Of a stretch of 64,000 bases of DNA, positions 1-64,000 are shown piece by piece. Position numbers and translations under genes: made by a program. The stretch spans positions 744,001 through 808,000 of the forward strand of contig NZ_AP017369.1 of NCBI RefSeq assembly GCF_002355155.1, given 5' to 3'. The notes beneath the pieces are model-generated. The model was not told where the DNA came from. It saw only the letters and a program-made list of their open reading frames with translations, and ran no database searches. Within the stretch, counting starts at the first letter, position 1; every line of letters begins with the position of its first letter. The stretch comes from Corynebacterium suranareeae (GTDB taxonomy: Bacteria > Actinomycetota > Actinomycetes > Mycobacteriales > Mycobacteriaceae).

Positions 1-45
1 CATCTCCTGTCACTGTTGTGTGGCCGAAGCCAAACATTGTGAAAC

Positions 46-154
46 TTGAATCACGTTTCTTAATGATTCGTGATGGCAGTCACTTTTAGGTGTGATTCAA
101 AGTGTCGTCAAGATGAGACGTTGATACGAATTCTGATTCCACTGAGTGGAATCA
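46..154. promoter_or_regulatory. Candidate IclR-family operator region
   Basis: Positions 134-154 form a perfect 21-bp palindrome: 10-nt arms (TGATTCCACT and its complement) around a single G. A second, spaced inverted repeat lies at 46-54 (TTGAATCAC) and 92-100 (GTGATTCAA). Both sit beside the IclR-type regulator gene. They are upstream of whatever minus-strand gene begins at or beyond the left edge, where an AGGAG followed by ATG can be read on the minus strand at about 1-8. IclR dimers usually bind palindromes of this size. The symmetry is seen; binding is inferred. Confidence 0.5.
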
Positions 155-183
155 ATTTAGGTTTATGCAGGTGGAGGGCGGCT

Positions 184-990
184 TCAGGTATCGCCTTTCC
201 GTCCAGTATTTTTGTGTGAAGCTAAAAGCGTGTCCAAAGGAATGAGTGCTGTAGCTTTTGTGATTCTCTGGCTGGTGGCCTGGAGGATCGGGAGGTAGCG
301 TTCAAGGTTTGCTGCCTGCGCGGTAGGAACCACCAGTCCAATCGCTGCTCCTAGTTTGCCGGTATGCCACACCGGTACTGCGATCGATGCGCCGCCAATT
401 CTTTGTTCGTCATGGGTAATGGCAAAACCCTGCGAATGAATGTGTTTCAGTTGTAATGCCAGAATCTCTGGATCCACAATTGTCTTAGGTGTGGAAGCGT
501 TGAGCGGCAGCTTGAGGTAAGAGTGTCTGACCCATGGTTCATCAAATGCGAGGAGAATTTTTCCGACTGCAGTGGAATTTAAAGGCAGGCGACCACCAAC
601 TCGAGCGGAGCGTGGAATCTTCTTTGTTCCATACGCACGGTCGATCAAAAGTGCCTCATCTTTATCCCGGACCACGAGTTGTGCAGTCTCCGAAGTGAGG
701 GAGTAGAGCTCCTGAATAAATGGACGTGCTGTGTCACGCAACTGCCGTCCGGTATTTTGGGCAAGTTCCCAGATGCGTAACCCCAATTGGTATCGACCAT
801 CTGATTTCTTGGACAGCAGCCCGCCTTCGGTTAGTTCGGAAACTAATCGGTGGGTGGTGCTGGGTGGTAGATCCGCAATTTCGGCAATTTCGGTAACGCC
901 AAGTGGGCGCATGGTGTGCTCGAATGCCCCCAAAACGGCGATTACTTTGGAGGTAACTGTCCGCCCGGGTTCACGATTTCCACCTGCCAT
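184..990 (-). CDS. IclR-family transcriptional regulator
   Basis: DNA-binding regulator of 268 residues, the normal IclR length. Residues about 10-75 hold the winged helix-turn-helix (ALGVTEIAEIADLPPSTTHR region, then a wing ending in DGRYQLG). The rest is the effector-binding domain, with GGRLPLNSTAVGKILLAF and the late GASIAVPV segment typical of the family. In C. glutamicum an IclR regulator next to secY borders the 4-cresol/aromatic degradation (cre) cluster, so this may be creR. The cluster itself would lie off the left edge, so that name is an inference. The perfect palindrome at 134-154 is a likely target. Confidence 0.85.
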   Translation of the reverse strand: MAGGNREPGRTVTSKVIAVLGAFEHTMRPLGVTEIAEIADLPPSTTHRLVSELTEGGLLSKKSDGRYQLGLRIWELAQNTGRQLRDTARPFIQELYSLTSETAQLVVRDKDEALLIDRAYGTKKIPRSARVGGRLPLNSTAVGKILLAFDEPWVRHSYLKLPLNASTPKTIVDPEILALQLKHIHSQGFAITHDEQRIGGASIAVPVWHTGKLGAAIGLVVPTAQAANLERYLPILQATSQRITKATALIPLDTLLASHKNTGRKGDT

Positions 991-1384
991 CTGTCTGCGC
1001 TCCTTAGAAAACCTTTTTGAGGTTTAAATACATGAGTGTAAAAAGTTAGGGCACTATCTAATTGGCCAGCATAACCTTATATTGCTGGATCCTGTGGCCG
1101 TAAATTCCACGGCGTATCGAGGGAATGTGCTTTCTAATGCAGGTTTCACAGACTCTGGTGAGCTCCAGGTAAGTGAGAGGAGGGAAGTAGCTGATTTTGA
1201 CTATGAAACAGATTACAAAAGATAGTTGGCGTGCAGTTCTGTAGGAAAGGCTGGTAGGGTAGACAAGTCAATCGTGTCCGATTTGTAATCGGACCAGGAT
1301 CTAAAGAACACATCTCCCGGTACCTTTCAGCCCCGACTATGTAAAAGTTGTCGGGTGAAAGTGCTGAGGAGGCCAGGAGGATAA
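991..1384. other. Intergenic region with secY leader hairpin and RBS
   Basis: The divergent gap between the regulator and secY has no credible gene. Just before secY there is a short hairpin, CCCGAC at 1332-1337 pairing with GTCGGG at 1350-1355. It is followed by two purine-rich ribosome-binding sequences, GAGGAGG at 1366-1372 and AGGAGG at 1375-1380. The second is 4 nt from the GTG start and fixes that start. Whether the hairpin regulates secY cannot be judged from sequence alone. Confidence 0.45.
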
Positions 1385-2707
1385 GTGTCCGCCATTATTC
1401 AGGCATTTAAGGACGCAGATCTGCGTAAGAAGATTTTCTTCACTATCGCAATGATCGTTCTATACCGCATCGGTGCGCAGATCCCTTCCCCGGGAGTTGA
1501 CTATGCAACGATTAGCGGTCGTCTGCGTGACTTAACTCAGGATCAGTCAAGCGTGTATTCGCTGATTAACCTGTTTTCCGGTGGAGCGCTTTTGCAGCTG
1601 TCCATTTTTGCTATCGGCATCATGCCGTACATTACGGCTTCGATCATCGTGCAGTTGCTCACCGTGGTTATTCCACACTTTGAGCAGCTGAAGAAGGAAG
1701 GTCAGTCCGGCCAAGCCAAGATGATGCAGTACACCAGGTACCTTACGGTGGCATTGGCGTTGCTGCAGTCTGCGGGCATCGTCGCGTTGGCGGACCGTGA
1801 GCAGCTTCTTGGTGCAGGTATTCGTGTGCTGTCAGCTGACCGTAACTTCTTTGATTTGATCATCTTGGTTCTCACCATGACTGCTGGTGCAGTGTTGGTG
1901 ATGTGGCTGGGTGAGCTCATCACTGAAAAGGGTGTGGGCAACGGTATGTCTCTGCTGATTTTCGCAGGTATTGCTACCCGTCTTCCAACCGATGGTATGA
2001 ACATTCTGGGCAACTCCGGTGGCGTTGTCTTCGCAGTGGTACTGGTTTCCGTGCTGGTCCTCGTGGTCGGTGTTGTGTTCGTGGAGCAGGGACAGCGTCG
2101 TATTCCTGTGCAGTACGCCAAGCGCATGGTTGGTCGTCGTCAGTACGGTGGCTCCTCCACCTATTTGCCGCTGAAGGTCAACCAGGCTGGTGTTATCCCA
2201 GTTATCTTCGCATCCTCATTGATCTACATGCCGGTGCTGATCACTCAGATCGTTAACTCTGGCTCCTTGGAAGTGTCTGACAACTGGTGGCAGCGCAATG
2301 TGATTGCACACCTGCAGACTCCTTCTTCATGGCAGTACATTGTTTTGTACTTTGCACTGACCATTTTCTTCTCTTACTTCTACGTTTCTGTTCAGTACGA
2401 TCCAGCTGAGCAGGCCGAAAACATGAAGAAGTACGGTGGATTTATCCCGGGTATTCGCCCAGGCCGCCCGACTGCTCAGTATCTTGGATTTGTCATGAAC
2501 CGTCTGTTGTTTGTCGGTTCCTTGTACCTGGCTGTCATCGCTGTGTTGCCAAACATTATGCTGGATCTAGGCGTTGATGCCGGTTCAGCCGGAGCAACCC
2601 CATTCGGTGGCACCGCAATCTTGATTCTGGTTTCTGTTGCACTGACCACAGTGAAGCAGATTGAGAGCCAGCTTCTGCAAAGTAACTACGAAGGACTTCT
2701 AAAATAA
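1385..2707 (+). CDS. secY: Preprotein translocase subunit SecY
   Basis: Central channel subunit of the Sec translocon in the cytoplasmic membrane, exporting and inserting proteins together with SecE, SecG and SecA. The 440 residues form ten hydrophobic helices. Both SecY signatures are present: [19 protein letters not shown] near residue 75, and [14 protein letters not shown] near residue 185. The start is GTG with an AGGAGG 4 nt upstream. The gene ends inside the start of adk (TAATG, 1-nt overlap), so the two are co-transcribed. It is not preceded by rplO here, so the spc operon is split and secY likely has its own promoter. Confidence 0.97.
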
Positions 2708-3252
2708 TGCGACTCGTACTCCTCGGACCTCCCGGTGCTGGTAAAGGCACCCAAGCGGCTATTCTTTCTGAGAAGCTGGGTATCCCTCACATTTCTACTG
2801 GTGACCTCTTCCGCGCCAACATTGGCGAAGGCACCCCTTTGGGTGTTGAGGCTAAGCAGTACATCGATGCCGGCAAGCTGGTTCCAACTGACGTGACTGC
2901 ACGCATGGTTGCTTCCCGCTTGGCTGAGTCTGATGCTGCACAGGGCTTCCTTTTGGATGGTTTCCCACGCACTGTTGAGCAGGCGGATATCTTGGCTAAC
3001 CTGCTTTCTGAAGCAGGACAGACCCTTGATGGTGTGGTTAACTACCAGGTTGCTGAAGATGTTGTTGTTGAACGCATGTTGGCTCGTGGCCGCGCTGATG
3101 ACAACGAGGAGACCATCCGCACTCGTCTTGGCGTTTACCGCGATGAGACTGCACCTCTGATTGATCACTACGGTGACAAGATCATCAACATTGAGGCTGA
3201 AGGCGAAGTCGAAGAAATCAACGCTCGTACGCTTAAGGCATTGGGTAAGTAA
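2707..3252 (+). CDS. adk: Adenylate kinase
   Basis: Catalyses ATP + AMP to 2 ADP in the cytoplasm and balances adenylate pools. Residues 7-15 are the P-loop (GPPGAGKGT); LLDGFPRT near residue 84 is the AMP-site signature. At 181 residues it is the short form: the LID is reduced to a stretch around [13 protein letters not shown] and lacks the zinc cysteines of long adenylate kinases. This is normal for actinobacteria. Its ATG overlaps the secY stop codon, and a strong terminator follows. Confidence 0.97.
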
Positions 3253-3328
3253 AGATTTCTTCGCAGCTGCTGCGGTATCTACGATGAAGAGTAGATAGCA
3301 AGCAGTGGCTTGAAGTACGTATCTTTTT

Positions 3329-3377
3329 GGTGGCCGGTACTGCATGCTTAATGCAGTACCGGCCACCTTTGTTTTTT
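3329..3377 (+). terminator. Rho-independent terminator after secY-adk
   Basis: A perfect 17-bp stem (3329-3345 with 3351-3367) and a 5-nt loop are followed by TTTGTTTTTT. It ends the secY-adk transcript and separates it from map. Confidence 0.95.
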
Positions 3378-3403
3378 AGCATTTAAGAAAGTGAAATACG
3401 AGT

Positions 3404-4198
3404 ATGGGTTTTCGTTCAAAGAAGAAGGTTATTGCGGCAAAGACCCCTGCAGAGCTAGATGCGATGCAGGCGGCGGGGGAAATCGTCGGCAAGGCTTTGC
3501 AAGCTGTGCGTGCTGAGGCTAAAGCTGGCATGAGCACGTGGGATCTCGACCAGATCGCGGAGCAGGTTATTCGTGATGCAGGTGCAGTGCCGACATTCTT
3601 GGGATACCAAGGTTTTCCAGCCTCGGTGTGTGCATCAGTCAATGAGGTGATCGTCCACGGTATCCCTTCCAAGGAAGTAATTTTGGAGGAGGGTGATCTC
3701 GTGTCGATTGACTGCGGAGCCACTTTTGATGGTTGGGTTGGTGATTCCGCGTGGAGTTTTGGCATCGGTGAACTTGATGAAGATGTACAGGGTCTAAATC
3801 TAGCTACCGAATGGGTTCTTATGGAGGGGCTGAAAGCCATGGTTCCTGGAAACCGTTTGACTGACGTTTCTCATGCACTTGAAGTGGCAACGCGCAAGGC
3901 GGAGTCCAAGTTTGGTGTGGCACTTGGCATTGTGGATGGTTATGGCGGACATGGCATTGGCCGCACCATGCATGAAGATCCGTACCTGGCTAATGAAGGA
4001 AAAGCAGGAAAAGGACCGTTGATCCAAGAAGGCTCCGTACTGGCCATCGAGCCGATGCTTACCCTTGGCACTGAGGATTCCGCGGTTTTGGAAGATGATT
4101 GGACTGTTGTCACCCTTGATGGTTCTTGGGCATCACACTGGGAGCACACCGTTGCGGCAACCAAGGGCGGCCCGCGAATCCTTACCCCACGTTATTAA
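3404..4198 (+). CDS. map: Type I methionine aminopeptidase
   Basis: Removes the N-terminal methionine from nascent proteins; a cytoplasmic two-metal hydrolase. The metal ligands are visible in order: the Asp pair in [20 protein letters not shown], His in [13 protein letters not shown], Glu in [10 protein letters not shown] and Glu in HWEHTVAAT. The 264-residue length fits the type Ia form. The start ATG has only a weak AAGAAAG upstream. It follows adk as in many bacteria, but the terminator at 3329-3377 implies separate transcription. Confidence 0.95.
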
Positions 4199-4214
4199 AA
4201 GCATGGCCTCTGTG

Positions 4215-4530
4215 TGCAACTAGTGGCCGATCTAGACGGTTTTTAGGGGTTTGGTTGTGGGCACGTTTGGAAGCCAGCGTATTTGACCAAATCCAAAGGT
4301 CGATTAACGATCCTTGGTCACCAGTGCTGGTTTGAAGGCCTGCAAACCGTTATATGTGACCAAGACCCTGCTGGGCATAAGAGTTTTTGGTCGCCAGGTG
4401 AAGTGTGGTGAAAAACTGCTCAAAAGGGACAGAAAAAGTACCCCTCTAAAATCGCCTCTCAAGGCCTTTAAACACCCGAGTAATACAAACAATCATTGGA
4501 AAGCTTCGAGGCCTTAAACAAGTGATAAGC
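4215..4530 (+). repeat. Intergenic repeat, module A (copy 1)
   Basis: Non-coding. The 5' part holds nested inverted repeats built on GACCAA/TTGGTC (CTTGGTCACCAG near 4314, GTGACCAAG near 4357, TTTTTGGTCGCCAG near 4385). The 3' part holds a recognisable tail: CTCTAAAATCGCCTCT, CCGAGTAATACAAACAATCA and GAGGCCTTAAAC. The tail recurs, with changes, at 13.9-14.4, 34.4-34.5, 39.5-39.8 and 47.9-48.2 kb. The 22-base start of one hairpin (4314-4335) is also found near 13,951. It is directly followed by module B. Function unknown. Confidence 0.75.
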
Positions 4531-4534
4531 GCCG

Positions 4535-4845
4535 GTATTTCTTAAGTTCGATTTCACGGTTTCGAGTTCTCGTGCTCAATTCCTTGAACTCAATTTCTTA
4601 AGCTCAATTTCCCGCGGTTTTTAGTGATTTTCCTAGCGGTCTCGAAGGTAAGAAATTGAGCTTGCGATATTGAATGTGCGATCTCGAACTTAAAGGCGAC
4701 AGGCTTCAGATGTTCAATAGGGCGACTTCACGGTAACGACTTCGCGTACTCAACTTCTTAACGGACGACACCGCTCCGAAATCAGCGTAGCGCCGAGGGA
4801 AATCGCACTACGTGAAGTCGCCTGTTAAGAAGTCGCCGTTTAGTC
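4535..4845 (+). repeat. Intergenic repeat, module B (copy 1): degenerate ~14-nt units in foldback arms
   Basis: Non-coding. Read on the minus strand, consecutive units step by 14 nt: GAAATTGAGCTTAA, GAAATTGAGTTCAA, GGAATTGAGCACGA, GAACTCGAAACCGT, GAAATCGAACTTAA. Similar runs in both orientations (around 4650-4690, 4720-4765 and 4805-4840) allow long hairpins. The same module appears inverted at 39.1-39.48 kb, again next to module A. The remainder of the gap, 4846-5066, holds only the minus-strand hairpin and the promoter of the next gene. Confidence 0.75.
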
Positions 4846-4904
4846 CCAGCTTCCAGCCCATCAATACACCCTGTTGTCGATGTAAAACTGGAGGAGCTAA
4901 ATAA

Positions 4905-4952
4905 AAAACAACTTTTGGCCACGGATTCCCATGTCAGCGGGGCTAAAAGTTG
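4905..4952 (-). terminator. Orphan minus-strand terminator-like hairpin
   Basis: CAACTTTTGGCC (4909-4920) pairs with GGCTAAAAGTTG (4941-4952), 12 bp with one G-U pair. Read on the minus strand the stem is followed by TGTTTTTTATTT. No annotated minus-strand gene lies to the right, so it would end an antisense or small RNA starting somewhere after 4953. Hairpin seen; transcript inferred. Confidence 0.5.
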
Positions 4953-5066
4953 CCCAGTTGAGCAAAGGTTTGCAACCACGCGTGGGCTGTTAACAGGGGA
5001 GTCGGAGAAAAGAACTTTTGCGTTTCGAGTATCAAAATCATAAAACAGCCTTATATACTTCTGGTT

Positions 5067-5816
5067 ATGGCGAAGAATTCTCGAATCCGATACAGCGCGT
5101 CCATTAAACGTGGCGCGGCTGCAATCCTTACAGCAGCTGCAACTTCTGTCGCGCTGATCGCTGTGCCAGCAACTGCTTCGGCGCAGGATCTCGCAACAAC
5201 TAGCTCCCAAATTCAAAACGATGCCCGCGAAGGTGCATGGGCAACCCGTAACAGCATCCAGGATCAGTTGGCTACTGTTGGCCCAGCAGCGCTTCCAGTG
5301 CGAGCAGCTGTTGATAATGCCATTAACGGTATGTTCCCTGGCCTTGTTGATGAGAAGATGGCAGCCGAGCAGGAGGCTGCACGCATCCAGGCTGAAAACG
5401 AAGCAGCTGCTGCACGTGAAGCTGAGCAAGCTCGCGCAGCAGCAGAAGAGGCAGCTCGTTTTGATCGTGGCTCTTGCCCTGCAAGCGCTGATGTGTGTGT
5501 TGACATTGATGGTGGACGCAGCTGGTTGCAGGATAATGGCCAGGTCACTTATGGTGCGGTTCCGGTATCTTCTGGCGGTATTGGTCAGGAAACCCCTCGC
5601 GGTACTTTCTACATCAACCGCAAAATTAAAGATGAGATCTCATACGAGTTCAACAATGCGCCTATGCCTTATGCCATGTACTTCACCAACAATGGACATG
5701 CATTCCACCAGGGTAATGTGGCAACAACCTCTGCAGGTTGTGTTCGACTAAACGCTCAGGATGCCATTTACTACTTCAACAATGTTGATATCGGCGACAT
5801 GGTGTACATCTACTAA
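5067..5816 (+). CDS. Secreted L,D-transpeptidase (YkuD domain)
   Basis: Predicted peptidoglycan L,D-transpeptidase acting outside the membrane, making 3-3 cross-links or anchoring proteins. Residues 1-40 are a signal peptide ending in ATASAQ. About 94-130 is an Ala/Glu/Arg-rich coiled coil. The YkuD domain spans about 140-249, with histidines in NNGHAFHQG and the catalytic Cys225 in TSAGCVRL. There is no Shine-Dalgarno sequence. TATACT at 5054-5059 sits one -10 distance before the ATG, so the mRNA is probably leaderless. It is shorter than mycobacterial LdtMt2-type enzymes and lacks their Ig-like domains. The physiological substrate is not evident. Confidence 0.88.
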   Translation: MAKNSRIRYSASIKRGAAAILTAAATSVALIAVPATASAQDLATTSSQIQNDAREGAWATRNSIQDQLATVGPAALPVRAAVDNAINGMFPGLVDEKMAAEQEAARIQAENEAAAAREAEQARAAAEEAARFDRGSCPASADVCVDIDGGRSWLQDNGQVTYGAVPVSSGGIGQETPRGTFYINRKIKDEISYEFNNAPMPYAMYFTNNGHAFHQGNVATTSAGCVRLNAQDAIYYFNNVDIGDMVYIY

Positions 5817-5920
5817 AATCTGATGCCGTTTAAGCGGGCGCTGTCACTGAATTAAGAATCGGTGGTAGGGCCCGATTTCATTGTGTTTTGGGTCCCCGGT
5901 TCGCGTGATTTATTTCATGT

Positions 5921-5949
5921 TTGATATGAGCGAGGAAACCGTGTAGCCT
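5921..5949 (+). promoter_or_regulatory. Candidate SigA promoter for infA operon
   Basis: TTGATA (5921-5926) and TAGCCT (5944-5949) are separated by exactly 17 nt, about 100 nt before infA. Good match to a corynebacterial housekeeping promoter, but untested. Confidence 0.45.
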
Positions 5950-6046
5950 ATATCGATGGTGTGTGTACATCTCATGTACTGCCCCATTTTTGAAGTGGAA
6001 AAACTTAAGACATCCCGTTTGGGAGTGTTCTGGAAAAGCGGAGGAT

Positions 6047-6265
6047 ATGGCTAAGGAAGGCGCTATTGAAGTTGAGGGTCGCATTGTCGAGCCTCTACCG
6101 AATGCAATGTTCCGCGTCGAGCTCGACAACGGACACAAGGTACTCGCCCACATCAGTGGAAAGATGCGCCAGCACTACATCCGTATCCTTCCTGAGGACC
6201 GCGTCGTTGTAGAGCTGTCGCCCTACGATCTGACTCGTGGACGCATCGTTTACCGCTACAAGTAA
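6047..6265 (+). CDS. infA: Translation initiation factor IF-1
   Basis: Binds the ribosomal A site during initiation and helps IF-2 and IF-3. The 72-residue protein is a single OB fold starting [13 protein letters not shown] and ending GRIVYRYK, nearly invariant in actinobacteria. I chose the ATG at 6047 because GGAGG lies 2-3 nt upstream and the length matches the family. A longer in-frame reading from 5963 adds residues not found in IF-1. It heads the infA-rpsM-rpsK-rpsD-rpoA-rplQ cluster; rpmJ, often next to infA, is absent here. Confidence 0.97.
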
Positions 6266-6452
6266 AAAGCTTAAAGCCTCCATAAATCAGGGCTGGTCGG
6301 GGATATCCCGGCTGGCTGACTCACCTTCAGGCATCGATGGCTGAAGCCCTGCGAATCACAATCCACCTCCCGGTTTCCGTCCGGGGAAAGCATTGCTTGG
6401 CAGGGGCGATTATGGGGAAAACCATCGCAACAACCGGAAAGGTAACTGCCAC

Positions 6453-6821
6453 ATGGCACGTCTAGCTGGTGTTGACCTCCCACGCAACAAGCGTATGGAA
6501 GTCGCTCTCACCTACATCTACGGAATCGGCCCAGCCCGTTCCAAGCAGCTTCTCGAGGAGACTGGAATCTCCCCAGATCTGCGCACCGACAACCTCAGCG
6601 ATGAGCAGCTTTCTGCTCTTCGTGACGTAATTGAAGGCACCTGGAAGGTCGAGGGTGACCTCCGCCGCCAGGTACAGGCTGACATCCGTCGCAAGATCGA
6701 AATCGGTTGCTACCAGGGCATCCGCCACCGTCGTGGCCTGCCCGTTCGTGGTCAGCGTACCAAGACCAATGCGCGTACTCGTAAGGGTCCTAAGAAGACG
6801 ATCGCCGGAAAGAAGAAGTAA
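6453..6821 (+). CDS. rpsM: 30S ribosomal protein S13 (uS13)
   Basis: Head protein of the 30S subunit that contacts the 50S subunit and P-site tRNA. It has 122 residues: an N-terminal helix-two-turns-helix ([18 protein letters not shown]) and a basic C-terminal tail ([19 protein letters not shown]) that reaches the tRNA. The start is ATG 6453 by family length; a reading from 6393 would add 20 unrelated residues. A 187-nt leader separates it from infA and could hold a second promoter or a regulatory structure, which I cannot define. Confidence 0.97.
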
Positions 6822-6824
6822 AAA

Positions 6825-7229
6825 ATGCCTCCAAAAGCACGCACTAACGCGCGCCGCACAGGCCGTCGCGTTGTAAAAAAGAACGTTGCTAACGGCAACG
6901 CTTACATCAAGTCCACCTTTAACAACACCATCGTTTCGATCACTGATACCAACGGTGCTGTCATCTCTTGGGCTTCCTCTGGCCACGTCGGATTCAAGGG
7001 CTCCCGTAAGTCCACTCCGTTCGCTGCTCAGATGGCTGCAGAGAACGCTGCCCGCAAGGCAATGGATCACGGCATGAAGAAGGTTGACGTTTTCGTCAAG
7101 GGCCCAGGATCAGGCCGCGAGACCGCTATCCGTTCCCTCCAGGCTGCAGGCCTGGAGATCGGTTCGATCTCCGACGTGACCCCACAGCCACACAACGGCT
7201 GCCGTCCACCAAAGCGTCGTCGCGTTTAA
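6825..7229 (+). CDS. rpsK: 30S ribosomal protein S11 (uS11)
   Basis: Platform protein of the 30S subunit, near the E site and the mRNA exit. It has 134 residues with the typical [20 protein letters not shown] and [12 protein letters not shown] segments and a basic C terminus (PPKRRRV). Only 3 nt separate it from the rpsM stop codon, so translation is coupled; the RBS is within the end of rpsM. Confidence 0.97.
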
Positions 7230-7252
7230 TAGGGAAGGAAAGGTAATACAAA

Positions 7253-7858
7253 ATGGCTCGTTATACCGGCCCAGCAACCCGTAAATCCCGTCGTCTGCGC
7301 GTCGACCTCATCGGTGGAGACATGGCGTTCGAGCGCCGTCCGTACCCTCCGGGACAGGCTGGCCGTGCACGCATCAAGGAGTCCGAGTACCTGCTGCAGC
7401 TCCAGGAGAAGCAGAAGGCTCGTTTCATCTACGGCGTCATGGAAAAGCAGTTCCGTCGTTACTACGCCGAGGCTAACCGTCGCCCAGGCAAGACCGGTGA
7501 CAACCTGGTTATCTTGCTTGAGTCCCGCCTCGACAACGTCGTTTACCGCGCAGGTCTGGCACGCACCCGTCGTCAGGCTCGTCAGCTTGTTTCCCACGGT
7601 CACTTCACCGTGAACGGCAAGGCTATCGACGTTCCATCATTCCGCGTTTCTCAGTACGACATCATCAATGTTCGTGAGAAGTCCCAGAAGATGAACTGGT
7701 TCGAAGAGGCTCAGGACAACTTGGTCGACGCAGTCGTACCAGCTTGGCTCCAGGTCGTTCCTGAGAACCTGCGCATTCTTGTGCACCAGCTCCCAGAGCG
7801 CGCACAGATTGACATCCCACTACAAGAGCAGCTCATCGTCGAGCTTTACTCGAAGTAG
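7253..7858 (+). CDS. rpsD: 30S ribosomal protein S4 (uS4)
   Basis: Primary 16S rRNA-binding protein, part of the mRNA entry site. 201 residues. The S4 RNA-binding domain is visible (RLDNVVYRAGLARTRRQARQLVSHGHFTVNG, about residues 90-120). The N terminus has no zinc cysteines, i.e. the C-minus type. An AAGGAAAGG ribosome-binding site precedes the ATG. It is cotranscribed with rpsK and rpoA as in other actinobacteria. Confidence 0.97.
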   Translation: MARYTGPATRKSRRLRVDLIGGDMAFERRPYPPGQAGRARIKESEYLLQLQEKQKARFIYGVMEKQFRRYYAEANRRPGKTGDNLVILLESRLDNVVYRAGLARTRRQARQLVSHGHFTVNGKAIDVPSFRVSQYDIINVREKSQKMNWFEEAQDNLVDAVVPAWLQVVPENLRILVHQLPERAQIDIPLQEQLIVELYSK

Positions 7859-7977
7859 TTTCTGCTTACCCGGCTGCCCCGGGTGCACAGGAATCTTCCG
7901 AATTTTTTAAAAACATCCTTCATGGCTTAAAAGCCTTTACCGACGTCAAATAGCGGTCGTCACTCAAGGAGAGTTCA

Positions 7978-8994
7978 ATGCTCATTTCACAGCGCCCAAC
8001 CATCACCGAAGAATTTGTTGATAACGCACGTTCTCGGTTTGTTATCGAGCCACTGGAGCCAGGCTTTGGCTACACGCTTGGTAACTCCCTGCGCCGTACC
8101 CTGCTGTCTTCCATCCCAGGAGCTGCAGTAACCAGCGTCAAGATCGACGGTGTACTCCACGAGTTCACCACCATCAGCGGTGTTAAGGAAGATGTTTCTG
8201 ACATCATCTTGAACATCAAGGGATTGGTTTTGTCTTCTGATTCCGATGAGCCAGTTGTTATGCAGCTGGTCAAGGAAGGCCCAGGAGTTGTTACTGCCGG
8301 CGACATTCAGCCACCAGCAGGCGTGGAGATCCACAACCCGGATCTGCACATCGCAACCCTGAACGAGACCGCCAAGATTGAGATTGAGCTCATCGTCGAG
8401 CGTGGACGTGGCTACGTCCCAGCAACGGTTACTGCAACCGGTGGAGAGATCGGCCGCATTCCGGTTGATCAGATCTACTCCCCAGTACTGAAGGTCAGCT
8501 ACAAGGTGGAAGCTACTCGTGTTGAGCAGCGCACCGACTTTGACAAGCTGATCATCGACGTTGAGACCAAGAACTCCATTACTGCACGTGACGCTCTGGC
8601 GTCGGCAGGCAAGACCCTGGTTGAGCTGTTCGGTCTCGCACGCGAGCTGAACATCGCAGCCGAAGGCATCGAGATCGGACCATCTCCTCAGGAGACCGAG
8701 TACATCGCTGCTTACAGCATGCCAATCGAGGATCTGGACTTCTCCGTCCGTTCCTACAACTGCCTCAAGCGCGAAGACATCCACACCGTGGGTGAACTCG
8801 CAGAGCGCGCTGAGTCCGATTTGCTGGATATCCGCAACTTCGGACAGAAGTCGATCAACGAGGTAAAGATCAAGCTTGCTGGCCTGGGTCTAACCCTGAA
8901 GGATGCTCCTGAAGACTTCGATCCTTCAACTCTTGAAGGTTATGACGCCGAAACTGGTGGCTACATCGATGTCGAGGCGGAAGATTCCGAGTAA
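7978..8994 (+). CDS. rpoA: RNA polymerase subunit alpha
   Basis: Dimer that nucleates RNA polymerase assembly and contacts UP elements and activators. The N-terminal domain covers about residues 1-230, with [20 protein letters not shown] as the dimer and beta-contact helix. After a linker, the C-terminal domain (about 250-315) shows [16 protein letters not shown] and [14 protein letters not shown], the helix-hairpin-helix that binds DNA. The acidic tail after residue 315 is usual in actinobacteria. AAGGAG precedes the ATG. Confidence 0.98.
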
Positions 8995-9049
8995 GTCGCA
9001 TGGTCCAATCTTTGGGCCGCGCTAAATCAACGTACAAGGAGTACATCTA

Positions 9050-9556
9050 ATGCCTACCCCTAAGAAGGGCGCCCGCCTCGGCGGATCCGCAAGCCACCAG
9101 AAGAAGATCCTCTCTAACCTGGCTGCATCTCTGTTCGAGCACGGCGCAATCAAGACCACCGATGCCAAGGCTAAGGCTCTGCGTCCATACGCTGAGAAGC
9201 TGATCACCAAGGCTAAGTCCGGTACCGTTGCGGATCGCCGTAACGTTCTTGCACTGGTTCCTAACAAGGAAGTTGTTGCATACCTGTTCAACGAGCTTGC
9301 ACCTAAGTTCGAGAACCGTGCAGGTGGTTACACCCGCATCATCAAGCTGGAGAACCGTAAGGGCGACAACGCTCCTATGTCCCAGATCTCCCTCGTTTTG
9401 GAGGAGACTGTCTCCGCAGAAGCATCCCGCGCAACCCGCGCAGCTGCTTCCAAGAAGGCTGCTGAAGAGGCTCAGGCTGAAGAGGCTGAGACCGAAGAGG
9501 TAGCAGAGGCTCCAGCTGAGGAGACCGCAACCGAAGAGGCTGCAGAAGAGAAGTAA
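9050..9556 (+). CDS. rplQ: 50S ribosomal protein L17 (bL17)
   Basis: Large-subunit protein near the exit tunnel, tied to rpoA in most bacteria. Residues 1-120 are the conserved L17 core ([20 protein letters not shown] and GGYTRIIKL). Residues about 125-168 are an Ala/Glu-rich acidic tail ([17 protein letters not shown]) typical of corynebacteria and mycobacteria; its length varies between strains. It is the last gene of the ribosomal/rpoA cluster before a terminator. Confidence 0.97.
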
Positions 9557-9576
9557 ATTTTCTCTAACTCCGCATT

Positions 9577-9618
9577 AAATGCTCGTAGTGAACAACGTTT
9601 ACTGCGGGCATTTTTTAT
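9577..9618 (+). terminator. Terminator after rplQ
   Basis: An imperfect stem of about 17 bp (9577-9593 with 9597-9613, G-U pairs included) with a 3-nt loop runs into TTTTTT. Confidence 0.8.
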
Positions 9619-9698
9619 ATATCTTTTCCCCGCCCGGCTGCAGCAAGCAGCTGTAAAGGTGGGGCGTGGCGTCGAAAAGCAAAAATAGAAGGGCAGAC

Positions 9699-10583
9699 AT
9701 GGACAATTCAACGGTGCGCATCCGGCTGGATCTGGCGTATGACGGCACGGATTTTCATGGCTGGGCGAAGCAGGGGACCAGCGAACTACGCACGGTGCAA
9801 AAAGTGTTGGAAGACAATTTGAGCATGGTGTTGCGTGAACCTGTTGAATTGACCGTGGCCGGGCGAACGGATGCGGGTGTGCATGCAGCTGGCCAGGTGG
9901 CGCATTTTGATGTTCCGGTGCAGGCTTTAGAGCAGCGCAGCATTGATGGCGATCCCACCAAATTGGTTAGGCGCCTGGGCAGGTTGCTGCCTGATGATAT
10001 TCGCGTGCACGGCGTACGTTTTGCCGAGCCCGGGTTTGACGCCCGGTTTTCCGCATTGCGCAGGCACTACGTGTATCGCATTACGACGCACCCTGCCGGC
10101 GCACTCCCAACCCGCCGGTATGACACGGCGCAGTGGCCAAAACCCGTGGACGTCGAGCGCATGCAATTAGCTGCCGATGCGTTGCTGGGCCTGCATGACT
10201 TCGTGGCGTTTTGTAAAGCAAAGCCCCACGCGACAACGGTGCGTGAATTACAAAAATTTGAATGGCGCGATGTATCCACTGATATCGAGCCACAGGTATA
10301 TGAAGCCCATGTGGTGGCAGATGCCTTTTGCTGGTCAATGGTGCGCTCGCTTGTTGGATCGTGCATGGCAGTGGGAGAGGGGCGACGATCATCCGGTTTT
10401 ACTGCAGAATTGCTAGATGCAAGTGAGCGCAGCCCGATGGTTCCTGTAGCACCTGCGAAAGGTTTAAGCCTGGTTGGCGTTGATTATCCAAGCGCTGATA
10501 AGTTACAGGAAAGAGCTCAGGAAACCCGGGCTGTCCGGGAGTTTCCTGACGTGTCCGCGAGCCTAAAACTAGAAGATCAATAA
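9699..10583 (+). CDS. truA: tRNA pseudouridine(38-40) synthase TruA
   Basis: Converts uridines 38-40 in the tRNA anticodon arm to pseudouridine. The catalytic Asp lies in GRTDAGVHAAGQVAHFD near residue 50, and the RRHYVYRI segment is typical. I prefer ATG 9699, which has AGAAGGG 6 nt upstream and gives 294 residues with the family start (VRIRLDLAYDGTDFHGW). GTG 9666 would add 11 residues and also has AAAGG before it, so it cannot be excluded. The 5' region contains the GGCGTCGAAAAGC motif at 9668-9680. Confidence 0.93.
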   Translation: MDNSTVRIRLDLAYDGTDFHGWAKQGTSELRTVQKVLEDNLSMVLREPVELTVAGRTDAGVHAAGQVAHFDVPVQALEQRSIDGDPTKLVRRLGRLLPDDIRVHGVRFAEPGFDARFSALRRHYVYRITTHPAGALPTRRYDTAQWPKPVDVERMQLAADALLGLHDFVAFCKAKPHATTVRELQKFEWRDVSTDIEPQVYEAHVVADAFCWSMVRSLVGSCMAVGEGRRSSGFTAELLDASERSPMVPVAPAKGLSLVGVDYPSADKLQERAQETRAVREFPDVSASLKLEDQ

Positions 10584-10686
10584 AAGGGACTAAACTCGTT
10601 TTTCGTATCTTTCAGTCATCACGGCTGTTTAGAAGACGCGCGCCACGAAATTGGCACAATCACAAGAAAGTGAAGTGGAAACCTAG

Positions 10687-13047
10687 ATGCTGACGACACT
10701 ATGGATTGCGGTGTTGGTTTTTACCGTTCCAGGATTGGTCGTCTCGTGGGTTTCTGGATTAAAAGTGCCGTGGGCTATCGCAGCGTCCATCCCCGCCACC
10801 TTTGGTATTTATGGTCTTTCCGCGTGGTTGCTAGGCATGTGGGAGATGCGTTTTGATCTCCACTCGGTAGTTATATCCACCTTGGTGTTCGCCGCAGTTG
10901 CTTTAGTATGGCGGCTGTTGTTTGCTGGCGGTTGGTTGTGGCGCAGGCGTAAAGCACGGATCCGTAGGCAAGCACTTGTAGAGGAAGAGCCTGCTGAAGA
11001 TTTGGATGTTTCGGCAGAAGAACCAGAAACCCCGCAACGCCGTGGTTTTTGGCGTTTTCTCTTTGATTACATGCGCACCGGTGGCATTTTAGACCACCGG
11101 TGGTTGCTCCCTGCAGCAGGTTCGATTGCTGGCGCATGGCTGATTATTGACCGAGCAGTGGACCTGCTTTTGAGCACCGAACATGGTTTGGGCGATATTG
11201 TCCAAGGCTGGGACGTGCACTGGCATGCCTCAACGGTGCGTTTCATTGACGAGACCGGTATCGCATCATCAACCATGATGGGGCAGCTGCGCAACATTGA
11301 AACGCAGCAAGACTTGTTCTATCCCAGCGCATGGCACGCAGGTGCCTGGGTGCTTTCTGATGTGGGCAACTTGACCATCGTTGAAGCCACCAACCTAACC
11401 GGTATTGTGCTGTCCGGTTTACTGCTGCCGTTGGCCATAACGTTGATTGCCTGGCGGATGATCAACAACCGTGGGTTAACAGCTCAGATCGGTGCAGGTC
11501 TTGCAGGATTAATCACCATGGCATCCCCGGTGTTGTTCTGGGTTGGCAACTACGTGGGAGCTTGGCCATATGTTGCAGCAATTGGTGCATCCGGCGTTGT
11601 GCTTGCGCTGTTTATGTCTACACCTGCGGTCCCGATCAGGATTTTTGCAGCTGCGCTGGCGTTCATGGGAATGTTCCAGCTGCACCCAGCTCCGGCAACA
11701 ATTGTGATCATGGCCTTGCTGCTGTGGTGGGTATTTAACCTTCTGGTAATTCCAAGCCGCAAAGTAAAGGGCTGGAAAGCAGGGATTGGCATCCGATTAA
11801 AGGATGTTTCAGTTCTAGCAATCACGGGCATCATTGGTGTGATTTTGATGCTGCCTCAGGTGATTTCCGGTTCCGAGCAAACAGAAGATGTGCTGTCTTA
11901 TTCCGCAGAGGAACAAGTCACCCGCGGTGAATCATGGCTGATGTCGATCTTCATGGAAACACGTCACGTTGATTTCTTTGGTGATATTGATATCACCCCA
12001 GTACTAGTCTTCGCTGCAATCGGTGGTGTGATTGCACTGATTTGGCGTGGCAACCTGTGGGCACCGCTGTTCTACTTTGCCAGCGTCGCGCTAACAGCGA
12101 ACTCTTTGAAGCCTTTTGACCAGCCGTGGGGTGATTGGCTCAATATTGTTGGTGGATTGCATTACTCCACTGGACACCGTTTGATCATGCCAGTAGCCCT
12201 ATTTACTTTTGCTGCTGCGGGCATCGGCATGGCTGCATTGATTCGGTTGATCTGCCTAGGTCCCATCAAGAAGTTCGCCGCTGTGTCCGGTGTGGTTTCT
12301 GTAGTGATGGCACTAGTTGTTTCAGTGCCATTGCAGTCATGGGCAAAGGACTTTGTGGAGCAAGGATCAGAAACCACGATTCTTGCACCACACAATGATG
12401 AACGCATGGTCAGCAACAATGACCTAGCTGCATGGGATTGGTTGATTAAGCAGCCAGGCGGTGCAGACATGAACATCATGGGTGATCCAGCAGATGGCAA
12501 TGGCTGGATGTACGCCTACAACGGCTTGCACTCAGTGGCTAGACACTACGCATGGCCAGCAGCAGGAGAAGGATCTGCAACAGCAATGTTGTTCTGGTGG
12601 CCACAACTACTTGGCGTGGGTACTGAAGAAAACCCAGACCAAGTCAATGATGTAGATCAAGCTGCTCGTGACCTCAACGTTGGTTACTTCATGATCAGCC
12701 CGTGGACGTTCTGGGACTTCCAGATCCCGAACTTCCGCCAGATTGATCTGCTATGGGAAACCCCAGGTGTGACACCGGTGTACAAGAAGGGCGACTCAGT
12801 GATCTTCGCAGTCAACGATATGTTCACCGACGCTGAACTTGATCAAATGCGTGCTCCTGGAAATTCCCCAGAGCCACTGCCAGAGCTCCCTACTTTGGGT
12901 GAGCTTGGTTTGGCAGAAAATGAAGATGAATGGGATCAGACCTATTACCATCGTCCAACGGTCCCAGCTGGCGAAATCCCTGAGTCAACGACAGATGAGG
13001 TTCTGTACGCACCAGATCCCACCAAACCTCACACGGTACCTAACTGA
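10687..13047 (+). CDS. Large multi-pass membrane protein (DUF6541 type)
   Basis: A 786-residue membrane protein with about 12-14 hydrophobic helices and a soluble C-terminal third (about 560-786). After three or four helices there is a charged loop rich in Arg and Glu (about 90-125). The motif QGWDVHWHASTVRFIDETG, followed by FYPSAWHAGAWVL, is characteristic of the actinobacterial DUF6541 group, which resembles GT-C glycosyltransferases. That suggests transfer of a lipid-linked sugar outside the membrane, but no substrate can be named. It converges with the GNAT gene with no gap: the stop codons abut at 13047/13048. Confidence 0.7.
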   Translation: MLTTLWIAVLVFTVPGLVVSWVSGLKVPWAIAASIPATFGIYGLSAWLLGMWEMRFDLHSVVISTLVFAAVALVWRLLFAGGWLWRRRKARIRRQALVEEEPAEDLDVSAEEPETPQRRGFWRFLFDYMRTGGILDHRWLLPAAGSIAGAWLIIDRAVDLLLSTEHGLGDIVQGWDVHWHASTVRFIDETGIASSTMMGQLRNIETQQDLFYPSAWHAGAWVLSDVGNLTIVEATNLTGIVLSGLLLPLAITLIAWRMINNRGLTAQIGAGLAGLITMASPVLFWVGNYVGAWPYVAAIGASGVVLALFMSTPAVPIRIFAAALAFMGMFQLHPAPATIVIMALLLWWVFNLLVIPSRKVKGWKAGIGIRLKDVSVLAITGIIGVILMLPQVISGSEQTEDVLSYSAEEQVTRGESWLMSIFMETRHVDFFGDIDITPVLVFAAIGGVIALIWRGNLWAPLFYFASVALTANSLKPFDQPWGDWLNIVGGLHYSTGHRLIMPVALFTFAAAGIGMAALIRLICLGPIKKFAAVSGVVSVVMALVVSVPLQSWAKDFVEQGSETTILAPHNDERMVSNNDLAAWDWLIKQPGGADMNIMGDPADGNGWMYAYNGLHSVARHYAWPAAGEGSATAMLFWWPQLLGVGTEENPDQVNDVDQAARDLNVGYFMISPWTFWDFQIPNFRQIDLLWETPGVTPVYKKGDSVIFAVNDMFTDAELDQMRAPGNSPEPLPELPTLGELGLAENEDEWDQTYYHRPTVPAGEIPESTTDEVLYAPDPTKPHTVPN

Positions 13048-13836
13048 TTACAAGGAGTATTCAGTAAAATACCCACAGTTGGTGAAACCTAGTTTTCGAT
13101 AAACAGGCTCACCATCTTCCGAGGCTTGCAACACGGCGGTGCCATAACCTAAATCGCGTGCAGCATGCAGCGTTGCCAAGGTGATGGCTCCGCCGAAGCC
13201 TTGTCGACGCTCACTTTCAAGCGTGGAGATATTGTAAATCCCGGCCACCCCTGAATGCAGGAAAGCTTCCGCCGAACACACTGCGCGGCCTTGAACATAG
13301 CCGACTAGATAGATCGCTGGTGAATCCTTAGCTAAAGCAAATTTTGCAGCTTCGGAATAGAAACGCCTCACAGTTTCAGCCGGTGGATTCCAATTCGCGG
13401 AAAGAACCGCAGCATAATCTTCTAACTCTTTAACAGTTGTCACGATTCGGATTTCTAAACCTTCAGCAGTTGCTTCAGGCAGCGGCTGGGTTAGATCTTT
13501 CCACATGCCGCCTTCGGTTTCAGATGCGCTCCACTGGGCTTTTTCCAGGAGTTCGCCGAGGTTTTCAGGAGTTGATGCTGGTCCGACCCACCAGGAAAAC
13601 GGACGTTGTGTGTTTTTAACGTAAGTGGTGGTTTCAGCAATGCGGTTGACTGCTGTGTTTGAGGTAAAACTAGCGCCTGCAATGATGTTGAAGGTGTCAT
13701 CATCAAGACCACTATCTGCAATGAGGAGATCATTGGTCTGCGTGATTGTTGCTCCATCAAGATGTCGGTGCAGATGGCAGGAATGTTTCGCCAGGTTGTT
13801 TTCTAATGCGCGTTGTAATTGAAGTAGATCGTTCAT
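13048..13836 (-). CDS. GNAT-family N-acetyltransferase
   Basis: 262 residues. The N-terminal half (about 1-120) is unassigned. The C-terminal half is a GNAT domain with the acetyl-CoA-binding motif A around [19 protein letters not shown] (about residues 190-215) and the terminal [16 protein letters not shown] typical of motif B. The acceptor is unknown. A candidate ECF promoter on the same strand lies about 670 nt upstream (14507-14533), with a repeat in between; whether it drives this gene is open. Confidence 0.75.
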
Positions 13837-13904
13837 GGAGCTTCATTCTATGATGCGCCGCATGACCTGTGGCTCAGGAGATGAAGAGCTGGTGCCAAAC
13901 AAAC

Positions 13905-14415
13905 CTAGGCACCGCCATATTCGACCAAAAATGTGTTTGCTGGATGCTTCCTTGGTCACCAGTGCTGGTTTTAAGATCTTGAAACCAGCGTAGGCGACCA
14001 AGAACTTCAATTCCCCAACCCTTTTTGGTCGCTATACAAAGTAAAGCAGGAGCCCTGAAAAGTAACGCACAAATCAGCAGCCATTGGGGGGACGGGGGCT
14101 AATAGCGGTGGCCAGATTGCAACTGTAGTTGGTTTGGGTCCTATAACCATCCGATAAACAGCACACACGACCAAATCCATAGGAGCTCACAAAATTCTTG
14201 GTCGCCAGATCAAATGTGCAGGCCCGGAAACGGTCGTATTTGACCAAAACTTGCTCTTGGAAGAGCTCGCTTGGTCTCTAAGTGAAGTGGGGTGGAAAAA
14301 CTGAGATTGAGCCCAGAAAAAGTGATTCCACAGATTCACTTCTAAGGCTCTTACAGGCCCTGGGTGATACAAACACTCATGTGGAATTTTCAGTGGCTTA
14401 AATGGCTTGTTAGAG
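13905..14415 (+). repeat. Intergenic repeat, module A (copy 2, extended)
   Basis: Non-coding. The hairpin part is duplicated: TTGGTC/GACCAA arms occur near 13,951-14,005 and again near 14,170-14,275. The tail follows (AAAAAGTGATTCCACAG, CTTCTAAGGCTCTTACAGG, GATACAAACACTCATGTGG). It shares a stretch of more than 20 bases with copy 1 at 4314-4335. Short readings inside it are shadows. The rest of the gap to eccB (14416-14633) holds the candidate ECF promoter and nothing else I can name. Confidence 0.7.
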
Positions 14416-14506
14416 GCATTCGTTAAAAATGATGGTTGGCCAACCGCAGGGGATTAAGCAGTATCGCGAAAATAGCGCATGACTTTAAAAAACCTACCCA
14501 TTGTTA

Positions 14507-14533
14507 GACTGCAAAATCCGCCATTTGGTTCCC
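14507..14533 (-). promoter_or_regulatory. Candidate ECF sigma promoter (site D), pointing left
   Basis: On the minus strand: GGGAACC (14533-14527), 16 nt, AGTC (14510-14507) followed by TAAC. Spacing and core are identical to the three sites upstream of eccC, the WXG100 pair and the 32.5 kb operon. It points away from eccB, into a gap with no clear gene before 13836. Confidence 0.55.
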
Positions 14534-14633
14534 TGAAAGGCCATTTTGAGAACTTTCCCACTTCGACTAGCCCCGTAACCTGGATTAGCACTAAGGTTCC
14601 AGCTCAAGGGGATTTTTAACGCTGGGGGAATAC

Positions 14634-15899
14634 ATGGCTGAAGGTATGTTGATGCCCACGACATCGGCGCAGGTGTCGGGGCATAAATTTCTAGTTCGGC
14701 GCATTGAGCACGGGCTGGTGATGGGCGATGTGCGCATGATTCATGATCCGTTGAGTAGGCGTCGCCGGGCGTTGATTTTTGGTGCAGTGGCGTGTGTGAT
14801 GCTGGCGGTGGGATCGTTGGCGTTGGCTATTTTTCGCCCGGCCATGGATCCGGCAGATGCGCCGTTGATTCGTTCGGAATCTGGGGCGCTTTTTGTTCAG
14901 CTTGATGGGGTGGTGCATCCGGTTGCCAATATGGCGTCAGCGCGGTTGATTTTGGGGGAACCTGTCGAGCCGGTCAATGCCAGCGATGTGATCATTACTG
15001 AGATGCCACGCGGGGTGCCGATGGGGTTGCCGGATGCACCGGGGATTTTTAGCACTCCAACAGATGAGGAGCCGGAGCGCGATTGGTTTGTGTGCCAGGA
15101 CGTTGGCACGGGGGACCTGCACGTTGTGGTCACTAGGGATGGGCTAGGGCCTACCCTAATTGCGGAAGGAAATGGGTGGCTGGGGGCGTCGAAAAGCGAA
15201 AACGGTGAGGTGAGCTGGCACCTGATCACCGCAGACGGACGCCGCGAATTGCCAGCGTGGGACAGCCCGCACGGGCGTATTATGCGCCGCTACCTGGGGA
15301 TTTCCGATCATACCCCGCGCATTTACCTCACCACCGAACTACTCAACGCGATCCCGGAGCGCAGCGCCATCGCCTTCCCAAACCCGCTACCTGAGCTTGT
15401 CGACGCCTTCCCCCGCAGCTGGTTACGCGCCGACGGGGCGCTCGCGGAGATCACGCTACTGCAGCGTGCTGTGCTTATCGACGCCGGCTCCAGTGTTTTC
15501 TCCGACCCCACCGCAGTCTTGGGCCTGCATCCAGATATCGATGCTTCATTACAGCTGCCCGCTGACACAGTTGCGTGGCAAGATTTATCCGGTGGTTTTG
15601 CCTGCGCGGACGGCGAAGGCCAGATGGGATTTTTGGAAACTTTAGAATCTGGTGTGGAGCTATCGGGGGATTCCCGCGCAAAAAGCTTTAGCACGCACAC
15701 TGGTGGGGCCGTGGGCGTGGACAGCGGATTCGGCTACTACGTGGTCTCTGATGTTGGGCTAACGCATGCTGTTTCTAGTGGTGAAGAAATGGTGGCATTG
15801 GGGTTAATGGATGTTGATGTCGTGCCGTGGAGCGTATTGAGGTTGCTGCCGCAGGGGAGTGAACTGAGCCGGAAAACTGCACTCGCGCCTGCATATTAA
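14634..15899 (+). CDS. eccB: Type VII secretion core protein EccB
   Basis: Single-pass membrane protein of the ESX/type VII secretion complex; its large C-terminal part lies outside the cytoplasmic membrane. The N terminus carries the EccB hallmark PTTSAQVSGHKFLVRRIEHG and a VMGDVRMIHDPLSRR segment. One transmembrane helix spans about 46-67. At 421 residues it is shorter than mycobacterial EccB proteins (about 480-500), as expected for ESX-4-like systems. GGGGGAA precedes the ATG; later in-frame ATGs at 14646 and 14652 are possible. Three copies of GCGTCGANAAGC lie inside the gene. It is separated from mycP-eccD by unrelated genes. Confidence 0.9.
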   Translation: MAEGMLMPTTSAQVSGHKFLVRRIEHGLVMGDVRMIHDPLSRRRRALIFGAVACVMLAVGSLALAIFRPAMDPADAPLIRSESGALFVQLDGVVHPVANMASARLILGEPVEPVNASDVIITEMPRGVPMGLPDAPGIFSTPTDEEPERDWFVCQDVGTGDLHVVVTRDGLGPTLIAEGNGWLGASKSENGEVSWHLITADGRRELPAWDSPHGRIMRRYLGISDHTPRIYLTTELLNAIPERSAIAFPNPLPELVDAFPRSWLRADGALAEITLLQRAVLIDAGSSVFSDPTAVLGLHPDIDASLQLPADTVAWQDLSGGFACADGEGQMGFLETLESGVELSGDSRAKSFSTHTGGAVGVDSGFGYYVVSDVGLTHAVSSGEEMVALGLMDVDVVPWSVLRLLPQGSELSRKTALAPAY

Positions 15900-15917
15900 A
15901 GAGTATGGTGGCCTTAC

Positions 15918-17465
15918 ATGAGTGCATTAGTTGACCCGGACAGTACTTTTTTAAAGACCATCGGAAAACTGAGCAACAGCTTGTCCATTGGTCGAGGGGT
16001 GGATCAAAAAGAAGTAATCCCCAAAGGTTGGAACGCCCATTGGGAAGCCGTGAGGAAACTGAAAAAAAGCTTTTCCGGGATTCCCGATGGCCAGCGGGTG
16101 CGGTTAGCCAAGAAAACTTCCAACCTTTTCCGAGGACGATCTGATTCAGGTGTCGGCTTAGATGTATCGGGCCTTGCCGGGGTTATTGCCATTGACCCCA
16201 TCAACGCCACTGCTGATGTGCAAGGCATGTGCACGTATGAAGATCTAGTCGATGCCACGTTAAGTTATGGGCTGATGCCTTTGGTCGTGCCCCAACTAAA
16301 AACCATCACCTTAGGTGGTGCGGTGACTGGAATGGGTGTGGAATCCACCTCTTTCCGCAACGGACTGCCACACGAATCCGTGTTGGAGATGGACATTTTT
16401 ACTGGCACTGGGGAGATCGTGACGTGCTCGCCAACCCAGAACGTGGATCTTTACCGAGGCTTTCCCAACTCATATGGTTCACTTGGCTATGCAGTCCGGC
16501 TAAAAATTGAACTTGAACCGGTCCAAGATTATGTGCAGCTGCGCCATGTTCGCTTTAACGATCTGGAGTCGTTGACCACAACTCTTGAAGAGGTTTCAAC
16601 TTCAAAGGAATTTGATGACCAGCCAGTTGATTATTTAGACGGCGTGGTATTTTCACCCACCGAAGCCTACTTGGTTTTAGGTACCCAAACCTCTCAACCT
16701 GGGCCTACCAGCGATTACACCAGGGACACAAGCTACTACCGTTCCCTGCAGCACCCAGAAGGTGTTTTATACGATCGCCTCACCATCCGCGATTACATCT
16801 GGCGTTGGGACACCGATTGGTTCTGGTGCTCCCGAGCCTTTGGCACCCAAAACCCAGTGGTGCGCAAATTCTGGCCTAGAGATCTTCTGCGGTCAAGCTT
16901 CTATTGGAAAATCATTGGTTGGGATAGGAAATATTCCATCGCAGACCGCTTGGAAGCCCGCAAAGGCCGGCCTGCCCGGGAACGTGTTGTGCAAGACGTA
17001 GAAGTCACAGTGGATAAACTTCCCGAATTCCTTGAGTGGTTTTTTGCCTCCTGTGAGATCGAACCCGTGTGGCTGTGCCCAATCAAACTACGGGACACTT
17101 CCGAGGTAGCCGTTGAATCTGGGGAAATTTTAAATTCCCAAGATGCCCTTGATGCCGGTGCTGATGAACACCCGTGGCCGCTGTATCCCCTTAAAAAGGA
17201 CGTGCTGTGGGTCAATATCGGATTTTGGTCATCAGTTCCTGTTGATCTGATGGGCTCCGATGCACGAGAGGGAGCATTTAACAGAGAGATTGAACGCGTC
17301 ATGGCAGAGCTAGGCGGACATAAATCGCTGTACTCCGAGGCGTTTTACACCAGGGAAGACTTTGAACAGCTCTATGGCGGAAAGATCCCCACACTGTTGA
17401 AGAAACGTTGGGATCCTGACAGCCGATTCCCTGGTTTATATGAAAAGACCGTAAAAGGAGCCTAA
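15918..17465 (+). CDS. tmsA: FAD-linked oxidoreductase, likely methylene-fatty-acid reductase (TmsA type)
   Basis: 515 residues with a PCMH-type FAD-binding domain: DVSGLAGVIAIDPINATADV and TLGGAVTGMGVESTSFRNG (about residues 75-150) place the cofactor. The C-terminal half resembles DWARF1/sterol-reductase-like enzymes. The gene lies directly upstream of a cyclopropane-synthase-like methyltransferase. In actinobacteria this pair (TmsA/TmsB, also BfaA/UfaA1-type) makes 10-methyl branched fatty acids such as tuberculostearic acid: TmsB adds a methylene group and TmsA reduces it. The assignment rests on family plus the pairing. Whether this strain makes such lipids is not shown here. Confidence 0.72.
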   Translation: MSALVDPDSTFLKTIGKLSNSLSIGRGVDQKEVIPKGWNAHWEAVRKLKKSFSGIPDGQRVRLAKKTSNLFRGRSDSGVGLDVSGLAGVIAIDPINATADVQGMCTYEDLVDATLSYGLMPLVVPQLKTITLGGAVTGMGVESTSFRNGLPHESVLEMDIFTGTGEIVTCSPTQNVDLYRGFPNSYGSLGYAVRLKIELEPVQDYVQLRHVRFNDLESLTTTLEEVSTSKEFDDQPVDYLDGVVFSPTEAYLVLGTQTSQPGPTSDYTRDTSYYRSLQHPEGVLYDRLTIRDYIWRWDTDWFWCSRAFGTQNPVVRKFWPRDLLRSSFYWKIIGWDRKYSIADRLEARKGRPARERVVQDVEVTVDKLPEFLEWFFASCEIEPVWLCPIKLRDTSEVAVESGEILNSQDALDAGADEHPWPLYPLKKDVLWVNIGFWSSVPVDLMGSDAREGAFNREIERVMAELGGHKSLYSEAFYTREDFEQLYGGKIPTLLKKRWDPDSRFPGLYEKTVKGA

Positions 17466-17552
17466 GATCGCTCACTGTAGGTAGAGGCTCGTGGTCACTA
17501 CTGGTGGCCACAAAAATATGCCGATAATTACACAAAGAGAAAGCACAGAATT

Positions 17553-18860
17553 ATGAGTAACGCCGTAGCGCAGGACCTCATGACCATCGCCGACATCGTC
17601 GAGGCCACGACCACTGCACCCCTTCCATTCCACATCACTGCTTTTGATGGAAGCTCAACTGGTCCTGAAGATGCTCCCTACCAGCTGCATGTTGCTAACA
17701 CCGATGCAGTATCTTATATCGCAACCGCCCCAGGTGACCTGGGATTAGCACGCGCCTACCTCATGGGTGATCTGATCGTTAAAGGTGAACACCCCGCGCA
17801 TCCTTACGGCATTTTCGATGCTCTGCAAGAGTTCTACCACTGCTTTAAACGCCCAGACGCATCCACCACGTTGATGATCATGCGGACGTTGCGCAAGATG
17901 AACGCCCTAAAGTTCCAAGAAATCCCACCAATGGAACAAGCACCCGCATGGCGCAAAGCACTGATCAATGGGCTTGCCTCCAGGCATTCAAAATCTAGAG
18001 ACAAAAAAGCCATTAGCTACCACTACGATGTGGGCAACGAGTTCTACTCACTGTTTTTAGATGAGTCCATGACTTATACCTGCGCGTATTACCCAACACC
18101 AGAAGCAACCCTGGAAGAGGCCCAAGAAAACAAATACCGCCTTATCTTTGAAAAGCTGCGCCTCAAAGAAGGAGATCGCCTCCTTGATGTGGGATGCGGC
18201 TGGGGTGGAATGGTGCGCTACGCCGCCAAACACGGTGTGAAAGCAATCGGTGTCACCTTATCTGAACAGCAATATTTGTGGGGCCAGGAAGAAATTAAAC
18301 GTCAAGGACTAGAAGACCTGGCAGAAGTTCGCTTCATGGATTACCGCGATGTACCCGAATCTGATTTTGATGCGATCTCAGCCATCGGTGTCATCGAGCA
18401 TGTTGGTGTGAACAATTATCCTTCCTACTTTGAGAAACTCAGCAGCAAACTCAAACCAGGTGGGTTGATGCTCAATCACGGAATCACCTACCCAGACAAC
18501 CGACGCCGCCAGGCTGGTGCGTTTATCGATCGCTATATTTTCCCAGACGGTGAACTCACCGGCTCTGGCACCGTCATCAAACACATGCAGGACAACGGAT
18601 TTGAGGTACTGCATGAAGAAAACTTACGTTTTGATTACCAACGCACGCTTAGTGCATGGTGCGAAAACCTCAAAGAAAACTGGGATGAAGCAGTAGCTCT
18701 TGCTGGTGAACCCACCGCCCGTCTTTTTGGTTTATACATGGCAGGTTCAGAATGGGGATTTGCCCACAATATTGTTCAGCTCCACCAAGTGCTGGGAGTG
18801 AAACTCCATGAGCAGGGAAGTCGCGGAGAAGTTCCTGAAAGAATGTGGTGGACTGTCTAA
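17553..18860 (+). CDS. tmsB: SAM-dependent fatty-acyl methyltransferase (cyclopropane synthase family, TmsB type)
   Basis: 435 residues. The SAM-binding loop is LLDVGCGWGGMVRYAAKHGV (about residues 210-230). Upstream stands the family motif KAISYHYDVGNEFYSLFLDE, and later GVIEHVGVNNYPSYFEKL. The family puts a methylene group on the double bond of phospholipid acyl chains. The neighbouring FAD enzyme makes 10-methyl fatty acid synthesis more likely than cyclopropane formation. 87 nt separate it from tmsA. A short 7-bp hairpin (18862-18878) follows the stop but lacks a T-run. Confidence 0.82.
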   Translation: MSNAVAQDLMTIADIVEATTTAPLPFHITAFDGSSTGPEDAPYQLHVANTDAVSYIATAPGDLGLARAYLMGDLIVKGEHPAHPYGIFDALQEFYHCFKRPDASTTLMIMRTLRKMNALKFQEIPPMEQAPAWRKALINGLASRHSKSRDKKAISYHYDVGNEFYSLFLDESMTYTCAYYPTPEATLEEAQENKYRLIFEKLRLKEGDRLLDVGCGWGGMVRYAAKHGVKAIGVTLSEQQYLWGQEEIKRQGLEDLAEVRFMDYRDVPESDFDAISAIGVIEHVGVNNYPSYFEKLSSKLKPGGLMLNHGITYPDNRRRQAGAFIDRYIFPDGELTGSGTVIKHMQDNGFEVLHEENLRFDYQRTLSAWCENLKENWDEAVALAGEPTARLFGLYMAGSEWGFAHNIVQLHQVLGVKLHEQGSRGEVPERMWWTV

Positions 18861-19059
18861 ACAAACAATCTTTGTTTGAAAATCTGCTAGGGACAGGTGC
18901 TAATTGTGGGTAAACTCGATTAGCAATTAGCGACTGTCCTTTTCCCGCGTGCTTTTGCAGCCATACAACATATTTCAGGATGCATCTTTACTTATGCCCA
19001 TGTCACCATTGATGTTTAGTGAGGTTTCCTTTTTGAGCACGGGGATATTCAATTAACCC

Positions 19060-19488
19060 ATGGGCACGATGCGAGAAATGGTCAGTGACCGCATTGACCG
19101 GCTACAAGAAGCGCATGCGCGTTCAAAGCAGAAGAAGTTCGGCTTCTTAGTTCGTCCAGGCACCCTCATTTTGGGTTGGTTGGTCACGATCATCGGGCTG
19201 ATCACCATCCCATTGCCAGGTCAAGGCTGGTTAACAACCTTCATCGGTGTGGGTATTTTATCGCTTGAGCAAAAATGGGCGAAGAACCTACTGGGGTGGG
19301 GAGTGCATCAATATGACCGCTTCTTCACCTGGTACGGCAAAAAATCATTCCGTTTCCGCATGGCCATGTTGGCATTGATGATCCTGCTGATTTGGGTGGT
19401 GTTTATCGTGACATTTTGGTTGATGTGGCACGCTGGCACCATTCCGTGGGCTGATGAGTTTTTCACCTGGTTGGGGTTGAGCCGCTAG
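19060..19488 (+). CDS. PGPGW-type small membrane protein
   Basis: 142 residues with three hydrophobic helices. The motif ITIPLPGQGWLTTFIGVGIL is a variant of the PGPGW signature of a family (TIGR02611-like) of unknown function common in actinobacteria. Basic residues before the first helix suggest a cytoplasmic N terminus. ATG 19060 is used; ATG 19069 is an alternative. It is about 200 nt after tmsB, so it may or may not belong to the same transcript. Confidence 0.7.
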   Translation: MGTMREMVSDRIDRLQEAHARSKQKKFGFLVRPGTLILGWLVTIIGLITIPLPGQGWLTTFIGVGILSLEQKWAKNLLGWGVHQYDRFFTWYGKKSFRFRMAMLALMILLIWVVFIVTFWLMWHAGTIPWADEFFTWLGLSR

Positions 19489-19587
19489 TTTTCCAGGAGC
19501 GGGAATTAGACAAGAGTTGGCGAATCTTAATAAAAATTAATTTGGAGATAGCTGAAGAAAAACTGATTGAGTGGCATAGCAAATGAA

Positions 19588-19974
19588 CTATCTTGGTGGT
19601 AGATTGGTGATTTTCTGTAGTCGCGACGCAATCTCTTCTACATCAGGATGATATGTAGCGACATCAGTAATGAGGGCGAAAAAGTCATCGTCAGAAATTG
19701 CCGAATCGTGTATCCCATGAACTTGAAGCATCAAAGCACTAAGCAGGGCACCTAGTCGTTTGTTTCCATCAATCAATGGGTGGTTTGCTTCGATACTGCT
19801 CAGAAGTGCAGCAGTTTTGTGCCATATGTCGGGGTATAAATCCTGACCTTCAAATGTAGCCCAAGGGCGCTCAACTGCAGCGGATAGTAATCCCCAATCA
19901 CGGGAATAGAAACCATGTTCCTCCAACCACGGACGTAGAGACTCTAATTGGAAGAATTCACGTGGATCGTTCAT
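19588..19974 (-). CDS. doc: Doc/Fic-family toxin
   Basis: 128 residues; the Fic core is HPLIDGNKRLGALLSAL (about residues 65-81), with catalytic His, acidic Asp and the GNKR anion loop. Doc-type proteins phosphorylate EF-Tu and stop translation; other Fic proteins transfer AMP. The second Fic motif position is Leu rather than Phe (HPLI versus HPFx), a common Doc variant. The start overlaps the antitoxin stop by 4 nt, the usual toxin-antitoxin layout. The pair sits inside the type VII locus between the PGPGW gene and mycP. Confidence 0.85.
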   Translation of the reverse strand: MNDPREFFQLESLRPWLEEHGFYSRDWGLLSAAVERPWATFEGQDLYPDIWHKTAALLSSIEANHPLIDGNKRLGALLSALMLQVHGIHDSAISDDDFFALITDVATYHPDVEEIASRLQKITNLPPR

Positions 19975-20171
19975 GCGTCTTTAAGTCTTTCCATTAATGC
20001 GCTTCGTCTTGAGAAAATTTCATCTAGCGCATTTGATGTGGTTGCGCGCGCTTGGACTTGCTCCCATTCTTGCTTGATGAGAGAAGTGATCACTTGTTGC
20101 TTAGATTTTCCTTCAAAAGCCGCGAGCTCAGAAAGTTGTTGGGATTCCTGAGGTGTTAAACGGAGATTCAT
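19971..20171 (-). CDS. Antitoxin, ribbon-helix-helix type, partner of Doc
   Basis: 66 residues. The N terminus (MNLRLTPQESQQLSELAAF, then GKSKQQVITSLIK) has the strand-helix-helix pattern of RHH DNA-binding proteins. The C-terminal half, rich in Arg and Glu, should wrap the toxin. I chose ATG 20171 because GAGGA lies 6 nt upstream of it. ATG 20177, two codons earlier, would leave no spacer. Upstream are two abutting 12-bp palindromes, the likely autoregulatory operator. Confidence 0.8.
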   Translation of the reverse strand: MNLRLTPQESQQLSELAAFEGKSKQQVITSLIKQEWEQVQARATTSNALDEIFSRRSALMERLKDA

Positions 20172-20182
20172 AGCCATTCCTC

Positions 20183-20205
20183 AATAGTACTATTTTGGTA
20201 CCAAA
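20183..20205. promoter_or_regulatory. Tandem palindromic operator of the toxin-antitoxin pair
   Basis: AATAGTACTATT (20183-20194) and TTTGGTACCAAA (20194-20205) are perfect 12-bp palindromes, both centred on GTAC, with centres 11 bp (one helical turn) apart. They lie 12-34 bp before the antitoxin start. This is the expected geometry for two RHH dimers bound side by side. Symmetry seen; binding inferred. Confidence 0.6.
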
Positions 20206-20226
20206 TTTTGAAGGGGTGAGTAGAAG

Positions 20227-21438
20227 TTAATTCACGCTACTGTTTCGTTGTAGCCCAAACACCACAGCCAACACCGTGAGAATCCCAACGATAACTGCCA
20301 TTACTATGAGACTTCGCTGCCGTGGTGAATCATCCGGCGGTGCAGGAACACTTAAGGCGATCTCACGAACTAGGGGAGTCGTGGGATACATCTCTTGGGT
20401 TAAAGCAAGGTAGGGGTCGATTGCTCCTCTGGCAGGGTCGATGCTGTTGAAGATCCGTGTGCGAATTTCTTCAGGTGTGGCAAAAGGAAAATGTTGCCGA
20501 AGCAGTGCTGCGGTAGCGCTGACAACGGGAGCTGCAAAACTTGTTCCTTCGAAGGGGCTTTCACCTGCGGTGGTGATCATGTGGCTGGCAAACCCGTCGC
20601 CGCGTGGTGATAGACCGGCGGGGATATGGCTTGGGGCAGAGAGGACTTGTTGGTTTCCTGGCATGGAATATTCTGCGAGGGTGTGTGAGTCAAAGCGTGC
20701 GGACACTGAAAGTACTGTGTCTGAATGTGCTGGATAAACAATAGAACCGATGGGGCAATCTTGGCCGAGGTTTCCGGCGGCAGATACGACGATGACACCT
20801 TGGTGTTCTGCGCGGTTGAGGGCATCGGTGAGAGGTTGGAAGGCATCGATACCTTCGGGGATATCTGATAAACAAGACACCACAGAAATGTTGATGATGT
20901 GCGCGTCGGCATCAAGTGCGCGGTGGATTGATTCGGCCAGAGTGCTAAGTGTTCCCACGGAGGAATCTTCGCGGGTGCGTACATAGGAACTGGTTTGTTT
21001 GATTGAAATGATCCCGGCGTCTGGGGCTACACCAATATAAGGGTCGGAGCTGCCGTCATAGGGCCAGCCTGTGCCGGGGTTTCCTTTAGAAGCTATAACC
21101 CCTGCGACGATGGTGCCGTGGCCGTCGCAGTCAATGAGTTCTCCTGGAAGATCTGGGCTTTGGTGGGCATTGACAAAGTCACCGCCGGGAACCAAATGGG
21201 GTAGGCGGGGATGAGGGGATACTCCGGTGTCGATAACTGCAACCATCACGCCTGCCCCAGTTGCTAGCTCGTGGGCTTGTGAAAGTGATTGGGCTAAATG
21301 TTCATCGAGTGCGGCTGATGATGGATCTGTGATTGCAACTTCGGGGCAGGGTAGGGCTTCAACTTCTTGGGCCGTTGAGATGGGAGTGGTAGATAACATC
21401 AAGGCTGCCACCAAGCTGATGGAAAGTTTCCGGCACAT
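20227..21438 (-). CDS. mycP: Mycosin, type VII secretion subtilisin-like protease
   Basis: Membrane-anchored serine protease that stabilises the ESX complex and can process substrates. Residues 1-24 are a signal peptide. The catalytic triad is Asp70 (VAVIDTGVSPH), His107 (CDGHGTIVAG) and Ser300 (EGTSFAAPVV), with the oxyanion Asn in SAAGNLG. A C-terminal helix (about 375-397, LIVMAVIVGILTVLAVVFGL) anchors it, with the protease outside. The start codon abuts the eccD stop exactly, so the two are coexpressed. Confidence 0.93.
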   Translation of the reverse strand: MCRKLSISLVAALMLSTTPISTAQEVEALPCPEVAITDPSSAALDEHLAQSLSQAHELATGAGVMVAVIDTGVSPHPRLPHLVPGGDFVNAHQSPDLPGELIDCDGHGTIVAGVIASKGNPGTGWPYDGSSDPYIGVAPDAGIISIKQTSSYVRTREDSSVGTLSTLAESIHRALDADAHIINISVVSCLSDIPEGIDAFQPLTDALNRAEHQGVIVVSAAGNLGQDCPIGSIVYPAHSDTVLSVSARFDSHTLAEYSMPGNQQVLSAPSHIPAGLSPRGDGFASHMITTAGESPFEGTSFAAPVVSATAALLRQHFPFATPEEIRTRIFNSIDPARGAIDPYLALTQEMYPTTPLVREIALSVPAPPDDSPRQRSLIVMAVIVGILTVLAVVFGLQRNSSVN

Positions 21439-22812
21439 TTATCCACCGAATCCAATATCAAGTGCACGCAGCATCCCAAACACATCAAGTAAATGCAGTG
21501 CGAGTGGCAGGCTAACGGCAAGGCAGAGAGATTCCAGTCGTTCTAGCCACACAATGGTGGTGGGTTCTAGCGTGGGGATTGTAGAAATCCACAAAGCAAC
21601 GGTGATCAGCACTGCCATGATGACAACCGCGCCAATTAAAGTGACGATGGAGTGTGAGCGGGCAACTGAACATGTTAGAGCTATAAAGCTTAAGGCAGAG
21701 AGCGTCATCAATGACCACGTGGGAACGGCGGCTTGGTGTCGGTTGGCGTGAAGCAGGGTTGCCACAGCGATACACAGGCAAAAGATGGTGCTGGTCCACG
21801 TTGCTGGGGTGGTGACCAGCAATATTAAAGGCCCGCTGATAACCGTGATGCCTAGGATCTGGGCGTCGAAAAGCGTCTTGGTTTTGTGGATTTTTATATC
21901 CGGATTGGTCATGGTGAGGTCGCTGACGGAGAGATCTTCGCCGGCGGTGGGCAGGGTGGGTACGCGAAGGCCTGCGAGTGATGCTGCAATTTTCGGGGCA
22001 AAGCAGATCCCGATCGTGGCTAAAGTGACCGTGGTTGCTGCTGGTCCGCTGAAATCTTCGGTTGCGTTTTTGTCCCAAAGCGCGGTGATTGAGCCCAGTG
22101 TGAAAAGGCATATTCCTGCAGTGGCCAATGTGGCGATAAGCAGAAGTGGTGGGTGGTAGACCACGTGAACGACTAAGCATGCTACTAAAACGGCGCAGGA
22201 AGATGAAAGAAGTATCCAGGTCCACGACCACGAACCTGCATCACCACTGCCTGCAACCAGCAACGCCACCGCCACTCCTGCGCCAACAATGATCAAAATC
22301 GGCAGGATATTTCTGAGAAGAGGTGTGCGTGACCCCGGGAGGAACAACAACAAAAGTGCACACAGAGCAGCGAAAATCCCGATGCGCCCAGGAAGAGCGA
22401 TGCCAGAGGCCGCCGGGCTGGATAATAAAACCGCGCTTCCACATAACCCAGCGAAGGTCATCAATTCAACTAGATAACCGTTGCGGTGTTCGGAAGATAA
22501 CTCCACCAAAGCTTCTGCCACATCGCGGACAACGGGCGCTTCCAAATCTCGTTCGGGTGATAGCACCACTACGCTTCCTTGCTCTACTTGAGTTTGGGAG
22601 AGCGGAATGCCGCAATCAATGGGACTTCCCGCTGCGGTGTGGGCAACCCATGGCCTGGAAATGCGAGGAGCTTGGGTGAGTTCTAAGACTTCGTCCAAGA
22701 TGTCAGCAATGCTTGAACCTGCTGGTAGTGACATATCTGCTACGGCGGCTGGTGTATCACCAACCGCAAGGTCGATTCGGATGCTTACTCTTAAGGCATT
22801 AGAGATCGCCAA
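21439..22812 (-). CDS. eccD: Type VII secretion integral membrane protein EccD
   Basis: 457 residues. The first about 90 form a ubiquitin-like cytoplasmic domain (RVSIRIDLAVGDTPAAVADM, ending VVVLSPERD). The rest is hydrophobic, with about eleven transmembrane helices, matching EccD. The start is TTG at 22812 with no better in-frame choice; GGGGGTTTG lies upstream. It is divergent from eccC and translationally adjacent to mycP. It carries one GCGTCGANAAGC copy at 21863-21874. Confidence 0.9.
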   Translation of the reverse strand: MAISNALRVSIRIDLAVGDTPAAVADMSLPAGSSIADILDEVLELTQAPRISRPWVAHTAAGSPIDCGIPLSQTQVEQGSVVVLSPERDLEAPVVRDVAEALVELSSEHRNGYLVELMTFAGLCGSAVLLSSPAASGIALPGRIGIFAALCALLLLFLPGSRTPLLRNILPILIIVGAGVAVALLVAGSGDAGSWSWTWILLSSSCAVLVACLVVHVVYHPPLLLIATLATAGICLFTLGSITALWDKNATEDFSGPAATTVTLATIGICFAPKIAASLAGLRVPTLPTAGEDLSVSDLTMTNPDIKIHKTKTLFDAQILGITVISGPLILLVTTPATWTSTIFCLCIAVATLLHANRHQAAVPTWSLMTLSALSFIALTCSVARSHSIVTLIGAVVIMAVLITVALWISTIPTLEPTTIVWLERLESLCLAVSLPLALHLLDVFGMLRALDIGFGG

Positions 22813-22923
22813 AATTTTTCAAACCCCCAAATTAAAAAATCCCCCAATGATGTGTAGTTGAGTATGCCAGCAAACATGCCTGCGTAGCAGTGTTGGTGAG
22901 AATTCCCCCAATTTTGAAAAGTA

Positions 22924-22950
22924 GGGAACCTTTTGGCTGATTTTGCAGTC
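22924..22950 (+). promoter_or_regulatory. Candidate ECF sigma promoter (site A) of eccC
   Basis: GGGAACC (22924-22930), 16 nt, AGTC (22947-22950) then AAAC, 82 nt before eccC. The -35 equals the GGGAACC core known for M. tuberculosis SigM; the -10 AGTC resembles its CGTC. Three more sites with identical spacing occur in this window. Confidence 0.65.
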
Positions 22951-23031
22951 AAACCCTATTGATAGCCCTTTTTTAAAAAAGGACCTAACGCCGCAGAAGC
23001 AACAGGGAAACTCGGGGGAGTTGAACAATTC

Positions 23032-26000
23032 ATGACAACATCGATGGAATCACAACAGGTATCTGAACATGTTGTAGAGCCTTTAACATGGCCAGAACGT
23101 GATCCGGCACCGCCACTGCCAACGGAACCACTGATTGCAGAAACCGTGCCGCAAGCGGTACGACCAAAACCGAAACCGCTGCTCAAAGTACTCATGCCAG
23201 TGATCATGGTGGCTATGGTTTTAGCGATGGTCGGTCTAATGATCCTCACCAGCGGCCAGCTCAACCCCATGGTTTTAATTTTTCCTTTGATGATGGGAAT
23301 GAGCGTGTTGATGATGTTCGCCCCACCTGAAGGTGATGATACTGATGAGATCCGGCGTACTTATTTACGCCACTTGGGGGCATTGCGGGCAAAAGCCACT
23401 GAACATGCAGCGATGCAGCGCAGACATGAATGGCACAGGCATCCGGATCCTTCCACATTGTGGTCAATGCTGGGCAGTAGGCGGATGTGGGAGCGCGCTA
23501 AAGATGATCAAGATTGTTTAGAAATCCGTTTTGGTTTGGGTGTGACCAGGCTTGATCCAGCGATCACCGTCAGTGATTCCGGTGCGCCGGAAGATCTCGA
23601 TCCGGTGTGTGCGGTGTCGTTGCGTCACACCATTAGGGATGTGGGCTCGGTGCAAAGCATGCCGGTGTCAGTACAGCTGCAGGCCTTTCGTTTCATTGGG
23701 CTTAATGGGGCGGGCGCGCATGATTTGGCGCGTGCGTTGGTGTTGCAGTTGTTGTATCACCACGGCCCAGAAGTAGTGGGCATTAAAGCGATCGGGGAGT
23801 CTAATTGGGAGTGGCTGAAATGGGTGCCGCATACGCGTGATCTGGACAAAGCAGCCTTCCGGATTTTGTTGGTGGATTCCGTGTTGACCAACGGCACTGA
23901 AAGCTACATTGATGATCCCAAATGGACCACGATCATTAATGTCGGCGCCCAGGCGAGCACCGCGTTGGGCCAGCTGGCGGAGGATGAGGGGCTGCTGCTG
24001 CACGTCGATAAGCGTTTGCAGGTAACCACCGCCCACGGCGTGGAGGAGCTGGGTACACCGGATGCGGTGAGCTTGGAGCTTGCGGCTGCCTTTGGCCGCC
24101 GGATGACTGCTTTTCGACGCACCCCCACAGCACACGCCGCCATTTCCGGGGAATTGTTGTCCTTGTTGGGAATCGAAGATGTGGAGCATTTAACTCCGGA
24201 AACTTTATGGGCGACCAAGCGGACTCAACCGCGCACGCGTCTGGCGGTGCCGTTGGGACTCAACGCCTCGGGACAGCCGATGGTGTTGGATTTGAAGGAA
24301 TCCGCCCACGGTGGAATGGGGCCGCATGGGTTGTGCATCGGTGCAACAGGCAGCGGAAAATCCGAATTGCTTAGAACGCTTGTTCTAGGGTTGTCTATCA
24401 CTCATTCGCCTGAAGAACTAAACCTGGTGCTGGTTGATTTCAAGGGTGGTGCCACCTTTTTAGGCTTTGAGCAATTGCCACATACGTCTGCGGTGATCAC
24501 CAACCTGGAGGAAGAATCAGTGCTGGTTGAACGCATGCACGATGCGATTTCCGGTGAAATGAACCGCAGGCAAGAAGTACTTCGCCAGGCCGGAAGTTGC
24601 GCCAACGTGGATGAATACAACCAGCTAGAGGGTGTTACCCCGATGCCAGCGCTGCTCATTGTCATTGATGAATTTTCTGAACTTCTAGGCCAGCACCCTG
24701 ATTTTGCTGATCTTTTTGTTGCAGTCGGCCGGTTGGGGCGTTCCCTTCATATTCATTTGTTGCTCGCCAGCCAGCGCTTGGAGGAGGGACGGCTTCGTGG
24801 CTTGGATTCTCACCTGTCCTACCGCATTGGCCTGAAAACTTTCTCCGCTTCTGAATCTCGCCAGGTTTTAGGTATTACCGACGCATATCAATTACCCAGT
24901 CAACCCGGTGCAGGTTTTTTAAAATCCGATGTTGATACCGTCACCCGATTCCAGGCAAGTTACGTTTCCGGCCCCATTGTGCGTCGCCACCGCCTTGCGC
25001 CAACACAATCTCGGGTGCGGCTTTTTGCTGGGTGGGAAGAGGCGGAAGAAGACATCGTTGTTGAAACAGGAAAAGAATCGCTTATCGACGCCGTGGTCAC
25101 CCGCGCAATCACCGCAGCTAATAAGCGGGGCTTAAGCGCTCATCGCATTTGGTTGCCACCACTTCCCGCAGAAGTATCCATCGGTGCGTTGGCTGAAGAT
25201 ATCGGTGAATTACGTGCCGTTATTGGGATGATCGACAGGCCATACCAGCAACGCCAAGACCCATTAGAAATCAATTTCTCACTTAGTGGTGGTAGTGGAC
25301 ACTGGGCTATTTGCGGTGGGCCACAAACCGGAAAATCAACAGCATTGCGCAGCATCGTTGTGTCCATGGCAGCTACCCACAGCACAGAGCACATTAGATT
25401 CTACGTGCTTGATTTATCCGGAACCTCGCTGGAAAACCTCTCCCGATTACCCCACGTTGCCGGAGTGGCAGGACGTAAAGATCCAGAACGAGTCCGCCGC
25501 GTTGTCGATGAAGTACAAGGACTGATCAACCACCCAGAACAACGCCACACCTTCCTCATTGTTGATGGCTGGCACACCATCACCCAAGAATTTGAAGAAC
25601 TTTTTGACGCCTTTGTCAGCATCGCCGCCAACGGCTTAGCCGCTCGAGTCCATCTAGTGTTAAGCACCCAACGCTGGAGCTTAATCAGACCCGCCGTTCG
25701 AGACCTGATAACCGGCAGGATCGAATTGAAGCTGGGCGAAGCAATGGATTCTGTCATCGACAGAAAAGCACAACTGCGCGTTCCCGCAAAACCTGGCAGA
25801 GGTCTCAACCTTGATAAAGAACACATCTTGATTGCTCAAACTTCAACCCAAGACGTCGCCCAAGTAAGCCTCATGGCGAAAGAGCAAGGCTGGCAACCAG
25901 TTCCACAACTGCATGTGCTCCCAGCACAGATCCTCTTGCATGAACTTCAATCCACTACCGCGCCGGGAATCCCGATTGCACGAGGCGGAGCAGAGCTTTC

Positions 26001-26643
26001 TACTTTGACCTGGGATCCAGAAACAAGCCGCCACCTTTTAGCTTTTGGTTCCCAAGGTTGCGGTAAATCTTCACTAATCCGCACGATTGTTACAGGGCTG
26101 ACCATTGTTGGGCGTGACAAAGCCCGCCTAGTGTTTTTTGATCTTCGCCGCACCCACCTTGATCTCGTGCCAGCCGATATGCTGGCTGCTTATTGTGCGA
26201 CATCAACGGCAGTGCACAACACGGTCAAAGATATGGTGACCACGCTATCTGCCAGGCTTCCCGGCCCGGGTGTCACTGCCCAAGAACTCCGCGATCGGTC
26301 CTGGTGGCAAGGCCCTGATATTTACCTTGTCATTGATGATTATGATCTGCTTCCCGCAGGTACGCTGCATCCACTGCGCGAGATCATCCCGCATGCCCGT
26401 GACGTCGGCCTGCACATCGTGCTTGCCCGCAAAGCAGGCGGCGCATCACGCGCGCTATATGATCCGGTGCTCGCTGAGATCAAGGACCAATCACCGCAGG
26501 TAGTGCTTTTCGACGCCGACCGCGACGAAGGTGCCATCCTAGGCATTAAGCCCTCGGCCCAACCACCTGGACGCGCCACAATGTCCATCCGAGGTGAAAA
26601 TATTGGTGTTGCACAGATGGCACGAATGGGTGATGAATCATGA
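23032..26643 (+). CDS. eccC: Type VII secretion ATPase EccC
   Basis: Motor ATPase of the ESX system, 1203 residues in one chain, i.e. an unsplit EccC. Two N-terminal transmembrane helices lie at about 50-75 and 79-96. Three FtsK/SpoIIIE ATPase modules follow, with Walker A loops GATGSGKS (437-444), GGPQTGKS (about 762-769) and GSQGCGKS (about 1006-1013). Walker B of the first is LLIVIDEFSELL near residue 543. All three keep the catalytic Lys, unlike many EccC proteins where modules 2 and 3 are degenerate. GGGGGAG lies about 12 nt before the ATG. It overlaps the next gene by 4 nt. Three GCGTCGANAAGC motifs are inside. Confidence 0.95.
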   Translation: MTTSMESQQVSEHVVEPLTWPERDPAPPLPTEPLIAETVPQAVRPKPKPLLKVLMPVIMVAMVLAMVGLMILTSGQLNPMVLIFPLMMGMSVLMMFAPPEGDDTDEIRRTYLRHLGALRAKATEHAAMQRRHEWHRHPDPSTLWSMLGSRRMWERAKDDQDCLEIRFGLGVTRLDPAITVSDSGAPEDLDPVCAVSLRHTIRDVGSVQSMPVSVQLQAFRFIGLNGAGAHDLARALVLQLLYHHGPEVVGIKAIGESNWEWLKWVPHTRDLDKAAFRILLVDSVLTNGTESYIDDPKWTTIINVGAQASTALGQLAEDEGLLLHVDKRLQVTTAHGVEELGTPDAVSLELAAAFGRRMTAFRRTPTAHAAISGELLSLLGIEDVEHLTPETLWATKRTQPRTRLAVPLGLNASGQPMVLDLKESAHGGMGPHGLCIGATGSGKSELLRTLVLGLSITHSPEELNLVLVDFKGGATFLGFEQLPHTSAVITNLEEESVLVERMHDAISGEMNRRQEVLRQAGSCANVDEYNQLEGVTPMPALLIVIDEFSELLGQHPDFADLFVAVGRLGRSLHIHLLLASQRLEEGRLRGLDSHLSYRIGLKTFSASESRQVLGITDAYQLPSQPGAGFLKSDVDTVTRFQASYVSGPIVRRHRLAPTQSRVRLFAGWEEAEEDIVVETGKESLIDAVVTRAITAANKRGLSAHRIWLPPLPAEVSIGALAEDIGELRAVIGMIDRPYQQRQDPLEINFSLSGGSGHWAICGGPQTGKSTALRSIVVSMAATHSTEHIRFYVLDLSGTSLENLSRLPHVAGVAGRKDPERVRRVVDEVQGLINHPEQRHTFLIVDGWHTITQEFEELFDAFVSIAANGLAARVHLVLSTQRWSLIRPAVRDLITGRIELKLGEAMDSVIDRKAQLRVPAKPGRGLNLDKEHILIAQTSTQDVAQVSLMAKEQGWQPVPQLHVLPAQILLHELQSTTAPGIPIARGGAELSTLTWDPETSRHLLAFGSQGCGKSSLIRTIVTGLTIVGRDKARLVFFDLRRTHLDLVPADMLAAYCATSTAVHNTVKDMVTTLSARLPGPGVTAQELRDRSWWQGPDIYLVIDDYDLLPAGTLHPLREIIPHARDVGLHIVLARKAGGASRALYDPVLAEIKDQSPQVVLFDADRDEGAILGIKPSAQPPGRATMSIRGENIGVAQMARMGDES

Positions 26644-27542
26644 GTATTGAAACTATCGCCATCACAGTTTTAGAAACCGTCACGATCTTTGATGGCCCTG
26701 AAACCATTTACCGTTATGACCTCACCGCAGAAGGCATTCTGGATGGATGGGCATTGCCTGCCGTGTTGGATCAAACACAACAAATCGCTGCAGATAATTG
26801 GCCATCAGTAGACGTGGTGGTCGATGCCACAGATGCTGTGGTTGAAGCCCTAACAACGATGTTTTCTTCCAAGGGGGTGAAATGCAGTGGGGTTGAGATT
26901 GAGGTGGAAAAACCTCCTGTTGAACAAGCACCCAAAATTGACCGCCCCACCAGTGGAAAGCAGGTCCGCCACTTCTACGGCATCAAACCGCTTCATCTGG
27001 TGTTGGTGAGTGTGCTTGTTGGATCAATAGCAGGGGTGTGGTTGATTTCAGGATTTATGGGGCCAGTGGATTCACCGCCAGTGGATAAGGTGGTGGAAAT
27101 TGAAACGGAGGAGGCGTCGATAAGCAATCAACCCCAGCCACAGCCGACCGTGCTGGTGACCGAGGACTTGCTTATTGAGGCACCTTTTGGCTTTGAACTG
27201 CGAAGCGACGGGCAGTCGCGCTACCTGGAAGGCCCTGATCCGAACCTGCGCATCCACATCGGTGTCGACCCACTGCACGGCGCAGACGCCGAGCTGGTCG
27301 CAGAGGAACTGCGCAGACTTATCGCGGACGACCCTGTGCTAGAAGAAATTCCGGCAGGGCAGTGGGGTGAGAAAACCACCATCGACTACCGCGAAACCCC
27401 CGGCGATGGCTCCAATGTGTTGTGGGTGACCTGGTTTGGAGCCGACCGACAATTCAACGTTGGATGCCACAGCAAAGCCGCAGAAACCCTTGTTCACAAG
27501 GCACAATGCCGCAGCGTGATTGAACACCTGACGCTGAAATAA
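26640..27542 (+). CDS. Type VII secretion-associated protein (Rv3446c-like)
   Basis: 300 residues. Its position between eccC and the WXG100 pair is that of Rv3446c in ESX-4, and the sequence fits that group (TIGR03931 type). Residues about 1-90 are a cytoplasmic domain. One transmembrane helix is at about 118-140 (LVLVSVLVGSIAGVWLISGF). A Pro/Gln/Glu linker leads to an outer domain (about 175-300) with two Cys (VGCHS, AQCRS) that could form a disulfide. It may take the place of EccE, which ESX-4 lacks; that is an inference. The start overlaps the eccC stop (ATGA). Confidence 0.78.
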   Translation: MSIETIAITVLETVTIFDGPETIYRYDLTAEGILDGWALPAVLDQTQQIAADNWPSVDVVVDATDAVVEALTTMFSSKGVKCSGVEIEVEKPPVEQAPKIDRPTSGKQVRHFYGIKPLHLVLVSVLVGSIAGVWLISGFMGPVDSPPVDKVVEIETEEASISNQPQPQPTVLVTEDLLIEAPFGFELRSDGQSRYLEGPDPNLRIHIGVDPLHGADAELVAEELRRLIADDPVLEEIPAGQWGEKTTIDYRETPGDGSNVLWVTWFGADRQFNVGCHSKAAETLVHKAQCRSVIEHLTLK

Positions 27543-27582
27543 CTCCTGCAATAAGGGCAAAATAAAAAAGTTTTGAAAAATA

Positions 27583-27609
27583 GGGAACCAAAACGCGATT
27601 TTTACAGTC
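27583..27609 (+). promoter_or_regulatory. Candidate ECF sigma promoter (site B) of the WXG100 pair
   Basis: GGGAACC (27583-27589), 16 nt, AGTC (27606-27609) then CAAC. It lies 96 nt before the first WXG100 gene, so substrates may be made independently of eccC read-through. Confidence 0.65.
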
Positions 27610-27704
27610 CAACATAGATAGGAAAGGCAAAAAGACTTTTCCGGGGGAACACCAGAAAAACCTGGTGAACTTAAAAACCATTTCGTTCGAGGAGGGGCGA
27701 ACCA

Positions 27705-28037
27705 ATGTCGAATCTTTTTAGGACAGAATCCGATGTCATGCTGGCCACCGCAGGCCAGGTAGACGATACAAACGACCAAGTCCAAAGCGAACTCAGCCGA
27801 CTGCGTGGAGTTGTTGATTCCGTACGCGGAAGCTGGGCTGGACAAGCACAAGTCAGCTTCGATGCGCTGATGAACCGCTGGAATGCATCCGCACGCCAGC
27901 TCCAAGAAGCACTGGCATCAATCTCCGACAACATCCGACACAATGCCCGCAGCTTTGAAAACACTGAAGCTGATAACTCCCAGGCATTCAACGCTGTCGG
28001 TGCAGGCGCCGGTGACAGCGCTGGACTACCACTGTAA
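27705..28037 (+). CDS. esxU: WXG100 protein, EsxU-like
   Basis: A 110-residue helical hairpin protein. The turn motif is WAG (GSWAGQAQ, about residues 44-51) between two long helices, a WXG variant. The C-terminal tail after the second helix (SFENTEADN) resembles a secretion tail. Two such proteins form a dimer exported by the type VII system. By order it equals EsxU (Rv3445c) of ESX-4. A strong GGAGGGG site precedes the ATG. Confidence 0.85.
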   Translation: MSNLFRTESDVMLATAGQVDDTNDQVQSELSRLRGVVDSVRGSWAGQAQVSFDALMNRWNASARQLQEALASISDNIRHNARSFENTEADNSQAFNAVGAGAGDSAGLPL

Positions 28038-28069
28038 AACTCTCAAAGAAGAATTAAGGAACCAAGAAC

Positions 28070-28360
28070 ATGGATATGATCCGCTATGAATTCGGTGCCA
28101 TCCAAGGTGCCGCAACCGACATCAACTCCACCTCAGGCCGCATCAACTCACTTCTTGATGGCCTAAAATCCCAACTCCAGCCCATGGTGGCGAGCTGGGA
28201 AGGTGAATCCAGCGAAGCGTACAACGAAGCGCAGCTCAAGTGGGACCGCGCAGCAGCAGAGCTAAACACCATCCTTGCCACCATCTCCAACACCGTTGCC
28301 CAAGGCGCTGAGCGTATGTCTGACGTTAACCGCCGCGCAGCAGCAAGCTGGGGTGCATAA
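28070..28360 (+). CDS. esxT: WXG100 protein, EsxT-like
   Basis: 96 residues with WEG at the turn (ASWEGESSEAYNEAQ) and two amphipathic helices; partner of the preceding WXG100 protein, 32 nt downstream. By order it equals EsxT (Rv3444c). ATG 28070 has AAGGA 9 nt upstream; ATG 28076 is a less well-placed alternative. Confidence 0.87.
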   Translation: MDMIRYEFGAIQGAATDINSTSGRINSLLDGLKSQLQPMVASWEGESSEAYNEAQLKWDRAAAELNTILATISNTVAQGAERMSDVNRRAAASWGA

Positions 28361-28454
28361 GGACTAAAAAACTATCGCGGGGGTTTTGTTGAAAGATTGT
28401 AGAGGCGAAAACACACCCCAGTTTTTCTAAATTCTTCTCTCACCCCGCCCGCTG

Positions 28455-28497
28455 AAGAAAGAAGGTCATCAGCTTTATAGCTGGTCACTTTCTTTTT
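28455..28497 (+). terminator. Terminator after the WXG100 pair
   Basis: An imperfect hairpin (AGAAAG...AGCT pairing with AGCTGGTCAC...TTTCT) is followed by TTTCTTTTT. It ends the ESX operon before rplM. Confidence 0.6.
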
Positions 28498-28503
28498 GGT
28501 ATT

Positions 28504-28677
28504 TTGATAGCCGAGATAGTACACTTTTATCTTTGTGTGTGGAGTCAAACCTCCTCTTATTAAAGGGAAGCGTTTGCACAGCAGGGCAAATTCGGGTCAC
28601 CACCGGCCGCCGAACTTGATCCTTCCTCAACATATACCTGGCTGGCAGTTCTAGACAGACTAATTCAAGGAGTCATA
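28504..28677 (+). promoter_or_regulatory. Candidate promoter and leader of rplM-rpsI
   Basis: TTGATA (28504-28509) and TTATCT (28527-28532) are 17 nt apart, leaving a leader of about 135 nt before the GTG start of rplM, with AAGGAG at its end. Only the promoter-like spacing is seen; the leader structure is not resolved. Confidence 0.35.
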
Positions 28678-29121
28678 GTGTCTACTTACCACCCGAAGAG
28701 CGGTGACATCACCCGTAAGTGGTACGTCATCGACGCCACTGACGTGGTCCTGGGTCGCCTGGCAACTCACGCCGCTGACCTACTTCGCGGCAAGGGCAAG
28801 CCTTTGTTCGCACCTAACGTTGACTGCGGCGACCACGTAATCGTGATCAACGCTGACAAGGTTGCAGTTACCTCCAACAAGCGCGAGCGCGAAATGCGTT
28901 ACCGCCACTCCGGTTACCCTGGTGGACTGAAGTCCATGACCCTGGGTCGTTCCCTGGATCTGCACCCAGAGCGTACCGTTGAGGATTCCATCGTCGGCAT
29001 GATGCCGCACAACAAGCTCAGCGCTGCTTCCGCAAAGAAGCTGCACGTCTTCGCAGGTTCCGAGCACCCATACGCTGCTCAGAAGCCTGAGACCTACGAG
29101 ATCAAGAAGGTGGCCCAGTAA
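28678..29121 (+). CDS. rplM: 50S ribosomal protein L13 (uL13)
   Basis: Early-assembly protein of the large subunit. 147 residues beginning [19 protein letters not shown] with the typical [18 protein letters not shown] segment. GTG start with AAGGAG upstream. It overlaps rpsI by one base (TAATG), the standard rplM-rpsI operon. Confidence 0.97.
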
Positions 29122-29669
29122 TGTCCGAGCCTATCCAGAACGAGAACGTAGAGAGCAACGTCGCAGACGCTGCTGACATCGCAGCAGCAACCGCTGCAAC
29201 CGAGGAGTTCACCAACACCATCGGTGACGCAATCGCAACCTCCTCCGAGGAAGAGACCATCGAAGCTGCACCAGTAGTTCTCGACGGCCCAATCCAGACC
29301 GTCGGTCGCCGTAAGCGCGCCATCGTTCGCGTCCGCCTTGTAGCTGGCTCCGGCGAGTTCAAGTGCAACGGCCGCACCCTGGAAGAGTACTTCCCTAACA
29401 AGCTGCACCAGCAGCTGATCAAGGCTCCTCTGGTCCTCCTGGACCGCGAGAACCAGTTCGACATCGTTGCAACCCTGAAGGGTGGTGGCCCAACCGGACA
29501 GGCTGGCGCATTCCGCCTCGCAATTGCACGTGCACTGAACGCATACAACCCAGCAGAGCGTGGACAGCTGAAGAAGGCTGGCTTCCTCACCCGTGACGCT
29601 CGTGCAGTTGAGCGTAAGAAGGCTGGTCTGCACAAGGCACGTCGTGCACCTCAGTACTCCAAGCGTTGA
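29121..29669 (+). CDS. rpsI: 30S ribosomal protein S9 (uS9)
   Basis: Its C-terminal tail contacts P-site tRNA. Residues about 55-182 are the S9 core ([20 protein letters not shown], ending APQYSKR with the conserved final Lys-Arg). Residues 1-54 are an Ala/Glu-rich acidic extension common in corynebacteria and mycobacteria. A terminator follows. Confidence 0.97.
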
Positions 29670-29689
29670 TATTTACTCAACGTTTGCGC

Positions 29690-29727
29690 AAACCCGTTTC
29701 GCCGAATTTCTCGGTGGGGCGGGTTTT
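29690..29727 (+). terminator. Terminator after rpsI
   Basis: AAACCCG (29690-29696) pairs with CGGGTTT near 29720-29726, extended inward by G-U pairs, then TTTT. Confidence 0.7.
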
Positions 29728-30051
29728 CCGCATTCTTGGGGTTTTGTGCTGTGAGATTAGAACGGTATAGGTCTGGGCGAGTATTGATATCGCACTGGGA
29801 ACAGTAATGACTGCTAATGGATTTTTTTATGCAAGAGTCTATGGTGATCTACTACGAAAAGTGAGAATTCCTCATCTATAGCTTTTTCAAGTATGTAACT
29901 ACGAGCGACGAAATGATCAATCATAAATAAGGCCAAAAGTACTTCTGACCGGGAACTTAGCCTTACTATAAGAGAATAGGGTCAGGCAAATACGTCCTTT
30001 TCCCTTACCGCTAGGTGCAAGGAAGATGGAGTTTCAATGACGAGATGAAGC
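29728..30051. other. AT-rich intergenic stretch
   Basis: No gene I can support. A 24-codon reading from the ATG near 29,806 (MTANGFFYARVY...) ends in TAG and has no clear RBS. The base composition is visibly more AT-rich than the flanking ribosomal and glmM genes. Confidence 0.4.
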
Positions 30052-30546
30052 ATGATGACTCTGACAGTCTTGATGATCTGTAGTGTGGGTGTTTCCGGAT
30101 GTGGCAATTATTTGGGAGATATCAACGTTAAAGGGCGCGCTGGTTTTTCGGTATCTGAATCTGGCGACCTTATTGTTCGTGTACAGCCGTGTGGTCTACC
30201 GATTGATACGGTCGACATGGCGGGCCCAATGCCGCAGGATCTACCACCCCAGGCAAACCCTCTGTATCTCGAATTAAGTGATCCCGACGGTCGTACCGAT
30301 CCTTTTATAGTTGATCCCAGGAACTTAGAGTCTAGTTGGACGGTTGTAGCAGGTGAAGGGCTGCCGACAGATCCTGATGCGCTAATTATTGTTAATGCGA
30401 ATGTCGAGGGTGAGAGTACTCAAACCTCACAGGTGTCAGCTTATATCAGGGATATTCAGGGTTTGAGTTCAGATCAAATCTATGTAGGGAACCTTGAAAG
30501 CTCACGAATTATTGATGAGAGTGAATTTCTTCATTGTCGCAAGTAG
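30052..30546 (+). CDS. Putative lipoprotein of unknown function
   Basis: 164 residues. The N terminus is a short lipoprotein signal: MMTLTVLMICSVGVSGCGN, with lipobox VSGC and lipidated Cys near residue 17. The mature part is beta-rich (IVRVQPCGLPIDTVDM, PLYLELSDPDGRTDPFIVD) and ends with a second Cys pair candidate (LHCRK). No family recognised. It stands alone between rpsI and glmM in an AT-rich stretch, with a terminator about 85 nt downstream. That setting suggests a later insertion into the conserved gene order. Confidence 0.6.
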   Translation: MMTLTVLMICSVGVSGCGNYLGDINVKGRAGFSVSESGDLIVRVQPCGLPIDTVDMAGPMPQDLPPQANPLYLELSDPDGRTDPFIVDPRNLESSWTVVAGEGLPTDPDALIIVNANVEGESTQTSQVSAYIRDIQGLSSDQIYVGNLESSRIIDESEFLHCRK

Positions 30547-30630
30547 CGTGTGAATCAAACGTAAGCACACGATTTCTTCTTCGAGAAGATCCTGCACACC
30601 TCTAACCATGTATTTCTAAGCACCTGACAC

Positions 30631-30679
30631 CTGGTCAATGACCACGAGGACCGTCTCGTGGTCATTGACCAGTCTTTTT
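30631..30679 (+). terminator. Strong terminator hairpin upstream of glmM
   Basis: A perfect 18-bp stem (30631-30648 with 30655-30672) and a 6-nt loop run into TCTTTTT. It ends transcription from the lipoprotein gene. The rest of 30547-30952 holds only the glmM promoter region. Confidence 0.92.
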
Positions 30680-30952
30680 CACCGTCTCTGCCTTCAGATC
30701 CTGTCTTAGCTGGGGGTGTCGCCTGACCTAAACCTGATACAGGTATGTCAGTGACGGTCAATTTCACAGCCTAATCTGGATTACGCTGACTTGGTTTTGG
30801 GGAATCAGTTGTTTCGTATCAGCGTCGTTATTTTGTTAATGACAAACAGTTAGTGTTCTGTGCGTTACGTTTACACAGCTTAACTGAAGAAATATTGTTC
30901 AACAGAGTTTTAGAACAGGTCGATTTGCGCTAAGCAGTGCATAATTAATCGC

Positions 30953-32296
30953 ATGACTCGACTTTTTGGAACTGATGGCGTCCGCGGACTAGCCAATGAA
31001 GTACTCACCGCACCTTTGGCTTTGAAACTCGGTGCAGCAGCAGCCCACGTACTCACTGCAGAAAAGCGCGTGGATGGGCGTCGCCCGGTTGCGATTGTTG
31101 GTCGAGACCCTCGAGTTTCTGGAGAGATGCTCGCAGCAGCGCTTTCAGCAGGTATGGCCAGCCAGGGTGTTGATGTCATTCGCGTCGGTGTTATCCCAAC
31201 CCCCGCCGTTGCATTCCTCACCGATGATTATGGTGCGGATATGGGCGTGATGATTTCTGCGTCGCACAACCCAATGCCTGATAATGGCATCAAGTTCTTT
31301 TCGGCAGGTGGACACAAACTCCCTGATGATATTGAAGATGAAATTGAGCGCGTTATGGACAGCTTGCCTGCTGAGGGGCCAACGGGGCACGGAATTGGTC
31401 GTGTGATCGAGGAAGCGCCAGATGCTCAAGATCGCTACCTAGACCACCTTAAAGATGCGGTCCCAACGTCTCTTGAAGGCATCAAAGTGGTTGTAGATGC
31501 TGCTAACGGAGCAGCCAGTGTCGTGGCTCCTAAGGCATATGAGGCTGCAGGGGCAACAGTCATTGCCATTCACAATAAGCCAGACTCCTACAACATCAAC
31601 ATGGATTGTGGTTCAACCCATATCGATCAGGTTCAGGCCGCAGTTTTGAAGCATGGTGCTGATCTTGGTTTGGCACACGATGGCGATGCTGACCGATGCT
31701 TAGCGGTAGACAAAGACGGCAATATTGTTGATGGCGATCAGATCATGGCTCTTTTGGCCATCGCTATGAAAGAAAACGGCGAACTTCGCAAGAACACCCT
31801 GGTGGGCACCGTCATGAGCAACCTTGGTCTAAAGATCGCGATGGATGAAGCGGGTATTACTCTGCGAACCACCAAAGTGGGTGACCGCTACGTGCTGGAA
31901 GACCTCAACGCAGGTGGATTCAGCCTTGGTGGAGAACAGTCTGGCCACATTGTTCTCCCAGATCATGGCACCACAGGTGATGGAACCTTGACAGGTTTAT
32001 CCATCATGGCGCGCATGGCTGAAACCGGAAAATCCCTAAGCGAGTTGGCGCAAGCAATGACGGTACTGCCACAGGTTCTGATCAATGTGCCAGTTTCTGA
32101 CAAATCCACCATCGTTTCCCACCCAAGCGTCGTTGCAGCAATCGCTGAAGCAGAAGCGGAGTTGGGTTCTACCGGTCGAGTGCTTCTTCGCGCTTCGGGC
32201 ACTGAGGAACTTTTCCGCGTCATGGTTGAGGCTGGCGATAAGGAACAGGCACGCCGCATCGCAGGACGTCTTGCTGCTGTGGTTGCAGAAGTTTAG
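30953..32296 (+). CDS. glmM: Phosphoglucosamine mutase
   Basis: Converts glucosamine-6-phosphate to glucosamine-1-phosphate for UDP-GlcNAc and peptidoglycan. 447 residues in four domains. The phosphorylated serine is Ser104 in [13 protein letters not shown]; the metal loop is DGDADRC near residue 244; the sugar loop is GGEQSGH near 328; the phosphate-binding loop RASGTE is near 406. There is no Shine-Dalgarno sequence. CATAAT at 30940-30945 is one -10 distance from the ATG, so the mRNA may be leaderless. Confidence 0.96.
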
Positions 32297-32416
32297 TTCA
32301 CCTCTCGTGGGCTATATAAAACTCACCAAAAGTGATTGTATGGCCCCCATTCGCTGGTCAATGAATGCACCTCGGGGGAAGCTAGTACAACTTTTAAGAA
32401 AAATTTTCTGCGAATA

Positions 32417-32443
32417 GGGAACCTAAACGCCTTTAAAACAGTC
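32417..32443 (+). promoter_or_regulatory. Candidate ECF sigma promoter (site C) of the 32.5-34.4 kb operon
   Basis: GGGAACC (32417-32423), 16 nt, AGTC (32440-32443) then AAAC, 79 nt before the GTG at 32522. Same form as the sites before eccC and esxU, linking this operon to type VII secretion. Confidence 0.65.
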
Positions 32444-32521
32444 AAACCATAGTGAAGGGCAAAATCACTGCCACGAAGCTGATATTGGTTGACACATTGT
32501 TAAAAAAAGGGGGAATTTTAG

Positions 32522-32827
32522 GTGTCTGGATTCGAACTAAAAATAGAAGAAACCTTAGCTACGCTGCGCGGACTTTTGGGGGAAACCGCGCAACAGCACA
32601 GTAAACATCGGCAACAAGTCCCGCACTTTTCACCATCGGCCTCTGGCCGAGGTTTTAGCGCGCAGGGCCGGGCCTTGGCGGAAATGTTTGAGGGGCTGCA
32701 CCGTGGCGTCGAAAAGCGTATCGACGCTTTCACCCACACAACCCAAGCCGCCGCAGAAGAAGTTAAACGATTTGGCGATGCCGACCGCGTGTTTGGCGCT
32801 GGATTTGATGGGATTGAACCGAAGTGA
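32522..32827 (+). CDS. Small helical protein, possible type VII substrate (Rv3440c-like position)
   Basis: 101 residues, GTG start, first gene after ECF site C. Sequence: about 30 N-terminal residues predicted helical (FELKIEETLATLRGLLGETA), a Ser/Gly loop, then a second long helix (LAEMFEGLHRGVEKRIDAFT) with a short tail. That is the size and helical-hairpin outline of an ESX-type protein, but there is no WXG motif. In M. tuberculosis, Rv3440c (103 aa) occupies the same place downstream of glmM. It overlaps the next gene by 4 nt. Function unknown; the link to secretion is inferred from promoter and locus. Confidence 0.6.
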   Translation: MSGFELKIEETLATLRGLLGETAQQHSKHRQQVPHFSPSASGRGFSAQGRALAEMFEGLHRGVEKRIDAFTHTTQAAAEEVKRFGDADRVFGAGFDGIEPK

Positions 32828-34146
32828 ATGATCCTTTAACCGGCTACGGAGCAGCAGTTTCCACGCTACAAAACGCAAGTGCAGGACTGTACCTCGGGCC
32901 CTCGAAATCCGAAAGCTACCTGCGCGGAATATACCAATCCATTGAAGGACTAAACACTGGCTCGTTAAGAGAAGCCGCCCAAGTAGCAGCAGGTGGAACA
33001 AACGAAGCCAGAATCCAAGGATGGCTAGGCCCGCTGGTGAAATTCTTCGGAACAGTCGGCGGAGGAATGATCGCCTCCGAGATAGCTGAGCGGGCAATTG
33101 ACTGGTTTAAAAACCGCAACGATGTAGAAGAAGTAAGCGACGCTGCAGGTAAAGCCGCAGATGCCATTGACACTACCGTTTCTGAATCCGACCAAGGCAT
33201 GATTCATATCATCCAGCAACTACTGGATATCGTATCGACCTTGGTGAAGGTTTTAGGCAGTATTGATCGAGGAAAATTTCCACAAGAGTTCAGAGACTGC
33301 GTGCAAACAGGATCTGATCTTATCGATCAAGCAGGGGACATGCTCGAAGGCGTGTGCGCTGACCGAGACGATGCAATCTCACAGTGCTTCTCCGCGTTGA
33401 CGGAACATGGAAAACAGGTTTGTGAAACTGAGCAGAAGCCATTGTGCAGTGCAGCTTCTGCGACTTCTGGAGCTTCTGGAGCTTCTGGAGCAGCGGTTTC
33501 GTCGGCTTCGTCTGCTAGTAGTGCTGGTGGCTTTGATAGTTCTACGGACACTTCCACTTCAACCAATGGTGAGAAAGACAAAACTGCACCTGCATCTGCG
33601 GAGAAACTGGTCGAAAAGCAGGTTGAGAAGCCTGCCGGAAAGCCTGCTGAAAAGCATGAGTGTGAAGACAAACCGAAACCTGAACCAGTCGAGTGTGAGC
33701 CGACACCCGCCCCTGAGCCAGAGCCCGAGGAATGCGCGCCGGAACCTGAGCTGGAAGAGTGTGAACCTGAACCAGAGCCCGAGGATGTTTCTGAAGAATC
33801 TGATCTGATTGGGAAACTGATCAAGGGTGCTATAGGTATTGGAATTGTTGTTGTAGGTGTGGGATTGCTGGTGAACTTCCTGGAGCAGAGCATACCCATG
33901 ATTGAAGAACCGCCTGCACCAGAACCTGAGCCGATTCCAGAACCAATTTCTGTAAAACCACTAGAGGCTGACTTAGATAAGGTGGCTGAACCTGCACCAA
34001 AGCCAATTCCACAAGCTAATTACACCGCAGCTGCAGCCACCAACTATTCCGCACCTGCTCCTGCTTCCCCAATCGCGCCAGCAGCACCTGAGGTTGAGGA
34101 ACACCCTGCTCCAGTTGTTAACGTTCACAAAGCTGGCGGGTGGTAG
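32824..34146 (+). CDS. Ala/Pro/Glu-rich membrane protein, possible type VII substrate or partner (Rv3439c-like position)
   Basis: 440 residues. About 1-210 is a mostly helical domain with Gly-rich hydrophobic stretches (FGTVGGGMIASEIAERAIDWF) and five or six Cys after residue 160. About 215-250 is a Ser/Ala/Gly repeat (three copies of a 9-bp unit near 33,463-33,490). About 255-330 is a Pro/Glu/Lys tract with Cys-Glu-Pro repeats (VECEPTP, EECAPEPELEECEPEPEP). One transmembrane helix is at about 338-358 (GAIGIGIVVVGVGLLVNFL), then a Pro/Ala-rich tail. M. tuberculosis Rv3439c, an Ala/Pro-rich protein of similar length, is the positional counterpart. No catalytic motif seen. Confidence 0.6.
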   Translation: MNDPLTGYGAAVSTLQNASAGLYLGPSKSESYLRGIYQSIEGLNTGSLREAAQVAAGGTNEARIQGWLGPLVKFFGTVGGGMIASEIAERAIDWFKNRNDVEEVSDAAGKAADAIDTTVSESDQGMIHIIQQLLDIVSTLVKVLGSIDRGKFPQEFRDCVQTGSDLIDQAGDMLEGVCADRDDAISQCFSALTEHGKQVCETEQKPLCSAASATSGASGASGAAVSSASSASSAGGFDSSTDTSTSTNGEKDKTAPASAEKLVEKQVEKPAGKPAEKHECEDKPKPEPVECEPTPAPEPEPEECAPEPELEECEPEPEPEDVSEESDLIGKLIKGAIGIGIVVVGVGLLVNFLEQSIPMIEEPPAPEPEPIPEPISVKPLEADLDKVAEPAPKPIPQANYTAAAATNYSAPAPASPIAPAAPEVEEHPAPVVNVHKAGGW

Positions 34147-34376
34147 TTGTGGAATACGCAGAATTTCTTCAACAGTTTCGGGAGCGCACAGCAAAGCGGA
34201 TGGAGGAGTTTGAAAAGGCGATTGCCTCGACTCAACGAAAGCTTGATGACGTAGCGGAAGATGTAGAAAAGAAAAAACAGCCGATTGAGGTGGAGCCTTT
34301 GGAGAAGCCAGTTCGGGTGGCACGGCGATCATCAAGAGGCCGGGGACCAGTGAAATCGGTGTTAAGAGAAGCTTAA
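34140..34376 (+). CDS. Small charged coiled-coil protein, third gene of the operon
   Basis: 78 residues if the GTG at 34140 is used (it overlaps the previous stop), or 75 from GTG 34149. The middle is a charged helix (FLQQFRERTAKRMEEFEKAI, then KLDDVAEDVEKKK) likely to form a coiled coil; the end is basic (RVARRSSRGRGPVKS). No family recognised. The overlap makes co-translation with the 440-residue protein likely. Confidence 0.5.
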   Translation: MVVVEYAEFLQQFRERTAKRMEEFEKAIASTQRKLDDVAEDVEKKKQPIEVEPLEKPVRVARRSSRGRGPVKSVLREA

Positions 34377-34399
34377 AGTGGAGTTCCGATTGAGATTTT

Positions 34400-34525
34400 A
34401 GTATTGAGTCGTTTAAGCGACGCGATTTCTACAATGAGTATTTGTATTACTCGGACCCCAAAAGGCGCTTAGAAGCGATTCTAGAAGGGCACTTTTCCAG
34501 CGGCAGGTGGTCAGATTTTTCGCGG
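34400..34525 (-). repeat. Intergenic repeat, module A tail (partial copy, inverted)
   Basis: On the minus strand: AAAAGTGCCCTTCTAGAATC, CTTCTAAGCGCC, CCGAGTAATACAAATACTCA, CGTCGCTTAAAC. This matches the tail of the copy at 4.4-4.5 kb. The hairpin part is missing. The remainder of 34377-34717 shows nothing else I can name. Confidence 0.6.
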
Positions 34526-34717
34526 GAGAAGAGAGCCCAAACATACATGACAAGAATCTTGAAAATCAGAAATCTTGGCACGCCTGTCTGGTTTTGAAAA
34601 AGAGACCGCACGATCACGGCTCGCATAGGGGAAGAAGAGCCAACCGGTAGACCTCAGGATTCACATCTGACACGCCAGCCACAGCCAGAACACCCCAAGG
34701 CCCCTACGCCAGCGAAA

Positions 34718-35575
34718 CTACTTCTCGTTGAGGAACGCGAATGGAGAGGTGTCCTTTGGGAAGGCGTGCTCTTGGAGTTCCTCGCCGAAGTAGGAGGTAA
34801 CGTTTTTAGCTTCGGCGTCTGGTTCGGAGAAGGCTTTGTACTTTTTCTCGTCGGCAAGCTGGTGGAGCAGGAATCCTGTGAGAAGACCACGGACGGTTTC
34901 TTGTGCTCCCGTTTGTGGTCGACCGATTCCTACGGCAAGTTTGAACATGGTGTCTTCTGAGAAGCCTTGTTGGTTGCCTTTTTCGGATTCGCGGTAGCAG
35001 ATATCACCAGCCCAGTTTGCAGCTAGTTTTGCAGGTTCACCGGATTCGAATAGCCCAAGGCTGGAGGATCCAATGATTAGGCCGGGAGCTTTCGCTGCGA
35101 ATGCTGCGTCGATTGCTGATGGTGAAGTTTTCGCTGGATAGATGGCTCCAACGGCGCGCACTAAGTCACGGTTTGCTGAGGCTAATACTGCAGATCCGCC
35201 ACCCATTCCGTGGCCCACGATACCGAGGCGGCCAGGGCTGACGGTAACTGCGCCGGATCCAAGTTTCACTCCACCGAGAATCTGGATGGCGGATTCAAGA
35301 TCAGAGGCGAAGCCTTTATGGTCGGGGATGAACCCAGTTTCAGTGTTGGGGGCGGCTACGGCGATGCCCCACGATGCTAAGTGCCTTAACGTTTGGTGAT
35401 AGTACTTGATGGGTTTCATCCAGTCGTGGCCGAACGCTACACCTGGAATGCCATTTCCTTCTGCGGGGGTGTAGATTTTTCCCGGAATGCCGGCGTAGTT
35501 CATATCGCCCACCAGCACGCGGTGCGGTCCACGCTTGGACAGTTTGGATAGGTGTTTGTTCAGATTGTCAGCCAC
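34718..35575 (-). CDS. Alpha/beta-hydrolase-fold protein with Gly at the nucleophile position
   Basis: 285 residues in the dienelactone hydrolase/lipase-like outline: GVAFGHDWM (oxyanion strand), a nucleophile elbow, and a later acidic/His region. The elbow reads GIVGHGMGGGS where active members have GHSMGG, so the nucleophile Ser is replaced by Gly (codon GGA near 35,207). There is no signal peptide. It is therefore probably not a classical esterase; a ligand-binding, structural or different catalytic role is possible. In M. tuberculosis, Rv3438 sits in the same place beside Rv3439c, so the linkage is old. It is divergent from alr. Confidence 0.75.
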   Translation of the reverse strand: MADNLNKHLSKLSKRGPHRVLVGDMNYAGIPGKIYTPAEGNGIPGVAFGHDWMKPIKYYHQTLRHLASWGIAVAAPNTETGFIPDHKGFASDLESAIQILGGVKLGSGAVTVSPGRLGIVGHGMGGGSAVLASANRDLVRAVGAIYPAKTSPSAIDAAFAAKAPGLIIGSSSLGLFESGEPAKLAANWAGDICYRESEKGNQQGFSEDTMFKLAVGIGRPQTGAQETVRGLLTGFLLHQLADEKKYKAFSEPDAEAKNVTSYFGEELQEHAFPKDTSPFAFLNEK

Positions 35576-35669
35576 GTGTTCAAGGATAGTTGAAAGCTTC
35601 GGCCAATACTGGCACTAACCCTGATACCAATCACATTTTTTGGCAGTGGTGGTGGCACAATAGTTCAAC

Positions 35670-36755
35670 ATGAACTTGTTGACCACCAAAATTGATCTGG
35701 ATGCCATTGCACATAACACGAGGGTGCTTAAAAAGATGGCGGGTTCAGCGAAGTTAATGGCAGTGGTCAAAGCGAATGCCTATAACCATGGGGTGGAAAA
35801 AGTAGCGCCGGTTATTGCAGCTCATGGTGCAGATGCTTTTGGTGTGGCCACATTGGCGGAGGCGTTGCAGCTGCGTGAGATCGGTATAGCTCAGGAAATT
35901 TTGTGTTGGATTTGGACTCCGGAACAGGATTTTAAAGCCGCACTTGAGCGAAATATTGATTTGGCTGTTATTTCCCCCGCACATGCGCAGGCTTTGATTG
36001 ATTCTGATGATCAGCCGATTCGGGTGTCCATCAAAGTTGAGACTGGCCTGCACCGTTCAGGTGTGGATGAATCTGAGTGGGAAGCCGTGTTCGATGCATT
36101 GGCTGCAGCGCCACACATCGAGGTCACGGGGCTGTTTACGCACTTGGCGTGCGCAGATGAGCCTGAGAATCCAGAAACAGATGAGCAAATAATTGCTTTT
36201 CGACGCGCCCTTGCGCTCGCCCGTAAGCACGGGCTTGAGTGCCCGGTCAACCACGTATGCAACTCTCCCGCATTTTTAACACGTTCTGATCTTCATATGG
36301 AGATGGTCCGACCAGGTTTGGCTTTTTATGGATTGGAACCTGTGGTGGGACTGGACCATGGTTTAAGGCCGGCGATGACATGGGAGGCGAAGGTGAGCGT
36401 CGTAAAGCAAATTGAACCCGGGCAGGGCACGTCCTATGGCCTGACCTGGCGCGCTGAGGATCGCGGTTTTGTGGCAGTAATACCTGCAGGTTATGCCGAT
36501 GGCATGCCGAGGCATGCGCAGGGGAGGTTCTCCGTCACGATTAATGGTGTTGATTATCCGCAGGTTGGGCGTGTGTGCATGGATCAGTTTGTGATTTCTT
36601 TGGGTGAGAATCCGCATGGTGTCCAAGCAGGTGCGCAGGCTGTGATCTTTGGTGAAAATGGGCATGATGCCACTGATTTTGCAGATCGTTTGGGCACCAT
36701 CAACTATGAAGTGGTGTGTCGCCCGACTGGCCGAACTGTTCGTGAATACATTTAA
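35670..36755 (+). CDS. alr: Alanine racemase
   Basis: PLP enzyme interconverting L- and D-alanine for peptidoglycan. 361 residues; the PLP lysine is Lys34 in AVVKANAYNHG. The second catalytic base (Tyr from the partner subunit) lies in the C-terminal beta domain around FVAVIPAGYADGMPRHAQG. AAGGAG right after its stop serves tsaE, so the two form an operon, as alr-tsaE does in mycobacteria. Confidence 0.96.
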   Translation: MNLLTTKIDLDAIAHNTRVLKKMAGSAKLMAVVKANAYNHGVEKVAPVIAAHGADAFGVATLAEALQLREIGIAQEILCWIWTPEQDFKAALERNIDLAVISPAHAQALIDSDDQPIRVSIKVETGLHRSGVDESEWEAVFDALAAAPHIEVTGLFTHLACADEPENPETDEQIIAFRRALALARKHGLECPVNHVCNSPAFLTRSDLHMEMVRPGLAFYGLEPVVGLDHGLRPAMTWEAKVSVVKQIEPGQGTSYGLTWRAEDRGFVAVIPAGYADGMPRHAQGRFSVTINGVDYPQVGRVCMDQFVISLGENPHGVQAGAQAVIFGENGHDATDFADRLGTINYEVVCRPTGRTVREYI

Positions 36756-36765
36756 AGGAGCGTCA

Positions 36766-37263
36766 ATGAAATCTGAGTTTCCGGGGTCCGGTACTAGGCG
36801 TTTTGAGACCGCCGCCGATACCCAAAGTTTTGGTGAGGAATTGGGACGCCATTTAGAAGCTGGCGATGTGGTGATTTTGGATGGCCCGCTAGGTGCTGGA
36901 AAAACGACATTCACCCAAGGTATTGCGCGCGGATTACAAGTTAAGGGGCGGGTCACATCGCCGACGTTTGTGATCGCGAGGGAGCACCGTTCAGAAATTG
37001 GTGGGCCCGATCTCATCCACATGGATGCATACCGATTGCTGGGCGAAGACACTGAAGATGCCGATCCGATCGGTGCGCTGGACTCCTTAGACTTGGACAC
37101 TGATTTGGATTTGGCTGTGGTTGTCGCCGAATGGGGTGGTGGCTTGGTGGAGCAGATCGCTGATTCCTATTTGTTGGTCACCATCGATCGTGAGACCGCT
37201 GTGCAGGAAGATCCTGATTCTGAAGCGCGAATTTTCACTTGGGAGTGGCGCGAAGGGCGCTGA
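36766..37263 (+). CDS. tsaE: tRNA t6A synthesis ATPase TsaE
   Basis: P-loop ATPase that, with TsaB and TsaD, makes N6-threonylcarbamoyl-adenosine on tRNAs reading ANN codons. Walker A is LDGPLGAGKTTFTQGIARGL (about residues 41-60); SPTFVIAREH and the HMDAYRL segment are typical. I use ATG 36766, preceded by AAGGAG at 36755-36760, giving 165 residues. A longer reading from 36649 lies inside alr. tsaB and tsaD are about 4 kb downstream, separated by a transporter and a repeat. Confidence 0.93.
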   Translation: MKSEFPGSGTRRFETAADTQSFGEELGRHLEAGDVVILDGPLGAGKTTFTQGIARGLQVKGRVTSPTFVIAREHRSEIGGPDLIHMDAYRLLGEDTEDADPIGALDSLDLDTDLDLAVVVAEWGGGLVEQIADSYLLVTIDRETAVQEDPDSEARIFTWEWREGR

Positions 37264-37483
37264 GAAACTTTCCTGCAACGAAATAGTGTGATTCTTTCCG
37301 TTTCTGTTGTTTTAGTTTTGGATCTGCGGGATTATAGAAAGTAGTGAAAAGTGAATATTAGTTCTCTAGTTTTCTCTGCCTTCTTGAAGTAAGCCCTATC
37401 GCTGGACTGTTTCGTGGGATTACTCTCTGGGGATTGCTCTGTGGGCAAGAAACTTCCTTAACACACAAGGGATGTGATTGTGC

Positions 37484-39085
37484 ATGCTTGATTTCCTAGC
37501 TGCGAACCCGCTGATTGCCCTAATTGTCATTTTGGCAATCGGCTTAGCGATAGGACAGATCAGAGTCTTTGGGCTTTCGCTTGGTGCAGCTGCAGTGTTG
37601 TTTGTAGCGCTTGCTTTTTCCACTGCAAACATTGACATTGTGATTCCAGTGATCGTGTATCAGCTAGGTTTGGCGATGTTCGTCTATGTCATCGGTTTGT
37701 CCGCCGGACCAGCATTTTTCAGTGAGTTCGCCAAAAAGGGCTGGAAACTTACTATTTTCATGATCTTGCTGCTGGTAGCACTCATTGGATTTGCGTGGGT
37801 GCTGATCAAAACCCTGAACCTTAATACGGCAATTGGTACAGGCATGTTCACTGGCGCCTTGACCTCCACACCAGGTATGGCAGCAGTGGTTGAACTGATT
37901 GAAGGTATCGATCCAAGCATTGCCAGTGATCCAGTTATTGGTTATTCCTTGGCATATCCGGGTGCTGTGCTTGGTTCCATTTTGGTGGCAGCAGTTGGTG
38001 CGAAGCTGCTGAAAGTTAATCACCGGGAAGACGCTCGAAAAGAAGGACTGATTACTGCACCATTGGTATGGAAAGGAGTGCAGCTTAAACCAGGAATCAC
38101 AGGCCGGGTAGGTGATCTTCCACGCCTTGCAGGGGAAAGTATCATTGCTACCCGTATTGTGGACGACCCGCATTCACACCGACTTGCTGACCCCGACCTG
38201 CCCATCACCGAAGGCATGGAATTGCTGATCAACGGCACCGAAGAAGCCGTCAACAACGCAATCAAAGCATTAGGCGAAGAACGCGAAACAAAGATTGAAG
38301 ATACAGAATTAATCTACAAACGCGTCACAGTATCCAACCCGGATGTTGCAGGTAGAACTGTTGCAGAACTTGATACCGTTGCCCACGGATTCATGATCGC
38401 ACGTATCCGCCAAGGCGATTCAGAAGTTGTTCCACGCCCTGACACGGTGGTCAATTACTCCGATCGCGTTCGTGTGGTGGTGGCTCCAGGCCGTGTGGCT
38501 GAGGTACGGAAATTCCTTGGCGATTCTGAAAAATCACTCGCCGATGTCAACTTACTTCCCTTCGCCATCGGCCTTTCTCTCGGCCTGTTGCTTGGCGCCA
38601 TTCCAATCCCTCTTCCAGGCGGTACCACCATGTCCCTTGGTTTTGGTGGTGGCCCCATCATCGTGGGTCTAATTTTAGGCGCACTCAAACACACCGGACC
38701 GTTAACGTGGCAGATGCCTTTCCACGCTAATCGAACGATCTCAACCTTGGGTTTGGCCCTCTTCCTTGCCGGCGTAGGAACCTCCGCGGGTGCAGGTTTT
38801 AGAGCAGCGCTTACTGATTCATCCTCACTGATCTACATGGGTGTTGGTCTTCTTATCACCTTGGCATCAGCACTGTTGTGCGCAGTGGTTGGCGTGTGGG
38901 TACTCAAGCTGAAGTGGGATGAAGCCATGGGAGTTGCCGCGGGAACAACAACCAACCCCGCGATTATTTCCTATCTCAATGGCCAAACAGGAACAGATCT
39001 TGCCAACAGGGGATACGCAACGGTGTACCCCACAGCCATGATTGGAAAAATCCTAGGCGCGCAGTTGTTGTTCTTGCTGCTCTAG
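37484..39085 (+). CDS. AAE-family (aspartate:alanine exchanger-like) membrane transporter
   Basis: About 533 residues. Five or six hydrophobic helices (about 1-165) are followed by a cytoplasmic region with two TrkA-C-like domains (about 185-365) and then another five or six helices. This duplicated layout is that of AspT/YidE/YbjL carriers, including the corynebacterial succinate exporter SucE. The GTMF-TGALTSTPGMAAV and GVAAGTTTNPAIISY segments are the paired motifs. Substrate cannot be told. I prefer ATG 37484 to TTG 37478 because AAGGGA lies 10 nt upstream. Confidence 0.83.
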   Translation: MLDFLAANPLIALIVILAIGLAIGQIRVFGLSLGAAAVLFVALAFSTANIDIVIPVIVYQLGLAMFVYVIGLSAGPAFFSEFAKKGWKLTIFMILLLVALIGFAWVLIKTLNLNTAIGTGMFTGALTSTPGMAAVVELIEGIDPSIASDPVIGYSLAYPGAVLGSILVAAVGAKLLKVNHREDARKEGLITAPLVWKGVQLKPGITGRVGDLPRLAGESIIATRIVDDPHSHRLADPDLPITEGMELLINGTEEAVNNAIKALGEERETKIEDTELIYKRVTVSNPDVAGRTVAELDTVAHGFMIARIRQGDSEVVPRPDTVVNYSDRVRVVVAPGRVAEVRKFLGDSEKSLADVNLLPFAIGLSLGLLLGAIPIPLPGGTTMSLGFGGGPIIVGLILGALKHTGPLTWQMPFHANRTISTLGLALFLAGVGTSAGAGFRAALTDSSSLIYMGVGLLITLASALLCAVVGVWVLKLKWDEAMGVAAGTTTNPAIISYLNGQTGTDLANRGYATVYPTAMIGKILGAQLLFLLL

Positions 39086-39114
39086 TGATGTTTGTGGCTG
39101 TGCGTTGGAGAAGG

Positions 39115-39480
39115 CCTCGAGGTTTTGTAATAGGCGACTTCTTAACGGGCGACTTCACGTACTCAACTTCACGTGGTGCGACTTCGCTGGGCGATGGGCC
39201 GATTTCGTAGCGATGTCGCCTGTTAAGAAGTTGAGCACGTGAAGTCGCTACCGTGAAGTCACCCTGTAGAATTTCTGAAGCTGCACCTTGGCTGCTTTAA
39301 CTTCGAGATCACACCTTCGAGAGCTCGTACTCAATTTCTTATCTTCGAGACCGCTAGGAAAGTCACCCAAAACCGACTGGTATCGAAAGTAAGAAATTGA
39401 GTACGCGAAATTGCTAACGAAAAATCGAAACCGAGAAATCGCAGTTAAGGTCTCGACACCGTGAAATCGAACTTAAGAAA
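39115..39480 (-). repeat. Intergenic repeat, module B (copy 2, inverted)
   Basis: Same architecture as 4535-4845 in opposite orientation. Units such as GAAGTTGAGCACGT and GAAGTCGCTACCGT step by 14 nt. A perfect 15-bp inverted pair, GTACTCAATTTCTTA (39327-39341) and TAAGAAATTGAGTAC (39390-39404), encloses a loop containing CGAGACCGCTAGGAAAGT, which resembles the loop of copy 1. No coding potential. Confidence 0.75.
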
Positions 39481-39785
39481 CCAAGGCATTTACAGCCCGT
39501 TTAAGGCCTCTAATTTTTCACATAAGTGTTTGTATCAACAGGGTTCCCAAAGGCCGGGAGGGGAGATTCTGTGGGGTCACTTTTTCTAGGCCCTTTGGGT
39601 AGTTTTCACCGCATTTCATCTGGTGACCAAAGCAGCCATCGGGAAGGCCGGTCTTGGTCACATGCAACGGTTATCGGACCAGCAAATTTGATCTAGCGAC
39701 CAAGATCTCCTTGTTTCACCTATGGATTTGGTCAAATTTGACGATGACTGGAGGTTAACCCGGCCAGATAGCTCGAGAACTAGTC
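39481..39785 (-). repeat. Intergenic repeat, module A (copy 3, inverted)
   Basis: On the minus strand: TTGGTCACCAGATGAAATGC, AAAAAGTGACCCCACAG, GATACAAACACTTATGTG, GAGGCCTTAAAC, i.e. the hairpin-plus-tail order of copy 1. Together with module B it makes a composite unit of about 670 bp inverted relative to 4.2-4.85 kb. The stretch from 39786 to the next gene holds only a promoter region. Confidence 0.72.
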
Positions 39786-39946
39786 ATATTGCGGTGCTTA
39801 AGTGGCGAAATCCAGATAGAGAAATCCAGATAGAGATAGAGATTTTCAAATAGTGCTTGATGTATGAGCACTGAATTTCGACACAGCTCTGATTCTTGCT
39901 GCTCCAGTAATGGGTGGTGTCCGCCTCTGCGCGTAACCTTGGGTAC

Positions 39947-41188
39947 ATGATGAAAACTCTTGGCTCGCTGAACTTAGAAGAAATCACATTAACCTTGCCG
40001 TTGACGCAGGATCCTGACGATCAGCGCACGATTGATGTCTTCGCGCGGATTGCTACTCGTCGTGGTGGGGAAGACCTTCCGTATTTGGTGTTTTTGCAGG
40101 GTGGTCCAGGTAATGAATCACCTCGTCCGAGTCTTAATCCTTTAAATCCCAGCTGGTTGGGTGTGGCCTTAGAGGAATATCGGGTGGTTATGCTGGATCA
40201 GCGTGGTACGGGGCGTTCCACTCCAGTGGGTAATGATATTTTGCAGCAGCCTACTGAAAATGTGGTGGAGTATTTAACCCATTTGCGTGCTGATGGCATT
40301 GTGCGTGATGCAGAAGCGTTGCGGGAGCATTTGGGTGTGAAGCAGTTCAATCTTTTAGGCCAATCCTTTGGTGGGTTTACCACGTTGCATTATCTGTCCT
40401 GTCATGCGGATTCTTTGGACAAGGTGTTTATCACTGGTGGTTTGAGTGCTATTGATCGCCCGGCTGAAGATGTCTATGCCAATTGCTATAACCGGATGCG
40501 GAGAAACTCGGAGGTGTTTTATCGTCGTTTCCCTGAGTTGCGGGAGACTTTCCGCGGGTTGGTTGATCGTGCGCGCGCCGGGGAGATTGTTCTTCCAACT
40601 GGTGAGGTGGTTTCGGAATCCCGGTTGCGTTCTTTAGGGCATTTGTTGGGTAGCAATGACGGCTGGTTTGATCTGTATAACCTGCTGGAATTAGATCCAA
40701 TGTCTAATGCTTTTGTTCATGATTTGGCAGGGTTACTGCCTTTTGGCAATCGAAACCCAATTTATTATGTGCTCCATGAGTCCTCTTATGCCGATGGGGT
40801 GGTAACCAATTGGGCTGCTGAGCGCGTGTTGCCGCAAGATTTCCGTGAGGATCCCACGCTGCTAACGGGTGAGCACGTGTTTAAGGAATGGGCTGATACC
40901 GTGCCATCACTTAAACCTTGGAAAGACGTGGCCTTAGCATTGGCTCAGCAAGAATGGCCCAAACTTTATGATGCCAAGGCACTAGAAAATTCAAACGCCA
41001 CCGGAGCTGCAGCAGTGTATGCCAATGATGTGTTTGTGCCGTTGGATTTCTCTTTAGAAACCGCTCAGCACTTGCCTGGCGTGGAGCTTTTTGTCACCAG
41101 TCAGCATGAGCACAATGGGCTTCGCGCCAGCCAAGGCACAGTTTTAAAGCACCTTTTCGACCTTGCCCACGGCCGAGAGGTACGCTGA
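39947..41188 (+). CDS. Proline iminopeptidase-like alpha/beta hydrolase
   Basis: Releases N-terminal proline (or other residues) from peptides; cytoplasmic, no signal peptide. The oxyanion motif is FLQGGPGNESPRP, the nucleophile Ser is in LLGQSFGGFTTLHY, and the late TSQHEHNGLRAS supplies the catalytic His. MLDQRGTGRS is typical of the S33 family. From ATG 39947 it has 413 residues. GTG 39914 would add 11 residues. TAACCT at 39934-39939 lies one -10 distance before the ATG, so leaderless translation from ATG 39947 or 39950 is plausible. Confidence 0.85.
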   Translation: MMKTLGSLNLEEITLTLPLTQDPDDQRTIDVFARIATRRGGEDLPYLVFLQGGPGNESPRPSLNPLNPSWLGVALEEYRVVMLDQRGTGRSTPVGNDILQQPTENVVEYLTHLRADGIVRDAEALREHLGVKQFNLLGQSFGGFTTLHYLSCHADSLDKVFITGGLSAIDRPAEDVYANCYNRMRRNSEVFYRRFPELRETFRGLVDRARAGEIVLPTGEVVSESRLRSLGHLLGSNDGWFDLYNLLELDPMSNAFVHDLAGLLPFGNRNPIYYVLHESSYADGVVTNWAAERVLPQDFREDPTLLTGEHVFKEWADTVPSLKPWKDVALALAQQEWPKLYDAKALENSNATGAAAVYANDVFVPLDFSLETAQHLPGVELFVTSQHEHNGLRASQGTVLKHLFDLAHGREVR

Positions 41189-41194
41189 TTCTTC

Positions 41195-41872
41195 GTGTTA
41201 GTACTAGCCCTAGACACCTCAACCCCTGATCTCATCGTTGGTATTGTCGATTCCGCCACGGGGACAACGCTTGCCCAAACCATCATCGAGGACACTCGCG
41301 CGCACAACGAGCAGCTCACGCCCACCGTTAAAAAGACGCTTCTCGACGCCACCCTAAGCTTTTCAGACCTCGACGCGGTTGTCGTGGGTTGCGGCCCGGG
41401 ACCGTTTACTGGTCTTCGAGTCGGCATGGTTTCTGGTGCAGCTTTTGGTGATGCCCTAGAAATCCCTGTTTTTGGTGTCTGTTCCCTGGATGCGATTGCT
41501 CATAATATTGGTGCCCAAGATATCGCCCATGCTTTGGTTGCAACTGATGCGCGTCGTCGTGAAATTTATTGGGCAACCTACCGTGCAGGTCAGCGCGAAC
41601 AAGGCCCTGATGTGGTGGCTCCAGCTGACTTGGATATTGGAGGAGATGTTAATGCCATTTCCATTCCATCCCATTTGGTGGAAAAGCTAAGCGTGGATCT
41701 CCAGGAAAAAACTCTGCTTCCAGGCAAACCTGCCCCGGCAAGTTTGGTGGCGGTTGCTGATTTAACCGCCACACCCAAGCCTTTGGTTCCGCTGTATCTG
41801 CGCAGGCCAGATGCTAAAGAACCCAAACCTAAACCCAAATCCGCAGCCATCCCTGAGGTTGATCTTTCATGA
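41195..41872 (+). CDS. tsaB: tRNA t6A synthesis protein TsaB
   Basis: Inactive ASKHA-fold partner of TsaD in t6A synthesis. 225 residues starting MLVLALDTSTPDLIVGIVD, with GCGPGPFTGLRVGM near residue 68. The C-terminal tail is rich in Lys and Pro. GTG start, 6 nt after the previous stop. It overlaps rimI by 4 nt (ATGA), the common tsaB-rimI-tsaD order. Confidence 0.94.
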   Translation: MLVLALDTSTPDLIVGIVDSATGTTLAQTIIEDTRAHNEQLTPTVKKTLLDATLSFSDLDAVVVGCGPGPFTGLRVGMVSGAAFGDALEIPVFGVCSLDAIAHNIGAQDIAHALVATDARRREIYWATYRAGQREQGPDVVAPADLDIGGDVNAISIPSHLVEKLSVDLQEKTLLPGKPAPASLVAVADLTATPKPLVPLYLRRPDAKEPKPKPKSAAIPEVDLS

Positions 41873-42357
41873 GTGAACAGTTTGAATTGCGAGAGCTTCG
41901 CAGGGAAGATGCCCAGCGGTGTGCAGATTTAGAACAAATCCTGTTTCCTGGGGATAATCCCTGGCCACGTGATGTATTTGCTGTCGAGTTTTCTCATCCC
42001 ACCAATTTCTACATCGGTGCATTTGATGATGATTTCTTAGTTGCCTATGCAGGGCTTGCCATGATGGGGCCAATCGATGATCCAGAGTTTGAAATCCACA
42101 CCATCGGCGTAGACCCTGATTATCAACGAAAAGGTCTGGGGCGGGTACTCATGGATCAAATGATGCACGCAGCAGACAGCCACGATGGCCCGGTGTTTTT
42201 AGAAGTTCGAACTGACAATGTGCCAGCAATTTCTATGTATGAATCCTTTGGTTTCAACACTCTTGCGGTAAGAAAAAACTACTACCGCCCCTCAGGTGCA
42301 GATGCCTACACCATGCAACGTCCACGTCTTAGCGACCGCAACAAGCAATCGCAATAA
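41869..42357 (+). CDS. rimI: Ribosomal-protein-alanine N-acetyltransferase RimI
   Basis: GNAT enzyme acetylating N-terminal alanines (S18 and others). 162 residues. The acetyl-CoA motif is IGVDPDYQRKGLGRVLM (about 82-98), then EVRTDNVPAISMYESFGF. In actinobacteria it is regularly translated with tsaB and tsaD, as here. Confidence 0.92.
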   Translation: MSEQFELRELRREDAQRCADLEQILFPGDNPWPRDVFAVEFSHPTNFYIGAFDDDFLVAYAGLAMMGPIDDPEFEIHTIGVDPDYQRKGLGRVLMDQMMHAADSHDGPVFLEVRTDNVPAISMYESFGFNTLAVRKNYYRPSGADAYTMQRPRLSDRNKQSQ

Positions 42358-42372
42358 AATCAAGGAAGCAAC

Positions 42373-43407
42373 ATGATTGTTTTAGGAATTGAAAGCTCCT
42401 GCGATGAAACAGGCGTGGGAGTAGTCCAGCTGGATAGCCAAGGAAACCTAGAAATCCTTGCTGATGCAGTGGCATCCTCTATGCAGGAGCATGCACGTTT
42501 CGGTGGTGTTGTGCCAGAAATAGCATCCCGGGCCCACCTGGAATCTATGGTCCCCGTGATGCGTGAAGCGTTGAGGGAGGCGGGCGTCGATAAGCCAGAT
42601 GCAGTAGCCGCAACCGTGGGGCCTGGTTTGGCGGGCGCACTGCTGGTGGGGGCGAGCGCTGCGAAAGCGTATGCGGCCGCGTGGGATGTGCCGTTTTATG
42701 CAGTCAACCACCTGGGCGGACACGTAGCTGTGGCCAATTTGGAAGGTGAAACTTTGCCACATTCGGTGGCGTTGTTGGTTTCTGGCGGACACACTCAGCT
42801 CCTTGAGGTAGAAGCGGTGGGCTTGCCCATGAAGGAATTGGGCTCGACGTTGGATGATGCCGCAGGTGAGGCCTATGACAAGGTCTCTCGTCTGCTGGGC
42901 TTGGGCTACCCGGGTGGGCCAGTGATTGATAAATTGGCGCGCCGGGGAAATCCAGAGGCCATTGCGTTTCCTCGAGGATTGATGAAAAAGTCCGATTCGC
43001 GTCATGATTTCAGCTTCTCTGGGTTAAAAACTGCCGTTGCCCGTTTTGTGGAAGCAGCAGAGCGAAACGGTGAAGTTATTTCCGTGGAAGATGTGTGTGC
43101 TTCTTTCCAGGAAGCCGTGTGTGATGTGTTGACGTTTAAGGCTGTGCGCGCGTGTCGTGATGTGGGCGCGAAGGTGTTGTTGCTCGGTGGTGGCGTGGCA
43201 GCCAATTCGCGTTTGCGTGAGCTCGCGGAGGAGCGTTGCGCTAAGGCTGGGATCGAATTGCGGGTGCCTCGTTTCAATTTATGCACCGATAATGGTGTGA
43301 TGATAGCGGCGTTGGCGGCGCAAAGGATCCATGAAGGTGCCAAAGAATCACCAATTTCGGTAGGAACTGATCCTTCTTTGTCCGTTGAGACCCCACAGGT
43401 GTTTTAA
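42373..43407 (+). CDS. tsaD: tRNA threonylcarbamoyl transferase TsaD
   Basis: Catalytic subunit of t6A synthesis; transfers the threonylcarbamoyl group to A37. ASKHA fold, 344 residues: [15 protein letters not shown] at the start, a metal-binding His pair in NHLGGHVAV (near 115), SGGHTQLL, and the C-terminal [20 protein letters not shown] precedes the ATG. It carries one GCGTCGATAAGC copy at 42584-42595. Confidence 0.96.
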
Positions 43408-43425
43408 ACATTTACTATTAAACCC

Positions 43426-45150
43426 ATGAAACCAGTCTTCTCCGTGGACCAAATCCGACGTGCAGAAAACACACTTCTTGGGCTCCAAGCAGACCCGGAT
43501 GAGTTGATGATTTCAGCTGCATCCGCGGTGGCAGATGTAGCTTTGGCGATGCTCGACGGGCCTGCACCTGCCACATCCGAAGAGGAATCTGTGCTGTTGT
43601 TGGTAGGTCCCGGTGGCAACGGCGGAGATGCGTTATATGCAGGCGCTTTCCTTGCCGAAGAGGGGCATCACGTGGATGCACTGCTGCTGGGAAACGGGAA
43701 AGTTCACCAATCTGCGTTGGCGTATTATGAGTCGCTGGGTGGGCATATCATTGAGGATTTCCCGCCACATAACCTCTATCGCCTCGTCATTGATGGGCTG
43801 TATGGCATTGGCGGTAGGGGAGGGCTGTCGCCGGAGTTGGCGGTGTTGGTGGAGTCCTTTTCCTCCTCTGGTATTTCGATTTTGGCTATCGATACCCCGT
43901 CTGGCGTTCATGCTGATACCGGCGAGCTGCCGCCCGGGGTGATAGTGACCGTTGAGGGTTTTGATGATGACGCCCCCATGGCGCGGCAAAAAGTGGCCAC
44001 CCACATCAACGCAGACGTCACCATCACCTTCGGTGGTTTGCGCCGAGCACACGCGGTCAGTCCTGCGTGCGGTGAGGTCTTGCTGGCCGATATCACCATT
44101 GCCGGTGGTGGCGGTAAGTCGTTGTCTGCTGAATTAGCCCACGTCCAGACGTCAGATGCCACACCTCAGATGTTTGCCTCAACCGCGTGGAACAAACCTG
44201 ATTCCCTTTATGAACAGGCGAATCTCAAAGTGACGGCTCCGCACCTTCAGCAGATTGGCCAGCATTTCACGGTCTTGAATATGGAACCTGGCCCAGATCA
44301 TGACAAATATAGCGGCGGAATTGTCGGTATCGTTGCTGGTAGTGATACGTATCCTGGGGCAGCTGTATTGGCGGTTAAAGCAGCGGTGCGTGCAACAAGT
44401 TCGATGGTGCGCTACGCCGGGCCGGCGGTGAATTTCGTTTTACAGGTGCTGCCGGAGGTCGTCGCAACGCGTTCTGTGGAGTCCACGGGCCGCGTGCAAG
44501 CCTGGGTACATGGACCCGGACGTGGGCTGGACGCGGAGCAATCCGCCGAGCTTGGGCAGTTGCTCAACCGGCCGGAGCCATTGCTTATCGACGCCGACGG
44601 CCTCACATTACTCCAACTCTCAGCGGAGCTGCGGCTAGCACTGACTAAGCGCACAGCACCCACAGTGCTAACTCCTCACAAAGGTGAGTTTGAGCGTATT
44701 GCTAAGGAGTTGCGTTCGGAAGGGGTTTCGATCCCCAACGCGCAAACTGATCCGATCGGTGCAGCGCAAGCATTAGCCAAAGAGTTTGATTGTTGTGTTT
44801 TGCTGAAGGGAAAATTCACAGTTGTTGCAGCGCATGACTTTGTGCATGTGGTCAACGCAGGACATTCGTGGTTGGCAACACCAGGTTCCGGAGACGTGTT
44901 ATCGGGACTCATTGGTGCGCATTTGGCACAAAGCTATGCGGAGCTGAATCGGCTGCCAGAATTTTTCCCTGATGTCGTGTTGTCTGATTCCGCGATTTAT
45001 ACCCAAGTTGCCCCTGCGGTGACCATTCATTCTGTCGCTGCTGCTTTGTCTGCGCAGACCGAATTTGGCCCAGCCCCCACATCTGCTGGCTTGATCGCAG
45101 AAGCCATCCCTGCTGCCACCGCGAAGGTTGATTTCAAACGAATTCTTTAG
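43426..45150 (+). CDS. nnr: Bifunctional NAD(P)H-hydrate epimerase/dehydratase
   Basis: Repairs hydrated NAD(P)H. The N-terminal part (about 1-220) is the epimerase, with VGPGGNGGDALYAGAFLAEE and DTPSGVHADTG. The C-terminal part (about 280-574) is the ADP-dependent dehydratase with the ribokinase-like fold: LTPHKGEFERIAKEL and the catalytic TPGSGDVLSGLIGAHL. Fusion of both is usual in bacteria. No RBS; TACTAT at 43413-43418 stands one -10 distance before the ATG, so the message is probably leaderless. Confidence 0.93.
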   Translation: MKPVFSVDQIRRAENTLLGLQADPDELMISAASAVADVALAMLDGPAPATSEEESVLLLVGPGGNGGDALYAGAFLAEEGHHVDALLLGNGKVHQSALAYYESLGGHIIEDFPPHNLYRLVIDGLYGIGGRGGLSPELAVLVESFSSSGISILAIDTPSGVHADTGELPPGVIVTVEGFDDDAPMARQKVATHINADVTITFGGLRRAHAVSPACGEVLLADITIAGGGGKSLSAELAHVQTSDATPQMFASTAWNKPDSLYEQANLKVTAPHLQQIGQHFTVLNMEPGPDHDKYSGGIVGIVAGSDTYPGAAVLAVKAAVRATSSMVRYAGPAVNFVLQVLPEVVATRSVESTGRVQAWVHGPGRGLDAEQSAELGQLLNRPEPLLIDADGLTLLQLSAELRLALTKRTAPTVLTPHKGEFERIAKELRSEGVSIPNAQTDPIGAAQALAKEFDCCVLLKGKFTVVAAHDFVHVVNAGHSWLATPGSGDVLSGLIGAHLAQSYAELNRLPEFFPDVVLSDSAIYTQVAPAVTIHSVAAALSAQTEFGPAPTSAGLIAEAIPAATAKVDFKRIL

Positions 45151-45223
45151 CAGCACATGAATTTGAAATGAATTCTTGAGCTTCAAGTGGCCGGGATGGG
45201 TAACGCACGGTTTATTGAGAGGC

Positions 45224-45646
45224 ATGACCCATGGATTTCTTGTGAACCCAGACCTTACCCATCGCGCAATTGATTTTGATTTGGAAAATGCAGCGAAGTT
45301 CCTCGGTGGCGCTGACGACGGCCGCGTTGCTGTTGCTTTCCAAGAAGATGGCACCTTATATGCTGCGCTTTACAGCGCGGAAGCAAAAAATGAAGGTGCG
45401 GCAGCTAACCCAGTGGCATCACTGGGCCGAAACGCAGCAGCAACCGGCGACGGTTCATTCTTCTCTGATCCCTCCACCGCCATTTGCGGTTCAGTGATTT
45501 TTGTTGGTGCTGAAGGCCAGGACATTACGTTGGATGAAATCGAACGCGTTAAAGACGGCATCCGTGCTGCGCGTAACTATCGTGACGATTATCCAGAAGA
45601 GTTCCAACTGTGGCGGAACGCGGTGTATAACCTGCGCACAGCTTGA
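45224..45646 (+). CDS. Conserved hypothetical protein between nnr and groES
   Basis: About 140 residues, no signal peptide or membrane helix, acidic. The sequence alternates short strands and loops (GRVAVAFQEDGTLYAALYSAEA, SVIFVGAEGQDITLDEIERV) and ends in a helical segment (YRDDYPEEFQLWRNAVYNLR). I do not recognise a family. The start is uncertain: ATG 45224 has GAGAGG almost touching it, GTG 45242 is in frame, and TTG 45176 would extend it upstream. It is followed directly by the CIRCE region. Confidence 0.6.
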   Translation: MTHGFLVNPDLTHRAIDFDLENAAKFLGGADDGRVAVAFQEDGTLYAALYSAEAKNEGAAANPVASLGRNAAATGDGSFFSDPSTAICGSVIFVGAEGQDITLDEIERVKDGIRAARNYRDDYPEEFQLWRNAVYNLRTA

Positions 45647-45668
45647 TGTTTGCCTCCTGTGTGAATTT

Positions 45669-45718
45669 TTAGCACCCTCAACAGTTGAGTGCTGGCACTC
45701 TCAGGGGTAGAGTGCCAA
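45669..45718 (+). promoter_or_regulatory. Two overlapping CIRCE elements (HrcA operators) before groES
   Basis: First: TTAGCACCC-N9-GAGTGCTGG (45669-45695). Second: CTGGCACTC-N9-GAGTGCCAA (45692-45718). They share CTGG. Each matches the consensus TTAGCACTC-N9-GAGTGCTAA with two to three changes. HrcA is known to repress groESL in corynebacteria; the overlap of two sites is visible here. Confidence 0.88.
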
Positions 45719-45815
45719 ATAGGTTGTTTGACACACAGTTGTTCACCCGCGACGACGGCTGTGCTGGAAACCCACAACCGGCACACACAAAATTTTTCTC
45801 ATGGAGGGATTCACC

Positions 45816-47743
<1,928 letters not shown>

Positions 47744-47767
47744 TTTTTAGGTGATTGTTCTTTAACT

Positions 47768-47806
47768 AACACCGTGGAACTTCAATGAAGTTTCACGGTG
47801 TTTTTG
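47768..47806 (+). terminator. Terminator after groES-groEL
   Basis: AACACCGTGGAACTTC pairs with GAAGTTTCACGGTGTT (one internal mismatch) around a 3-nt loop, followed by TTTTT. Confidence 0.9.
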
Positions 47807-47904
47807 GATGCTCAGAAAAATGCATTTAAAACCCGACTTGGGTCAAATTAGTGCCGAAATAATTGTTTGACCCGTGTGGATTTAGGTGTTCGTGTGCTTG
47901 GCGG

Positions 47905-48200
47905 CATAAGACCGGCTTAAGACCGGCTTAAGACCAAACCAGGAGACCCAGAAATCACGTTTTCGACGTTTGTGGGTCTCCTGGTTTGGTGTATCGAGCT
48001 GAATACCAAACACAGAGACCCAACATTTAAGTTTTTGAAGATTCTGGGTCTCCCGGTTTGGTCGCTCTCACATTTTGGTGCGACACCTGAAAAGTCATAC
48101 CTCCCCAGAAGCGCGTCTAAGACGTTTTCAGGGGCTGCTTCATATAAAAGGTCATGTGAAAAACCCGAGGCCTTAAACAGGCGATAAACGCTAACGCGCT
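47905..48200 (+). repeat. Intergenic repeat, module A-related (copy 4) with tandem hairpins
   Basis: Starts with a TAAGACCGGCT direct repeat (47907-47930). Then comes a perfect 18-bp inverted pair, 47933-47950 with 47973-47990 (ACCAAACCAGGAGACCCA). A second, imperfect hairpin with the same outer arms follows (48005-48022 with 48045-48062). The tail is of the module A type (AGAAGCGCGTCTAAGACG, GTCATGTGAAAAACCCGAGG, CCTTAAACAGGCGATAAACG). The phrase ATTAGTGCCGAAA flanks the region at 47847 and 48269. A minus-strand reading of 117 codons here is a shadow. Confidence 0.68.
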
Positions 48201-48371
48201 TTTTCACGCCATCTGCTTTTCGGGTTCCAGGTAAAGTTGCGTTGGTCGGGTTTGCCGAGTCGGGCCACATTAGTGCCGAAAATTGTCTCCTATGCCAAAA
48301 TCTGCACTGGTCAGAGATGCAATATGATCTTCCTCTAGTGAGATTTTCCGAAGTCGGTACTTAAAACTTTA

Positions 48372-48396
48372 AGACCCGGTCATGGTGACCGGGTCT
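48372..48396 (-). terminator. Terminator of the whiB-like gene
   Basis: AGACCCGGTCA (48372-48382) pairs perfectly with TGACCGGGTCT (48386-48396). On the minus strand it is followed by TTAAAGTTTT. Confidence 0.75.
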
Positions 48397-48401
48397 GCGT
48401 T

Positions 48402-48701
48402 TTACACTGCGATTGGTTGTTTCCGCTCGTTGTTACGGAGGATAACCAGCCGTTCGGACTCTGATAGCCCGCCCCATACTCCATAAGGTTCTGCTACTGC
48501 TAGGGCATGCTTGCGGCATGATTCTAGAACTGGGCAGGACGCACAAATAGCTTTTGCGCGAAGCTCTCGACGCTGACGAGCACGACCGCGCTCGCCGTCA
48601 GGGTGGTAGAACACATCGGAGGTTTCGCCACGGCATGAGCCATGCAACTGCCAGTCCCAGAAGTCGGCATTTGGTCCTGGAAGCTGGTGAGGCAATGTCA
48701 T
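48402..48701 (-). CDS. WhiB-family iron-sulfur regulator (WhiB3-like)
   Basis: Redox-sensing transcription factor that binds sigma A through a [4Fe-4S] cluster. 99 residues from ATG 48701, chosen because GGGAG lies 9 nt upstream; a reading from 48803 adds 34 unlikely residues. Cluster cysteines: Cys23, Cys53, Cys56, Cys62 (AICASCPVLESC). The GVWGG turn (75-79) and basic end (RNNERK) are typical. It lies next to sigD, as whiB3 does in M. tuberculosis, so it is the WhiB3-type member. Confidence 0.92.
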   Translation of the reverse strand: MTLPHQLPGPNADFWDWQLHGSCRGETSDVFYHPDGERGRARQRRELRAKAICASCPVLESCRKHALAVAEPYGVWGGLSESERLVILRNNERKQPIAV

Positions 48702-49138
48702 CTTCAAATACTCCCTATTCTTAGCTACTTGTTGTAGCTGTGAATCATCTTTTAAATCGTCTTCTTCGTGGGTGTTCGCCCGAGAACACAGTGTTGACCG
48801 CAATGATGAACAAATTGTGACTAATTAGTGACGCAAAGCTGACTAGTTGGCCATCTATAGACGAACTTAAGCCAGTACGCGCATTCTGACCTGCGGTTAT
48901 AGGCCCAGATGAATCTCCGGTGAATTCTTATTATTCGCTTGTTTTTGCAGGTCAGGGCAGGGCTAAATGGGTACGTATTATCTGTCAGTATGTGAGGAAA
49001 TCAAGGGATTGGGAGTTCTAGTTGCTAAGATGGTGAAAACTCATGGGCCAAAACGCCTTTGGGTGAAACACCCCTGCATTTTCGCATGAGGGCTTTATAA
49101 ATTGTTTATTTTTTATTGATGCAGGAAGGTGCGAGATC
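48702..49138. other. Divergent intergenic region between whiB-like gene and sigD
   Basis: 437 bp with no supported gene. It must carry the promoters of both neighbours. An AGGAAGG at about 49,123-49,129 is the likely RBS for the TTG start of sigD. Nothing else stands out. Confidence 0.4.
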
Positions 49139-49705
49139 TTGGCTGACACTGAGCGCGAGCTCGCTGACCTGGTGCCGCAGGCAACGGCGGGCGATCGTCG
49201 GGCATTGCAAAGAATCATGGAGATCATCCACCCGATTGTTTTGCGTTACGCCCGCGCTCGTATCGGAGGGGGTAGGCAGCCAACGGCAGAAGATGTTGCT
49301 CAAGAAATCTGCCTTGCTGTAGCCACGTCGATTAAAAATTTCGTTGACCAGGGTCGTCCCTTCATGGCGTTTGTGTATGGCATTGCGTCCAACAAGGTAG
49401 CTGATGCTCACAGGGCGATGTCGAGGGATAAATCGACTCCAATTGAGGAAGTTCCTGAAAGCTCACCAGATACTTTTACCCCCGAAGAGTTTGCCCTGGT
49501 GAGCGATGGAAGTAACAGAGTGAGGGAACTTCTCGATCTACTGAGTGAAAAGGCACGCGACATTCTTATCTTGAGAGTAATCGTTGGTCTTTCCGCAGAA
49601 GAAACTGCAGAGATGGTGGGCAGCACCCCGGGTGCTGTGCGAGTTGCTCAACACAGAGCGCTCACGACACTTCGAAGCACACTTGAGCAGCAGGAGAACA
49701 AGTAA
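49139..49705 (+). CDS. sigD: ECF RNA polymerase sigma factor SigD
   Basis: 188 residues with sigma regions 2 (RYARARIGGGRQPTAEDVAQEI, AFVYGIASNKVADAHR, about 40-95) and 4 (LSEKARDILILRVIVGLSAEETAEMVGSTPGAVRVAQ, about 135-172). In C. glutamicum SigD governs cell-envelope integrity genes. TTG start with AGGAAGG about 10 nt upstream. It is translationally coupled to rsdA (TAATG). An internal SigD-type promoter at 49512-49537 could boost rsdA. Confidence 0.94.
   Translation: MADTERELADLVPQATAGDRRALQRIMEIIHPIVLRYARARIGGGRQPTAEDVAQEICLAVATSIKNFVDQGRPFMAFVYGIASNKVADAHRAMSRDKSTPIEEVPESSPDTFTPEEFALVSDGSNRVRELLDLLSEKARDILILRVIVGLSAEETAEMVGSTPGAVRVAQHRALTTLRSTLEQQENK
49512..49537 (+). promoter_or_regulatory. 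Candidate SigD promoter inside sigD, directed at rsdA
   Basis: GTAACA (49512-49517), 16 nt, CGAT (49534-49537): an exact fit to the published SigD form GTAAC(A/G)-N16-(C)GAT. It lies about 170 nt before rsdA, so SigD would raise its own anti-sigma factor. Confidence 0.6.
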
Positions 49706-50712
49706 TGACTCGACGTCTAAATGGTGGTGACCAGGATGGCCAAGACCACGTCAAAGGACAGCTGAAGCAGCTGTTCGATGATGACGCGTTTTTGACTGAC
49801 CTGTCCCGCGGCGTTGATCCCTCAGAGGGCTCTGATGCCCTTGCTGGCCTCCTCCTCGATTTAACTAAGGAAGCACAGGAACCACCTGCAGCAATGCCTG
49901 ATTGGTCCACGTTGCTTCCTGGTGTTTTGGATCAGGATCAGGATTCGCCAGTGGAATCCACTTCGGACACCACGGTTATGCAGGCTTCTAGCCCTGCAAC
50001 CCAAGAATTCGCACCTGTTTCTATTTCTGATACCCCAGACAACGCAACTAACGAAGCTGATTCTGGCACTGTTGTTCCACTTGCCGCGCGCCGTGAAAAG
50101 CGTGCTAAGAGGGGGACAAAGAGTGCTCATACGCTTGATTCTTCAACGTCTCAGCGTAGGTCTCACCCATTCCTTCACGGTTTGGTGGGCGCAGCAGCTG
50201 CAACTCTTGTTATCGCTGGTGGTGGAGCAGCAGTGTACAACGCTGATGAAAGCTCCCCGCTGTATGGCATGAATCAGCAGTTCTTCGGCAATCAAGATTC
50301 TCCAAGTGTGGTAGAGCTTGCATCTACTTTGGAAGAAGTTGATAGCCGAACGGCTAGTGGCGATGTCGAAGGGGCGCGTGCTCTTCTAGAGCAGGCACGA
50401 GCAATGCTTGACAGCATGGATAATCGACGGGCACCAGCAGAAGAAGTCCCAGTGACCCAACCTGCACCAGCTCCAGAGACATTGACTGCAACGGTGACTG
50501 AAACCGCAAGCCCGGAACCACCGGTCACGGAAACTCAGACTGTTACCTCCACGCAGGTTCAAACAGTAACTACCACTGCAGTTGCTCCGCCGGTTTGGAC
50601 ACCTAACCCTGAGCCAACAGCTACGACCACCACACCGTTACCGGGTGATGGTCAAGAAGGCGGCAATGATGGTGATTCTGGACTTGTGCCACCTCAGACA
50701 CCTGGAAACTAG
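49705..50712 (+). CDS. rsdA: Anti-sigma-D factor RsdA
   Basis: Membrane protein that holds SigD inactive. The N-terminal cytoplasmic segment (about 1-60, with the QLFDDDAFLTDLSRGVDPS sigma-binding stretch) is followed by an acidic linker. One transmembrane helix is at about 157-178 (HGLVGAAAATLVIAGGGAAV). The outer part is Thr/Pro/Glu-rich (about 240-335) and unstructured. Length and layout match RsdA; signal-driven proteolysis of such anti-sigma factors is the usual release route. Confidence 0.9.
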   Translation: MTRRLNGGDQDGQDHVKGQLKQLFDDDAFLTDLSRGVDPSEGSDALAGLLLDLTKEAQEPPAAMPDWSTLLPGVLDQDQDSPVESTSDTTVMQASSPATQEFAPVSISDTPDNATNEADSGTVVPLAARREKRAKRGTKSAHTLDSSTSQRRSHPFLHGLVGAAAATLVIAGGGAAVYNADESSPLYGMNQQFFGNQDSPSVVELASTLEEVDSRTASGDVEGARALLEQARAMLDSMDNRRAPAEEVPVTQPAPAPETLTATVTETASPEPPVTETQTVTSTQVQTVTTTAVAPPVWTPNPEPTATTTTPLPGDGQEGGNDGDSGLVPPQTPGN

Positions 50713-50723
50713 GTAAAAATTTT

Positions 50724-50767
50724 AAAAACTGCTAGCACCTGTAAGAAGGTTGCTAGCAGTTTTTTTA
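50724..50767. terminator. Terminator after rsdA, possibly bidirectional
   Basis: AAAAACTGCTAGCA (50724-50737) pairs with TGCTAGCAGTTTTT (50751-50764), then further T. The run of A on the left gives T on the minus strand, so it can also serve the converging DUF5319 gene. Confidence 0.9.
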
Positions 50768-51142
50768 TTTGGCTTCTAAACCGTCAAGATAGCCAATGCA
50801 ATAGTCCCATGGCACATAGGCATCAACGTTTGGTTTTGCACTTGGTTCATGCACAGGGCTGAGCTCACCGCTTAGGGTGGCGCGCATGTTGGCTGCCATG
50901 ATGTCCCAGTCGTAGTAGTGGAATTCTTCGCAGTCCTCACACATAAAAAAGACACCTTCGATGCCACGTGGGCCGAGGACCTTTTTAAATTCCAGCACTA
51001 GCCGAAGATCTTGGCGCACATGGATGCGTTCTTCTTCGGTAATAGGTGGGTGTTCAAAGGGGTCATCGTCGGTGATAAACGATGCCGGGTCATTTGGATC
51101 ATCGGCAAACGGGTCGCGGGGCATCATCGCATCAAAGTTCAC
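50765..51142 (-). CDS. DUF5319 protein (Rv3412-like)
   Basis: Small acidic cytoplasmic protein, about 125 residues from GTG 51142. A longer reading to 51178 adds 12 residues. The N terminus is MNFDAMMPRDPFADDPNDP; the middle carries VFFMCEDCEEFHYYDWDIM, whose Cys-x-x-Cys and His could bind a metal; the end is VPWDYCIGYLDG. It occupies the position of M. tuberculosis Rv3412 between sigD and guaB2. Function unknown. Three copies of an AACCCAACTATA-like unit lie upstream (about 51,172-51,204). Confidence 0.75.
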   Translation of the reverse strand: MNFDAMMPRDPFADDPNDPASFITDDDPFEHPPITEEERIHVRQDLRLVLEFKKVLGPRGIEGVFFMCEDCEEFHYYDWDIMAANMRATLSGELSPVHEPSAKPNVDAYVPWDYCIGYLDGLEAK

Positions 51143-51287
51143 ATCACCCACCCTATTGCTAAGGGAAGTAAAACCCAACTATAAACCCAACTATAAACCC
51201 AACACCGCGCCCAAAATATTGGTGTGGAATACCGTGTGAGCTGCATCGGTTATCCGATTTAAGGACAAGCTACTAAAGTTTAGATAA

Positions 51288-52841
<1,554 letters not shown>

Positions 52842-52857
52842 ATTTTTTGCTCGACGT

Positions 52858-52893
52858 AAATAGCCTGATTTCTTCACGGAAATCAGGCTATTT
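52858..52893 (+). terminator. Terminator after guaB
   Basis: AAATAGCCTGATTTC (52858-52872) pairs perfectly with GAAATCAGGCTATTT (52879-52893), 15 bp with a 6-nt loop. Confidence 0.88.
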
Positions 52894-52960
52894 CTGGTTG
52901 TGTCGCATGACTCAGGTAAAGTCTTCGTCGTATACGACCATTTAAGGGAGGCCCGTCACA

Positions 52961-54085
52961 ATGCGTGACCATGTTGAAATTGGCATCGGCCGTGAGGCAC
53001 GACGCACCTACAGCTTGGACGATATTTCTGTCGTTTCCAGCCGCCGTACCCGTTCATCCAAAGACGTTGACACCACGTGGCATATTGATGCCTACAAGTT
53101 TGATTTGCCGTTTTTAAATCACCCAAGTGATGCTCTGGCAAGCCCTGAGTTTGTCATTGAAATGGGCAAGCAGGGTGGCCTTGGCGTGATCAATGCGGAA
53201 GGTCTGTGGGGCCGTCACGCTGATCTTGAGGCAGCTATCGCAAAGGTGATTGCGGCATATGAGGAAGGCGATCAGGCTGCAGCCACTCGCACGTTGCAGG
53301 AACTGCACGCAGCGCCACTAGATGCTGATCTGCTCAGTGAGCGCATCGCGCAGGTTCGTGAATCTGGTGAGATCGTTGCTGTGCGTGTGTCTCCACAAAA
53401 TGTTCGTGAGATCGCACCGATTGTGATCAAGGCAGGCGCTGATCTGCTGGTTATCCAGGGCACCTTGATTTCTGCGGAACACGTCAACACTGATGGCGAA
53501 GCGCTGAACCTGAAGGAATTCATTGGTTCTTTGGATGTCCCAGTTATTGCAGGTGGCGTAAACGATTACACCACTGCGCTGCACATGATGCGCACCGGTG
53601 CGGTGGGCATCATCGTTGGTGGCGGTGACAACACCAACAGCCTTGCTTTGGGCATGGAGGTATCCATGGCCACTGCGATCGCCGATGTGGCAGCGGCGCG
53701 TCGTGATTACTTGGATGAAACCGGTGGTCGTTATGTGCACATCATTGCAGATGGAAGCATCGAAAACTCCGGTGATGTAGTCAAGGCTATTGCCTGTGGC
53801 GCAGATGCTGTGGTGCTGGGTTCACCGTTGGCTCGCGCTAAAGAAGCTGCTGGAAAGGGCTACTTCTGGCCAGCAGTGGCGGCACACCCTCGTTTCCCAC
53901 GCGGTGTGGTCACCGAATCTGTGGAATTGGATGAACAAGCACCAAGCTTGGAGCAGATTCTGCATGGTCCGTCCACGATGCCGTGGGGTGTGGAAAACTT
54001 CGAAGGTGGATTAAAGCGTGCGCTGGCCAAGTGTGGCTACACCGATTTGAAGAGCTTCCAAAAGGTAAGCCTGCACGTTAATTAG
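52961..54085 (+). CDS. guaB3: GuaB3-family IMP dehydrogenase-related protein
   Basis: 374 residues, TIM barrel of the IMPDH/GMPR superfamily without CBS domains. It has the nucleotide-binding segments VPVIAGGVNDYTTALHMMR and HIIADGSIENSGDVVKAIAC, but the region equivalent to the catalytic Cys loop reads GAVGIIVGGGDNTNS. So it lacks the GSICTT motif and may not be an IMP dehydrogenase. Found beside guaB across actinobacteria. GGGAGG precedes the ATG. Its 3' end overlaps the converging exporter gene by 8 nt. Confidence 0.9.
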   Translation: MRDHVEIGIGREARRTYSLDDISVVSSRRTRSSKDVDTTWHIDAYKFDLPFLNHPSDALASPEFVIEMGKQGGLGVINAEGLWGRHADLEAAIAKVIAAYEEGDQAAATRTLQELHAAPLDADLLSERIAQVRESGEIVAVRVSPQNVREIAPIVIKAGADLLVIQGTLISAEHVNTDGEALNLKEFIGSLDVPVIAGGVNDYTTALHMMRTGAVGIIVGGGDNTNSLALGMEVSMATAIADVAAARRDYLDETGGRYVHIIADGSIENSGDVVKAIACGADAVVLGSPLARAKEAAGKGYFWPAVAAHPRFPRGVVTESVELDEQAPSLEQILHGPSTMPWGVENFEGGLKRALAKCGYTDLKSFQKVSLHVN

Positions 54086-54983
54086 GTGTGTGTACTCGCC
54101 CCTTTGCTTTGTGTTTTGAGTGGAGGGGCGCGTCGATAAGCATCTTTTTGGGCTCCCAGGTCACCCCGATGCTGGCTGCGATGACAAGGATGATCGCAGC
54201 CCATTTCAGCGCGGTGGGGATTTGGTTTAGCAGGATCCAGCCGACCGCTGCGGCGAAGGCTGGTTCGAGGCTGAGCAGGATGCTGAAGATGGGGGCGGGG
54301 AGTCGGCGTAGTGCCGAGAGCTCGAGCGAATAGGGGATAAGCGAGCCCAGAAGTGCTGTGCCAAGTGCCAGGATAAGCAGGGTGGGGGTTTCCATGATGG
54401 GGCCCATGCGCGTTGCACCCAGCGGGAACACTGCTGCTGCGCCGATGATCAGCGCGACGGCGAGGCCACTTGTACCGGGGATGAGTTGGCCGATTTTCTT
54501 TGACGCCAGGATGTAGCACACCCAAAAAATACCCGCGGTGGCCGCGAAAATAACGCCGAGTGGATGTAGTGCTTGTCCTTGAAGTGAATCAATGCCTAAT
54601 AGCGCCATGCCCAGAAATGCTAAAGCTACGCAGATGCCGTTTTTTAGAGTGCGAGCCAGCACAGCGGAGAAGATTAGCGGGCCTAGAAACTCAATGGTCA
54701 CGGCGGTACCCAGCGGAATTAATTCGATGGATGCATAAAACAGGCTGTTCATGCCTCCCAGGGATAATCCCAATAACACCACGGCAATCCATTGTTTTTT
54801 AGTCCAGGACCGCAGACGTGGGCGGATAATCAGGCACATGATCGAGCCTGCGATGAAAAGCCTTAACGAGGTGACAGCCCACGGGCCGATGTGGGGGAAA
54901 AGCTGCGTTCCAATGGCAGCACCAAATTGCAGGGACAGGGCAGAACCCATCACCATCAACACTGCTGAGGACTGTTTATTCAT
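54078..54983 (-). CDS. EamA/RhtA-type exporter (ten-helix drug/metabolite transporter)
   Basis: About 301 residues with ten hydrophobic helices in two EamA repeats (the second ending GWILLNQIPTALKWAAIILV); the C-terminal tail is basic. RhtA-like members export threonine, homoserine or other small metabolites. ATG 54983 is preceded by AAAGG; TTG 55001 is an alternative. It is divergent from a LysR gene with 108 bp between, a common regulator-exporter arrangement. One GCGTCGATAAGC copy lies near its 3' end. Confidence 0.83.
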   Translation of the reverse strand: MNKQSSAVLMVMGSALSLQFGAAIGTQLFPHIGPWAVTSLRLFIAGSIMCLIIRPRLRSWTKKQWIAVVLLGLSLGGMNSLFYASIELIPLGTAVTIEFLGPLIFSAVLARTLKNGICVALAFLGMALLGIDSLQGQALHPLGVIFAATAGIFWVCYILASKKIGQLIPGTSGLAVALIIGAAAVFPLGATRMGPIMETPTLLILALGTALLGSLIPYSLELSALRRLPAPIFSILLSLEPAFAAAVGWILLNQIPTALKWAAIILVIAASIGVTWEPKKMLIDAPLHSKHKAKGRVHTPN

Positions 54984-55035
54984 GCCTTTGATTATTGCCA
55001 AAGAAACATTTAAGGACTAGCTCGAAAAACAGCCA

Positions 55036-55054
55036 ACTATGGTTAAGTAATAGT
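55036..55054. promoter_or_regulatory. Candidate LysR operator
   Basis: ACTAT-N9-ATAGT is a T-N11-A type inverted repeat midway between the divergent exporter and LysR genes. This is the usual place for LysR binding. Confidence 0.45.
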
Positions 55055-55091
55055 GAACAATTGCTCGACGCTTTAGAGGCTTGGAGGTGAC

Positions 55092-56003
55092 ATGCTCAAT
55101 CTCAACCGCTTACACATCCTGCAAGAATTCCACCGATTGGGAACCATCACGGCAGTTGCAGAATCCATGAACTACAGCCGCTCCGCCATTTCCCAACAAA
55201 TGAGCTTGCTGGAAAAAGAAATGGGCGTGAAACTTTTTGAAAAAAGCGGCAGGAACCTGTACTTCACCGAACAGGGGGAAGTGCTAGCCAAAGAAACACA
55301 CGCCATCGTGGCGGCAGTTGATCACGCACGCGCCGCCGTGCTGGATTCACTGTCGGAAGTTTCCGGAACGTTAAAAGTCGCCTCGTTTCAATCCCTGCTG
55401 TTTACCCTCGCGCCGACCGCTATTGCGCGCCTGAACGAAGAGTACCCACACCTACAGGTGGAAATCTCCCAGCTGGAAATCAACTCCGCGCTAGAAGAAC
55501 TGCGCGCTCGCCGCGTTGATGTGGCACTCGGTGAGGAATACCCCGTGGATGTCCCCTTAGTTGATCCCAGCATTCACCGCGAAATCCTTTTCGAAGACCC
55601 CATGCTGCTGGTTACCCCAGCAAACGGCCCATACTCTGGCCTTAAATTATCAGAACTTCGCGATATCCCCATCGCGATCGATCCACCCAACCTGCCCGCC
55701 GGTGAATGGGTCCACAGGCTGTGCCGCCGCGCCGGGTTTGAACCCCGCGTGACCTATGAAACCATCGATCCGATGCTCCAAGCACACCTCGTGCGCAGCG
55801 GTTTGGCCGTGACTTTTTCGCCAACACTACTCACCCCGATGCTTGAGGGCGTGCACATCCAGCCGCTGCCCGGAAACCCCACGCGCACGCTCTACACCGC
55901 GGTCAGGGAAGGCCGTCAGGGGCATCCGGCCATTAAAGCTTTTCGACGAGCCCTCTCGCACGTGGCCAAAGAATCTTATTTGGAAGCCCGTCTAGTAGAG
56001 TGA
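55092..56003 (+). CDS. LysR-family transcriptional regulator
   Basis: 303 residues. The N-terminal helix-turn-helix (about 3-60: LHILQEFHRLGTITAVAES, YSRSAISQQMSLLEKEMG) is followed by a periplasmic-binding-protein-like effector domain (about 90-295). It probably controls the divergent EamA exporter; the signal is unknown. GGAGG precedes the ATG. guaA begins 6 nt after its stop. Confidence 0.88.
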   Translation: MLNLNRLHILQEFHRLGTITAVAESMNYSRSAISQQMSLLEKEMGVKLFEKSGRNLYFTEQGEVLAKETHAIVAAVDHARAAVLDSLSEVSGTLKVASFQSLLFTLAPTAIARLNEEYPHLQVEISQLEINSALEELRARRVDVALGEEYPVDVPLVDPSIHREILFEDPMLLVTPANGPYSGLKLSELRDIPIAIDPPNLPAGEWVHRLCRRAGFEPRVTYETIDPMLQAHLVRSGLAVTFSPTLLTPMLEGVHIQPLPGNPTRTLYTAVREGRQGHPAIKAFRRALSHVAKESYLEARLVE

Positions 56004-56009
56004 GTTCTT

Positions 56010-57581
56010 GTGAGCCTTCAGACTAATCATCGCCCAGTACTCGTCGTTGACTTCGGCGCACAGTACGCGCAGCTGATCGCACGTCGTGTGCGTGAAGCCG
56101 GCATCTACTCCGAAGTCATCCCGCACACCGCCACCGCAGACGATGTGCGCGCTAAAAACGCAGCAGCCCTCGTCCTTTCCGGCGGCCCATCTTCCGTGTA
56201 CGCCGAGGGAGCACCATCCCTAGACGCTGAGATCCTAGATCTTGGATTGCCAGTATTTGGCATTTGCTACGGTTTCCAAGCCATGACCCACGCGCTTGGC
56301 GGCACCGTGGCCAACACCGGAAAGCGTGAATACGGTCGCACCGACATCAACGTTGCCGGAGGTGTTCTCCACGAAGGCCTCGAAGCCTGCCACAAGGTGT
56401 GGATGAGCCACGGCGACGCCGTCTCTGAAGCACCAGAAGGTTTCGTAGTCACCGCGTCCTCCGAAGGTGCGCCTGTCGCAGCTTTCGAAAACAAGGAACG
56501 CAAAATGGCTGGCGTGCAGTACCACCCTGAGGTGCTGCACTCACCACACGGCCAGGCAGTTCTGACCCGCTTCCTCACTGAGATCGCAGGTCTAGAGCAA
56601 AACTGGACCGCAGCAAACATCGCTGAAGAACTCATCGAAAAGGTCCGTGAGCAAATCGGCGAAGATGGCCGCGCTATTTGTGGCCTTTCCGGTGGTGTGG
56701 ATTCCGCTGTTGCAGGTGCTTTGGTGCAGCGTGCAATTGGTGACCGTTTGACCTGTGTTTTTGTTGACCACGGTCTGCTGCGCGCAGGTGAGCGCGAGCA
56801 GGTGGAAAAAGACTTCGTCGCAGCAACCGGTGCCAAGCTTGTTACCGTTGATGAGCGCCAAGCATTCCTTTCCAAGCTGGCAGGCGTTACCGAACCAGAA
56901 GCAAAGCGCAAAGCCATTGGCGCCGAATTCATCCGTTCCTTCGAACGCGCAGTTGCCGGTGTGCTGGAAGATGCACCAGAAGGTTCCACCGTAGACTTCC
57001 TGGTTCAAGGCACCCTGTACCCAGACGTCGTGGAATCCGGTGGTGGATCTGGTACCGCAAACATCAAGAGCCACCACAACGTCGGCGGACTGCCAGACGA
57101 TGTGGAATTCAAGCTCGTTGAGCCACTGCGTGACCTCTTCAAAGACGAAGTCCGTGCCGTTGGCCGTGAACTTGGCCTGCCTGAGGAAATCGTTGGCCGC
57201 CAGCCATTCCCAGGACCAGGACTTGGTATCCGCATCATCGGTGAAGTTACCGAAGAGCGCCTGGAAACCCTCCGCCACGCTGATCTGATCGCCCGCACCG
57301 AGCTCACCGAAGCCGGACTCGATGGCGTGATCTGGCAGTGCCCAGTCGTCCTCTTGGCAGATGTCCGCTCTGTTGGCGTCCAAGGTGACGGCCGCACCTA
57401 CGGACACCCAATCGTGCTGCGCCCAGTCTCTTCTGAAGACGCCATGACTGCCGACTGGACTCGACTTCCATACGAAGTCCTTGAGAAGATTTCCACCCGC
57501 ATCACCAACGAAGTTCCAGACGTAAACCGCGTGGTTTTGGACGTAACCTCCAAGCCACCAGGAACCATCGAATGGGAATAA
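56010..57581 (+). CDS. guaA: GMP synthase (glutamine-hydrolysing)
   Basis: Converts XMP to GMP with glutamine and ATP. 523 residues. The glutaminase domain has Cys86 ([10 protein letters not shown]) and the His/Glu of [12 protein letters not shown]; the synthetase domain has the PP-loop [10 protein letters not shown] near 230; the C-terminal dimer domain ends [18 protein letters not shown]. The start is GTG 56010 without an RBS. TAGAGT at 55996-56001 is about one -10 distance away, so a leaderless message is possible despite the close upstream LysR gene. Confidence 0.97.
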
Positions 57582-57594
57582 GACTTTGATTAAG

Positions 57595-57625
57595 CGGCAA
57601 TCACCTCTCCGGTGGTTGCCGTTTA
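57595..57625 (+). terminator. Terminator after guaA
   Basis: CGGCAATCACC (57595-57605) pairs with GGTGGTTGCCG (57611-57621), one G-U pair, then TTTAGT. Confidence 0.7.
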
Positions 57626-57711
57626 GTCATTTCTCCGGGTTTTATGTGACTTTTTGGGAGTATGCTGGGAATGATTCTATTATTGCCAAGTCAGAAAGCA
57701 GGAGAGATCCG

Positions 57712-58155
57712 ATGAGCGAAATCCTAGAAACCTATTGGGCACCCCACTTTGGAAAAACCGAAGAAGCCACAGCACTTGTTTCTTACCTTGCTCAAGCTTC
57801 CGGGGACACTATTGAGGTGCATACCCTTTTCGGGGACTTAGGACTAGATGGACTCTCTGGAAACTACACCGACACTGACATCAACGGCTACGGTGACGCA
57901 TTCTTAGTGGTAGCAGCACTTTCTGTGCTGATGGCAGAAAACAAAGCCTCAGGTGGTGTGAATCTGGGCGAGCTTGGGGGATCTGATAAAACTATCCGGC
58001 TGCATGTTGAATCCAAGGAAAACACCCAAATCAACACCGCTTTGAAGTACTTTGCGCTCTCCCCAGAGGATCACGCAGCGGCAGAGCGCTTCGATGAGGA
58101 TGAGCTTTCAGAGCTCGCTGACCTTAGCGAACAACTACGCGGACAGCTGGACTAA
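57712..58155 (+). CDS. Conserved hypothetical acidic protein
   Basis: 147 residues from ATG 57712, with AGGAG 8 nt upstream; a reading from 57586 crosses the guaA terminator and is rejected. No signal peptide or membrane helix. A hydrophobic helix (GDAFLVVAALSVLMAE, about 60-78) may be the core; the end is acidic and helical (RFDEDELSELADLSEQL). TATGCT at about 57,661 could be its -10. No family recognised. Confidence 0.65.
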   Translation: MSEILETYWAPHFGKTEEATALVSYLAQASGDTIEVHTLFGDLGLDGLSGNYTDTDINGYGDAFLVVAALSVLMAENKASGGVNLGELGGSDKTIRLHVESKENTQINTALKYFALSPEDHAAAERFDEDELSELADLSEQLRGQLD

Positions 58156-58505
58156 ATTTTGCATCTAGACTGCTTCGGCTGAAGTCTCGGGGGACTCTAG
58201 GCTACTCAGGGAACAAATATGCGAATATTCACCACGAGACGCTGGATTTTAGTGGTTTGTGGTGGATATTCCCCGTTTGAAGGGGTGGAGATGCAAATTT
58301 TTGACCGATTTGGGTTCCTGGAGCCTGTTTGTGGTGAGTAGTTGATCAGTAAATTTTCAGGAATCACATTTGCCCCACGAGCCTCAAAATGAACACCTTC
58401 TAGAATCGTTTTTAAGAGCCTGAAAAGGTACCGCCGATAGGGGGAGTCGTTTGGGGAACATTGACTCCTTAAATCGGCTCCTACAGTTAAAGGAGTTGGT
58501 GCTAT
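58156..58505. other. Intergenic region with a degenerate repeat trace
   Basis: 350 bp without a gene. ACCTTCTAGAATCGTTTTTA followed by AGAGCC (about 58,394-58,420) resembles the tail of module A. The rest shows no clear structure. It lies between two genes that converge here. Confidence 0.4.
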
Positions 58506-59684
58506 TTAGGAAGTCTGATCAGCGAACTCCACCTTCACATCGCCAATTCCAGAGTTCACCGTGAGATTCAGCATCGGACCTTCCAATTCAGCATTGTGGG
58601 CGGCGAGATCTCCGACATCACAGCGCGCGGTGCCCACACCAGCGGTACACGTTAGGCTCACTGGCACATCATCGGGCAGGGTCACGATGACTTCTCCGAT
58701 ACCTGAGGTGATTTGGATGTTTTGTTCCTGATCCAATTGGGTGAGGTGACTGAAATCAAGGTTCATTTCACCCACGCCTGAGGTGTAGCTGCTGAGGAGT
58801 TCATCGTTGGTGGGGGAGAGGTAGACATCGCCGATTGCAGCGTCGTCTTCGAAGTGGATAGGATCGATGCTTGCAATAAACAGACCGCCGAGGACGCTTA
58901 TGACGGCTCCGGTACCAACCGCACCGCCGATAACCCACGGCCAAACGTGGCGCTTCTTCTGAGGTTTTTGCGGAGGGACTTGGACATCCCAGGTGTTGTA
59001 TTGGTTTTGGGCGAGCGGATCCCATTGAGGTGCTTCGGGGGTTTGTTGCGCGAAGGGTGCGTAGTAGCCCTCAACTGGGGTGATGGTGCTGAGATCTGGT
59101 TGGGGTTGTGGGTAGAGATCTTCGTTTTTCATGGTGGGATCCTCAGTGACAGTGAATTCGGTGGTTAAAAGTCCGCGGGGTGGAAGGGGGTGTTTCTTAT
59201 GCAACGCCCACCACATGGCTAAAAGGCAAAGGTAAGTAATGGCTGCTGCTGGGCCGAATATGCCTCCAGCGCCGGAGGTTAAAACACCTGAGAACATAAA
59301 GAACGCGATGACCAGCCACCAGCCGTGGTTGCGGTCTTTGGGGTGGCCCGGGGTCCAGAGGGCTTCGATTGGGGAGACTGGAACGGAGTAGCGGGGCATG
59401 CACAGCCACGCGATGAGATAGGCTGCGACACCGGCACCGAAAACACCAGTGACCACGAAAAATAGACGAATGAGCACCGGGTCAATTTGATAACGCACAC
59501 CAATGCCTTCACAAACACCGGCTACTTTAGCGTGACCACCCTGCTTGGCAGGAATGCGTGCGGGGCGGGTCTGCCACATTTGCTGAAAAGTGCCAGTTGC
59601 TAGGTGTGGTGTTGGAGCTTCATAACCAGGTTGGGCAAAAGGGATGAATCCCTGGTTGTGGTGGGGCTCCTGAAAAGTACTCAT
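58506..59684 (-). CDS. esrI: PspC-domain membrane protein, inhibitor of the EsrSR system
   Basis: 392 residues. The PspC domain spans about 45-100 (GGHAKVAGVCEGIGVRYQIDPVLIRLFFVV). Further transmembrane helices are at about 122-160, and one at about 255-277 after a Pro/Gln-rich cytoplasmic stretch. The outer C-terminal domain (about 285-392) shows repeated TSGIGEVIVTLP, AGVGTARCDVG and NSGIGDVKVEF, as in LiaF/DUF4097 proteins. It is divergent from the kinase gene. In C. glutamicum this three-component system (EsrISR) answers envelope stress such as bacitracin. Confidence 0.85.
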   Translation of the reverse strand: MSTFQEPHHNQGFIPFAQPGYEAPTPHLATGTFQQMWQTRPARIPAKQGGHAKVAGVCEGIGVRYQIDPVLIRLFFVVTGVFGAGVAAYLIAWLCMPRYSVPVSPIEALWTPGHPKDRNHGWWLVIAFFMFSGVLTSGAGGIFGPAAAITYLCLLAMWWALHKKHPLPPRGLLTTEFTVTEDPTMKNEDLYPQPQPDLSTITPVEGYYAPFAQQTPEAPQWDPLAQNQYNTWDVQVPPQKPQKKRHVWPWVIGGAVGTGAVISVLGGLFIASIDPIHFEDDAAIGDVYLSPTNDELLSSYTSGVGEMNLDFSHLTQLDQEQNIQITSGIGEVIVTLPDDVPVSLTCTAGVGTARCDVGDLAAHNAELEGPMLNLTVNSGIGDVKVEFADQTS

Positions 59685-59788
59685 AGACTCTATTGTGGAG
59701 TGTTGTGGCTGATAAGTGAATGGGGGAAAGCCCTGAAAAGGTGGCGTTCAGGGTGTTCCCTGATGGATACGTGTCGCAGGGGCATGAC

Positions 59789-60991
59789 ATGATCGAAGAT
59801 ATGAGTAACACACCTGCGCCCTATACCCCGCAGCCTGCGGGGCAAGCGGTGCCTTTATATCCCACGTTTACCCGGTCCAGAGATGGTCGGGTTGTTGCGG
59901 GTGTCGCATCGGGGTTGGCTAAGCACCTTAATGTGTCGGTGTTTTGGGTTCGTGCGCTGCTGATTTTCGCGGCGTTGTTAAGTGGCGCGGGTCTTTTTGC
60001 GTATGCCTTGATTTGGATTTTTACGCGCATTGAGAAAAAGGGGAGTGGGGAGGCGTCGACAAGCAAGCGCTGGGTGTCGTGGTGCCTGGTGCTGCTCGCT
60101 ATCGGTGGTGCTGCGGCGTCGGTGATGCTGAGCACCGGCTTCGCGGTGGGCACGCTGGTGCCCATCGGCGTGGTCGGTGTGGGCCTGTTGATGGTGTGGC
60201 TGGCGTATGACCGCGGGGTGGAATCCGGCCCGAATCTGCTGATCATTGCCACCGGCGGTGTGCTGATGCTGGCGGCAATCGTGCTGATTGTCATGAATTG
60301 GAGCACCCAAGACGGCTTCGTGCTGGCGCTGGTTGCCGTGGTGCTCACGCTGGTTGGTGTCGCAGCACTCGGCGTGCCGTTGTGGGTACGGATGTGGGAT
60401 CAGCTGGGCGAGGAGCGCGCGGAAAAGGCCGCAGCTGCTGAGCGCGCGGACATTGCTTCCCGCCTGCATGATTCGGTGCTGCAGACCTTGGCGCTGATTC
60501 AAAAGCGTGCCGACGACCCCGCCGAAGTCGCCCGCCTAGCCCGCGGGCAGGAACGCGAGCTGCGTCAATGGCTGTTTGATTCCCAAGATAAAACACCCCA
60601 AACAACCGGCACTGTATTTACTGCGTTGGAACGCGCCTGCGGTGAAGTTGAAGATATTTACGCCCTGCGCATCGTGCCCGTGACGGTGGGAACTGATGAG
60701 CCGTTGACTGAGAAAACGCAGGCAGCGGTGATGGCAGCGCGGGAAGCGCTGGTGAATGTGGCCAAGCATGCAGGTGTAGAAACCGCCGATGTGTACGCCG
60801 AAATTATGCTCGGTGAGCTAAGCATCTTCGTCCGCGACCGTGGCAAAGGATTCGACCCCGACAACATCCCCGACGGACACCACGGCCTGGCTGAATCTGT
60901 GCACGGACGCGTGGAACGAGCGGGAGGAAAAGTACGCATTAAATCTGACGTCGGTGAAGGTACAGAAGTGGCAATCACCATGGATGTGTAG
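59789..60991 (+). CDS. esrS: Envelope-stress sensor histidine kinase
   Basis: About 400 residues from ATG 59789, with AGGGG 7 nt upstream; ATG 59720 and ATG 59801 are alternatives. It begins with its own PspC-like domain (RDGRVVAGVASGLAKHLNVSVFWVRALLIFAALL) and has several membrane helices to about residue 190. The HisKA_3 domain holds the phospho-acceptor His in ADIASRLHDSVLQTLALIQK. The ATPase part has NVAKHAGVETADVY and RDRGKGFDPDNIPDGHHGL. Earlier name cgtS8. It pairs with the downstream NarL-type regulator. Confidence 0.9.
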   Translation: MIEDMSNTPAPYTPQPAGQAVPLYPTFTRSRDGRVVAGVASGLAKHLNVSVFWVRALLIFAALLSGAGLFAYALIWIFTRIEKKGSGEASTSKRWVSWCLVLLAIGGAAASVMLSTGFAVGTLVPIGVVGVGLLMVWLAYDRGVESGPNLLIIATGGVLMLAAIVLIVMNWSTQDGFVLALVAVVLTLVGVAALGVPLWVRMWDQLGEERAEKAAAAERADIASRLHDSVLQTLALIQKRADDPAEVARLARGQERELRQWLFDSQDKTPQTTGTVFTALERACGEVEDIYALRIVPVTVGTDEPLTEKTQAAVMAAREALVNVAKHAGVETADVYAEIMLGELSIFVRDRGKGFDPDNIPDGHHGLAESVHGRVERAGGKVRIKSDVGEGTEVAITMDV

Positions 60992-61033
60992 CTGTTGGTA
61001 CGCGGTTGGCTGTGTCACTGTAACCTGAAAGAC

Positions 61034-61726
61034 ATGGTTGATGTGTTTTTGGTGGATGACCACTCCGTGTTTCGCTCCGGCGTCAAAGCAGAATTAGGCG
61101 ATGCCGTCACCGTAGTCGGCGAAGCTGGCACGGTGGCTGATGCCGTAGCCGGCATCAAGGAAACCAAGCCGGAGGTCGTGCTTCTCGACGTCCACATGCC
61201 CGACGGCGGCGGCCTCGCAGTCCTCCAGCAAATCAACGATTCCGATGTAGACACCATCTTTTTGGCACTAAGTGTCTCTGATGCTGCTGAAGATGTCATC
61301 GCCATTATTCGCGGCGGTGCCAGGGGATATGTGACCAAATCGATCTCCGGTGAAGAACTCGTTGAAGCCATCAATCGTGTGAACTCCGGCGACGCATTCT
61401 TCTCACCCCGACTGGCAGGCTTTGTTCTCGACGCCTTCGCCGCCCCCGACTCCGCCGCAGGCGCCGGTATTGTTGACGCACCCGAAAAAGACGCCGCCGT
61501 TGAATCCGGAAAAATCCTCGATGACCCAGTTGTCGACGCCCTTACCCGCCGCGAACTCGAAGTCCTTCGCTTGCTAGCCCGCGGATACACCTACAAAGAA
61601 ATCGGCAAAGAGTTGTTCATCTCCGTGAAAACTGTAGAAACCCATGCCTCAAATATTCTGCGGAAAACCCAACAATCCAACCGCCACGCACTCACGCGTT
61701 GGGCTCACTCGAGGGATCTTGACTAA
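61034..61726 (+). CDS. esrR: Envelope-stress response regulator, NarL/LuxR type
   Basis: 230 residues from ATG 61034. Receiver domain (about 1-120): the acidic pair DDH, phospho-acceptor Asp in VVLLDVHMPDGGG (near residue 53), Lys in YVTKSISGEEL. After an acidic Ala-rich linker comes the LuxR-type HTH (about 165-228: LTRRELEVLRLLARGYTYKEI, FISVKTVETHASNIL). The partner kinase is directly upstream. Earlier name cgtR8. Confidence 0.92.
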   Translation: MVDVFLVDDHSVFRSGVKAELGDAVTVVGEAGTVADAVAGIKETKPEVVLLDVHMPDGGGLAVLQQINDSDVDTIFLALSVSDAAEDVIAIIRGGARGYVTKSISGEELVEAINRVNSGDAFFSPRLAGFVLDAFAAPDSAAGAGIVDAPEKDAAVESGKILDDPVVDALTRRELEVLRLLARGYTYKEIGKELFISVKTVETHASNILRKTQQSNRHALTRWAHSRDLD

Positions 61727-62076
61727 TGGCTGATAAGAAGAAGGGTGTTGGGTCGGGTTCTCGGGCTGGGGCGCGTGGTGGGGCTCGCGGGGGTTCTCGC
61801 GCCGGGGCCGATAAGCAGATTGATCAAAGCCAAGCGAAATTTACCTTCCAACCCACCAGAACACTACTGTTCAGCATCATTTTCACCGTTTTGGTGATGT
61901 GGCAATCCGGCTTTTCCCTTTGGTACGCGATCCCCATGTGGTTCTTCATCTGGGCGATCTTCATCCTCGGCCACAGTTTCTACAACTGGGCGAACCTCAA
62001 GCTGATCCAAATGGGGCGCCGGAACAAACAAGTTCTGGAAGAGCAGGAAAGGCAGAAAAAGAAAAGAGGATTTTAG
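61726..62076 (+). CDS. Small two-helix membrane protein downstream of esrR
   Basis: 116 residues. The N terminus is a Gly/Ala/Arg-rich basic stretch (SGSRAGARGGARGGSRAGAD). Two transmembrane helices are at about 48-65 and 68-85; the C terminus is basic and charged (RRNKQVLEEQERQKKKRG). The start overlaps the esrR stop by one base, so it is coexpressed with the two-component system. Function unknown. Confidence 0.7.
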   Translation: MADKKKGVGSGSRAGARGGARGGSRAGADKQIDQSQAKFTFQPTRTLLFSIIFTVLVMWQSGFSLWYAIPMWFFIWAIFILGHSFYNWANLKLIQMGRRNKQVLEEQERQKKKRGF

Positions 62077-62099
62077 AGTTTCTTTATCTTGGGTTTTGC

Positions 62100-62627
62100 T
62101 TAGGTGTTGTGGCGGGGACCTTCAGCGAAAGCTAGCTTCCTGCTGCCATCGACATGGGGGAAGGTTAAATACATCCAGCCGGTCGCAGCTAAGAAAACGA
62201 GGATGGTTGCCCACAGTGGAGCGCCTGAAATAATCGGGGCAATCATTAGCGCTAGCCATGTGAAAAATAGTGGAATGACCTGGCCAATAGTGGGGACGGG
62301 TGAAATATTATTTTGGAAGCGGTACATTCTCATCTCTCCGCGGTAAGGATGCGCGAAAGCGATAAGCAGTGCGAGCGCCAGGCCACCGCCGGTGATGGAA
62401 AATTTCACTGCTGGGGCCAGATCAGTGGTCAAAGAAGCGATGGCAGCACCTACTAAAACAGAACTACTTAACCTCACGCTCATTGGCGTTGGGATTGGGG
62501 TGACGTGGGACTTCATATCGTTGTAGCTGCTCATCGGATCCATAAGTTCTAGAGTATCGCCTTCTGAAATCTCATATGCTGTAGGAGTGCATTCTTTGCA
62601 ATATCGGCTTATGGTCCGTAGACCCAT
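62100..62627 (-). CDS. Hypothetical membrane protein
   Basis: 175 residues from ATG 62627, supported by AGGTGG 3-4 nt upstream. A longer reading to 62834 lies inside the preceding gene and is rejected. The N-terminal 35 residues hold two Cys (RYCKECTPTAYEI). Then come four hydrophobic stretches in two pairs (LSSSVLVGAAIASLTT..., VIPLFFTWLALMIAPIIS, PLWATILVFLAATGWMYLTF). It overlaps the end of the upstream lipoprotein gene by 19 nt, so the two are coupled. No family recognised. Confidence 0.6.
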   Translation of the reverse strand: MGLRTISRYCKECTPTAYEISEGDTLELMDPMSSYNDMKSHVTPIPTPMSVRLSSSVLVGAAIASLTTDLAPAVKFSITGGGLALALLIAFAHPYRGEMRMYRFQNNISPVPTIGQVIPLFFTWLALMIAPIISGAPLWATILVFLAATGWMYLTFPHVDGSRKLAFAEGPRHNT

Positions 62628-63577
62628 TGGCCACCTGAACACATCATCATGTTTCCCGATGCATCTTGTCCACCAGCTTCGTATCCTTCGCATACTCCAC
62701 CTGGCGAAGCAGTTCCTATTCCGAGTGGTTCTGGACCATAGACCCAGATAGGGTTGGGAGTACCAGCATAAATGCAGACCAAAGTTGAACCATCTGCTGC
62801 TTGGCTTGGCTGCTGGAGCATTGAGGCAGGGCAAGATGCGCCATAAGCAGGTGCTGCGGGAGCTGGCGCTATAGCAGTATCAATGGTGTTCTGTGAGATT
62901 GCAGTTTCCTGTACTGGAGCTTGTTGAGGGGTGCTCGGATCGATTGGTGCTTCTTCTTGTGGGGTAGTTGTTCCAGAGGTCGGTTCTGAATTGTTTAAAT
63001 CATTGAGTTCAATCCAAGTTAGTTTTCCTTCGCCAAGTTCACTATGAGTGAATCCAAATTGCTCCGCAGTAGCATCTTTAGGGATTTGGAATACCCAGGT
63101 CATTGGTGCGTCGAAACCTGATCCCAAATTATGGTTACATTCTGGATTGCCAGGGATTAGGAATAAATCCCTGATGGGTTGGTATACAGCCTCTTGATTA
63201 GTGGAGATTTCTGCGTGGACAGTTGAACCTGTGTGAGCACAAGTGATGTCCATATCTGCCCCACTCTCGTTTTTTAAGGTGGTTTCGATTACGACGAAGA
63301 TTCCGTCTTCTCTAGACATCTCGGGTTGGATATCGCCAGAAGGTCTGTCTAGAGATTCCATCTCTACAGAGTTTGTTGTGAAGGCGGAATTGATAGTGAT
63401 CGTCACACCGTCTGCTGATACTGCGGAATTCATTTGAGGTAGAGATGAGGTTGTTTCTGGTGTAGCACTCGACACTGTAGTTTCCGGTACATCAGTGTCT
63501 ACCGTAGAGGAGCACGCAGATAAGCCTAGACCCAAGGCGATTAGTGCCGTGGCGAAGGTACGGGAGTGCTTAAACAT
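62609..63577 (-). CDS. Putative lipoprotein with Ig-like (DUF4352-type) domain
   Basis: 322 residues. Lipoprotein signal MFKHSRTFATALIALGLGL, then SAC with the lipidated Cys at residue 22. After a Thr/Ser linker a beta domain (about 50-195: VTITINSAFTTNSVEME, IFVVIETTLKNESGADMDITC) fits the DUF4352-like fold. A Pro/Gln/Thr linker leads to a C-terminal part with two similar units ending IWVYGP and QWVYGP, each preceded by a Cys (LVCIYAG, MMCSGG), i.e. an internal repeat. Outer-envelope function unknown. Confidence 0.68.
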   Translation of the reverse strand: MFKHSRTFATALIALGLGLSACSSTVDTDVPETTVSSATPETTSSLPQMNSAVSADGVTITINSAFTTNSVEMESLDRPSGDIQPEMSREDGIFVVIETTLKNESGADMDITCAHTGSTVHAEISTNQEAVYQPIRDLFLIPGNPECNHNLGSGFDAPMTWVFQIPKDATAEQFGFTHSELGEGKLTWIELNDLNNSEPTSGTTTPQEEAPIDPSTPQQAPVQETAISQNTIDTAIAPAPAAPAYGASCPASMLQQPSQAADGSTLVCIYAGTPNPIWVYGPEPLGIGTASPGGVCEGYEAGGQDASGNMMMCSGGQWVYGP

Positions 63578-63701
63578 GATTCGACTTTTTCCTCAGCCTT
63601 TATTTGATTTCGTTCAAGTAAAAATTCAATCTAACAGGTTTCGCTTCCATAGAAGTTGAAATGGTTTTTGAAAAGTAGATAAGGGGGTAAGGCTTGATTT
63701 G

Positions 63702-63736
63702 GGGGCGGTTGTGCATACTTAACAACCGCCCCTTTT
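63702..63736 (+). terminator. Terminator-like hairpin upstream of the SOS gene
   Basis: GGGGCGGTTGT (63702-63712) pairs perfectly with ACAACCGCCCC (63722-63732), then TTTT. There is no plus-strand gene before it, so it may insulate the SOS promoter or end an antisense RNA. Confidence 0.6.
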
Positions 63737-63765
63737 CTCACATCTGCCCCTCTCGAACAGGGCTG

Positions 63766-63822
63766 TTGCGAACCGCTGAAGATGAGTGTTTACTAGAACT
63801 CATGAGTGGAACAGGTGTTCGA
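63766..63822 (+). promoter_or_regulatory. Candidate LexA-controlled promoter
   Basis: TTGCGA (63766-63771) and TACTAG (63791-63796) fit a promoter with a 19-nt spacer. TGGAACAGGTGTTCGA (63807-63822) matches the actinobacterial LexA box TCGAAC-N4-GTTCGA in 11 of 12 defined positions. The box covers the start of the gene, as expected if the mRNA is leaderless. Confidence 0.6.
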
Positions 63823-64000
63823 AAGATGTGGGGAGATGGCGCTCCAGTGTCGCTCCCTGACCTTTCGGATTTAAGCAGAGCGGAGCGCATTGATGCGTTG
63901 CGTTCACGCATGTCCACCATGGGTGCTGCGGTGCCAAAGTTTGAGTCCTCGGTGGAGGAAAGTCTTTCACAAAAGCAGGACTTCCTGGCTGATAAGCAGG
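63802..64000 (+). CDS. 5' end of a probable SOS gene (ImuA'-like by position)
   Basis: Only the first 66 codons are in the window; the frame is open to the edge. The visible sequence (MWGDGAPVSLPDLSDLSRAE, then RIDALRSRMSTMGA) has no domain I can name. The LexA box over its start indicates SOS control. In C. glutamicum the gene at this place after the esr region precedes an ImuB/DinP-like polymerase gene and belongs to the LexA regulon as I recall, so ImuA' is likely. ATG 63802 is used; ATG 63826 is in frame. Confidence 0.5.
   Translation, partial: MSGTGVRKMWGDGAPVSLPDLSDLSRAERIDALRSRMSTMGAAVPKFESSVEESLSQKQDFLADKQ

Follow-up and report, generated by a model that had tools for sequence, protein, structure and literature searches.

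A recurrent 12-mer as the probable core of an uptake-like sequence in the genus Corynebacterium

The question raised by this locus is why one 12-mer, GCGTCGANAAGC, recurs so often in a 64,000-nucleotide stretch of the Corynebacterium suranareeae chromosome (the window). An exact pattern count returned 16 copies, eight on each strand, as the sequence-only reading had claimed, and 100 dinucleotide shuffles of the window yielded a mean of 0.08 copies and never more than one. That reading had also noted a G in front of 13 of the 16 copies and A or T at the free N in 13 of the 16, and both counts were the same on rechecking. Fifteen of its 16 start coordinates were exact, the site given as 15405 lying at 15395-15406 on the minus strand. 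Seven one-mismatch copies were found instead of the five it listed: 24002, 32716 and 55938 were correct, 52067 and 61178 should read 52064 and 61180, and 13199 and 36397 had been overlooked. The placement of three copies each in eccB and eccC agreed with the NCBIfam identification of both genes. All copies had been described as lying inside genes, which was true of 14 of the 16 when open reading frames (ORFs) of at least 250 aa were considered and untrue of those at 32706 and 41338, where no such ORF exists; the copy at 9669 overlaps the very start of the truA ORF and may be intergenic. The copies and their state in related genomes are given in Table 1.

Table 1. Exact copies of the 12-mer in the window and their state at the corresponding sites of related genomes
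Feature	Position	Strand	State in relatives
GCGTCGAAAAGC copy, start of truA ORF	9669..9680	+	intact in G034; unaligned in G038
Motif copy in eccB	15186..15197	+	intact in G038; one mismatch in G034
Motif copy in eccB	15395..15406	-	intact in G038; two mismatches in G034
Motif copy in eccB	15473..15484	-	intact in G034 and G038
Motif copy in eccD, antisense	21863..21874	+	intact in G034 and G038
Motif copy in eccC	24109..24120	-	intact in G034; gapped alignment in G038; four mismatches in G042
Motif copy in eccC	25080..25091	-	intact in G034, G042 and G046; one mismatch in G038
Motif copy in eccC	26505..26516	-	intact in G034 and G038; lost in G042 and G046
Motif copy in type VII secretion-associated gene	27114..27125	+	intact in G034 and G038
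Motif copy outside ORFs of at least 250 aa	32706..32717	+	intact in G034 and G038
Motif copy in alanine racemase gene	36195..36206	-	intact in G034; lost or misaligned in G038; lost in G042 and G046
Motif copy outside ORFs of at least 250 aa	41338..41349	-	intact in G038; one mismatch in G042; unaligned in G034
Motif copy in tsaD	42584..42595	+	intact in G034 and G038; lost in G042 and G046
Motif copy in NAD(P)H-hydrate dehydratase/epimerase-like gene (below NCBIfam cut-off)	44583..44594	-	intact in G034, G038, G042 and G046
Motif copy in RhtA-like exporter gene, antisense (below NCBIfam cut-off)	54130..54141	+	intact in G034 and G038
Motif copy in sensor histidine kinase-like gene (below NCBIfam cut-off)	60053..60064	+	intact in G034 and G038

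Beyond the window, the motif was abundant throughout the source genome and much of the genus. The 3.54 Mb source genome contained 644 copies, as opposed to 4 of the reversed pattern, which served as the abundance control. The codon-aware control, confined to a 464 kb sample of the source genome, produced a mean of 1.9 and a maximum of 6 copies in 60 synonymous-codon shuffles versus 86 observed, in keeping with the earlier assertion that the count is far above chance. At least 100 copies were present in 138 of 242 Corynebacterium genomes (maximum, 869) and 21 to 99 in a further 37, whereas 140 genomes from 30 other genera of the same family held 1 to 53. Both orientations are used, the genus-wide strand totals being 21,275 and 21,251, figures that are uninformative on polarity since a polar motif also balances over a whole chromosome. 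Hundreds of copies far above background, in both orientations, are characteristic of DUS/USS-type uptake sequences.

The fixed bases of the motif are maintained at the DNA level, as had been proposed and as synonymous shuffling and orthologous-site alignments both showed. In G034 the copy was intact at 13 of the 15 aligned sites; in G038, where such conservation was reached by 18% of aligned 12-mers, it was intact at 12 of 14. One unaligned site in G034, and one unaligned and one gapped site in G038, were left out of these counts. Changes in G034 affected 3 of 165 fixed-position cells, 6 of 15 free-N cells, and 102 of 400 and 111 of 472 flank cells (24%); in G038 the free N changed at 2 of 14 sites and was a weak control. 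More distant relatives retained two of eight aligned sites (G042) and two of six (G046). Such orthologous conservation is also expected of any important DNA-binding site.

The site is long and asymmetric, consisting of the core and a guanine-rich upstream arm that persisted after codon-phase correction at 86 sites of the source genome, at 94 sites pooled from other species and at 84 sites of a second spelling of the motif (dialect 2). The downstream A/T preference was not seen in dialect 2. The spacing of the guanine runs suggested a possible two-tetrad quadruplex. Abutting, hairpin-capable inverted pairs occurred twice among the 86 sampled copies, one pair lying between convergent genes, and twice in 153 copies at other loci with the first spelling, with none in 84 dialect-2 copies; in the window, a one-mismatch inverted copy at 32716-32727 overlaps the 32706 copy.

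Corynebacterium has at least two lineage-specific spellings of the motif and probably a third. The second, GCATCGNNAAGC, was found at 73 to 551 copies in 17 of 65 motif-poor Corynebacterium genomes and shares a core with GCGTCGANAAGC, as is typical of DUS/USS dialects in related lineages. The likely third, GCGRCGTCATNA, shares less; G012 contains 482 copies of it against 4, and none of the 52 other genomes searched exceeds 23. Dialects that follow the species tree are a reported, not strictly defining, feature of uptake sequences, and here the dialects did not do so: the dialect-2 label required five changes, three of them forced by starred branches, and is not one clade, on a single-gene tree with 12 of 43 inner branches open and G012 counted as dialect 2. 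A de novo word search in six motif-less genomes (G007, G011, G029, G043, G121 and G132; 120-240 kb each) revealed no clear motif; over-represented words there included GGCGTCC in G121 (323 against 114), CGTCGA in G132 (241 against 123) and GGCGTCGA in G007 (23 against 7).

Could the motif be a mere by-product of codon usage, of a protein motif or of a recent mobile element? The earlier description of copies in differing reading frames was correct, with the qualification that frame use is uneven: one antisense frame, reading xL[ILVF]DA, accounted for 36 of the 70 coding copies in the 464 kb sample, as such a by-product would predict. However, all six codon phases were used, 16 of the 86 copies were intergenic, the count was nowhere near the synonymous expectation, and relatives with roughly 80% identity over the aligned part had the sites at orthologous positions, so that codon bias, a protein motif and a mobile element were rejected and we give this explanation practically no weight. 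A count near the codon-aware expectation and descent from one recent mobile element were the outcomes that the sequence-only reading had set against its own proposal, and neither was found. The 16 intergenic copies amounted to no enrichment relative to 20.3% non-coding sequence in that sample, and no enrichment at gene ends was detected in the source genome. A polar sequence steering RecBCD/AdnAB or FtsK, in the manner of Chi or KOPS, would likewise be asymmetric and over-represented, and Chi and KOPS resemble the Corynebacterium motif as over-represented oligomers. They differ from it in replication polarity, of which the source genome gave no sign: forward and reverse copies numbered 28/22 and 26/24 on the two chromosome halves (100-copy subset) and 24/33 and 16/13 in sampled stretches. 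The halves approximate replichores because the GC skew reverses between 1.58 and 1.75 Mb. The motif thus has no replichore strand bias on this chromosome, as had been claimed, and both Chi, by its polarity relative to replication, and KOPS, by its polarity towards dif (halves set by GC skew, dif not located), were rejected, leaving a steering sequence very improbable.

The main rival is a binding site for a nucleoid or chromosome-organising protein, read on both strands and selected for chromosome structure or segregation, which would explain the genome-wide distribution, the lack of strand bias and the conservation at orthologous sites. Three 20 kb samples at 1.92-2.26 Mb, roughly opposite the record start, contained 0, 0 and 1 copies, as with terminus-excluding factors. 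Nevertheless, phage-like genes in two of these three samples, the two that were scanned (tail-fibre-like proteins in the 0-copy sample at 1.92 Mb and an integrase in that at 2.09 Mb), would suffice to account for the sparsity, and the largest gap between copies was not significant (approximately 0.10, 100-copy subset). A long asymmetric site with a wholesale difference of spelling between sister groups would also be unusual for an essential structural protein, and we consider this rival unlikely. Corynephage records, sought as a foreign-DNA control, did not appear by name among the organisms listed in two protein searches, of which the second covered the most frequent names. The chromosome-wide presence of the motif and its absence from two phage-like stretches would also fit a marker of self DNA used in defence or DNA processing, be it by restriction-modification, Wadjet/MksBEFG or nuclease control. 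Against this, the Wadjet component JetD, followed through 80 of 242 genomes, was unrelated to the motif, occurring in 10 of 40 first-spelling, 4 of 12 dialect-2 (one weak) and 7 of 28 other genomes, and a Wadjet self-marker was rejected for this lack of co-occurrence. The restriction sites known to us are shorter than the motif with its G arm, which counts against a restriction-modification marker, and a defence or DNA-processing marker appears improbable. The sequence-only reading had likened the pattern to an uptake sequence or a chromosome-organising site; this interpretation was supported, and the dialects, the arm, the phage-like gaps and the competence genes favour uptake over an organising site without proving it.

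A pilus and ComEA/ComEC uptake machinery is encoded by the host: the source genome carries a ComEA-ComEC operon and a tad locus. ComEC matches were present in 241 of 242 Corynebacterium genomes, the exception being G186 (90% complete), which carries dialect 2 (160 copies), and ComEC was rejected as a discriminator of motif status, being nearly universal. ComEA was found in all 21 loci inspected and the Tad ATPase TadA in all 80 genomes searched, motif-bearing or not; each of 23 genomes had a tad locus, with TadB undetected in five and SsdA in one. The machinery does not predict the motif because ComEA, ComEC and tad genes also occur in genomes that yielded no motif. TadA scored at least 165 bits in 52 of 53 motif-bearing versus 5 of 27 motif-less genomes, with the threshold picked afterwards and G012 counted as motif-bearing; ancestry confounds this correlation, for of the ten motif-less tree rows six belong to one group. 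A comparison of TadA-C, TadE, TadF, Flp and ComEA between sister first-spelling and dialect-2 species showed no outlier, and hence no receptor candidate, among the matches listed. We found no report of natural transformation of Corynebacterium in the open-licence PMC literature searched. In another actinobacterium, Micrococcus luteus, Flp pili and ComEC are required for transformation, according to excerpts of PMC4322843 and PMC6370729.

The Pasteurellaceae USS, as portrayed in parts of PMC12616744 and PMC2346458, has a short core with a less conserved arm (up to approximately 32 bp), lineage variants (both PMC12616744) and uneven use of reading frames (PMC2346458). The Corynebacterium motif is alike in these respects and in its hundreds of copies, whereas its core and arm are unrelated in sequence to those of the USS, its arm is guanine-rich and upstream rather than AT-rich and downstream, it has no bias to gene ends, and its host, an actinobacterium, carries Tad-type pilus genes. 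The Neisseriaceae DUS has dialects with a common inner core, as stated in sections of PMC3630211. It shares with our motif a length of approximately 12 bases, dialects and the occurrence of inverted pairs, which, like intergenic copies, are common in the DUS and rare here. Dialect 2 is scattered on the tree, unlike the dialects of either family, and no counterpart of the DUS receptor ComP was found among the Corynebacterium ComEA, Tad and Flp proteins compared. HIP1 of cyanobacteria likewise has a very high copy number and no strand bias; it is a palindrome, whereas the Corynebacterium motif is asymmetric and longer. No paper on GCGTCGANAAGC or on Corynebacterium uptake sequences was found in the open-licence PMC literature searched. 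An exact spelling of the 12-mer occurs in four papers, including two C. glutamicum papers (PMC4979012 and PMC9769921); the titles and abstracts of all four concern other subjects, and the text of PMC8467076 is without uptake-sequence terms.

Collectively, our findings make it likely that the 12-mer is the core of a genus-wide DUS/USS-like uptake (self-recognition) sequence that evolved independently in Actinobacteria; uptake itself, the receptor and site maintenance by biased uptake are what we infer from sequence. In the mechanism we propose, the Tad/Flp pilus machinery, or a partner protein with affinity for the core and the guanine-rich upstream arm, would capture extracellular DNA at the cell surface; ComEA and ComEC would then bring one strand in, and this strand would recombine into the chromosome. 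Because motif-bearing DNA would enter more often, sites matching the receptor would spread and be restored at orthologous places, the motif would be missing from foreign DNA, and a new spelling would arise from a shift in receptor specificity.

To our knowledge, DNA self-recognition tags of this type have been reported only for two Gram-negative families. With somewhat less assurance, we favor the view that this is the first self-recognition uptake sequence outside Neisseriaceae and Pasteurellaceae and the third such sequence to have originated independently, that a Tad-pilus-based machine reads it in bacteria whose outer layer contains mycolic acids, and that its spellings, at least three in number, divide the genus into preferential DNA-exchange groups. 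Corynebacterium species are used in industry and are common on human skin. If our reading is true, the uptake-sequence trait would have arisen a third time with different pili, motif-bearing Corynebacterium would be predicted to be naturally transformable, and the origin and switching of uptake sequences would become testable in many closely related pairs.

Our genome-wide counts indicated that the 12-mer GCGTCGANAAGC, with one free base (N), is abundant throughout the C. suranareeae chromosome, a single contig of 3,537,507 bases carrying 334 forward and 310 reverse copies and only four of the same pattern read backwards. At this abundance the window is ordinary for its chromosome; its 16 exact copies, eight on each strand, were as the sequence-only reading had counted them. 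The coordinates listed there held apart from one that was ten bases off (15405 for 15395), and the accompanying list of one-mismatch copies was right except for two shifted starts and two omitted copies. The commonest 8-mer of the window was GCAGCTGC (28 occurrences; a palindrome, both strands counted), and in the sample of this genome GGGTCTCCT and CGCGCCGGG occurred 20 and 31 times (1.7 and 3.6 expected).

A coding artefact was rejected, since a 464-kb sample (the window and 20 further stretches) held 86 copies, whereas permuting synonymous codons inside genes and letters between genes left a mean of 1.9 and a maximum of 6 in 60 trials; the count was thus far above the codon-usage-aware expectation against which it was to be checked. 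Genes were assigned by a simple home-made caller, which placed 70 of the 86 copies within genes (44 antisense, 26 sense). All six phases were represented, in line with the proposed spread over different reading frames, but their use was uneven, 36 of the 70 lying in a single antisense phase that reads xL[ILVF]DA. The 16 intergenic copies (18.6%) compare with 20.3% non-coding sequence, and copies were evenly spread over gene fifths (12, 15, 16, 13 and 14).

The alignments indicate that the motif is maintained at the DNA level, as had been claimed, and exclude a recent mobile element as the source of the copies. In two compared genomes, G034 (82% identity over 50.5 kb of the window) and G038 (80% over 51.3 kb), 13 of 15 and 12 of 14 aligned sites were intact (excluding one unaligned site in each and one gapped site in G038), against 18% of all aligned 12-mers equally conserved. 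In G034, changes were seen in 3 of 165 cells at the fixed positions, in 6 of 15 at the free N, and in 102 of 400 and 111 of 472 in the flanks; N serves as an internal control. This control is weak in G038, because N changed in only 2 of 14; fixed positions there changed in 9 of 154 cells, eight of them in one apparently misaligned site. At 76% identity, the more distant G042 kept 2 of its 8 aligned sites intact and G046 kept 2 of 6 (9-10% of aligned 12-mers were equally conserved), so sites turn over.

Base preferences around the copies show that the site extends beyond the 12-mer. Relative to a base expectation matched for strand and codon position, the 86 sites showed an excess of G upstream at -11 to -9, -7, -6, -4 to -2 and 0, more weakly at -27, -24, -21 and -18, together with A at -5, 13 and 14 and T at 17. 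The three-base spacing of this arm may partly be residual coding signal. An upstream arm that resembles this one without matching it exactly, and is most pronounced at -12 to -9 and -3 to 0, was found in pooled other species (94 sites, 54 from three genomes) and in genomes using the second spelling, dialect 2 (84 sites, 40 from G001; the one first-spelling locus in that set contributed none). The downstream preference recurred in other species at 13 and 17 and was absent from the 84 dialect-2 sites.

Among 242 genomes of the genus, 138 carried at least 100 copies of GCGTCGANAAGC (highest, 869), 37 carried 21-99 and 67 at most 20; the intermediate group may reflect decay, mixed spelling or young gain. 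Named records, for which 22 of 80 loci were counted (17 of them Corynebacterium), are given in the table. In the family set of 151 genomes (11 Corynebacterium), the 140 from 30 other genera had 1-53 copies, mostly near the reversed control, with a mild excess in G338, G333, G320, G275, G356 and G255 (32-53 vs 6-14 reversed).

In G001, with seven first-spelling copies, GCATCGGCAAGC was prominent in 100 kb, and the dialect-2 spelling GCATCGNNAAGC reached 73-551 copies in 17 of 65 motif-poor genomes; none of the other 48 exceeded 35, and the genome of the window had 16. In 160 kb of another genome, G012, CG[GA]CGTCA was found, at up to 1,044 per Mb if the bracketed base is left free; GCGRCGTCATNA occurred there 482 times (4 reversed), with at most 23 copies in the 52 other genomes searched. 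Because it has only part of the core in common with the other spellings and lacks the G arm, kinship of this third spelling is no more than likely. A single-gene tree of 46 rows, built on the helicase adjoining the tad genes and with 12 of its 43 inner branches open (G012 scored as dialect 2), put dialect 2 at several places, including beside C. tuberculostearicum, which uses the first spelling; KPL1814, J010B-136 and ACRPS were assigned spellings via genomes with identical counts. Elsewhere, 140 kb sampled from the 70% GC genome G121 held 323 GGCGTCC (114 expected), perhaps codon bias or another spelling. The motif-less G132 (loci L094-L098, L114 and L129-L135), with a strong TadA match, held 13 copies of AGCTAAGGC in 120 kb and a loose CGTCGA excess (241 vs 123 in 240 kb), possibly the remains of the motif or a distinct one. 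The G217 sample held TGATCGCGAC 14 times (0.6 expected).

Chromosomal features of C. suranareeae and GCGTCGANAAGC copies in named records
Feature or record	Position	Copies	Remark
Window	744001-808000		
Abutting inverted motif pair	1240048		starts 12 bp apart; perfect palindrome
Abutting inverted motif pair	1247889		starts 14 bp apart; one mismatch at N; between convergent genes
GC skew sign change	near 1.7 Mb		
Low-GC region (L059, L060)	~1.90-2.15 Mb		strong skew; collagen-like tail-type genes; integrase
Sampled stretch	1.92 Mb	0	collagen-like proteins matching phage tail families (loose matches are possible for such repeats); one protein strongly matching a phage family whose function is unknown
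Sampled stretch	2.09 Mb	0	tyrosine integrase gene
Sampled stretch	2.26 Mb	1	
Largest copy gap (246 kb)	around 1.92-2.26 Mb		100-copy subset
C. lemuris		360	
C. silvaticum		337	
C. aurimucosum		210	
Corynebacterium striatum		201	
C. minutissimum		191	
C. alimapuense		178	
C. tuberculostearicum		142	
C. mastitidis		75	
C. meridianum		21	
C. pygosceleis		20	
C. otitidis		5	

Polar motifs such as Chi or KOPS are disfavored in this genome by near-equal forward/reverse counts on the chromosome halves (28/22 and 26/24 in a 100-copy subset), which bear out the reported lack of strand bias; sampled stretches gave 24/33 and 16/13. Summed over the 175 genomes with at least 21 copies, 21,275 forward and 21,251 reverse copies show that both orientations are used, a sum that is no test of polarity. 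The largest gap is by itself not significant (~0.10), and the three tabulated stretches compare with a mean of 3.5 copies; 14 proteins from the first two were scanned, each in one or both libraries. The low-GC region, where one protein shares 49% identity, across 69% of its length, with a protein of Staphylococcus SPbeta-like phages, is possibly a large prophage. The two inverted pairs are possible terminators.

According to PMC4322843 and PMC6370729, transformation of Micrococcus luteus needs Flp pili and ComEC, and Actinobacteria often carry tad genes together with ComEA/ComEC. ComEC was detected in 241 of 242 genomes, the exception being G186 (90% complete, dialect 2). It was irregular in G124 (internal TGA) and in G014, G091 and G229 (two matches each), through pseudogene formation or assembly error. 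In the window's genome, ComEA (SLBB and helix-hairpin-helix) adjoins ComEC, and the tad locus next to the helicase encodes, besides TadA (T2SSE) and a DUF4244 pilin-like protein, two T2SSF proteins and a pair of small proteins. SerB, SsdA, Flp, TadE and TadF are tentative names based on gene order; a Pfam search returned no family for SsdA, TadE or TadF. The locus occurred in all 23 genomes compared, among which TadB was undetected in five motif-less genomes and SsdA in one of those. Of 80 genomes hand-picked from the 242, 53 were motif-bearing and 27 motif-less; TadA matched PF00437 with at least 165 bits, a threshold set after the fact, in 52 of the former and 5 of the latter. This association may reflect ancestry, because six of the ten motif-less rows of the helicase tree form one group. 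A Wadjet link was rejected, JetD being unrelated to the motif (10 of 40 first-spelling, 4 of 12 dialect-2 and 7 of 28 other genomes).

Among the open-licence papers listed by our searches, none was on such a motif in Corynebacterium, and PMC12616744 describes such sequences as known only in Neisseriaceae (DUS) and Pasteurellaceae (USS). The motif resembles these in the number and orientation of its copies, in its dialects and extended arm, and in its conservation and gene context, and uneven frame use is also reported for uptake sequences in PMC2346458. It differs in that dialect 2 is scattered over the tree, inverted pairs are rare and the gene-end bias that the same paper reports for Pasteurellaceae is lacking. 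We liken it to DUS and USS rather than class it as a member, because uptake and a receptor are both hypothetical here. Judged from sequence features and gene context, the motif probably works in Corynebacterium like a DUS/USS uptake sequence.
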